Origin: a virus
DNA: 31,512 nt
Virus record (IMG/VR): IMGVR_UViG_3300048837_001109
Coordinates: 1-31,512 of that record
Reading direction: 5' to 3' (one strand)
Below, piece after piece: positions 1 through 31,512 of the stretch. Within the stretch, counting starts at the first letter, position 1, and each line of letters opens with the position of its first letter. The notes beneath the pieces are model-generated. The model saw nothing but the letters and a program-made list of their open reading frames with translations. It ran no database searches and was not told the DNA's origin. The position numbers and the translations under genes were made by a program.

Positions 1-448
1 CCGACCACGCCAGGTAGAACTTCGCCGGCAGGTAGGTCTCGCAGAATGACTGGAAGCTGAGCCGGCACCGCTCCTTGCGGGCCGGGTCCGCAACGCCGGG
101 GATGGGGCCGATGTCGCGGACCGTCTTGGACAGCTCTCGCTGCCGCCGCGCCGCCTGGTCCTTGTGAGCGTCATACCCAACCAGGCTGGGCGAGCCCCCC
201 GCGGCCGCGGCCCGGACCCTTGCCTCATCGAGCCGGCGATGCCGCTGGGCGGCGAGCCACGCGCAGAGCTTGACGATGTCGACGCGGGAGAGATCCCCGC
301 GGGCGCACACCCGGGTGCCGCCCTGGTCGAGCGCATCGGTGATGGCGCGGAGCCGGATCGGCTCACCGTCCCCGGTCGAGTTGATCAGCCGCAGCGCCTC
401 GAAGGGCCGGAGCCGATGCGGGTCGAGCCGCTTGGGATCGTCAGCCAC
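1..448 (-). CDS. Phage terminase large subunit, N-terminal part (runs off left edge)
   Basis: The frame starts at GTG 448, overlaps the stop of the upstream gene by 8 bases, and has the ribosome-binding site GGGAGG 6 nt before it. It stays open to the window edge, giving 149 codons. Residues ~1-75 look like a small helical DNA-binding domain. Residues ~100-149 contain ELSKTVRDIGPIPGVADPAR followed by FQSFCETYLPAKFYLAW, which I recognise as the segment just before the Walker A motif in a family of large terminases common in planctomycete-type phages. Terminase is the ATPase/nuclease that cuts concatemers and packages DNA through the portal. The ATPase and nuclease motifs lie outside the window, so the call rests on the N-terminal signature alone. 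Its place downstream of the tail and sigma genes, not beside the portal, is unusual. Confidence 0.6.
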   Translation of the reverse strand, partial: MADDPKRLDPHRLRPFEALRLINSTGDGEPIRLRAITDALDQGGTRVCARGDLSRVDIVKLCAWLAAQRHRRLDEARVRAAAAGGSPSLVGYDAHKDQAARRQRELSKTVRDIGPIPGVADPARKERCRLSFQSFCETYLPAKFYLAWS

Positions 449-704
449 GCCCCGCCTCCCTCAGCAGCCACGCCGCGTACTCCACCACGTTCAGCGCGCC
501 GCCCGATCGACGCGGCGCTCCGGCCTTGACGTCGGCTCGGATCCTCGCGGCGGAGACGGTGCCGGAGCCGCAGCGAGAGAGCAGGCCGGCGAGGCGATCG
601 GGCGGGAGCGTGAGGGGATCGGGGCTGGGCGCAGGGGCTGGACGGGCCGCGACAGAGCGCCGCGGGGCCTTGGGCTTCGGGCTGAGTTTGCCGCGGGTGG
701 TCAC
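441..704 (-). CDS. Small winged-helix-like protein before terminase (possible small terminase)
   Basis: 87 residues. The GTG start at 704 has a weak AGGA about 8 nt upstream. The N-terminus (residues 1-28) is basic and rich in Pro and Ala. Residues 30-87 form a compact domain: DRLAGLLSRCGSG, then a likely recognition helix SAARIRADVKAGAPRRSGG, then ALNVVEYAAWLLRE. The pattern of a helix, 'AGAP', a short polar loop and 'YAAWL' resembles small helix-turn-helix proteins that define a DNA-recognition step in phages. Its stop overlaps the terminase start by 8 bases, so the two are probably translationally coupled. That position suggests, without proving, a small-terminase role. A transcription regulator is the alternative. 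Confidence 0.55.
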   Translation of the reverse strand: MTTRGKLSPKPKAPRRSVAARPAPAPSPDPLTLPPDRLAGLLSRCGSGTVSAARIRADVKAGAPRRSGGALNVVEYAAWLLREAGRG

Positions 705-949
705 GCTGCATCCTGCCCTGGCGGCGCGACCGGGGCGGCGCGCCCACGCCGAAAGAAAGTCAGTCTGGTTTCGGTGCTCTTCCGCGTGGTGTCTCCTGTA
801 AATACCACGTTGGAAGGACCCAATAAGGGGGGCTGGCCCCCCGTGAGCAAATTCCGCTCTTTTACCTAACGTCCATACCAGCCGCCACCGTATGGATTAG
901 CTCCCGTGGTATAGAACACGATCCCACCCTCCCACGCTCGCTCTGACGC
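705..949 (-). promoter_or_regulatory. 245-bp intergenic region with hairpins before the terminase genes
   Basis: No gene is supported here. It separates the stop of the sigma gene (950) from the start at 704. It holds a 6-bp G/C stem with a CTGG loop (827-842). On the minus strand this stem is followed by TTATTG, so it could be a weak terminator for the sigma transcript. It also holds a 5-bp inverted repeat GTGGT/ACCAC (786-808) and an inverted pair of ATACCACG and CGTGGTAT about 100 bp apart. The region is visibly AT-richer than its neighbours, which fits a promoter or operator for the packaging genes. I could not settle on one -35/-10 pair. Confidence 0.4.
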
Positions 950-1666
950 TCACCCGTCCTCAGTGCTGAGACGCACACGCTTCTTGATCGCCCTCCTCGG
1001 TCGCGTCGTCACACGCTTGATGCTCACGCTCTGCGTCCTCTCCACCCCGAGTGCCACCTGCAAGGCCTCGATCGCCTCAAGCTCGATCTGCCTCACCCGC
1101 TCACGCACCACCCCGATCTCCTGACCGATGTCCTTGAACGTCCTGCCCTTGAGCCGCTCTTCGAGTACTCGCCTGCAGGTGGGCGGCAGGTCCTCCATCG
1201 CTCGGACCATCGCTGACCGCGCATCGCGATCATCGACCGACTCGACGCACTCGCGCGATCGCGGGTCGACCGCCATGTAGGCCTCGACCAGCTCAGCACC
1301 CCGGCCGGTTCTCTTCCAGGCTTCGTGGTTCGCGGCGATGAGCCCGCGCGGCCGGACCGAGCGCCGAATGGTCGTGTCGTGCATGAGCTCACGCCGGACG
1401 TCGCGCGAGATCCCCACGCCCATGTAGGTCAGCAGGCTCGTGGCCTTCGTTTGGTCGAACCGCTTGATGGACCTGATCGCGGTCATCACCCCGAGCGAGT
1501 AGTACTGCTCGGCATCGATCTGGCGAGGGCCCGGTCCGATCGCTTTCCGCACCATGAGCCAGATGAACCCCTTGTGCCGCTCGAGCAGCTCGTCGCGTGC
1601 CGCGAGGTCGCCCGCCTGGGCTGCGTGGATGAGCTCGATGTCGGGCTTGCGCGTGGTCGTGGTCAT
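950..1666 (-). CDS. Phage-encoded sigma70-family RNA polymerase sigma factor
   Basis: 238 residues from ATG 1666. Residues ~8-95 match sigma region 2: a helix with DIELIHAAQAGDLAARDELL, then GFIWLMVRKA, then a core-binding/-10 part YYSLGVMTAIRSIKRFD and LLTYMGVGISRDVRRE. Residues ~165-210 match region 4, with VLEERLKGRTFKDIGQEIGV followed by the recognition helix VRERVRQIE. A very basic tail (RPRRAIKKRVR) ends the protein. Regions 1 and 3 are short or missing, so it is a compact group 3/4-like factor. It probably redirects host RNA polymerase to phage promoters. No Shine-Dalgarno sequence precedes the ATG. Instead a promoter-like element ends 6 nt before it, so a leaderless, possibly self-regulated transcript is inferred. 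Confidence 0.85.
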   Translation of the reverse strand: MTTTTRKPDIELIHAAQAGDLAARDELLERHKGFIWLMVRKAIGPGPRQIDAEQYYSLGVMTAIRSIKRFDQTKATSLLTYMGVGISRDVRRELMHDTTIRRSVRPRGLIAANHEAWKRTGRGAELVEAYMAVDPRSRECVESVDDRDARSAMVRAMEDLPPTCRRVLEERLKGRTFKDIGQEIGVVRERVRQIELEAIEALQVALGVERTQSVSIKRVTTRPRRAIKKRVRLSTEDG

Positions 1667-1701
1667 CGCCGCACCATTCCCACGCGGGTGCCCGATGTCC
1701 A
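1667..1701 (-). promoter_or_regulatory. Promoter-like element, copy 1 (sigma-factor gene)
   Basis: On the minus strand TGGACA (1701-1696), a 17-bp spacer, then AATGGT (1678-1673), then GCGGCG and the ATG at 1666. The element shares GGGAATGGTGCG with the copies at 4786-4819 and 23671-23699. The ATG falls where transcription should begin, so a leaderless mRNA is inferred. Confidence 0.6.
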
Positions 1702-1711
1702 CCGGTCCGGT

Positions 1712-2233
1712 TCATTGTCCGGCCGCATGGCCATGCACGGGACAATCCTCGCTGGGGCCGCAGGGGCGGCTCCTGGGACGCCGCAGCTTCTCGGCGAGCT
1801 TCCGGCCCCATCCGCGCTTGCCCCACGGCAGGAAGGGCTTGAGCCACATCAGCGAGCGAATGCAGCCGCAGCCGCGATAGACCTTGTCCTCGCCGATCTG
1901 CTGCAGGAACACCCACAGGGCGAGCTTGAAGCCGCGGCGAACGCGGCGAGGGAACGGCACGCCCTCCCAGGTGAGCCTGACCTGGACCGTCCCGTCCTCG
2001 GCCGGCCACCAGCCCTCCGGGCAGACCGACGCCGGATCCCGCAAGCGCTTGCCCAGTCGCGGATCGGGCTTGCCGATCTCGCACCCAGCCGCGCGAGGGC
2101 AGGTGAGGCACATCGCCATCCGCTCCTCGGTGAGCTTCGCGCGGTCGGCGATCGTCGGCCCCGTGGGGGTCTCGGGCTCCGAGCCGGCGGAGCGCTTCAC
2201 ACGGTTCTCGGCACAGCACGGTTTGCTGCTCAT
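1712..2233 (-). CDS. Cys-rich protein, unknown function
   Basis: 173 residues from ATG 2233, which overlaps the upstream stop as ATGA and has GGAGGG in front. Two Cys clusters stand out: CLTCPRAAGC in the middle with a following PASVCPEGWW, and YRGCGCI later. Another cluster (RPCGPSEDCPVHGH) sits close to the C-terminus. The spacing suggests zinc binding at two sites. The segment between is rich in basic and aromatic residues (FKLALWVFLQQ, MWLKPFLPWGKRGWGRK). It is the last gene before the sigma factor and closely follows a run of putative virion proteins. I recognise the N-terminal CxxCP...CP.GWW pattern from phage hypothetical proteins but know no function for it. Confidence 0.7.
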   Translation of the reverse strand: MSSKPCCAENRVKRSAGSEPETPTGPTIADRAKLTEERMAMCLTCPRAAGCEIGKPDPRLGKRLRDPASVCPEGWWPAEDGTVQVRLTWEGVPFPRRVRRGFKLALWVFLQQIGEDKVYRGCGCIRSLMWLKPFLPWGKRGWGRKLAEKLRRPRSRPCGPSEDCPVHGHAAGQ

Positions 2234-3135
2234 CCACACCCTCCGGTGCACTTGGTCGGCAGCCCGGGCTGCGTGACCGTGATGGTGACCTGCCAGTCGA
2301 CCTTCTCCCCACACGTGCCACTGCCGCACGAGTTGTCGAGCGTGCCCTGCTGCCAGCCGGCGGTCCCTTCGTACCCCTCGCAGTCCCACTCCTCGGTGTA
2401 GTACTGCGTCACGCCGCCAGGAGCTCCGCCGCAGAAGTAGTACCCGGTCACGTCGGTGTTGCTAGCGACGCTCTCGATCTGCGGCGGACAAATGTCCTCG
2501 TTTGGGAAGAAGCTGGTCGGACCGGTCGTGGTGGTGAACCAGTTGTACACGCCGGGGGAGACTCGATCGAGTGTCTCAATGACCCGCGTCCAGGTCCCGA
2601 CATATGACCCGGGCACACCCTCGGTGAACGACCACGACCAGGTGTAGGTCTCGATGAACTCCCGCCGCGCGTCGTTGGAGCCATACCAGATGTGCCGGAC
2701 CGTCTCGCCCGATCCCGACACGGTCGAGCCCGACTCGACGCAGCAGCATCCGGGGAACTCATCGAACTCGAGCGGGCAGATGTGCGAGGTGATGCTCGAA
2801 ATCCGCGGGCAGCTCTCGTCGCAGGTGCAGCAGTCAGGGTGCTGGTCCTCGTTCCCGGGAGCGCCGATGTCGAGGTAGATGTCGCCTGATCCGGGCGAGT
2901 AGGGCTCGGCATCGGAGCGGATCTTGAAGCACCGCCCCGCCTCGCCCCCGACATACATGTGCGCGCACTCGGGCGCCTTGCCGGGGCTGAAGTAGACGTT
3001 CGGCCCCTCGTAGTCCTCCCCGCACGGCTCAGCCAGGGCGAAGTCGCCGCAGCACGTGCACCGCGCGAACTTCCCATCGGGGAGCTTGATGAACTTCCCC
3101 GTCGCGGAGTTCTTCTTGAAAGAGCCGCCGGCCAT
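2230..3135 (-). CDS. Cysteine-rich putative virion protein
   Basis: 301 residues from ATG 3135, with a distant GGAGG. It has 21 cysteines, many as adjacent pairs or triples (RCTCC, DCCTC, GCCCVE), and many Gly, Ser, Thr and aromatic residues, typical of an extracellular or virion-exposed beta protein held by disulfides or metal. No signal peptide is visible, which fits a virion component rather than a Sec-exported protein. It sits between two putative structural genes and its stop overlaps the next start as ATGA. Tail-tip or fibre attachment is a reasonable guess from position only. I do not recognise a named family. Confidence 0.65.
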   Translation of the reverse strand: MAGGSFKKNSATGKFIKLPDGKFARCTCCGDFALAEPCGEDYEGPNVYFSPGKAPECAHMYVGGEAGRCFKIRSDAEPYSPGSGDIYLDIGAPGNEDQHPDCCTCDESCPRISSITSHICPLEFDEFPGCCCVESGSTVSGSGETVRHIWYGSNDARREFIETYTWSWSFTEGVPGSYVGTWTRVIETLDRVSPGVYNWFTTTTGPTSFFPNEDICPPQIESVASNTDVTGYYFCGGAPGGVTQYYTEEWDCEGYEGTAGWQQGTLDNSCGSGTCGEKVDWQVTITVTQPGLPTKCTGGCG

Positions 3136-3138
3136 GGA

Positions 3139-3969
3139 TCAGCACGCCTCCGCATCGAGCAGGGCGTTGGGGTCGAACAGCTGCAGCACGCCATCCTCGT
3201 CGTAGTACGCCGTGCCGGGAATGTCGGTCCCGCCCGCGAGATAGGGGGTATCGGGCTGGAATCGCTTCTTGGGAGCCTTGTCGGTGCCGATCACCACGCC
3301 ATAGAGGTCCTTCACGGTGTAGGTGAAGGTGCAGGTGGTGGAGCTGCTGCCGGCCGAGCCTCCGGTCTGCGTCACCAGCACGGTGAACAGATCGCCCGGA
3401 GTGCGTCCGCCGCGGATCCGCACCATGCAGAGCGCGACGCCCTCGGTCGTCCGGTCGGCCTCATCCTGCTTCCAGATGATCTGAAGCGGGCCCCGGGAGC
3501 TGCTGATCGGCATCGTGCCCGTCTGGGCCTTGGCGGCGGTGTGGAGCTCGTCATCGATCTCCACGAGTGCGATCGCCACCCCGGAGACGCAGCAGCGGCC
3601 GATCATCCCGGCCGGGATCGCCTCAGTGGTGACCACCAGCTCGAGGTCGCCCGCCGCGGGTGTGACGCCGCGGTAGCGCAGGCGCTCGGCGAACCCGTCG
3701 AGGTTCCCCGGGATGGTGTCCATCCCGACGTCGTAATCGTGGGGCAGGAGGGCGGGGCGCTCCAGTGTGAGAATCCGGTGCCGGCCGATCGGCTCCTCCG
3801 TCGCGTTGAGCACCAGGGCGTGCTGGAAGTGCTCGCGGGCCTCGGGCGTGCCCGCGCCGGTGCCGCGGAGCCTGTTCTGCCGCGCGGCCTCCATGGCGGC
3901 GTTCCAGTCGGGAGCGTCGATCCGGAGCGGCTGGCCGCTGATAACTTTGCGGAAGGTCGGGCCTGGCAC
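3139..3969 (-). CDS. Putative phage structural protein
   Basis: 276 residues. The start is GTG 3969, chosen because GGAG lies 6 nt before it and overlaps the upstream stop. The N-terminus (TFRKVISGQPLRIDAPDWNA) has the form seen at the start of a recurrent phage protein that begins with '(K/R)..PGQPLRI....WN.....A'. The middle is mixed alpha/beta. The C-terminal ~60 residues are beta-rich (TFTYTVKDLYGVVIGTDKAP) and resemble a small virion-surface domain. It is the second gene of the transcript starting at 4785. A minor tail or fibre-base role fits its position downstream of the tape measure, but this is inference. Confidence 0.65.
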   Translation of the reverse strand: MPGPTFRKVISGQPLRIDAPDWNAAMEAARQNRLRGTGAGTPEAREHFQHALVLNATEEPIGRHRILTLERPALLPHDYDVGMDTIPGNLDGFAERLRYRGVTPAAGDLELVVTTEAIPAGMIGRCCVSGVAIALVEIDDELHTAAKAQTGTMPISSSRGPLQIIWKQDEADRTTEGVALCMVRIRGGRTPGDLFTVLVTQTGGSAGSSSTTCTFTYTVKDLYGVVIGTDKAPKKRFQPDTPYLAGGTDIPGTAYYDEDGVLQLFDPNALLDAEAC

Positions 3970-3972
3970 AGA

Positions 3973-4785
3973 TCACTCCAGATCGAGAGCATCGAAGTCG
4001 GAGGGGTCGTACACTCGCTCTTCGTACCACGCGATCGGAACCATGGTGAGCTGATTGGACTCTTCAGACTGGCGATAGAGCACCCAGATCACAGAATGGC
4101 CGCCATAGTTCACGCCGGTGAACTCGCCGGCGATCGTGCCGCCGGAGACGTTCGGCCGACACGAGAATCGGTAGGTGACCTCCCAATCGCCCTCGCTGCG
4201 CTTCTGGCCCGTGACATCTACCAGCAGGGCCTCGCCGGCCGCGAACCCGCGCCACTCGTCATCGTTGATCGTGCCCGTCGCGGCGTACCCGGCCGATTCG
4301 GCTGCGGCAATGTCCGCATTGGCGATGTAGCGTGTGAGGGTCAAGGCCCACTGAGGGTCGACCACGTCCGCGCCTTCGATCTTCCCATCGACGACGTTGA
4401 TCGCCTGCTTGAAGTCCGGCGCCCCTGAGGACTGCTGCACCGTCTCCTTCGATGTCTTGATGTGCGCCGTGCCGCCGCCCGTTGTCCAGGACTCGCGGAT
4501 GTCGCCTGTCTCGGGCCGCAGCCCGCCGCCGCCCGAGATGGCGTAGCGCACTGTGACGCGGAAGATCCTGTCGCTGTTGGGCTCCGGACCCACCGTGACG
4601 TCATCGAGCGGCCAGTCGCGGTAGTCAGCCGGAGCAACGGCCAGCACCGCCGCCTCGACGTCCTCGGCCAGGTCCGGCCCGTTGTCGGCGACGTCAGATT
4701 CGACCTGGTAGTCGAACTCCGCAGAGCGGTTCTTCCGCGAGACGCGGGGACCGGTGATCATGTCGGTGCGCACGACGAGGGCCAT
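3973..4785 (-). CDS. Conserved phage protein, putative baseplate/tail-tip component
   Basis: 270 residues from ATG 4785. The N-terminus resembles the 'SDD..A...L...AP..Y.......V.VEPL' domain of a recurrent unnamed protein in planctomycete-type phages. The remainder carries its other hallmarks: GGTAHIKTS, APDFKQAINVVDGKIEGADV, TGTINDDEWRGFAAGEALLV and GDWEVTYRFSCRPNV. It lies just after the tape measure and moron and heads a four-gene run to 1712, so a tail-tip or baseplate role is likely by position. There is no ribosome-binding site. The ATG lies 6 nt after a promoter-like AATGGT, which makes a leaderless transcript the simplest reading. The molecular function is unknown. Confidence 0.7.
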   Translation of the reverse strand: MALVVRTDMITGPRVSRKNRSAEFDYQVESDVADNGPDLAEDVEAAVLAVAPADYRDWPLDDVTVGPEPNSDRIFRVTVRYAISGGGGLRPETGDIRESWTTGGGTAHIKTSKETVQQSSGAPDFKQAINVVDGKIEGADVVDPQWALTLTRYIANADIAAAESAGYAATGTINDDEWRGFAAGEALLVDVTGQKRSEGDWEVTYRFSCRPNVSGGTIAGEFTGVNYGGHSVIWVLYRQSEESNQLTMVPIAWYEERVYDPSDFDALDLE

Positions 4786-4819
4786 GCGCGCACCATTCCC
4801 CGCTCGGCGTTCAAGTCAA
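4786..4819 (-). promoter_or_regulatory. Promoter-like element, copy 2 (virion/tail-tip genes)
   Basis: On the minus strand TTGACT (4819-4814), a 16-bp spacer, AATGGT (4797-4792), then GCGCGC and the ATG at 4785. It lies in the short gap after the stop at 4834. It shares CTTGAC and GGGAATGGTGCGCGC with copy 3. The 6-nt distance to ATG predicts a leaderless mRNA. Confidence 0.65.
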
Positions 4820-4833
4820 GCGGGCAGACGCGG

Positions 4834-5856
4834 TCACCTTTGGATCATCGACGCGGGGATGCGGACCCGGATTCTGCCATCGCCGTCGACATACACGCCC
4901 GGGAGATCAAGATCGAGGTGTTCCGCGCGATCAATCGGGACCTGGAACACCAGCACATCCCGCAGCTTCTCGCCTGGGTAGATGGGCCCGACCCTCACGC
5001 TCCCGATCGGCCGACTGCTCAGGCTGCCGAAGTCCACCAGGCGGTAGGTGTTGCCGAAGTTGTCCGTTAGCCGCTGCTCGTCGTCGGCGTTGAACGAGAG
5101 GTAGTCGATCTTCTTCGTCTGGCTCACGTTGGCGATCTCGATCTCGATCCGCAGCAGGGCCTCGTCGGTCTGTCGCTCCTCAGTGCGACCGAGGAATGGC
5201 GTAAGAGGAACGTGGCCGATCTTGGCTTCCAGGATCCGGAGCTCTACATCGCCGTGCCGGATCACGGAGTCGGCGCTGGGCCACTGCTCGTTCTGCGAAG
5301 GCAGCACGCCGGCGGTGCCGGCTTTGGACGCGGCCGCCGCCCTCTCGGCCGCCTCATTGGCCGCCCGGGTGATTCCGCCCACCAGCAGGCCCGTCGTGGC
5401 GACAACCACCAGCAGAGCAAGCCCGCTGATCGCGGAGCCGGCGATCGGTAGTCCGATGCTCGAGCCCTTCCGTGTGATCGCGACGACGAGCCCGACGAGC
5501 CCAAGCAGCAAGCCGAGGGCCGAGAGGGGCACGCTGATCAGGTTCACCAGCGGGATCCAGCAGATCAGGAACGCCAGAATCCCGAGAATGATCGACGCAA
5601 CCCCCAGACTGCTTCCCCGCCGCGGCATCGCCACATTGAGCACCGGTGCGCCTCGCTGGTGCCCTTGCTCAATCGGCGGCGGCGAGATGTTCTGGTGCGG
5701 TGGAGCGATCGTCTTTGGCGACGCGGGCTGGACGCGAGAGACCATCACGCCCTTCCGGTTCGCCAAGCTCTGAGCCTCATCGGACGTCTTCGCCTCCACG
5801 GCCAGCTCGATGTCCTCGCCGGTGTCCGCGTCTGCGCCTGTAACTATGAACCTCAT
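4834..5856 (-). CDS. Host-like membrane protein (DUF4190-like plus DUF4352-like); probable moron
   Basis: 340 residues from ATG 5856, with GGGAGG at good spacing. Residues 1-45 form a short soluble domain (TGADADTGEDIELAVEAK...) of a type seen in planctomycete cell proteins. Residues ~80-160 hold three hydrophobic segments with the repeat-like look of DUF4190 (SLGVASIILGILAFLICWIP; GLVVAITRKGSSIGLPIAG). The C-terminal ~150 residues form a beta domain like DUF4352 (ALLRIEIEIANVSQTKKIDY; DNFGNTYRLVD). This is a bacterial membrane or lipoprotein-type architecture, not a virion one. It is a single gene between the tape measure and the promoter at 4786-4819, and it has its own sigma70-like promoter, the classic layout of a moron. 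Surface modification or superinfection exclusion would be guesses. Confidence 0.7.
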   Translation of the reverse strand: MRFIVTGADADTGEDIELAVEAKTSDEAQSLANRKGVMVSRVQPASPKTIAPPHQNISPPPIEQGHQRGAPVLNVAMPRRGSSLGVASIILGILAFLICWIPLVNLISVPLSALGLLLGLVGLVVAITRKGSSIGLPIAGSAISGLALLVVVATTGLLVGGITRAANEAAERAAAASKAGTAGVLPSQNEQWPSADSVIRHGDVELRILEAKIGHVPLTPFLGRTEERQTDEALLRIEIEIANVSQTKKIDYLSFNADDEQRLTDNFGNTYRLVDFGSLSSRPIGSVRVGPIYPGEKLRDVLVFQVPIDRAEHLDLDLPGVYVDGDGRIRVRIPASMIQR

Positions 5857-5872
5857 GGGGACCTCCCACCCC

Positions 5873-5901
5873 AGACTACCTGATCTCGGGGATAGGAGCA
5901 A
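5873..5901 (-). promoter_or_regulatory. sigma70-like promoter for the membrane gene
   Basis: On the minus strand TTGCTC (5901-5896), a 17-bp spacer, then TAGTCT (5878-5873), followed by GGGAGG and the ATG at 5856. An inverted pair GATCTC (5882-5887) and GAGATC (5911-5916) brackets the -35 and could be an operator. The -10 differs from the AATGGT of the other phage elements and looks more like a host promoter. Confidence 0.45.
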
Positions 5902-5958
5902 GGGGAACATGAGATCGTGCCGTCTCAGGATCGCCGCGGAAGTGATGTCGGACCGGCG

Positions 5959-7812
5959 TCAGGTGAATACCGGACCCTGCGCCATCGACCTGAGGAGCGA
6001 GACTTGCTCGCGGCCCTGGTCGACCAGCTGCTCCGTCGCCTTCGCGGTCCGCTCGATCGGGCCCTTGATGGCGTCTGGGCGGAAGGCCTCGATCGCCCGC
6101 CGGCTCCCGGATGCGAAGCCGAACTCCCGCTGAGACTCCACCGCCCCGGCGCCGAGACCGGCCATCTTCCGAGACGTGTCGATCTGCTCCTTCCCGTCCT
6201 CGACCATCTTCCTCCGCAGCTCCGCCTCAGCCTTGAGCACATCGAGCCGGGCTTGGGCCGCCGCAACCGCCGCCTCTGCGGCCTCGATGTCCTCTGCCTT
6301 CGCCGCTGCGAGCTCCGCCTGGGCCCTCGCGAGTTCCATCATGATGTCGACCATCTTCTGCTGATGCCGGGCCTCCTCGATGACCTGGAACACGCCGGCG
6401 CTCTTGTTGAACTTCTCCATCCCAGCCCCGACCGCGCTGCCAAGTGCGGGACTGATCGCCGCCGCGAATCCTGTCAACGCCAGGCCCGCAGCCCGGAGCG
6501 CCGAGACGGCCGTGGAGATCACAAAATGCGTCGCGGTTTCGATGCCGGACTTCAGACTCGCGACGATGACGTTCATGACGCTCAGCGCGGCGTACTTCAT
6601 CCCCTCCCAAACCTTGTTCAGCCCGGAAAGCCCGCTCAGGAACGTGACCTCGAGACCAGCCCAGAGGATCTCCGCGGCGAGCTGGATGTCTCCATACGCC
6701 AGTGCATCCGCGATGCCCGTGATGGTGTCGCTCGCGATGCTCTTTAGGGTGCGGAACTGCTGACCAAGCCAGTCCAGCACCCCGCCCAGGTCGATGAACT
6801 GCGTGCCCACCGCCGCCGCCGACGCCGCCATGACGATCATGAACCCAGTCGTCGACGTCAGCAGCCACAGCACGCCCGCGAACGCAGCCCCGAGCAACCC
6901 CACTGTCGCGGAGAACCCCGAGAGGACCAGGCCGGCGACGATGAACGCCCCGCCCAGCCCGATCACCGCGGCCCCGACGGCCGTTACCCCGACCGCCACC
7001 TGGGCGAGCATCACCACCAGCCCGCGGTTCTCCTGCACCCAGCGCGAGATCCCCGCCACGATCGGCGTGAGGGCCTCCGCCAGGGCGGTGATGCTCGGGG
7101 CGATCGCCGAGCCGATCCACACCCACACGGCCTTCATGCTCCGCGTGAGGGCATTCAGGGCGTCATTGAGCGCCGCGGCGGATGCGGCCGCCTCGTCGTT
7201 GAACGTGAGCCCCAGGTCCCGGGCCTGCCGCCGCAGCTCGTTGATGCCGGCGGATCCCTTGGAGAGCAGCGGGATGAGCATCGAGCCGCCGCGGCCGAGG
7301 ATCGCCATCGCGGCCTCGGTGCGGACCGCCTCGTTCTCGACCTTCGAGAGCGCGTCGGCGACGGCGTAGAACTGCTCATCGGGGCTCATGCCCATCAGGG
7401 CCTCGATGCTCAGGCCGAGCGCGTCGAGGCTGTCCTTGGCCTCCTTGTTCCCCGATGCCGCATCCCCGAGCGTCTGCTGGAACTTCCGGAAGCCCTTCTC
7501 GAGCTCCTCGATGTTGGCGCCTTCCTGCTCGGCCGCGAATCCCATCTCGCTGATGAACTCGGTGGAGAGCCCCGTCCGCTTGTTCATCTTGTCGATCGCG
7601 TCCCCGACCTCGCTGAAGGTCTTTCCCGCGGCGTAGAGCCCGCCCAGCGTGCCCGTCCCCACCGCGGCGAGCCCGGCCCCCACCGCCGCTACCGCCGTGC
7701 CGAACGCCCTGAGCCGCTTGGCCGCCCCATCGAGCGTCCGCCGGAACGCCGTGTCGTCGGCGAAGAGCCGGATGAACGCCTCGCCCGCCTTGATCGATCC
7801 TGCCTTCGCCAT
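5959..7812 (-). CDS. Tail tape measure protein
   Basis: 617 residues. ATG 7812 is chosen because AGGAGG lies 8 nt upstream. The in-frame GTG at 7818 is too close to it. Residues ~1-60 carry the usual AGEAFIRLFADDTAFRRTLD start and a Gly/Ala hydrophobic helix. Residues ~60-200 contain KMNKRTGLSTEFISEMGFAA and LGRGGSMLIPLLSKG, hallmarks of the TMP family. A block of hydrophobic helices follows (~250-350), then a long coiled coil (ELARAQAELAAAKAEDIEAA). Tape measures set tail length and are ejected into the cell. By the usual ~0.15 nm per residue, a tail of roughly 90 nm is expected (inference). It follows the tail chaperone genes as in other siphophages. Confidence 0.9.
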   Translation of the reverse strand: MAKAGSIKAGEAFIRLFADDTAFRRTLDGAAKRLRAFGTAVAAVGAGLAAVGTGTLGGLYAAGKTFSEVGDAIDKMNKRTGLSTEFISEMGFAAEQEGANIEELEKGFRKFQQTLGDAASGNKEAKDSLDALGLSIEALMGMSPDEQFYAVADALSKVENEAVRTEAAMAILGRGGSMLIPLLSKGSAGINELRRQARDLGLTFNDEAAASAAALNDALNALTRSMKAVWVWIGSAIAPSITALAEALTPIVAGISRWVQENRGLVVMLAQVAVGVTAVGAAVIGLGGAFIVAGLVLSGFSATVGLLGAAFAGVLWLLTSTTGFMIVMAASAAAVGTQFIDLGGVLDWLGQQFRTLKSIASDTITGIADALAYGDIQLAAEILWAGLEVTFLSGLSGLNKVWEGMKYAALSVMNVIVASLKSGIETATHFVISTAVSALRAAGLALTGFAAAISPALGSAVGAGMEKFNKSAGVFQVIEEARHQQKMVDIMMELARAQAELAAAKAEDIEAAEAAVAAAQARLDVLKAEAELRRKMVEDGKEQIDTSRKMAGLGAGAVESQREFGFASGSRRAIEAFRPDAIKGPIERTAKATEQLVDQGREQVSLLRSMAQGPVFT

Positions 7813-7814
7813 GA

Positions 7815-8333
7815 TCACGACCTCCTGAATGATTCGGCGAGCAGCTGCGGCAGCTCTGCCTTCGTCTTTCGCAGCGCCGGAGCCATGTAGGGCCGGGGGG
7901 CGATGCGGTCACGCTTCATCACTCCTGCCCTGGTCCTCCGCTGGGAGAACCCGCCGGCCTCGAGCACCTTGGGGACCAGCCCCTTCCCGCCAAGCTTCAC
8001 CGGCCCGATGATCACGCCCCCGCGGGGCCCGTCGAACGCGAAGAAGATGTTCTTCTGCAGCAGCCCGGTGCGGCTCCGGGGCGGCTGCCCGGGCCGGCTC
8101 GCCCGCCGATACCGCTCTTTCTTGAGTGCCGCGGCGTACGCCACGGGAGTGAGCCCCTCCCGCTGAACCGTCTTGGCCTTGACGACCTTTCGGATAAGCC
8201 GCCGCGCGGTGCGCATCGCGGTGGCACCCGACTTCGCGTAGTACCGCCGCTTCTGCGCGTTGATCTGCTTCATCACCGCCGCGCGGTCGAAGAAGAGCTT
8301 CTTCACGTCTGCCCTGAGCCCGATGGTCGCCAT
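7815..8333 (-). CDS. HK97 gp10-like minor tail / head-tail joining protein
   Basis: 172 residues from ATG 8333. The protein is very basic. Its second half has the gp10-type signature: PPRSRTGLLQKNIFFAFDGP, GVIIGPVKL, PKVLEAGGFS and a C-terminal APRPYMAPALRKTKAELPQL. Proteins of this class sit at the neck or tail end and help join head and tail. The N-terminal ~60 residues form a basic helical segment. Its stop (7815) lies 2 bases before the tape-measure ATG. The position just before the tape measure, and not next to the connector genes, is less common but occurs in related phages. Confidence 0.7.
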   Translation of the reverse strand: MATIGLRADVKKLFFDRAAVMKQINAQKRRYYAKSGATAMRTARRLIRKVVKAKTVQREGLTPVAYAAALKKERYRRASRPGQPPRSRTGLLQKNIFFAFDGPRGGVIIGPVKLGGKGLVPKVLEAGGFSQRRTRAGVMKRDRIAPRPYMAPALRKTKAELPQLLAESFRRS

Positions 8334-8354
8334 GCCGGCACCCTATCCCTTCGA

Positions 8355-8588
8355 TCAGCACCGCGGCCGCTGCAGGATAAAGAAGTCGCGGAGCACCGTG
8401 ATCGGCTCCTTGGGGAGCGGGGCGACCTGGTCGAGCTCCCGCTCCCGCTGCTTGGCGTAGGGGTGGAAGTCCTTCGCTTCGAGCTTCCTGCCCCGCGGGC
8501 CCCGGTTGGCGCTGTAGATCATCGCCAGGACCTGCGAGGTGCGATTCCATGCGAGCTCGTCTTGCACCTCGAGCCGGCGGTTGGCCAT
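8355..8588 (-). CDS. Tail assembly chaperone, downstream (gpT-like) frame
   Basis: 77 residues counted from ATG 8588, but the coding frame clearly begins further up. Codons from ~8675 to 8588 in this frame read SLWRNIYECAGILGLDPGP then FTLGQLRLMANRR. This is a recognisable tail-chaperone segment with high GC at third positions. No ATG, GTG or TTG exists in this frame between the T7 run at 8849-8855 and 8588. That portion can therefore be made only by a -1 shift from the upstream frame (8594-9190), or from a rare start. The layout mirrors lambda G/GT: upstream chaperone, -1 shift, then tape measure. The product would help load the tape measure with tail-tube protein. Confidence 0.65.
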   Translation of the reverse strand: MANRRLEVQDELAWNRTSQVLAMIYSANRGPRGRKLEAKDFHPYAKQRERELDQVAPLPKEPITVLRDFFILQRPRC

Positions 8589-8593
8589 GAGCC

Positions 8594-9190
8594 TCAGCTG
8601 GCCGAGGGTGAAGGGGCCGGGATCGAGGCCGAGGATGCCGGCACATTCGTAGATGTTCCGCCAGAGCGACTCCGCAACGCCTCGAGCCCCGCGTCGAACT
8701 GCGTCCCGGCCCGGCTCACCAGCTGGTCGATCGCGCTTGCGAACCCCGGGCTGTTCACCCGAGCGAGCAGCGCCTCCGCGGCCCGGTCCTGCGCTGCCCT
8801 GCCGGCCCGGTACGCCGCCAGGTAGGCCCCGCGGGTCCCCGGGTTCGGAAAAAAAGCCGCCAGGCCCTCCACGAGCGCGTCCGTCGCCAGCCCGAGGGCG
8901 TCGCCGCCGAGCGCCTCCCCGAACGCCTCGCTCCCCACACCCTTCTCATCCGCCTGGGTCTTCACCACGGCGAACAGCACGTTGCAGAGGAACACCGGGT
9001 CACCGATCAGCTTGGTGTAGACCTCGCTCTTGGGATCGAAGGCCTGCATCAGATCCACGCCCAGCGTGTCCCGCACCCGCGCGATGGTGGAGACGTTGAT
9101 GCTGCACCGCCACACCCGGCCCTCCTGGTCTTTGAAGCTCCATGGAGGGAGGAGTGCGGCGTTGACGGAGGTCGGAGTGGTGGCGGTCAT
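8594..9190 (-). CDS. Tail assembly chaperone, upstream (gpG-like) frame
   Basis: 198 residues from ATG 9190, with no strong ribosome-binding site. The body (residues 1-172) is a typical small tail protein: WSFKDQEGRVWRCSINVSTI, then GVDLMQAFD, LCNVLFAVVKTQADEKGV, and GDALGLATDALVEGLAAFF. After residue ~172 the frame loses coding character and ends in a Ser/Pro/Ala tail (TSTNVPASSASIPAPSPSAS). On the same DNA the -1 frame becomes protein-like (the gpT-like frame). A perfect slippery heptamer T TTT TTT lies in phase at 8855-8849 (F113-F114). However, the frame quality switches later, near 8675. The gene lies between the tail tube and tape measure, as expected. Confidence 0.75.
   Translation of the reverse strand: MTATTPTSVNAALLPPWSFKDQEGRVWRCSINVSTIARVRDTLGVDLMQAFDPKSEVYTKLIGDPVFLCNVLFAVVKTQADEKGVGSEAFGEALGGDALGLATDALVEGLAAFFPNPGTRGAYLAAYRAGRAAQDRAAEALLARVNSPGFASAIDQLVSRAGTQFDAGLEALRSRSGGTSTNVPASSASIPAPSPSAS
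8849..8855 (-). promoter_or_regulatory. Candidate -1 ribosomal slippery heptamer
   Basis: Seven T on the minus strand, phased in the upstream chaperone frame as T TTT TTT (third base of GCT, then two Phe codons). A slip here enters the frame of 8355-8588 with no stop codon in between. Against it, the ~58 codons just after the slip look like Gly/Arg-rich shadow sequence. A less obvious shift site near 8675 is therefore an alternative. Confidence 0.35.
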
Positions 9191-9227
9191 GAGCGTTCTC
9201 GGAAGCGGGTGCGTGCGTGAGCGTCAA

Positions 9228-10502
9228 TCAGGACGGGGAGACGGTGAGGGTCGCGGCCGCGACGCCGATCACCGCCTGGGTGGGGCGGGCGGGATAGGCG
9301 GCGCTGCGGAAGGTGTCGTCGAGGATCGTGATCTTCTCGTTCGCCAGGTCCTCGGCGTAGACCGGTCGGACCCAGACGGCGTCGATCTGCGCCTTGGTGT
9401 CGCCTGACACCACACCCTCGGCGAACAGCCCCAGGGCGGTCGGGGCTCCGCTGTTGTCAAAGCCGGCCTCGATGCGGTCGCGGAGGGAGTCGAGGATCTC
9501 GTCGGTCATCACCGTGTCGAGCTCTTCCTCGTACTCGGTGTTCGTCTCCGTCAGCGTCACGGGGTCGATGATGATCGAACCGATCCCGAGAGAGACCTCG
9601 ACCGGGTCAGTGTCGTCGTCGGTCTTTCCCTTGAAGCCGAACATCACCGTGATGGGCCGAGCCGGGAGCGGCGTCGCCGCGGTGGAGGAGCGGAGTACGT
9701 TCGATTCCGAGAGGATGGTGGTGAGGGTCGCCTCGGTGAAGGAGTCGTCCGGAGCCCCCTGGGCGTTGGCGGGCGAGGCCCACGCCGCGTTCGCGCCCGC
9801 CACCGACACGGTCGCGCTGGCGTAGATCCGGCTCCCGGCCGCGAGCGCCACATCCCCCGCCGGAATCGTGACGGTATTGCCATCGAACACGGCGTTGTCG
9901 AAGGTCTCGACGATGTAGGTGTCGCCGGTGTCGTCCGTGAACACCACCGGCGCGGCAGCCGACGATCCTGCCATCGCGGCATCGCCGAGCGCCACCGGGG
10001 CGTCGAAGGTGAGCACCAGCCCGTCCCCGCCCGGCTCCCAGACGGCCGAGGCGTATGACGGGGGTGGGGGCTCAAGCCAGGAGGGCGCCGCAGCGGAGTA
10101 GGTCGGCTTGATCACCACATCAGCCTTGATGGTGTCGTCGAGGGGCTCGCGGCGGGTGAAGGTGAGGACCTGGGCGTTGCACAGCAGGCCCTCCCCATCT
10201 TCGTCGAGGGGCTTGTCGAGCACGCGGAGCCCGATGGTGCCGCGGGACTGGTATGCCGCCTCGATGATCTCCTGGGCGGCCTGCTCGTCGTCCCAGAGGA
10301 GCTCAAACTCCACCGAAGCCGCCTCAATCGCCGCCACGGAGAGCGTGAACCCGCCGGAGGCCCGGTGCGTCGCGTCCGCCTCCGTCATCGAGGCATTGAG
10401 CGTGCAGTCTCGCGCGGTCCCGACAGTGGTCCACTCCCCGCCCCCGCCGGTCATCCCGCCGGAGCGAACCTGCAGAACGGCCTGAAAGCCCAAGCGTGCC
10501 AT
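9228..10502 (-). CDS. Large tail tube protein (tube domain plus C-terminal extension)
   Basis: 424 residues from ATG 10502 with GAGGT upstream. Residues ~1-150 align with the whole 140-residue protein encoded at 10628-11050: (A)RD, S(M)xEADxTxRAxGGFTL, ELLW, and (K/R)PTYSA(A/T)AP. It is therefore a second copy of the tail-tube domain. After a Pro-rich linker (EPPPPSYASAV), residues ~160-260 form a beta sandwich-like region with FDAPVALGDAAM and GSRIYASATVSV, similar in style to Ig-like or SwmB-like add-on domains. Residues ~270-424 form a further alpha/beta part. Tail-tube proteins often carry such domains on the tube surface. It lies directly before the chaperone genes. Confidence 0.75.
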   Translation of the reverse strand: MARLGFQAVLQVRSGGMTGGGGEWTTVGTARDCTLNASMTEADATHRASGGFTLSVAAIEAASVEFELLWDDEQAAQEIIEAAYQSRGTIGLRVLDKPLDEDGEGLLCNAQVLTFTRREPLDDTIKADVVIKPTYSAAAPSWLEPPPPSYASAVWEPGGDGLVLTFDAPVALGDAAMAGSSAAAPVVFTDDTGDTYIVETFDNAVFDGNTVTIPAGDVALAAGSRIYASATVSVAGANAAWASPANAQGAPDDSFTEATLTTILSESNVLRSSTAATPLPARPITVMFGFKGKTDDDTDPVEVSLGIGSIIIDPVTLTETNTEYEEELDTVMTDEILDSLRDRIEAGFDNSGAPTALGLFAEGVVSGDTKAQIDAVWVRPVYAEDLANEKITILDDTFRSAAYPARPTQAVIGVAAATLTVSPS

Positions 10503-10567
10503 GGTGTACCTCGGAGGGGATGGGGAGAGGGAGCGGGGGAATCCAGGAGGGAACGGGAGGGGTGACG

Positions 10568-10602
10568 CCCGCGGCGGCCTCGACCATGGCGACCGCCGCG
10601 GG
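10568..10602 (-). terminator. Hairpin after the first tail tube gene
   Basis: Perfect 10-bp arms CCCGCGGCGG (10568-10577) and CCGCCGCGGG (10593-10602). Three further inner pairs (TCG/CGA) are possible within the loop. It lies in the 125-bp gap between the two tail-tube genes. No T-run follows on the minus strand, so mRNA stabilisation or partial attenuation is as likely as termination. The rest of the 10503-10627 gap is G-rich and holds the ribosome-binding site for the gene starting at 10502. Confidence 0.6.
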
Positions 10603-10627
10603 ACTTAGGTCGCCCCATGCCTGCCGA

Positions 10628-11050
10628 TCAGGGAGTGACGTCGGTCGGGGCGGTGGCGGAGTAGGTCGGGCGGATCCGCAGCGTGACCATGATCACGCCG
10701 TTGAGCGGCTCGCCGCGGGAGAACTCGAAGATCTGCCCGTCGAACATGACGCCGCGGCCGCTGGTCGCATCGAGGATGCGGAAGCCCTTGGGGGTGCGGG
10801 CCTTGTAGGCCGCATAGAGGGCGTCAAAGGCGGTCTCGCCCGGCGTCCACAGGAGCTCGGTCTCGATGCTCAGGTCCCGGAGCGTCGCGGCCGTGAGGGT
10901 GAAGCCGCCGGCGGCACGGGTGGTAACGTCCGCCTCCTGCATGGAGTCGCTGTTCGTGACGTCGCGGGCCTGGGGAACCGCGACCCAGCTCGGCGTCGCG
11001 CCGATCAGGTTGTTGGAGTACTCGAGCGTCGCGTTCATTCCGAGCTTCAT
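10628..11050 (-). CDS. Major tail tube protein
   Basis: 140 residues from ATG 11050, with AGGAG 8 nt upstream. The sequence has the usual beta-rich tail-tube character. It shares clear blocks with the N-terminal third of the 424-residue protein downstream: ARDVTNSDSMQEADVTTRA, GGFTLTAATL, ELLWTPGET, RGEPLNGVI and RPTYSATAP. The short version is probably the main tube subunit and the long one a decorated variant or tube-end subunit. Hairpins lie on both sides (11106-11119 and 10568-10602), in line with a highly expressed monocistron-like segment. The position after the connectors is standard. Confidence 0.75.
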   Translation of the reverse strand: MKLGMNATLEYSNNLIGATPSWVAVPQARDVTNSDSMQEADVTTRAAGGFTLTAATLRDLSIETELLWTPGETAFDALYAAYKARTPKGFRILDATSGRGVMFDGQIFEFSRGEPLNGVIMVTLRIRPTYSATAPTDVTP

Positions 11051-11105
11051 GGATCACACTCCTGGGTGCCCGGTCTGGGCTTGGCTTGGTTTGGCGATGG
11101 CGGAA

Positions 11106-11119
11106 GGGCCGCGGGGCCC
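11106..11119 (-). terminator. Short GC hairpin after small structural gene
   Basis: Arms GGGCC and GGCCC (5 bp) around a GCGG loop, directly after the stop at 11123. TTCC follows on the minus strand. It is weak as a terminator, but it occupies the same relative position as the stronger hairpins nearby. Confidence 0.35.
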
Positions 11120-11122
11120 GGG

Positions 11123-11386
11123 TCAGGCTGAGGTGTTGCCGCGAACGCTGAGCTTGTCGCCGCTGGTGCCTTCAACGGTGATGGTCGCGAGATCGACGCC
11201 GATGAACACACACCCTTCCCCGGGGGAAAGATCGGCCTCGCCGCTCTCGCAGGAGATCGTCACGGGGTCCTCGTTGTCGGAGGCGGCGACGACGTCGACA
11301 TCGGCGTAGAGGCGATCGAGGGCGGTGAGCGGGGCGGGCTCGGCACCGATCTCGTGGGTGAAGATGACGGGCTTGCGAGTTGACAT
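11123..11386 (-). CDS. Small structural protein, unknown
   Basis: 87 residues from ATG 11386, overlapping the upstream stop by one base (TGATG) with GGAGG in front. The protein is acidic and beta-rich: PVIFTHEIGAEPAPLTALDR, then LSPGEGCVFIGVDLATITVE and a C-terminal GDKLSVRGN. There are no membrane segments and only two Cys residues. It sits between the neck/tail-terminator gene and the major tail tube, and it is followed by a hairpin, so a structural or decoration role is inferred. I do not recognise a family. Confidence 0.65.
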   Translation of the reverse strand: MSTRKPVIFTHEIGAEPAPLTALDRLYADVDVVAASDNEDPVTISCESGEADLSPGEGCVFIGVDLATITVEGTSGDKLSVRGNTSA

Positions 11387-11889
11387 CAGATCTCCCTCCT
11401 GGCGATGTAGTTGGCGATCAGCACGGCCCGCAGGACCCGATGCTCATCGAGCGACAGGGCGCTGATGTTCTCGTCGTCGTCGGGGCCTTCCTCCACGCTC
11501 AGGAGCGAGGCCTCGACCTCGAGCTCGTCGTGCTCAAGCTGCCGCGCCCCCCAGAGCGTGTCCTCTACCGACTTCACCACGCCGGCGAATGTCACCGCGG
11601 CGGCAAAGTCGTTCTCATCCGCGTCCTCGGGGTCCCGGCCCTCGCCCAGCCGCTGCTCGAGCAGGACCTGGACCGCCAAGGGGTTGACGTCGACGGTGCC
11701 GCGGCTGCTCAGCGTGAGGACCGATCGTCGCGGGCTCACCGACACCCGGATCCCGGTCCCCAGAGCGTCGACCGGTGTCTCCGGCCGGAGCGTGCGGGTC
11801 ACCTCGGGGAAGTCCGGATCGGGCTCCTCCGCGTGGTTCTCATCGAGCAGGTCCGCGACCGCGGCGGTGATGGCAAGGAGCTCGATCAT
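11386..11889 (-). CDS. Putative neck or tail-terminator protein
   Basis: 167 residues from ATG 11889, overlapping the upstream stop as ATGA. The N-terminal helix (IELLAITAAVADLLDE) leads into beta strands (ALGTGIRVSVSPRRSVLTLS) and then a helix ending the core (NPLAVQVLLEQRLGE). This is the general plan of tail-terminator and neck proteins (lambda gpU / HK97 gp10-neighbour class). The C-terminal half is acidic. The order head-closure, this gene, tail tube is what is expected for a siphophage connector series. The match is to architecture and position, not to a motif. Confidence 0.6.
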   Translation of the reverse strand: MIELLAITAAVADLLDENHAEEPDPDFPEVTRTLRPETPVDALGTGIRVSVSPRRSVLTLSSRGTVDVNPLAVQVLLEQRLGEGRDPEDADENDFAAAVTFAGVVKSVEDTLWGARQLEHDELEVEASLLSVEEGPDDDENISALSLDEHRVLRAVLIANYIARREI

Positions 11890-12275
11890 GCCTCCACCCC
11901 GATCCTGACGGTGTGCACACGCGTCGATTCGTGCTGCAGGCCTTCTCGCCGGAACGGGCCGTCGCCAGCTGCGGAGACGATCTCCCAGACTTCCTCCACC
12001 TCCCCATTGGTCTCGACGATGACGTCGCCCTGGCGGGGGTCGAAGGGCTCATCATCGATGAGCATCGCGGCGGTCTCGAAGCAGAAGTCCCGGTAGCGCA
12101 CCAGGGTGGAGCCGTTCTGGTCGATCTTCTCCGTCCGGGTCACCGAGACCGTCGCGGGGAGGGTGAGCTCCACGGCCGACTCGCCCTTGCCGCGGCGATA
12201 CACCACCTCGTGCGAGACGCTTGCGCGCCGCACCCGGTGGAGCATCGTCGAGCCTTTGCGGAGCAGGTCGGGCAT
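11886..12275 (-). CDS. Putative head closure / head-tail connector protein
   Basis: 129 residues from ATG 12275. No ribosome-binding site is visible, but MPDLLRKGS is a start I recognise from related phage connectors, so I prefer it over Met11. The sequence continues with HEVVYRRGKGESAVELTLPA, a TVSVTRTEKID strand, RYRDFCFETAAML, and the loop-rich RQGDVIVETNGEVEEVWEI. This small beta-barrel pattern matches head-closure (gpFII-like) proteins that seal the portal and receive the tail. It follows the decoration gene after a strong hairpin and overlaps the next gene as ATGA. Confidence 0.65.
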   Translation of the reverse strand: MPDLLRKGSTMLHRVRRASVSHEVVYRRGKGESAVELTLPATVSVTRTEKIDQNGSTLVRYRDFCFETAAMLIDDEPFDPRQGDVIVETNGEVEEVWEIVSAAGDGPFRREGLQHESTRVHTVRIGVEA

Positions 12276-12321
12276 GGGGGGCTGGTGGGATTGAGAGTGG
12301 GCTGGTCGAGACGAAGAAGGG

Positions 12322-12354
12322 CAGGGGGCTGGCGACCACTCAACCAGCCCCCTG
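12322..12354 (-). terminator. Strong hairpin after the decoration gene
   Basis: Perfect 11-bp arms CAGGGGGCTGG (12322-12332) and CCAGCCCCCTG (12344-12354) around an 11-nt loop. It lies between the stop at 12376 and the start at 12275. CCCTTCTTCGTC follows on the minus strand, a weak pyrimidine tract, so partial termination or 3' protection of the capsid mRNAs is likely. Confidence 0.65.
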
Positions 12355-12375
12355 CACGCTCACGCTTCAAGAGGC

Positions 12376-12741
12376 TCAGGTGCCCTGCACGCCGGCGGGG
12401 ATGAGCTTGGTGGAGACGAAGGAGTCGGTCGTGGCAGCGGTGCCGATCGCGACGCCACAGAGCGTCGCGCCCGAGGCGATCTGCGTCGCCACGCCCGCGC
12501 CGTCTTCCCAGTAGACCTTCTCGCCCACCAGGATGTCCTTGCCCGCGCCGGTCGCCTTGGGGAGGTCCCAGACGCCGTCGATGTTCACCGCGCCGAGGGC
12601 GTTGGCGGCGATCGCGGAGGGGGCGACGCCCACCAAGCCCGCGGAGAGTTCCACCACCTGGCCGGCAGAGACCGCCGAGCCCGGGGTGTGGTCGATGTTC
12701 GAACCGGCCTGCTTGTAACGAGCCATCACGGTCTGTGCCAT
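12376..12741 (-). CDS. Head decoration protein, DUF2190-like
   Basis: 121 residues from ATG 12741 with AGGAGG upstream. It shows the hallmarks of the DUF2190 capsid-cement family: AGQVVELSAGLVGVAPSAIA, NALGAVNIDGVWDLPKATG, then VGEKVYWEDGAGVATQIAS and a closing GVAIGTA..TDSFVSTKLIP. These proteins stabilise mature capsids from outside and are made in large amounts. It directly follows the capsid gene and has hairpins on both sides, which suits high, separately tuned expression. Confidence 0.8.
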   Translation of the reverse strand: MAQTVMARYKQAGSNIDHTPGSAVSAGQVVELSAGLVGVAPSAIAANALGAVNIDGVWDLPKATGAGKDILVGEKVYWEDGAGVATQIASGATLCGVAIGTAATTDSFVSTKLIPAGVQGT

Positions 12742-12799
12742 TGGAACCCTCCTGGGTCGGCTGGTGTACCTGTCCCGCCCCGCCCTTCAAGAAACACGC

Positions 12800-12821
12800 C
12801 CCCGGCGTTCTCACGCCGGGG
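12800..12821 (-). terminator. Hairpin after the capsid gene
   Basis: Perfect 9-bp arms CCCCGGCGT (12800-12808) and ACGCCGGGG (12813-12821) with a TCTC loop. On the minus strand GCGTGTTTCTTG follows, so it resembles an intrinsic terminator. It lies between the capsid stop (12847) and the decoration start (12741). Confidence 0.7.
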
Positions 12822-12846
12822 ACGGTTGAGTCGAATCAGGGGAGGA

Positions 12847-15111
12847 CTACTCCTCCGCGGTCACGCCGGTGACCTTGACGGCGCCGCGGTGATCCTGCTT
12901 CTCGACGCCCAGATCCCAGAACGCGCGGGTCTGGAGGCCGAGCATGTTGAACTGCGTCTCATCCTGCTCGATCGTGGGGTTGCGCTGGCCTCGCAGGTAG
13001 GCGAGCTCGATCGCCGAGACCTGCATGGGATCCGCCAGGAGCATCCAGTGCGTCGCCGATCCGCCGGCGATCGCGGCGTTGTTCATGTAGGGCGATGCGA
13101 GCGGGATCACCTTGCCGGCGTGAGGGTTGCTCGCCGGGCGGGCCTCCCCGTCGTCGTTGAACTGCGTGATCATCGTGTCCTTGGCGATCTGCCCCGCGAG
13201 GGTGGCGGTCGCGTTGGGGACCAGGAGGAACTTGGGCTCGACCATGATGGGCTTGCGCGCCTCATCGACCTGGTCGAGGAACATCTGCATCGCGATCGTC
13301 AGGGCCGAGATCGACAGCACCGTGTCGGTGCCCTCGAGCAGGTTGGCGTTCGCCTCGCTGAAGAAGTCCCCGCTGTTGTCGAGGAGCACGGTGAACACCA
13401 GCTCCTCGCGCTTGATGAAGGCGTCGCGGCCGAGGATCTGGGCCTTGGAGGTCAGCGCCCCCAGGTCATCGTTGATGATGTCCTGGCGGGTGAGGGTGAG
13501 CATCTCGCCGTAGGTGTCGGCCTGGATGCCGTAGCTCTCCTCGCCCAGGCGGGTGTGCTTGAGCTCGCCCGCCGGCCCCACCTTGGTGAAGCCGCCGCGG
13601 CCCGTCAGGCGGTAGCGGGTGTGGCGCTTGAAGTCCCGGACGTTGCCGATGCTGCAGATCTGCTCCGCCACAGACTTGAAGCTCATGAACGTCTGGAGCA
13701 GAGCCTTGTTGGCCAGGTTGGAGAGGATCCCCGACACCGAGATCGTCGAGAACCCGCTGGCGCGGAGCTCCTGCTCGGCGTCGACCGCCGCGCGGAGGGT
13801 GTGGACGCCGAACGAGCCGGCACGCACGGAGCGGCCGCTGGCGCGGATCACCTCGTAGAGCAGGCCCTGCACGCCCAGGTCGCGGAGCCCGCGATCGTCG
13901 GCAGCCTCCAGGACCCGCTCGTCGAACTGAGCCTCCATGAACGAGGCGCTGAGGCCGATGCCGCGGCCCAGGGCGGCCTCGAGCACCTCCCCCTGCGCCG
14001 GGGCGTTGCGGTCACGAGTCGGGGCGATCTGCGGACGCGTCGCCCGGAGGGCGGCCAGTTCGGCCTTGTCGGCCGTCCAGCCGTCACGGATCGCCTGGGC
14101 GCGGATGGTCCGCACCCGGGGATCGGCGGCGTCGAGCCGACGCTCGATTCCCGCCACACGCTCACGCTCGGCCTGAAGGTCGGCACGCGTGAGCACCGCG
14201 GGGGCGTCGGGATCGTCGCCCGCCTCGAGGACGGCCGTCTCGCCGCCATCGCCGGCATCGTCGTCGCCCTCGCCCGCGGCGGCGCCGGAGGCGGCGAGCT
14301 TGCGGACGGGCTCCTTGGAGGCCTTCGCCTTGGCGCGCTTCTTGGTCGCCTTCGCCTTCTTGCGGCCGGTGATCCGGGTCGGCTCAAGCTCGGAGTCGAG
14401 GTTCGCGTCAGCGTCCTCGGTCTCGCCCTCGGCCGATGCCTGGAGTTCTGCCTCAAACGCCGCACGGAGCGTCTGCTCCTGCTCGGAAGTGAGCTCGCTC
14501 ACCTCGCCCCAACCCTTGGCCTTCAGCCACGCTTCAAACGTCATGGTGCTCTCCTTGGCCGCGATCGCGGCGGTGGTGTTGTCGTCCGCGCCCAGCGCGA
14601 CAAAGCTGACTTCCTTGATGCGAGAACTCCTCGCGATCAGGACCGGGCCGGTGAACTCGCGGCCATTGACCAGCACGCGCTGGCCCTTGCGAACTTCCTC
14701 CACATCCCCGAATGCGGCCGTGATCGAGGCCTGCCAGGGGAAGCCGTCCTTGGCGGACTGGATCACTTCCTGGCTCACCTGACCGGCGCCCGACGCCAGC
14801 CCGGTGACGCGCACGTCCCGGCCGGTGTTCTCGATCTGGGTCGTGTGCCCGACGATCAGCGCCGGGTTGTGGTCCTTGAGCACCGGCACGGTCGAACGCG
14901 GGACCTGCATCCCCGCCAGGTCGACCACGATCGGGAGCTTCTGGCCCTTGAACACGCCGCGGAGCTCCACGCCCGTGTAGGCCATGAGGGCGAACCGCGG
15001 GACGCGCATCTGCCCATCGCGATCGAACTCCACCGCGGCGCGGAGCAGCTCGATCGAGCCGGGCTCGGCCGACCTGCCGGCGCGGAGTGTGCGTGCGGGG
15101 GCGCGGCTCAT
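12847..15111 (-). CDS. Prohead protease-major capsid protein fusion
   Basis: 754 residues from ATG 15111, overlapping the portal stop as ATGA. Residues ~1-190 are a caudoviral prohead protease: His81 in VLKDHNPALIVGHT, then VTGLASGAGQ and Ser129 in GFPWQASITAAF, the expected His and Ser of the catalytic centre. Residues ~195-360 are a charged, Lys/Ala/Asp-rich scaffold-like linker with AKATKKRAKAKASK. Residues ~370-754 are an HK97-fold capsid protein (LYEVIRASGRSVRAG; LTRQDIINDDLGAL; VPNATATLAGQIAK; an end with WDLGVEKQDHRGAVKV). The three functions (protease, scaffold and shell) are normally separate or partly fused. Here self-cleavage must release the coat. Confidence 0.88.
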   Translation of the reverse strand: MSRAPARTLRAGRSAEPGSIELLRAAVEFDRDGQMRVPRFALMAYTGVELRGVFKGQKLPIVVDLAGMQVPRSTVPVLKDHNPALIVGHTTQIENTGRDVRVTGLASGAGQVSQEVIQSAKDGFPWQASITAAFGDVEEVRKGQRVLVNGREFTGPVLIARSSRIKEVSFVALGADDNTTAAIAAKESTMTFEAWLKAKGWGEVSELTSEQEQTLRAAFEAELQASAEGETEDADANLDSELEPTRITGRKKAKATKKRAKAKASKEPVRKLAASGAAAGEGDDDAGDGGETAVLEAGDDPDAPAVLTRADLQAERERVAGIERRLDAADPRVRTIRAQAIRDGWTADKAELAALRATRPQIAPTRDRNAPAQGEVLEAALGRGIGLSASFMEAQFDERVLEAADDRGLRDLGVQGLLYEVIRASGRSVRAGSFGVHTLRAAVDAEQELRASGFSTISVSGILSNLANKALLQTFMSFKSVAEQICSIGNVRDFKRHTRYRLTGRGGFTKVGPAGELKHTRLGEESYGIQADTYGEMLTLTRQDIINDDLGALTSKAQILGRDAFIKREELVFTVLLDNSGDFFSEANANLLEGTDTVLSISALTIAMQMFLDQVDEARKPIMVEPKFLLVPNATATLAGQIAKDTMITQFNDDGEARPASNPHAGKVIPLASPYMNNAAIAGGSATHWMLLADPMQVSAIELAYLRGQRNPTIEQDETQFNMLGLQTRAFWDLGVEKQDHRGAVKVTGVTAEE

Positions 15112-16628
15112 TCGTCTTCCTCCTGGCCGTCGGAGTCGTCGTCCGTCTCTTCGCCTTCATCAACGCCGGCCGGCACCGGGCGGCCGGTGTCGTCGTGCTG
15201 CGTCGGGACCGGGATCCCAAGCTCCCGCATCCGCGCCAGCTCGCGGGCACGCTGCTGCAGCGACTCCTCCCAATCGAGGCCCTCGCGGGCGTACTCGATC
15301 GCGAGCGTGGTGGTGTTGGACGCCAGGCGGGTCGCCTGGGCGCTCGCCTCTTTCTGCGGGTCGACGTGCCCGACCCCGTCCCAGAACCACTGGTGAGCGG
15401 GCAGGATTTCAAAGCTCTTCCGCAGGGACTGCGGGAGGTAGCCCTCGATCAGCGCCGCCTCATTGAGCCATTCAGCGAGCAGGGCATCGAGAACGACCAG
15501 CTCGCAGTCATCCTGCTCAACCCAGAGCGACGCCTCATAGACCTGGTAGTCGAGGCGGCCGCTGGCGTAGTTGTACTTGCTCGAGTCCCCCGCGGCCTTG
15601 TTGTACGGCATGTTGAAGCAGCGGCCGATCTCCGCGATCAGCGTCGCCTTCGCGCCGGGATAGGTCGTGGTGGGCTGCTCGGACTTGAACCCCGACAGCT
15701 CCCACCCCTCGGGGAGGATGGTGGTCTCGTTGGGGGCGATGTCGATGACGTCAAACGGCACCGCCTGCTCGTTCTCGTTCACCGCGGAGGACTGCGTCTT
15801 CAGAACGCGGGCGGTGTTCGCCGCCGCCTCCGCGGCCGCGACGGTCGCGAGCGTGTACCGCCGCAGCATCGCAAACAGCGGGAGCGCGGGAGTGATCTCT
15901 GGCACGCCGCGGTTCTGGCCCTCGCGGTCCCGGCGGAACCAGTGAATCACCTTCTCGGCCGGCACGCGCTCGAAGTCGTCGGGCAGATAGTGTGCGACGT
16001 CCGAGCCGGGGTGCTGCTTCAGGATGTGGTAGACGCTCGGGTTGCCGAACTCGTCGAACTCGATGCCGTCGACCACGTTGGGGTTGTGGAGCACGCCCGA
16101 GGAGCTCTCCAGGCTGGTGACCTGGTCGGCCTCCACGCCCCGCAGATCGAGCTTCACCGGGTGGCGGAGCCGCTCGTTGGAGCTCATCACCGCGAAGGCC
16201 TCGCCCGCCTCAGCCTTGGCGATCCGCATCAGCCGGAGCTTGGAGGCCAGCCGGGTCGCCTTCGCCCAGAGGGCGAACTCCCGCTGCACGAACTTGCGGT
16301 CCTGCGTGCTGAGTCCCGAGTCGTCGCGGATGTGCAGCCGCGGCCCGGTCCCGATGGTGTCGTTGGCGAGCGTGAGCAGGATCCCGCGGGCGTAGCAGTT
16401 GTTCGCCGCCTCATACCTCGCCCGCTCACGCAGGCGCTTGCGCACCCAGGGATTCGCGGCCGCGTTCGCCGAGAGGGCGTCGGCGGCGGCCCAGTGCAGC
16501 GAGTTCGCGTCCGAGTCCTGGGCGGCATCGAACGAAGCCCGGAGGGACCGCGGCTTGCCGGCCGTCAGGACGCGCGGCGAGGCGGCCTCGCGGCCGCGCT
16601 TGGCGGATTGTGCTGCTCGCTTTGCCAT
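15108..16628 (-). CDS. Portal protein (lambda gpB type)
   Basis: 506 residues from ATG 16628. The sequence has the standard lambda-type portal marks: RKRLRERARYEAANNCYARG near the start, DTIGTGPRLHI, the YHILKQHPG segment, VIHWFRRDREGQNRGVPEIT, and later ATLIAEIGRCFNMPYNKAAG followed by YNYASGRLDYQVYE. The C-terminus is strongly acidic (EETDDDSDGQEEDE). The portal is the 12-fold ring through which terminase pumps DNA. Its stop overlaps the protease-capsid start. The preceding gene is a small protein typical of this position. Terminase itself is ~15 kb away at the left edge. Confidence 0.93.
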   Translation of the reverse strand: MAKRAAQSAKRGREAASPRVLTAGKPRSLRASFDAAQDSDANSLHWAAADALSANAAANPWVRKRLRERARYEAANNCYARGILLTLANDTIGTGPRLHIRDDSGLSTQDRKFVQREFALWAKATRLASKLRLMRIAKAEAGEAFAVMSSNERLRHPVKLDLRGVEADQVTSLESSSGVLHNPNVVDGIEFDEFGNPSVYHILKQHPGSDVAHYLPDDFERVPAEKVIHWFRRDREGQNRGVPEITPALPLFAMLRRYTLATVAAAEAAANTARVLKTQSSAVNENEQAVPFDVIDIAPNETTILPEGWELSGFKSEQPTTTYPGAKATLIAEIGRCFNMPYNKAAGDSSKYNYASGRLDYQVYEASLWVEQDDCELVVLDALLAEWLNEAALIEGYLPQSLRKSFEILPAHQWFWDGVGHVDPQKEASAQATRLASNTTTLAIEYAREGLDWEESLQQRARELARMRELGIPVPTQHDDTGRPVPAGVDEGEETDDDSDGQEEDE

Positions 16629-16629
16629 G

Positions 16630-16842
16630 TCAGTAAGCCGACGGGGGCGGGGGACGGTGGACCAAGCGCCGAAGCGGGCTTCCGCCGCTCAGCGCGTCGT
16701 TCTCGGAGAGGTGCTTGTCCGCGGCGATCTGATCAGCCGGCGAGTGCTGCTCCGTGGAGGCCCCGGCCTCGCTCTCGGAGTGCTTGCGCGGTCCGACGGC
16801 GTTCTCCCGGATCGCGTCGCGGATCGTCTCGTCAGTGGCCAT
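16630..16842 (-). CDS. Small pre-portal protein (gpW position)
   Basis: 70 residues from ATG 16842. It has the recurring pattern of short proteins next to phage portals: IRDAIRENAVGPRKH, then an acidic/polar stretch EQHSPADQIAADKHL, then PLRRLVHRPPPP. Its place before the portal matches the lambda gpW site, but the sequence is not clearly gpW and the role is unknown. There is no ribosome-binding site, and a 164-bp non-coding region with three iterons lies upstream. It appears to be the first gene of the head operon. Confidence 0.65.
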   Translation of the reverse strand: MATDETIRDAIRENAVGPRKHSESEAGASTEQHSPADQIAADKHLSENDALSGGSPLRRLVHRPPPPSAY

Positions 16843-17006
16843 GCGGCAAAGAGAGGGCGCGGAGCGTCACGATGCGCGTCGATGGGGCTCGCGCGACCGC
16901 ACGGAGTTCCACCGGTGGACTTGTGGCGCAATCTGAGGGGTTCGGCGGCGTACCTGAGGGGTGCGGCCGCTTATCTGAGGGGTTGACCCCGGAGACAGCA
17001 GGTCCG
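16843..17006 (-). promoter_or_regulatory. Control region of the head operon
   Basis: 164 bp without a gene between the zinc-ribbon gene and the pre-portal gene. It contains the 21-bp iterons described separately. No convincing -35/-10 pair is visible on the minus strand, which would fit a promoter that needs an activator. The start at 16842 lacks a ribosome-binding site. Confidence 0.5.
16933..16983. repeat. Three direct repeats with a 21-bp period
   Basis: CTGAGGGGT occurs at 16933-16941, 16954-16962 and 16975-16983, exactly 21 bp apart. The spacer halves are also related (TCGGCGGCGTAC and GCGGCCGCTTAT). On the minus strand the core reads ACCCCTCAG. A 21-bp period places each copy on the same face of the helix, as in arrays bound by a regulator, an origin protein or a packaging protein. 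Confidence 0.7.
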
Positions 17007-17339
17007 CTAGACCGACCGCTCCCGGGTGCTCATCATCCGCCCGCAGTTGCGGCACTCACGGCGGCGGAAGACCGAGCCGTCGCGATGGGGCCGCGTGTAG
17101 TACACGTGGAAGTGTCCGCAGCCGCAGTTGCGGCACCGAAGCCCCCTGGGCTCCGAGGCCGGGGTGGGATCGGGCTCGGCCTCCACGTCGAGCTTGGGAG
17201 GCTGGGCGGGCGACGGGGTCGGGGGGGTGCCGGAGGGCGCGAGCGAGAACCCCGAGGCCTCCTCGGGCGGCCGCACGATCCGCAGGGAATCTGTCGGCCG
17301 CTCTCCCGCCGGCTGCATGCGCGTGGTCGCCTCCATCAT
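17007..17339 (-). CDS. Zinc-ribbon protein, possible regulator
   Basis: 110 residues from ATG 17339. ATG 17336 is equally possible, since GAGG lies just upstream. Residues 1-65 are low-complexity and rich in Pro, Glu, Ala and Thr. Residues ~68-110 form a compact zinc ribbon: CRNCGCGHFHVYYTRPHRDG, then RRRECRNCGRMMSTRE. Two CxxC pairs separated by ~24 residues and the ending RRR.C..CG....T.E are the pattern of NrdR-like and phage transcription-factor zinc ribbons. It immediately precedes the iteron region of the head operon, which makes it a candidate to act there. That is inference only. Confidence 0.65.
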   Translation of the reverse strand: MMEATTRMQPAGERPTDSLRIVRPPEEASGFSLAPSGTPPTPSPAQPPKLDVEAEPDPTPASEPRGLRCRNCGCGHFHVYYTRPHRDGSVFRRRECRNCGRMMSTRERSV

Positions 17340-17344
17340 CGGCC

Positions 17345-18622
17345 TCAAAGAACAATGCGGCGGCGGCCGCGAAGATCTCGGCGCGAGCCGGAGCCCGCGC
17401 CCCCTCCGCCCGGGGTCACCGGCACCTTCCACACCACGGTGTAGTAGGGCCGGCGGTCGGCCTCGCTGTTGTTGCGGCTGGCGTATTGGCCGGTGGTTGC
17501 ACCTCCGGTCCGCCAGTGCTTGAGCGAGAGCGTCGTGCCCAGCGCGGCCTGGAACGTCGCCGCCATCTCGGCGTTGCTGACCGTGAACGCCCCGGTGGAG
17601 CTGGGGTTGGGCCAGGAGAATCCGTTGCCCGGTTCATCGGCCGCGATGTCGCTCCCGACGCCCTGTGCACCAGCGGTGTTCCACGGCAGCACCCCGACCA
17701 TGGCCTCCTCGCCATCAAACTCCATCGTCCGGTGGTTGTGGCTGCACCCGTAAATGCCAAAGACCTCGTCGAGCTCCTCACAGTCAAACTCGGTGAGGAC
17801 CTTCCGCACCAGGTGCGTCTGACCCGTCGTCCCCACCGAGGTGCAGTACTTATGCATCGTGACGGACACGACCTCCGCCCCCTCGGGGATCTGGCGATCC
17901 CCGAAGATCGGGTCCGTGAGGTCGATCCGCTCAAGCGCGGCCCGCACCTGGCCGGAGCTGCCGTTGATGATGACCGTCTGCCCGCCGCCATTGACTGCGT
18001 TGGCCGACGATGCGTTGATGGTGCAATCCTCGGTGACCATGAACCGGCTGGAGTACTCCGTGCCGGGGGTCGGGCTGTCGGGCTCCTCCACCCAGTCAAA
18101 GTCGAGCTCCCACGATGCAGGGTCGATCACCTTGAAGCCGACCTCGCCGGTGCTGTCATCTTCAAGCTGCAGCAGCAACGCGGATGGACCGTTGCGGATC
18201 ATGTACTGCACGATCGCATTGAGCCCCGCGCCGCTCAGCTCGTACACGGCCGCGCCCGCCAGGTCGCCTCCACTGAACATCGGCGGCTCAGAGAGCCCGG
18301 TCCCCGAGCCGGTGCTCCACGATGCGGCCTCGACGGCCGAGATGCCCGTGATGCTCGAGCGCCGGACCTCCACCCCCCGCGTGCCCGGAGACGGCGAGTC
18401 CGCAGTGATCTCAAACCGCAGCTTGGCGTTCGCGACGAGCACCCGCGAGAGATTGTCGGCATCAACCGCCGCCTGCACATCCCAGAACACCAGCGGCCGC
18501 CGGCGGAACGTCCCCTCGCTTGCGCGGAGTTCGGTCACGTCGAGCTGCGGGATGTCGAAGAGCTCGTACAGGCCATTGAATGTGGCCGGCGCGAGAGCCG
18601 TCACGGTTCCGCTCGTTGCCAT
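17345..18622 (-). CDS. Beta-rich putative virion surface protein
   Basis: 425 residues from ATG 18622 with GGAGG upstream. The protein is built of beta-rich modules. The first ~190 residues (LDVTELRASEGTFRRRPLVF, LVANAKLRFEIT, FKVIDPASWELDFDW) and the second ~190 residues (VTMHKYCTSVG, HLVRKVLTEFD, VGVLPWNTAGAQG, TLSLKHWRTGG) have the look of two jelly-roll or stalk domains similar in style to DNRLRE domains. The end is very basic (GSGSRRDLRGRRRIVL). It lies after the SGNH hydrolase with a 10-bp gap. A fibre, spike or adhesin role is inferred from composition and neighbours. Confidence 0.6.
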   Translation of the reverse strand: MATSGTVTALAPATFNGLYELFDIPQLDVTELRASEGTFRRRPLVFWDVQAAVDADNLSRVLVANAKLRFEITADSPSPGTRGVEVRRSSITGISAVEAASWSTGSGTGLSEPPMFSGGDLAGAAVYELSGAGLNAIVQYMIRNGPSALLLQLEDDSTGEVGFKVIDPASWELDFDWVEEPDSPTPGTEYSSRFMVTEDCTINASSANAVNGGGQTVIINGSSGQVRAALERIDLTDPIFGDRQIPEGAEVVSVTMHKYCTSVGTTGQTHLVRKVLTEFDCEELDEVFGIYGCSHNHRTMEFDGEEAMVGVLPWNTAGAQGVGSDIAADEPGNGFSWPNPSSTGAFTVSNAEMAATFQAALGTTLSLKHWRTGGATTGQYASRNNSEADRRPYYTVVWKVPVTPGGGGAGSGSRRDLRGRRRIVL

Positions 18623-18632
18623 GGTGCCTCCG

Positions 18633-20057
18633 TTAGCCCGACTCCAGGATCGCAGAGACCACCACGCGGCCCCATGCCTGATACCCCGCCTCGCTCAAGT
18701 GGGCCTCATCGAGGTCCGGCGCGACGGGGTTGTTGTAATACGCCTCCTGAGTCTCGGTGAAGAAGGGCGAGCCCGCGTCGCGCGTCGCAACAGTGAAGGT
18801 GTCGCGGAACTGCTCGGCGGTCTTGAGTGCATACCCATTCACGCCGGCGACGTTCGCGGCGTAATCCGCATCGGCGCACAGCGACTCCATCGCGGCCACC
18901 ATGGTGGAGCCGACGAAGCCCGCCTGCGGAGAGACCGCCTGGGGGTGATAGCCGCCGATCAGGAAGTACAGATCCGACTCGGCATACCCGCACACCGCGA
19001 CCCAGATGTCCCTCAGCCGGTTGATGATCGACGCGGTGTTGATCACGAACCCGCCCTCGGTGTTGCTGGGCACGCCGACTTCGTTCCCGTTGCCGAAGCC
19101 GTCGCCGCGGCCGTACAGGATCGCATCGGCGGTGTCCTGGGCGTCGTTGCCGCCCATGAGGATCTGCACCAGCAGGACCGGCGCGAGCGCGTCGCCGTTG
19201 GCCTTCACCTGCCGCGAGGCCATGAAGCGGAAGTACTCGGCGAGCGCCGCATCGGTGCAGTTGTTCGCCAGCATGTCCGCGATGGTGCGCGCCGACTGCT
19301 CGCCCGCGTACGCGAAGGTGCTCACGCGGCATCCGCGGTAGGCGTCGGAATCCTCGACCGACTGGTAGAGGATCCCCACCGAGCCGCTGATGTTTCCGCC
19401 GCTGTAGCGTTGCAGTCGGAAGTACAGGCCCGTCCCATCCGTCGGGGCCATCGCGGCGAACAGCTTGGAGACGGTGTGGAAGCCCTCAGTTCCCGGGAGC
19501 GCCAGTGTCGAGGCCGATCCGGGATGCACGGTTGCCCCGGCGATGCCGCCACCCAGATCCGTGTACGCGGCCGGGTTGAGCGCTGTCGCCGCGCCGCTCG
19601 CCGGGATGTAGACCCGAGCGGAGTACCGCAGCTCGCGGGCGATGTTGAGCGGATGCTGGGAGCGGATGCTGTATCCCGAGAGCGCGTTCTCGGTGCTCGA
19701 CCAGTTGGTGATGTAGTCTCCAAAGCAGGGGAAGTACGCAGGCGACTGCGGCAGCAGCGCAGCCTGGAACGCCGAGGGGGCAGACGAGAAGTCTCCGCCC
19801 ACAGAGAGCCCCACCGCCCCGCCCGCGCTGACATCGCCCGACACCGCTCCCCATCCGCCGGTTGTGCCGGCGAAGGGCATGATCGCCGCGCCCCAGCAGC
19901 CCAGCGCTGCCGACCATGCGTAGGTCATCCCCTGCGCGTGGCCGGTGACCTGGTTGCGCTTCATGTTCGAATCTCCGATGATGGCGATATCAACGCGCCG
20001 ACGCTGCGCAGCGCGGCGAAACCCCCCGAATGCCGTGCTGTTGATGATGGCCGTCAC
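18633..20057 (-). CDS. SGNH/GDSL-type hydrolase (putative virion or secreted esterase)
   Basis: 474 residues from GTG 20057, chosen because GAGGAG lies 6 nt upstream and the frame before it is shadow. Catalytic blocks are visible in order: block I IAIIGDSN with Ser30, block III MGGNDAQD (Gly-Asn-Asp at ~302-305), and block V LDEAHLSEAGY with Asp450 and His453. The insert between blocks I and III is unusually long (~270 residues, partly beta). SGNH enzymes remove acetyl or acyl groups from sugars. In a phage tail-adjacent gene this suggests modification of capsule, exopolysaccharide or cell wall during entry. There is no signal peptide. The neighbours are a virion-like protein and a secreted protein. 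Confidence 0.8.
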   Translation of the reverse strand: MTAIINSTAFGGFRRAAQRRRVDIAIIGDSNMKRNQVTGHAQGMTYAWSAALGCWGAAIMPFAGTTGGWGAVSGDVSAGGAVGLSVGGDFSSAPSAFQAALLPQSPAYFPCFGDYITNWSSTENALSGYSIRSQHPLNIARELRYSARVYIPASGAATALNPAAYTDLGGGIAGATVHPGSASTLALPGTEGFHTVSKLFAAMAPTDGTGLYFRLQRYSGGNISGSVGILYQSVEDSDAYRGCRVSTFAYAGEQSARTIADMLANNCTDAALAEYFRFMASRQVKANGDALAPVLLVQILMGGNDAQDTADAILYGRGDGFGNGNEVGVPSNTEGGFVINTASIINRLRDIWVAVCGYAESDLYFLIGGYHPQAVSPQAGFVGSTMVAAMESLCADADYAANVAGVNGYALKTAEQFRDTFTVATRDAGSPFFTETQEAYYNNPVAPDLDEAHLSEAGYQAWGRVVVSAILESG

Positions 20058-20067
20058 GTCGAGCTCC

Positions 20068-20973
20068 TCAGTTCCAAAGCAGCACCCACCGCGCGCCGCG
20101 CTTCCGCGCCGCGTCGATGAGTGAGGGGTCGTTCTTCTCGTGATGCGTGTACGCCCACCCGCCGGCCCCCCCCCACTCCGCCGCAGCCTGATCCATCGCC
20201 GCGAGCACCTGGACCGGCGTGTAGATGAAGTCGTCGTGCACATACCCCGCGAGCACGGGGTAGCTCAGGTGCTTGTTCGTCGTCTGCGCCGCGAGGCCGA
20301 TCGTCTTGTCAACGCCCGTCGCGTGGTTGATGACCGGCCCGTCAAAGCCCGCTTCCCTCAACGCCCAGACGGTCCATTCGATCGCGTGCTCGGCCCACGG
20401 CCGCACCGTCGCCTTGCCGCTGTAGGTCTCGTACGACCACCGCTCATGGTCGATCAGCCAGGTGATCTGGTCGATCTCCCCCGCCGTCATCCCCAGCGTG
20501 CCGCGCAGGTCGCGGTAGGCGAGCCGCAGAATGTCCCGCATCTTGTTGGCCCACTCCGGGCCGAACGGTTCGGGCTGGCCTTCAACGCCCGGGAAGTCAA
20601 TGAACGGGTTGACGAGCTGGATCACCCCGCCATCGCCGATCGCCCGCACCCGGCGGATCACGTTGCGCGGGTCGGAGTACCGCACCTGCTGCTTGTCGCC
20701 GTCGTCGTCTACCAGCCACTCGTGGTGGAAGTTCGCCCACTTCGCGCCGTCAAGCTCGGGGCCTTTGCCCCACGAGTTGTTGTTGATGCGGAGCTTGGGG
20801 ATGCTCAGTACATCGCCCTTGTTCGGTGGGTGCCAGCGCACCACCTTCGTCTCGGCAGCCACGGGCATCGTGGTGGGGGGGAGTCCTCCCGCGGGTGCTG
20901 CATCGGGCACCGCCACGAGCGTGATCGCCAGCAGCGACATGAGAAGCGTAACGATGGGTGTCAGGAATCGCAT
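20068..20973 (-). CDS. Secreted protein of unknown fold
   Basis: 301 residues. ATG 20973 is chosen over an upstream start because it gives a clean signal peptide (RFLTPIVTLLMSLLAITLVA, cleavage near PDAAPA). The mature part is alpha/beta: PKLRINNNSWGKG, the segment GGVIQLVNPFIDFPG, LAYRDLRGTLGMTAGEID, GYVHDDFIYTPVQVLAAMDQ, ending HHEKNDPSLIDAARKRGARW. The repeated pattern of strands and helices would suit a TIM-barrel hydrolase, but I see no catalytic motif I can name. The start lacks a clear ribosome-binding site and lies after a 75-bp gap with a direct repeat. It could be an endolysin-like or polysaccharide-active enzyme. Confidence 0.6.
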   Translation of the reverse strand: MRFLTPIVTLLMSLLAITLVAVPDAAPAGGLPPTTMPVAAETKVVRWHPPNKGDVLSIPKLRINNNSWGKGPELDGAKWANFHHEWLVDDDGDKQQVRYSDPRNVIRRVRAIGDGGVIQLVNPFIDFPGVEGQPEPFGPEWANKMRDILRLAYRDLRGTLGMTAGEIDQITWLIDHERWSYETYSGKATVRPWAEHAIEWTVWALREAGFDGPVINHATGVDKTIGLAAQTTNKHLSYPVLAGYVHDDFIYTPVQVLAAMDQAAAEWGGAGGWAYTHHEKNDPSLIDAARKRGARWVLLWN

Positions 20974-21011
20974 GGTCAATTGGTTCTCACGCAAGCAGCC
21001 AAGGCCGTACA

Positions 21012-21047
21012 CAGAGGTCACAGAGACGGAGCGCAGAGGTCACAGAG
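21012..21047. repeat. Direct repeat in the gap before the secreted protein gene
   Basis: CAGAGGTCACAGAG occurs twice, at 21012-21025 and 21034-21047, with a 22-bp period. It lies in the short gap between the stop at 21048 and the start at 20973. Similar CACAGAG-type tracts are frequent in intergenic DNA of planctomycetes, so it may be host-derived or a regulator site. Confidence 0.6.
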
Positions 21048-21413
21048 TTACACCCGTGGCTCCCACCACGCGATGTGCGGAGCCTTGTTCCCCTCGCGGT
21101 GCAGGTATGTCACTCTTTTGCTCTGCTTCGTCGCATATTCGATTTCGCGAGCAGTGCTCTCGCCGATGTAGCCGTTCTCGTTCACAACAAAGAGTTCATC
21201 AGCGATGTCGATCTTCCGAAGGTGCAACTGATCCATAGCCTCAGCAACGCCCTCGTACTCTGCCAGATGATGCTCTCTGTCGCTGTAGCACTTCGGGAGC
21301 AGGTGGCATCCGAGCGCGATAGCCCCAGCCTTCTCGATGATCCACATCGCCACGGCCATCGTCTCGATAAAGCGAGTTGAACCCGACACTGCAACGATCG
21401 TTGGTCGCTTCAT
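21048..21413 (-). CDS. Nucleoside 2-deoxyribosyltransferase-like protein
   Basis: 121 residues from ATG 21413, supported by GGAGG at correct spacing and the upstream stop 2 bases away. The N-terminal IVAVSGSTRF is the nucleotide-binding 'CGSTRF'-like turn. The middle has LHLRKIDIADELFVVNENGY and the C-terminal part IGESTAREIEYATKQSKRVTYL. This order and these residues match the nucleoside 2-deoxyribosyltransferase-like family widely found in phages, which cleaves or transfers deoxyribose or acts in nucleotide salvage and signalling. It may shape the nucleotide pool in infected cells. It lies among secreted and lysis genes, not replication genes, so it may be an accessory cargo gene. Confidence 0.75.
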   Translation of the reverse strand: MKRPTIVAVSGSTRFIETMAVAMWIIEKAGAIALGCHLLPKCYSDREHHLAEYEGVAEAMDQLHLRKIDIADELFVVNENGYIGESTAREIEYATKQSKRVTYLHREGNKAPHIAWWEPRV

Positions 21414-21415
21414 AC

Positions 21416-22345
21416 TCACCTCCCTCCAAACCACTCACTCAGGAACGCGAAGATGTCCATGGATTGACAGCCGGCAACGCCATCGCAGGCTCCAGCACGA
21501 TCGGACCCGATGAACCAATCCGTGATGAACGCAAAGATGTCGTTGACGTTCGTCACCGCGTCCCGGTTGTAGTTGCCAACGTTCGGGTTCCTCGATACCT
21601 CCACCCGCATCGTCACCCACCCGCCGAACCAGCCGTGTCCGTCCTCGATCAGCGGCTCAACGTCGGTGAAGTAGTCGATCCGAAGGGTGAGGATCGCGTC
21701 CATCGGGTGGAAGCCATGCTGGCCCTCAAACACCCACGGCTCGTAACAGCCGGGTCCGCAGTCGGACAAGGGACCCCACCAGTTCGCCGCGTTCCAGTCC
21801 ATCGTGACGTTGATGGTCGCGCCCGCTTGAAACTCGTCCCATGTCGGCGTGTTGGGGAGGCGATCAGGCCAGTCGTAGGTGTACCCGTCGCATGTGCCCC
21901 ACTGCCCCACCTTGATGCCGAAGGTGTCAATGCTCGGGTTCCATGCCCGGCGGCATCCCGACACCTCCACCATGCGGAGCGTGCGGTCTTCTGCCCAGAG
22001 CATCGTGCACCACGGCTCCCACAGATCGCCCACACCCTGCCCCCACGAGAACAGGTAGTCAGAGCATGGGCTGTTGCTCCACGTCTGGAACTGCGCCACC
22101 TGATCGTTCACCGGGCAACCCTCGGGCCAGTGGTCATAAGCCCACGAGTCGGGCCGGTCATAGACGCGGAACGGCCTTCCCACCTGCTCGCGGACGCACG
22201 ATGGGTCGCTCGTGTTGTTGCGGGACATTGCCGTCGTCATCGCCGAGACGGTGATGGTGTCGCCCTGCGCAAACACCGGCGCGGCCACGCTGACGCCGAC
22301 GATGAGCGAGAGGATCGAGTAGATGTACGGGCGGATCTGCGTCAT
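21416..22345 (-). CDS. Secreted protein with C-terminal dockerin-like EF-hand repeats
   Basis: 309 residues from ATG 22345, overlapping the upstream stop as ATGA with AGGAG in front. A signal peptide (YIYSILSLIVGVSVAAPVFA) is followed by a Cys- and Trp-rich beta domain of ~220 residues (PEGCPVND; CTMLWAEDRTLRMVEVSGC; WGTCDGYTYDW; FEGQHGFHPMDA). The last ~50 residues hold two dockerin-type repeats: NYNRDAVTNVNDIFAFITDW and GVAGCQSMDIFAFLSEWFGG, with the calcium-loop residues N-N-D-N-D in the first. Such dockerin ends are a hallmark of secreted Phycisphaerales proteins. It sits in the lysis region of a phage and is a strong sign of gene transfer from the host. Confidence 0.8.
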   Translation of the reverse strand: MTQIRPYIYSILSLIVGVSVAAPVFAQGDTITVSAMTTAMSRNNTSDPSCVREQVGRPFRVYDRPDSWAYDHWPEGCPVNDQVAQFQTWSNSPCSDYLFSWGQGVGDLWEPWCTMLWAEDRTLRMVEVSGCRRAWNPSIDTFGIKVGQWGTCDGYTYDWPDRLPNTPTWDEFQAGATINVTMDWNAANWWGPLSDCGPGCYEPWVFEGQHGFHPMDAILTLRIDYFTDVEPLIEDGHGWFGGWVTMRVEVSRNPNVGNYNRDAVTNVNDIFAFITDWFIGSDRAGACDGVAGCQSMDIFAFLSEWFGGR

Positions 22346-22485
22346 GGACGGACTCCTGTGTTGATGACGATGTGCCCACCCTCAAACGCCCTCACGACCG
22401 CAATCCCGCCCAGACCCACCAGCACCGCCGCGATCGCCAGGCGGAGCAGGATCAGCGTGAGCATCCGGGCCCGGCGGGCGTTCAT
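22342..22485 (-). CDS. Small single-span membrane protein (lysis region)
   Basis: 47 residues from ATG 22485, overlapping the upstream stop by one base and with GGAGAG in front. A basic N-terminus (NARRAR) precedes one strong membrane helix (MLTLILLRLAIAAVLVGLGG), then a short tail (VVRAFEGGHIVINTGVRP). Size, topology and position directly after a holin-like gene suit a second holin, an antiholin or a lysis accessory protein. No family is recognised. Confidence 0.65.
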   Translation of the reverse strand: MNARRARMLTLILLRLAIAAVLVGLGGIAVVRAFEGGHIVINTGVRP

Positions 22486-22793
22486 CACTCTCTCCGTTGC
22501 TCGATCGTGCTCTTGGCGATGTCGACGATCTCGCGGGCCATCTGCACCGTCGCCTTCGCGGCCTCGCTGCCGGCCGCGTGAGACGCCGCTGCACGCTCCG
22601 CAGAGGAAGACGATGCCCGGTTGTTCTCGCTCATCGCGACGTGGGACTGCACTACGTCCTTCAGGATGTACTTCCATGCGAAGTACATGGCGATAAGCCA
22701 TCCGCCCGGCTTGCCGACAAAGCCCAACAGCTCGATCACAACCGCCATCTCGGACGGTCCCTTCGCCACGGTGGCAAGTAGCAGAGTGATCAT
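22485..22793 (-). CDS. Holin-like membrane protein
   Basis: 102 residues from ATG 22793 with AGGAGG 8 nt upstream. One or two membrane helices occupy residues 1-46 (ITLLLATVAKGPSEMAVVIE; GGWLIAMYFAWKYILKDVV). The rest is a charged helical tail (SENNRASSSSAERAAASHAA; ATVQMAREIVDIAKS) likely to form a coiled coil in the cytoplasm. Small size, few helices and a charged tail, in a cluster of small membrane and lipoprotein genes, are typical of holins, which permeabilise the inner membrane at lysis. No named holin family is evident. Confidence 0.55.
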   Translation of the reverse strand: MITLLLATVAKGPSEMAVVIELLGFVGKPGGWLIAMYFAWKYILKDVVQSHVAMSENNRASSSSAERAAASHAAGSEAAKATVQMAREIVDIAKSTIEQRRE

Positions 22794-22831
22794 CTCGAAC
22801 GCCTCCTGCGTGGTCTGGGTGCTTGGAAAGT

Positions 22832-22859
22832 CCCGGGCAGGCCGGTAGGCCCGCCCCGG
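22832..22859 (-). terminator. Hairpin before the holin-like gene
   Basis: An imperfect stem: outer CCGGG/CCCGG, inner GGCC/GGCC around a GGTA loop. On the minus strand ACTTTCC follows. It lies between the stop at 22873 and the start at 22793 and may partly end the upstream transcript. Confidence 0.5.
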
Positions 22860-22872
22860 ACTGGTGGTCGAT

Positions 22873-23205
22873 TCAGGCCAGGGCGCCGATCGCGATATTC
22901 AGCAGGACGGTGCTCACGCGGTGCACGGTCGAGTTGATGAACTCGCGGACCTCGCGGGCGGCGGCGATCCCGTACGCGGCCTCGAGGAAGCGGAGTGAGT
23001 TCACCACGCTGGCGAGCTCGGACTTCGCCGCGGCGTCTTCGGGGTTCAGCAGGAGCGACGCGTGCAGCACCGCCGCGCGGGCGAGGGAGCGCTCAATGAG
23101 CTCCCGGTCCTGGTGCGTCACCTTGGCGAGCATCCCGTCGGCTCGTGTCCGCAGGTCGGCCAGGACCGCCTGGGCTTCGGTCTCCATGAGGGCTTTGAGG
23201 TCCAT
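22873..23205 (-). CDS. Small helical protein, unknown
   Basis: 110 residues from ATG 23205 with GGAAGGA upstream. The protein is almost wholly alpha-helical: LKALMETEAQAVLADLRTRA, LIERSLARAAVLHASLLL, LASVVNSLRFLEAAYGIAAA, and a hydrophobic C-terminal end VLLNIAIGALA that could contact a membrane. It lies between a lipoprotein gene and the holin-like gene, so it may belong to the lysis or membrane set. No signal peptide or known motif is visible. Confidence 0.65.
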   Translation of the reverse strand: MDLKALMETEAQAVLADLRTRADGMLAKVTHQDRELIERSLARAAVLHASLLLNPEDAAAKSELASVVNSLRFLEAAYGIAAAREVREFINSTVHRVSTVLLNIAIGALA

Positions 23206-23287
23206 CGGGGTCCTTCCGGGTTCAGGGGGTGGGGTGGAGTGTGAGGGAGGGAAGGGAACCAGAACGCCGCGACTTCAGGCGGCCCGC

Positions 23288-23310
23288 GGGCCCGGCACAC
23301 GACCGGGCCC
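23288..23310. terminator. GC hairpin in the gap after the lipoprotein gene
   Basis: 8-bp perfect arms GGGCCCGG (23288-23295) and CCGGGCCC (23303-23310) with a 7-nt loop, in the 129-bp gap 23206-23334. No T-run follows on the minus strand, so its role is uncertain. The rest of the gap holds the ribosome-binding site for the gene at 23205 and G-rich sequence. Confidence 0.4.
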
Positions 23311-23334
23311 GGCTCCAGGGAAGCCGGCACGGAC

Positions 23335-23622
23335 TCACGGAGAACGGCTGTTGGAGTCGGCGTCCTGTTTGGCCTCGCTGACAGCGCGACGCCAGGCGTG
23401 AAGCTCGCCCAGGTAGCTCGCCCGCTGCTCAGCGGTGAGCGAGGCGTCGTCGATGACGTAACGCTCGTACCGGGGCCCGATGGTCTGATTCGCGGCCGTG
23501 TCGCTCGCGGAGACGAGCGTCTCATACCCGCTCCCGCCGGCACAGCCCGCGGTGCCGAGCGTCAGAATCGTGGCCGCGGCCGCGAGAACAATGAGCCCAA
23601 GGGCGGAACGTGGAGTGCGCAT
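23335..23622 (-). CDS. Small lipoprotein (possible outer spanin-like)
   Basis: 95 residues from ATG 23622 with AGGAG 8 nt upstream. An N-terminal signal (MRTPRSALGLIVLAAAATIL) ends in the lipobox LGTAGC, which makes Cys27 a likely lipidation site. The mature part is ~68 residues, charged and helical (LTAEQRASYLGELHAWRRAV). It starts the transcript of the lysis and secreted region, 48 nt after promoter-like copy 3. A small lipoprotein beside holin-like genes suggests an outer spanin (Rz1) role for a Gram-negative-type envelope, but no partner Rz with a signal anchor is obvious. Confidence 0.65.
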   Translation of the reverse strand: MRTPRSALGLIVLAAAATILTLGTAGCAGGSGYETLVSASDTAANQTIGPRYERYVIDDASLTAEQRASYLGELHAWRRAVSEAKQDADSNSRSP

Positions 23623-23670
23623 CGACGGGTCTCCTGAGTGGTGAGGGGTGCGGTTTGGGTCAACGCGCGC

Positions 23671-23699
23671 ACCATTCCCACCACCAGGCCCCGGGTCAA
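23671..23699 (-). promoter_or_regulatory. Promoter-like element, copy 3 (lysis/secreted region)
   Basis: On the minus strand TTGACC (23699-23694), a 17-bp spacer, AATGGT (23676-23671), then GCGCGC. The -35 overlaps the stop of the upstream gene. Unlike copies 1 and 2, no ATG follows at 6 nt. A leader of ~48 nt with a normal ribosome-binding site leads to the ATG at 23622. Confidence 0.65.
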
Positions 23700-24067
23700 G
23701 TGCGATCGCTCCGCTCCCCGAATCCCCACCGGATGCTCCGGGAAAGCTCCGGGGTGATCGGCGTCTCGTGCTCGGGCCTGTGCCGCGACACCATCTCGCG
23801 CGGGAACGCCCGCACCTTGCCGAGCAGCACCACCCGGGCCCAGAGCCCGTACCCGCGCCACAGCACCGTGCCGATGTAGATCGCCCGCATCCGCACCCCG
23901 ACCCGCACGCTCACCAGCACCAGCTCGCCGCGGACCGGCTCCCATCCCGAGGCCTGCCGGCTCGCCTCCAGGAACTCATGCGCGGCGAACGTCTTGTCGA
24001 GCTCGGCGTAGGGACGTCGACCGCCCGGTTCACCATCCGCCTTCCTTGGCGCGGCGCGTCGGCCCAT
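23696..24067 (-). CDS. Small basic protein, unknown
   Basis: 123 residues from ATG 24067, supported by AGGAG overlapping the upstream stop. The N-terminus is basic and Pro/Gly-rich. The core (RGELVLVSVRVGVRMRAIYI, LWRGYGLWARVVLLGKVRAF) is strand-rich with many Arg and aromatic residues and could be a small beta-barrel that binds nucleic acid. It ends the long DNA-metabolism transcript just before promoter-like copy 3. No family is recognised. Confidence 0.6.
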   Translation of the reverse strand: MGRRAAPRKADGEPGGRRPYAELDKTFAAHEFLEASRQASGWEPVRGELVLVSVRVGVRMRAIYIGTVLWRGYGLWARVVLLGKVRAFPREMVSRHRPEHETPITPELSRSIRWGFGERSDRT

Positions 24068-24074
24068 GGGTCTC

Positions 24075-24674
24075 CTACGACTTGAGCACCATGTCGGGGA
24101 TCGGGGGCGCGGGAGGGGTGGGTGGGGCCGGGCGCTCAAGCCGGGTGTGCGGACTCGTTGCGCGATCGAAGCAGCCCAGCAGACGCATCGACGCATCCCT
24201 GATCCCCAGGGACAGATCGCTCAGGCGGGCGAGCTGCAGCTGCACATCCGCCGGCTTGGCCCAGGCGGGCAGGCTCCTGGGCGAGCACAGGCTGGTGGCA
24301 TCGAACGTGCACCGCGCCGCGACGTCGATACACGTCCGGGCCTGCTGGAGGTTGGACTCGATGATCCCGAGCACCTGCTGAGCGATGTCGGGCGGGACCC
24401 GCTCGCCCCGGCCCATCATGAGCGTGCAGAGCTGCAGCGAGTAGGACCGCCGCGGGTCAGACTCCCGGATCCGGGCGCATGCGAACACCATCTCGAAGTG
24501 CCGCTCATCGCTCGTTGCCTCGACCAGGTCGCAATCCTCGATGCTCGCGCGGGTGCACGGCCAGCCCGCGCAGTACAGGTCGCCCTGGTCGTTCACCGCC
24601 GCGACCAGCCACCGCTCCCCGCTCGGCCGGTGCAGGACCGCATCGCCCGCCCGGATCTTCTTCGCCGTCGTCAT
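24075..24674 (-). CDS. Phage protein with N-terminal SH3/KOW-like domain
   Basis: 199 residues from ATG 24674 with AAGGAG upstream. Residues ~5-53 resemble a small domain seen in phage proteins: IRAGDAVLHRPSGERWLVAA, then YCAGWPCTRASIEDCDLVEA. It is an SH3-like barrel ending in an acidic turn. The remainder is helical (VPPDIAQQVLGIIESNLQQA; VQLQLARLSDLSLGIRDASM) and ends in a Pro-rich tail. It belongs to the run of small genes behind the HerA-like ATPase. The function is unknown. Confidence 0.65.
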   Translation of the reverse strand: MTTAKKIRAGDAVLHRPSGERWLVAAVNDQGDLYCAGWPCTRASIEDCDLVEATSDERHFEMVFACARIRESDPRRSYSLQLCTLMMGRGERVPPDIAQQVLGIIESNLQQARTCIDVAARCTFDATSLCSPRSLPAWAKPADVQLQLARLSDLSLGIRDASMRLLGCFDRATSPHTRLERPAPPTPPAPPIPDMVLKS

Positions 24675-24678
24675 CGGA

Positions 24679-24921
24679 TCACTCCTTCCCCCGACCCAGT
24701 TGCCTGAATACCTTCTCCGCTGCTCGCTCTGCCTCGATCCTCTCCTGCTTCACCTCGAGCGCCTGCAGTGCGAGGATCACCTTCCGCGTGGCCGCCAGGT
24801 CCATCGTGAACCCCACGCCAGTCCCGATGTCATTGACATAGATCGTCGCGAGGCCGGTGAGCCAGTTGGGATCGCCAATCGCGATGCTCCGGCTTCCGCA
24901 CTTGATGCGCTTCCTGCTCAT
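24679..24921 (-). CDS. Small protein with C-terminal helix, unknown
   Basis: 80 residues from ATG 24921. AAGGAGG at ideal spacing overlaps the upstream stop. An adjacent in-frame GTG (24924) is a less likely start. The N-terminus is basic (SRKRIKCGSRSI). The middle has short strands (LATIYVNDIGTGVGFTMD). The last ~40 residues form a long charged helix (KVILALQALEVKQERIEAER). It is coupled to the ATPase gene upstream. No family is recognised. Confidence 0.65.
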   Translation of the reverse strand: MSRKRIKCGSRSIAIGDPNWLTGLATIYVNDIGTGVGFTMDLAATRKVILALQALEVKQERIEAERAAEKVFRQLGRGKE

Positions 24922-24931
24922 CACCGCCTCC

Positions 24932-26746
24932 TTACTTCGCCACGCGATAGATCCACTCGGTGAGGTCGACGTCGCCCTTGCTCGGGTAGTCGACGATGGT
25001 GAGCTTGCGGAGCTTCCCGAGGTCCTTCTCGAAGCTCGACGAGCTCCCGCCGCGGCCGGCTTCCTCCGCCAGTTCCGCCCTGGTCAGACCGCCTGTCCTC
25101 AGCAGAGCATCCACGATCGCAATCTGGCGCGGCTCCAGGGCGCTGCGGATCCCCTCGTAGAGATCTCCCGCCGTGAACCCTTTGCCCTTGGGCGGGCACA
25201 TCGCCAGCCCGGCCTCGGTGAGCCGAAGCGTCCCGCCGCTCGGATACTCGATGAGCCCGGCCGTGCGGAGCGCTCCCAGGTCCTTCTCGTAGCTGCTCGA
25301 TGAGGACCCGCGGCCGGCGATGAACGCGCACTGCTCGCGCGTCACCTCTCGCATTCCCCGGCCAGCCCACCGAGACAGCGACTCGATCACCTTCCACTGC
25401 CGGGGCGGGAGCTCGCCCGCCTGGCCAGTCGTGGCCTTCGCGGCGGTAGACCCAGACGGAATCCGAGAGGGTGCCGGCTTCGCCATGTTGGCCCGTGGGG
25501 CCGCCGTGGGCCGTTCATACCTCACCGCCGCCTCGGACAACGGAGGGCTCACGGTGCCGCTGTCGGCCGATCGTCGGGCCGCTTGGGCGACACCCTCGCG
25601 AATGAGCGCCAAGCCGTCCGCCAGAGACATCACCATTTCACGGGCGTCTTCGAATGCCTGGACCATTCCGCGAACGCCCGGCCGCAAACGGGCCACCTGG
25701 GTGCGGAGCTCGTCCCGCTCTGCCTCGGTGTCTCGAACCGCGGCTTCCAGCCGATCGATCTCCGCCTGCATCGCCCTGGTGCCATTGGCATGCGGATCCG
25801 ACTCCCCGCCGGCCAGCGCCGCCGCGAGATCATCCTCGAGCTGCTCGATCCGCGCCCGCAGGTGCTTCGGGTCGTGGGCCACCCCCAGCTTAGCGGCCAC
25901 GGCGAGCGCACCCGTAACCAGCGCGAGGTCGATCGCCTGCACCACCGCCGGCTGTTGTCCGTGGTCGGGCGTCGCCGAGCTGTCGAAGGTGCGGATCCGC
26001 GCGGACTTGCCGCGGCGGAGCACATCGCCCTCGGGGAACCACACCCAGGCCTCGCCACGCTGCAGGCCCGCAAGGCTGTCGAGGACCTCCCGCCCCTTCT
26101 TCGGGTCTCCGCATCCGTCGATCCACGCCTTCACGGCCTCGCGATCCTGAGGGGCAAGCATCCGGTGCACGACCAGCGTGTCCACCGATGTCAGGGCGTC
26201 CTTGTGCCACTTCGCCGGCCGCTGGCTGATCCCCACCAGGCGGATGCCGCGAGAGCGCCCGCCGCTGAAGAGCTGGTTTGCCGCGTGCAGCATCTTGCCC
26301 GTGGCCGGATCCGGCACCTTCCCCTGGGGGCAGAAGTTGTGGACCTCATCGAGCACGATGGTCGTGGGCCGGTGGATGGCCCGGTAGAACTCGGTCGCGA
26401 AGGCGGTGAACCAGCGCGTCCGCTCCCCGACCGTCATCGCGCTGGTGTCAAAGACGGCCGATGCCGCCTGCTCGGTGATGAGCCGCGCACACGCCTCCCC
26501 CATGTTCTCGGTGAGCGGGAGGTCTCCGTGCGGTCCGCCGAGGATGATGATCGTGTGGGGGCTCGCCGACTTCCCATCGGGGCTCAACCGCAGACCCCAC
26601 CAGGCCGAGGTCGGGTCCACGATCGCGACCTGTCGCCCCGCGTGGAGCAGGGGCTCCACGATCTCGGCTTTCGCGGTGTAGGTCTTGCCGCTGCCAGTCT
26701 TGCCCAGGACGGCGATGTGGTAGAGGAGGGATGCTTCGGGAATCAA
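24932..26746 (-). CDS. HerA/DUF87-family ATPase with two winged-helix repeats
   Basis: 604 residues. TTG 26746 is chosen because the TTGA overlap with the upstream stop and GGGAGG 7 nt before it are both ideal. The sequence before it is shadow. Walker A is GKTGSGKT (15-22), Walker B TTIVLDEVHNF (~127-138), and the segment SRGIRLVGISQRPAKWHKDA is the usual sensor region of this family. Residues ~300-420 are mixed and include a coiled coil. The C-terminus holds two related winged-helix units (ITGR-like GRGSSSSSYEKDLGALRTAG and GRGGSSSSFEKDLGKLRKLT). HerA-type motors translocate DNA in repair or recombination. Coupled to RusA here, it may process phage DNA. Confidence 0.8.
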   Translation of the reverse strand: MIPEASLLYHIAVLGKTGSGKTYTAKAEIVEPLLHAGRQVAIVDPTSAWWGLRLSPDGKSASPHTIIILGGPHGDLPLTENMGEACARLITEQAASAVFDTSAMTVGERTRWFTAFATEFYRAIHRPTTIVLDEVHNFCPQGKVPDPATGKMLHAANQLFSGGRSRGIRLVGISQRPAKWHKDALTSVDTLVVHRMLAPQDREAVKAWIDGCGDPKKGREVLDSLAGLQRGEAWVWFPEGDVLRRGKSARIRTFDSSATPDHGQQPAVVQAIDLALVTGALAVAAKLGVAHDPKHLRARIEQLEDDLAAALAGGESDPHANGTRAMQAEIDRLEAAVRDTEAERDELRTQVARLRPGVRGMVQAFEDAREMVMSLADGLALIREGVAQAARRSADSGTVSPPLSEAAVRYERPTAAPRANMAKPAPSRIPSGSTAAKATTGQAGELPPRQWKVIESLSRWAGRGMREVTREQCAFIAGRGSSSSSYEKDLGALRTAGLIEYPSGGTLRLTEAGLAMCPPKGKGFTAGDLYEGIRSALEPRQIAIVDALLRTGGLTRAELAEEAGRGGSSSSFEKDLGKLRKLTIVDYPSKGDVDLTEWIYRVAK

Positions 26747-27696
26747 GCGGCGCCTCCCTTCGGCGTGGTGGTCCGGGAGCCCGCCCGGTACAACACGCGG
26801 ACCTTGCGGTCGGCCGACGTGTAGGTGGCGAGCGCCTTCTTGCCGCAGCGGGTCTCGATCGCCTTTCGCAGCGCCGGCATACGCCCCTTGTTCTCCGTGG
26901 TGTTGTGGCCGAACCACTCGGCCGGGACCTCGAGGCGGTCCGGCCAAGGACCCAGCCGCATGAACTCGTTGGCAAGCTCAATCACATCGGACACGTGCGC
27001 ACGAACTCCGGTCAGCAACGGTTCCGGCGCGTCGTCAGTCTGCCGCCGCCGCCATGGTTTGTCATCCCCGCGGCTGTTGTTGGCCGGCCGCGAGGGCGGG
27101 ATCTTCGATCGCTCCTCGGCGCGCGTGGCGTGGTCACCGTTCAGGCCGGGAGCCGGAGGAGCGAGGGGGGCAAGGTCCTCTCGCAGCTGCTTGAGCTCAC
27201 GCTCCGACAGGCCGGTGCCCAGCACATTCGACGGCTTCGGGCCGCGGCGGCCGGCGGCGAAGGGCGACGGAGCCGGTGAAACCTCCGGGGCGGTCCGTGA
27301 AACTGGAGCGGGCTTTGGTGAAACGTCGGCCGCCGCGGCATCCTGGGGAAGCCCCAGCTCGCACCACTTGCACCACCATCGCCCTTCGCGTTCGCGCGTC
27401 GGCGTGGCACACTTCGGACAGTGCGGGCCTATCCGTTCGGCCGGGGGGGGCGCTGGCTCGATCGCCGTCTGCGGCGGGAGTGGATCTCCGGGTGCGTAGG
27501 TCTTCTCGCAGACCTGACATCGGACGATGCTCGATCCGGTCGCGATCCGCTTGGTGGGCCGGCCACAGCAAAGCGGGTTCGGGGGCCGACCAGCACCGGT
27601 GGCGTTCTTGCGCTGAGCGAGCTGCCGCGCCGGTCCGGGAACGGCCGTGGCGGGAGTGACGGGCCGCTCTTCGGGCGCGGCTGCATAGCTGGGCAT
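26743..27696 (-). CDS. Double zinc-ribbon protein, unknown function
   Basis: 317 residues. ATG 27696 is chosen over a start 36 bases upstream because AAGGA is well placed. Two zinc ribbons are visible: LCCGRPTKR...VRCQVCEKTY (~residues 41-68) and HCPKCATPTREREGRWWCKW (~86-105). A long low-complexity segment rich in Pro, Ser and Arg follows. A C-terminal domain of ~80 residues (HVSDVIELANEFMRLGPWPD; IETRCGKKALATYTSADRKV) ends it. Its stop overlaps the ATPase start as TTGA, and RusA lies 2 bases upstream. It may therefore be a DNA-binding partner of one of them. No family is recognised. Confidence 0.6.
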   Translation of the reverse strand: MPSYAAAPEERPVTPATAVPGPARQLAQRKNATGAGRPPNPLCCGRPTKRIATGSSIVRCQVCEKTYAPGDPLPPQTAIEPAPPPAERIGPHCPKCATPTREREGRWWCKWCELGLPQDAAAADVSPKPAPVSRTAPEVSPAPSPFAAGRRGPKPSNVLGTGLSERELKQLREDLAPLAPPAPGLNGDHATRAEERSKIPPSRPANNSRGDDKPWRRRQTDDAPEPLLTGVRAHVSDVIELANEFMRLGPWPDRLEVPAEWFGHNTTENKGRMPALRKAIETRCGKKALATYTSADRKVRVLYRAGSRTTTPKGGAA

Positions 27697-27698
27697 GG

Positions 27699-28262
27699 TC
27701 AGGGTCCTTTCTTCTTGGGCTTCTTCTTCCACTCGGGCCAGGGCTCGAGTGTGATGACGATCCTCACGCCGGGCACGCAGTTCGCCGCGGCGAAGTACTT
27801 CGCCACCTTCCCGGTGTAGACCTGGGCGTCGTCATTCCACACCCCGATCTCGGTCAGCGCATCGAGCACCACCTTGTCGAGGTTGTCGCGGTCGGGCTTT
27901 GCGGTCATGGGGATCACGCCCGCGGGGGCGCCGGCGGGCACGTGGCAGATCTCCACCAGGCCGCGGCCCTTGATGAGCTTCTTCTCCGTGCGGGCGAAGT
28001 ACGCCGTGAGGTCGAGCTGCACCGGGCCTTCGTGCCTGCGGCCGCTGAGCCGGTTCGCCGCGAGCTGCACGGCCCGCTTGAAGCCGTCCGCGGTGTCGGG
28101 GGTGTAGTGGTGCACGAACGGCACCTTCTCGTCCCAGGAGTTCGTTCTGGTCCTCATCGAAGACTTCAGCCGCGGCTGGCCCTTGGGCAGGCAGTTGATC
28201 GCGAGGGCGATGACCTCGGGCTCTGCGACGGGCACAACGCCAGGGAGTGTGGGCTGGGTCAT
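27699..28262 (-). CDS. rusA: RusA-family Holliday junction resolvase
   Basis: 187 residues from ATG 28262, overlapping the upstream stop as ATGA. The family signature is clear: PVQLDLTAYFARTEKKLIKG, then MTAKPDRDNLDKVVLDALTE and IGVWNDDAQVYTGKVAKYF. The aspartates of PDRDN and of NDDAQV are the metal-binding catalytic residues of RusA. RusA is a homodimeric nuclease that resolves four-way junctions made during recombination or before packaging. The protein is longer than E. coli RusA (~120 residues), with an N-terminal addition. The neighbours suggest a recombination or late-DNA-processing operon. Confidence 0.9.
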   Translation of the reverse strand: MTQPTLPGVVPVAEPEVIALAINCLPKGQPRLKSSMRTRTNSWDEKVPFVHHYTPDTADGFKRAVQLAANRLSGRRHEGPVQLDLTAYFARTEKKLIKGRGLVEICHVPAGAPAGVIPMTAKPDRDNLDKVVLDALTEIGVWNDDAQVYTGKVAKYFAAANCVPGVRIVITLEPWPEWKKKPKKKGP

Positions 28263-28546
28263 AAATCCCCCTCGTCAAACACACATGCGTGCGCGAGCCT
28301 TCCGAACTGGATGCCTGCCGCCATGGCAATCGAGTAGTCGACCGCCTCTTCATCGGTGCAGTCGGTGCCGCTGATGGCCGGCTGGGCGAGCTCATCCATG
28401 CGACGGTTGAGCCTTTCGAGCACTGCGTTGCACGCCGGGCTCTTGAGGACCTTCTCCATCCAGCCTCGGAGCGCGACTTCGCAGCCGTCTGCCATCGCGT
28501 TCTGACGTAGCACCCGCCGCTGATACTCGGTGAGCTTGGTGCTCAT
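28259..28546 (-). CDS. Small paralogous protein, copy B
   Basis: 95 residues from ATG 28546, overlapping the stop of the HTH protein as ATGA and with GGAGGG in front. It is clearly related along its length to the protein at 29297-29590: both begin M(S/T)T(K/R)LTE(Y/F)QR.VLR, share LN.RMDELA, and end with AVDY(S/T)IA(M/I)AA...F. The common core is helical, with one Trp and a conserved Asp-Tyr. No family is recognised. Copy B is somewhat richer in Cys (C22, C39, C62, C87). The pair brackets a DNA-binding gene and may act with it. Confidence 0.75.
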   Translation of the reverse strand: MSTKLTEYQRRVLRQNAMADGCEVALRGWMEKVLKSPACNAVLERLNRRMDELAQPAISGTDCTDEEAVDYSIAMAAGIQFGRLAHACVFDEGDL

Positions 28547-29226
28547 ATCTGAGCCCTCCGCCTCACCGTCGTCAGACCCCGCTTTCGGGCCTTACAGATC
28601 GACGCGATGATCGAGTTCTCCGTTGTCCGCTCGGCTGCCGCGATGCTCTTTACTGGGTCTCCACGCTCATAGGCATCGAGAATCCGTCGCAACCGATCCG
28701 ATGTCGGTTGCCTGTATGTCGACCTCACGCCAGCTGCAGAGAGCCTTGCCGGCCACACTCCCAAAAGTTGAGCGGCCCGCCACAGTGGCACGTTGCCGAC
28801 CTGGAGATACCGTTCACGCAAAAGCTCATTTCGCGCCGCGGCCTTGCGGCGTACTCGGGCCAACCACTTCTGCTTCCCCCTTCCGCTGCCGAGTATCTGG
28901 GTGACGCGCTGATTGCTGAGTCCCATCGCGTGGGCGATCTCCTTCAGCGTGGCGCCACCGTTGAGCATCGATACCACAAACCGCTTCTTTTCATTCCTGA
29001 CCTTGGCCGCTTGCGCCGCTCTGGCCTTCTTTGACTTCCACGCCTGCTCGAGCCGCAGTTCGTCGCGAGCCCTCGTGCGAGCCGCTTGCGCCGCTCTGGC
29101 TTCCCCAGGCTTGAGGACCTGATAAACCTGTTGTCCGCTACAACCGAGCGCCTCTGCAATCTCTGGGGGGGCTTTGCCCGCCTTGAGCATGCGAACGACC
29201 AGACCGCGTTTCGGACGATTCTTCAT
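28543..29226 (-). CDS. Protein with four helix-turn-helix units
   Basis: 227 residues. ATG 29226 is chosen because AGGAG lies 8 nt upstream. A frame extension to GTG 29307 is low-complexity shadow. Four HTH-like units can be read: ~8-40 (VVRMLKAGKAPPEIAEALGC), ~82-115 (FVVSMLNGGATLKEIAHAMG), ~136-168 (LQVGNVPLWRAAQLLGV) and ~179-212 (RILDAYERGDPVKSIAAAER). The linkers after unit 1 and before unit 2 repeat ARAAQAA, with a matching exact 20-bp DNA repeat. The protein is strongly basic. Several HTH units in a row suggest binding to extended or repeated sites. It lies in a small operon between two paralogous unknowns. Confidence 0.75.
   Translation of the reverse strand: MKNRPKRGLVVRMLKAGKAPPEIAEALGCSGQQVYQVLKPGEARAAQAARTRARDELRLEQAWKSKKARAAQAAKVRNEKKRFVVSMLNGGATLKEIAHAMGLSNQRVTQILGSGRGKQKWLARVRRKAAARNELLRERYLQVGNVPLWRAAQLLGVWPARLSAAGVRSTYRQPTSDRLRRILDAYERGDPVKSIAAAERTTENSIIASICKARKRGLTTVRRRAQI
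29006..29100. repeat. 20-bp direct repeat inside the HTH-array gene
   Basis: GCCGCTTGCGCCGCTCTGGC occurs exactly at 29006-29025 and 29081-29100, 75 bp apart and in frame (25 codons). It encodes the repeated ARAAQAA linker on the minus strand and points to internal duplication of an HTH-linker unit. Confidence 0.8.
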
Positions 29227-29296
29227 GACACGCGCTCCTGTTGTTCCTTCGAGTACCGCCGCAGACCCTCGGCCGCGGGGAGGAGGGTGGCCTGGG

Positions 29297-29590
29297 TCAT
29301 CCCTCACCGCCTTCCTTCTGGCCGAACACGATCGATCGCTGGATCTGGTTGAACATCACGGACGCGGCGATGGCGATGGTGTAATCGACGGCGTCATCGG
29401 CGCTCGAACTCCCGCCGAGCGCGCGTTCAGCAAGCTCATCCATCCGGGCGTTGAGTTTCATCGCGATTTGGTCCGCACAGCCGGTGTGCACGGCGAGCTC
29501 GAACCACCGCCTGAGGCTTGTCTCGCTGTCGTCGGCCTCCGCGGTCCTGCGGAGCACGTTCCTCTGGAACTCCGTGAGCCTTGTGGTCAT
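29297..29590 (-). CDS. Small paralogous protein, copy A
   Basis: 97 residues from ATG 29590, overlapping the PolX stop as ATGA with GGGAG in front. It has the same layout as the 95-residue protein at 28259-28546: LTEFQRNVLRRTAEADDSET, SLRRWFELAVHTGC, LNARMDELAERALGG, AVDYTIAIAASVMF. About 40% of aligned residues are identical by eye. The two were probably one gene before duplication, with the HTH gene now between them. The function is unknown. Antitoxin-, anti-repressor- or clamp-like roles would be guesses. Confidence 0.75.
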   Translation of the reverse strand: MTTRLTEFQRNVLRRTAEADDSETSLRRWFELAVHTGCADQIAMKLNARMDELAERALGGSSSADDAVDYTIAIAASVMFNQIQRSIVFGQKEGGEG

Positions 29591-30240
29591 GACATCCGCT
29601 CCCGTTGCTCCTGGCTCCAGCCCGCCATGCCGCGGCGGGCGATCTCTTCACGGTCCTGCGGCGGGAAGTGCGTGAGCCCCGCCAGGCGGAAGCAGTCCGC
29701 CTCAGTCAGGACGGGCACGATCGACCCGCCCTGGTCGCGCAGGTGGTTCTCGATGCAGGCCTTCTGGTGCGTCGGGATCCCGAACCGCTCCTTCCACTTC
29801 ACCAGGAACCACACCCCGAACTCCTTCGGGCCGGTCTTGTAAAGCTCCATCCAGCCGCGGTTCTCGTCTGTAAAGCGAGAGACCTGCACGGGGATCGGGT
29901 AGGTCCGGCCATCCGCCTCCAGGTGCGCGATCACGCTGAGCGACTTGAAGTAGGGCTTGTGGCCCGTCTTCACCTCAACGAACTTCGGGCAGGCTCGCTC
30001 GGCGAACAGTCCACGGGCCTCATCGGGAACGATGATCGTGCGGTCGATCGCCGCGTGCAGCTCGTCGGCCTTTCGAGCCGGCGGGAGCGGGGCGATGATG
30101 TCCAGGTCGCCGACCTCGGGGCATCGCCGGCGGACCGAGCCGACGATCGCGGCCGCGGATGAGCTGAGCTCCCAGCGCTCAAACAACACACCCGCGGCGG
30201 AGACCGCCCACGCCAGAGGGAGTCGGACGCCGGTGCTCAT
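29587..30240 (-). CDS. PolX-family nucleotidyltransferase-like protein
   Basis: 217 residues from ATG 30240, overlapping the upstream stop as ATGA with GAGG in front. A longer frame to 30645 is shadow. The palm motif IVGSVRRRCPEVGDLDIIA (32-50) gives the first two acidic residues, Asp45 and Asp47. The rest follows short phage PolX-like proteins: YPIPVQVSRFT (~114-124), then WMELYKTGPKEFGVWFLVKW, and the C-terminal TEADCFRLAGLTHFPPQDRE, which matches the end of PolX thumbs. At the third catalytic position, where 'VQVDL' is usual, this protein has VQVSR, so an Asp may be replaced by Ser121. It lacks the fingers and the 8-kDa domain. Confidence 0.75.
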   Translation of the reverse strand: MSTGVRLPLAWAVSAAGVLFERWELSSSAAAIVGSVRRRCPEVGDLDIIAPLPPARKADELHAAIDRTIIVPDEARGLFAERACPKFVEVKTGHKPYFKSLSVIAHLEADGRTYPIPVQVSRFTDENRGWMELYKTGPKEFGVWFLVKWKERFGIPTHQKACIENHLRDQGGSIVPVLTEADCFRLAGLTHFPPQDREEIARRGMAGWSQEQRERMS

Positions 30241-30638
30241 GAGTCGCCTCGATTCTGAGTCGCGGGAGGCTGCACCACGCTCCGTTCTCGCGGCGGTGCC
30301 GGAGTCGGGTAGGGCATTCGATCCGCCCGCGGTCGGTAGCCGCCGCTTCCGCACGTGCACCGCGCTTGCGGGACACCGGCGATCGACACATCGGATGTGC
30401 ACAAGCCGCATTCCTCGCACACGCCGGCCGGAGGACTGAGGATCCCGATCGCACTTACCCAAGCCCGGGCCGTGAGCGCGAACCCCCACCACAACGAGAA
30501 GAGCAGCGTCGCGGGCCACAGCATCCCGATCGACATGGACTCGAGCCAGTCGCTCTTCCCGCGAGTCGCGATACGCCAGGCGATCATCACCGCCGCAGCA
30601 AAGAGCAGGTAGCCCAGAATGAGCATGGTGATCCGCAT
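30237..30638 (-). CDS. Small membrane protein with Cys pairs
   Basis: 133 residues from ATG 30638 with GAGGAG upstream. Two membrane helices fill residues ~2-22 (RITMLILGYLLFAAAVMIAW) and ~36-56 (IGMLWPATLLFSLWWGFALT). After them come CEECGLC and CTCGSGG, a likely metal-binding knuckle on the cytoplasmic or periplasmic side, and then a Pro-rich tail. No family is recognised. The gene is tightly packed between a ParB-like gene and the PolX-like gene, so it may be an accessory or exclusion protein. Confidence 0.65.
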   Translation of the reverse strand: MRITMLILGYLLFAAAVMIAWRIATRGKSDWLESMSIGMLWPATLLFSLWWGFALTARAWVSAIGILSPPAGVCEECGLCTSDVSIAGVPQARCTCGSGGYRPRADRMPYPTPAPPRERSVVQPPATQNRGDS

Positions 30639-30641
30639 GGC

Positions 30642-31512
30642 TCACTCCTCCTCGCCGGCGTCGTCGTCCTCGGCATCCGGGACGATCGCCTGAGCCAGAA
30701 CCGCCGCACTCGACTTCCTCGGGCCCTTCTTCGCGGCGTTCGCCTTCTTCGCCGGCTTGGACTTCTTCTCCGCGGCGGGCATCTTCGCTTCCGCTTTGGG
30801 GAGGAAGTCGGCGAGCTGTGGAGCCGGTGGAATGTCCTTCAGGTCGAAGATGTCCACCAGGACCATCTGGTCCTTCAGGTTCCCCATGTCGAAGTCGAGC
30901 AGATCATGCTTCCCCATCGCATCTGTGAGCGCGTCGAGCGCCTCCATTCTGGAGTCGTCAAGCACGATCCGAGCGAGGCCCTTGAACTTCGCGACCTCGG
31001 CCGGCTTCGCGCGGCCGTAGTCGAAGCAGCTGCGGCCGACGAAGAGCTGCATGAGCGTGAACATGAGCAGGCGACGCCACGGCTCCTCGCTCTGAAGCGA
31101 GGCCTCGGCCTTTTCACCTATCAACTTGCTGATCTCCCACTCAGCCTGGCGGAGCTTGTTCTGTGCCGCGTACCGCTGCTGGTCCGACACCTCCTTCACC
31201 GACCGATCCGCCGAGGCCTTCGCCTTCCCCTTCGATGAGCCGGCCTCGAGCCTCTGCTGGGCACGCTCCCGCACGAGCTTGCCCATCACGGTCACGGGGA
31301 TGAACGCGCACTTCGCCGCCGCGTCCTTCACGAGCTGCGGCAGGAGCTTGTCCCGTTCCGCCGGCTTCGCGGCCTTGACCTTCGCGGCGATCCGGTCACC
31401 GGCGCCACGCCACGCCGCCTTGGTCGTGGTGGTCTTCGCGCGGTAGCAGCTGAGCTTGCTGCACAGCCCGACCTCGATCTGCCGGTCATTGAGCGGGCCC
31501 TTGTTCGCATCG
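30642..31512 (-). CDS. Possible ParB/RepB-like protein, C-terminal part (runs off right edge)
   Basis: The frame is open to the window edge, giving 290 codons, so the true start lies outside. A GTG at 31331 is only internal. The segment at the right, IEVGLCSKLSCYRAKTTTTK, has a Cys-x4-Cys followed by 'yraK', a signature I associate with the C-terminal half of phage and plasmid ParB-like nuclease-fold proteins. The middle is helical (RLLMFTLMQLFVGRSCFDYG). The end is rich in Lys and Ala, then acidic (DAEDDDAGEEE). If correct, the protein would bind DNA in partition, replication or regulation. The defining N-terminal domain is missing here, so the call is tentative. Confidence 0.4.
   Translation of the reverse strand, partial: DANKGPLNDRQIEVGLCSKLSCYRAKTTTTKAAWRGAGDRIAAKVKAAKPAERDKLLPQLVKDAAAKCAFIPVTVMGKLVRERAQQRLEAGSSKGKAKASADRSVKEVSDQQRYAAQNKLRQAEWEISKLIGEKAEASLQSEEPWRRLLMFTLMQLFVGRSCFDYGRAKPAEVAKFKGLARIVLDDSRMEALDALTDAMGKHDLLDFDMGNLKDQMVLVDIFDLKDIPPAPQLADFLPKAEAKMPAAEKKSKPAKKANAAKKGPRKSSAAVLAQAIVPDAEDDDAGEEE

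What the first reader, a model, noticed from the sequence alone, without database searches (positions are those of the whole stretch)
1667..23699. Shared promoter-like element in three places, two predicted to make leaderless mRNAs
TTGACT/TTGACC/TGGACA, a 16- or 17-bp spacer, then AATGGT followed by GCGCGC or GCGGCG occurs at 1673-1701, 4792-4819 and 23671-23699. All copies are on the minus strand and each is placed directly before a gene or operon. In the first two the ATG starts exactly 6 nt after the -10, where transcription normally begins, and no ribosome-binding site exists. Most other genes in the window do have one. Copy 3 has a 48-nt leader and a normal site. The long identity GGGAATGGTGCG, extending past the -10, is more than chance would give.
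Basis: partly seen in the sequence, partly recalled or inferred. Interest (0 to 1): 0.75.

Follow-up and report, generated by a model that had tools for sequence, protein, structure and literature searches.

The report
Phage sigma factor's own promoter set
A virus of planctomycete bacteria repeats one promoter-like DNA signal in front of three gene blocks, one of which makes the virus's own sigma factor (a protein that tells RNA polymerase where to start); this suggests the virus switches on its late genes, and its own switch, through a private signal that in two places ends exactly at the start codon.

Summary
Exactly three copies of TTGAC-like/16-17 bp/GGGAATGGTGCG exist in the 31.5-kb record, all on the minus strand and all intergenic (intergenic DNA is 4.7% of the window). 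They score 24-26 bits; the next-best site scores 13.5. Identity is confined to the promoter positions.

Its -35-reading helix (RERVRQIE) is identical to that of host sigma factors. Its -10-reading helix has lost the conserved WW and Q. This fits a promoter with a normal TTGAC -35 and a non-host -10. The motif is not a host signal: AATGGT promoters are not enriched in 13 Phycisphaerales genomes, and it is not an upstream element in 160 related phage or prophage loci, none of which has a sigma hit.

Best reading: the cognate low-copy promoter of the phage sigma, driving sigma itself (positive feedback), a lysis/head block and a tail block. Two copies predict leaderless mRNAs (ATG at +1). 'No ribosome-binding site' is overstated: the motif itself contains GGTG at ideal SD spacing. 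The record is a fragment (TerL cut at base 1), so the promoter set is incomplete. Nothing has been shown experimentally.

The parts
1673..1701 (-). Copy 1: -35 TGGACA (1701-1696), 17-bp spacer, -10 AATGGT (1678-1673); predicted +1 = A1666 of the ATG
   Evidence: Sequence; motif score 24.1 bits; intergenic
950..1666 (-). Phage RNA polymerase sigma factor, 238 aa, regions 2 and 4, no region 3 detected; host-like region 4.2 (RERVRQIE), divergent region 2.4 (TYMGVGISRDVRR)
   Evidence: Pfam Sigma70_r4 9.7e-9; PHROG 351 2.8e-24; TIGR02937 1e-16 over its cut-off; alignments
4792..4819 (-). Copy 2: -35 TTGACT (4819-4814), 16-bp spacer, -10 AATGGT (4797-4792); predicted +1 = A4785 of the ATG
   Evidence: Sequence; 25.7 bits; intergenic
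3973..4785 (-). Conserved tail-module gene behind copy 2; in relatives its homologue usually follows the tape-measure gene directly, often with an ordinary RBS
   Evidence: tblastn homologues in 36-38 of 160 relatives
4834..5856 (-). Gene present here between tape measure and 3973-4785 and absent from relatives (accessory or moron-like; start re-set to ATG 5856, which has a strong SD)
   Evidence: No hit in 160 relatives; SD
23671..23699 (-). Copy 3: -35 TTGACC (23699-23694, overlapping the stop codon of the gene upstream), 17-bp spacer, -10 AATGGT; predicted +1 = G23664, 42-nt leader with SD AGGAG
   Evidence: Sequence; 24.9 bits; SD
23335..23622 (-). First gene behind copy 3: small lipoprotein-like protein heading a block of small membrane and secreted proteins that leads to portal (15108-16628) and capsid protein/protease (12847-15111)
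   Evidence: ORFs; portal PHROG 21 2.2e-55 and capsid protein/protease PHROG 4523 4.7e-57
1..704 (-). TerS-like gene (441-704) and N-terminus of terminase large subunit (448 to below 1), cut by the record end; downstream of the sigma gene
   Evidence: tblastn of L012 TerL, 41% identity, E 3e-23; sequence

Best explanation
The three elements are promoters for the phage's own sigma factor, encoded at 950-1666. The sigma's region 4.2 would read an ordinary TTGAC -35 and its altered region 2 would read the unusual -10 block GGGAATGGTGCG, so host RNA polymerase is redirected to the phage's late genes. Copy 3 starts the lysis/head block, copy 2 restarts transcription in the tail module after an inserted gene, and copy 1 transcribes the sigma gene itself, giving positive feedback. 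At copies 1 and 2 the -10 ends 6 nt before the ATG, so transcription should start on the A of the ATG and give leaderless mRNAs; copy 3 gives a 42-nt leader with a normal ribosome-binding site. Shown: the elements, their placement, the sigma gene, the helix differences. Inferred: recognition by this sigma, late timing, leaderless starts.
For: Three intergenic copies only, scoring far above background. Identity stops outside the -35 and -10 positions: spacers and flanks are unrelated, so this is conserved function, not a recent duplication. The gene behind copy 1 is a sigma factor. Its region 4.2 RERVRQIE is identical to host group 1/2 sigmas, while region 2.4 TYMGVGISRDVRR replaces host TYASWWIKQAIKR: both W lost, Q to R. 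From textbook sigma-70 biology, these are the -35 reader and the -10 reader/melter. No consensus sigma-70 promoter is found in the window. In 13 Phycisphaerales genomes TTGAC-N-AATGGT is not enriched over its reversed control (10 v 6). Related loci have no sigma hit (in 30 whole viral records only weak sub-threshold matches) and no copy of the element upstream of genes, so both appear particular to this phage.
Against: No transcript data. No second phage with this sigma was found, so sigma and motif cannot be shown to co-vary. Copy 1's -35 (TGGACA) is a poorer match. The first sigma molecules must come from another source (read-through or host holoenzyme). GGTG in the motif could serve as a weak SD. 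The record is incomplete, so further copies or a host-type early promoter upstream cannot be excluded.
Confidence: 0.66

Rival explanations
1. The elements are promoters read by a host sigma factor (primary or ECF), perhaps with a phage activator, and the phage sigma acts elsewhere.
For: The -35 is the ordinary TTGAC, and AATGGT keeps the A and final T of the -10 that sigma-70 depends on most. Host sigmas have the same region 4.2.
Against: AATGGT-type promoters are not enriched in 13 Phycisphaerales genomes. Hits of the longer motif in 392 Planctomycetota genomes include many coding matches that read D-M-x-G-N-x-W-E-W, plus one palindromic repeat. Three of six -10 positions are non-consensus and GC-rich.
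Confidence: 0.18
2. The shared block is a translation signal: an extended ribosome-binding site whose GGTG pairs with the 16S tail 7 nt before the ATG, on ordinary read-through mRNA.
For: GGTG gives -3.5 kcal/mol at optimal aligned spacing in copies 1 and 2.
Against: Copy 3 has the same block more than 42 nt from its start codon, with a separate AGGAG. Most other genes in the window use AGGAG/GGAGG-type sites, not GGTG alone. It does not explain the TTGAC boxes at 16-17 bp.
Confidence: 0.06
3. The block is an operator or other protein-binding site (repressor, packaging or recombination site) rather than a promoter.
For: Conservation of GGG before and GCG after the hexamer is longer than most -10 elements. 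An HTH protein is encoded at 28543-29307.
Against: Not palindromic. Same strand and immediately before genes each time. -35-like box with spacing varying by only 1 bp. Exact 6-nt offset to ATG twice.
Confidence: 0.06
4. Chance repetition in a GC-rich genome.
For: Seven 12-mers occur at least three times on this strand.
Against: None of the other triplets checked lies just upstream of gene starts in all three copies. One 12-mer in three of 35 upstream regions arises in 1 of 3000 simulations, before counting the -35 boxes, and the motif scores are an isolated cluster.
Confidence: 0.03

Closest known systems
Phage 7-11 and phiEco32 sigma factors and their promoters (PMC4331800)
   Same: A phage-encoded sigma factor with a few highly conserved, low-copy intergenic promoters placed before structural genes and before the sigma gene itself; such promoters are typically well conserved but few.
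   Different: 7-11 has 10 motif copies, distinct middle/late classes and an anti-sigma gene. Here three copies are seen in an incomplete genome, no anti-sigma was identified, and the sigma gene lies at the end of the tail block rather than in the functional (early/middle) cluster. No sequence test against those sigmas beyond PHROG 351 was run.
T4 gp55 and SPO1 gp28/gp33-34 late and middle sigma systems (own knowledge)
   Same: A phage sigma redirects host RNA polymerase to middle or late genes through a phage-specific -10.
   Different: T4 late promoters lack a -35 and need gp33 and the sliding clamp; here a TTGAC -35 is kept.
Leaderless phage mRNAs, e.g. lambda cI from PRM (own knowledge; AR9 paper PMC5312081 remarks that phage transcripts are often leaderless)
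   Same: -10 placed so that +1 is the A of the ATG.
   Different: Here predicted for a sigma gene and a tail gene sharing one promoter element; not mapped.
Host group 1/2 sigma factors of Phycisphaerales
   Same: Region 4.2 helix identical over RERVRQIE.
   Different: Region 2.4 diverged, no region 3 detected, 238 aa; best similarity is weak and mostly local (E 2e-6 at best).

Membership tests
Sigma-70 family RNA polymerase sigma factor (gene 950-1666) | Matches curated family models over the family cut-off | tested here: met
   TIGR02937 61 bits v 42.9 cut-off; Sigma70_r4 35.1 v 24.1
Sigma-70 family RNA polymerase sigma factor (gene 950-1666) | Both region 2 and region 4 present | tested here: met
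   Region 4 over cut-off; region 2 below its Pfam cut-off (19.1 v 24 bits, E 0.0012) but aligned in the RpoS comparisons and matched by other solved sigma factors
Sigma-70 family RNA polymerase sigma factor (gene 950-1666) | Binds core RNA polymerase and directs initiation | not testable with these tools
   Needs in vitro transcription
Phage sigma plus cognate low-copy promoter system (7-11/phiEco32 type) | Phage encodes a sigma factor | tested here: met
   PHROG 351 RNA polymerase sigma factor, 2.8e-24
Phage sigma plus cognate low-copy promoter system (7-11/phiEco32 type) | Few well-conserved intergenic motifs on the late strand, including one before the sigma gene | tested here: met
   Three copies, all intergenic, one before sigma
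Phage sigma plus cognate low-copy promoter system (7-11/phiEco32 type) | The sigma recognises the motif | not testable with these tools
   Only indirect: region 4.2 kept, region 2.4 changed
Phage sigma plus cognate low-copy promoter system (7-11/phiEco32 type) | Early genes read from host-type promoters | tested here: inconclusive
   No consensus sigma-70 promoter in the window, but the early end is cut off and the consensus is E. coli's
Leaderless mRNA | -10 positioned so that +1 is the start codon, without a strong SD | tested here: met
   6-nt discriminator then ATG in copies 1 and 2; only a weak GGTG
Leaderless mRNA | 5' end mapped at the start codon | not testable with these tools
   Needs primary-transcript sequencing
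Host promoter class of Phycisphaerales | Motif enriched in host genomes | tested here: not met
   TTGAC-N17/18-AATGGT: 10 hits v 6 in the reversed control over 13 genomes

The most novel reading that the evidence does not exclude
A planctomycete phage drives its late programme with a private sigma factor whose promoter is fused to the start codon, so sigma and a tail gene are made from leaderless mRNAs while the lysis/head block has a normal leader. If host ribosomes treat leaderless mRNAs differently during infection, this would give translational as well as transcriptional control from one element, with self-amplifying sigma synthesis.
Probability: 0.35. Interest if true: 0.65.

Novelty: new member of a known kind. 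Interest (0 to 1): 0.47.

Why it matters
Searches of the open-access library returned no study of promoters or transcription start sites of planctomycete phages. A sigma gene that carries its own candidate promoter gives a compact, directly testable sigma/-10 specificity pair: a normal -35 reader joined to a changed -10 reader. It also gives a test of leaderless translation in a phylum suggested, from one species, to use it (PMC5397173).

Tried and rejected
Exact-pattern scans of IMG/VR with TTGAC-N-GGGAATGGTGCG and with the leaderless layout gave 11 and 10 loci. They carry no sign of kinship to this phage, and in most the open reading frame after the motif is short or absent; taken as chance. 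Sigma protein searches: no relative in IMG/VR, none at 1e-12 in 201 genomes of the order; the phage collection gave six weak hits. GAATGGTGC in 160 related loci was scattered or lay in conserved coding DNA, not as an upstream element. Two Phycisphaerales hits of TTGAC-N-GGGAATGG overlap long open frames. Planctomycetota-wide hits include many coding matches reading D-M-x-G-N-x-W-E-W plus one interspersed palindromic repeat (that reading is my own translation of the printed matches). Searches with other phage proteins for a closer relative gave only distant ones. Predicting the sigma structure was considered and left out: without close homologues it would not decide which -10 it reads.

Full report
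WHAT IS THERE. On the minus strand they read: copy 1 TGGACA-17-AATGGT-GCGGCG-ATG; copy 2 TTGACT-16-AATGGT-GCGCGC-ATG; copy 3 TTGACC-17-AATGGT-GCGCGC-G, followed 42 nt later by ATG with AGGAG before it. The 12-mer GGGAATGGTGCG is present three times, with no one-mismatch copy on either strand.

IS IT MORE THAN CHANCE. Position is what counts. In order-2 simulations of the 35 upstream regions, one 12-mer shared by three regions arose in 1 of 3000 runs. All three copies lie wholly in intergenic DNA, which is 4.7% of the window on my gene list. With the -35 included, the copies score 24.1, 24.9 and 25.7 bits; the next site in the window scores 13.5 and the best in 20 simulated windows is 16.5 (the matrix was built from the copies themselves, so their own scores are inflated, but the gap is wide). 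Spacers and flanks are not alike, so the copies are not a recent duplication.

CONTEXT. The window is a virus record of 31,512 bases and a fragment: the terminase large subunit runs off base 1. Relatives by portal protein (up to 58% identity) are mostly contigs and MAGs of Planctomycetota, many Phycisphaerales. All assigned genes lie on the minus strand. Copy 3 follows an ATPase gene and small genes and opens a block of small membrane and secreted proteins that leads to the portal and capsid genes. Copy 2 sits after 4834-5856, a gene missing from relatives, and before a tail-module gene that in relatives usually follows the tape measure directly. Copy 1 precedes 950-1666.

THE MISSED PART. Gene 950-1666 is a sigma-70-family factor with regions 2 and 4 and no detected region 3. 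Against host sigma factors, the region 4.2 recognition helix RERVRQIE is unchanged, while region 2.4 reads TYMGVGISRDVRR where hosts have TYASWWIKQAIKR. By textbook sigma-70 biology the first reads the -35 and the second reads and melts the -10. A normal TTGAC -35 with an unusual -10 is what such a protein predicts. This is an inference from two aligned segments, not a demonstration.

HOST OR PHAGE SIGNAL. No consensus sigma-70 promoter occurs in the window. In 13 Phycisphaerales genomes TTGAC-N17/18-AATGGT occurs 10 times against 6 for the reversed control. In 392 Planctomycetota genomes the longer motif hits 28, often in a repeated coding sequence that reads D-M-x-G-N-x-W-E-W, plus one palindromic repeat. 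The 160 related loci show no upstream copies and no sigma hit; in 30 whole viral records only one weak sigma match and four sub-threshold region-4 matches were seen. Many of those records are fragments, so absence there is weak evidence. The element and the sigma are, as far as seen, particular to this phage.

LEADERLESS. With the -10 ending 6 nt before the ATG, +1 falls on the A of the ATG in copies 1 and 2. Most genes in the window have a stronger SD; a few others have none. However, the motif contains GGTG at the optimal aligned spacing (-3.5 kcal/mol), so a weak SD on longer transcripts cannot be excluded, and copy 1's gene has an in-frame GTG at 1702. A comparative study found that species with few SD genes, Planctomycetes among them (one species), show biases attributed to leaderless mRNA and/or ribosomal protein S1 (PMC5397173).

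MECHANISM AND KIND. The most likely working is a phage sigma that turns on late blocks and itself. This matches the published pattern for 7-11 and phiEco32, where phage-sigma promoters are few, well conserved and placed before the sigma gene as well (PMC4331800). It is therefore a new member of that kind by anatomy; recognition by the sigma and the 5' ends are untested.

Noticed in passing
window 705-949: Largest intergenic gap noticed (245 nt), between the sigma gene and the TerS-like gene, AT-richer in part, with a GC-rich hairpin (GGGGGGCCAGCCCCCC, about 842-827; fold z-score only -0.7) and a CCATAC...GTATGG inverted repeat; possible terminator, packaging site or further promoter.
   Followed up: partly
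window 12797-12824 (-): Strong terminator-like hairpin (12 pairs, 10 G-C) directly after the capsid protein/protease gene, in the middle of the late block.
   Followed up: no
window 16630-24674: About 8 kb of accessory genes (secreted and membrane proteins, an SGNH-hydrolase-like and a zinc-ribbon protein by eye) between the ATPase gene and the portal; those tested have no counterpart in 160 relatives. In L012 terminase sits just before portal.
   Followed up: partly
window 24932-26797: HerA/DUF87-type ATPase with repeated similar C-terminal segments; one distant viral relative (L187, 32% identity) whose held stretch shares nothing else with the window.
   Followed up: partly
G402 (Planctomycetota genome), e.g. 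C14:18-49: Interspersed perfect palindrome TTGACACCATTCCCCATGGGGAATGGTGTCAA, often near contig ends; probably a mobile-element or repeat end.
   Followed up: no
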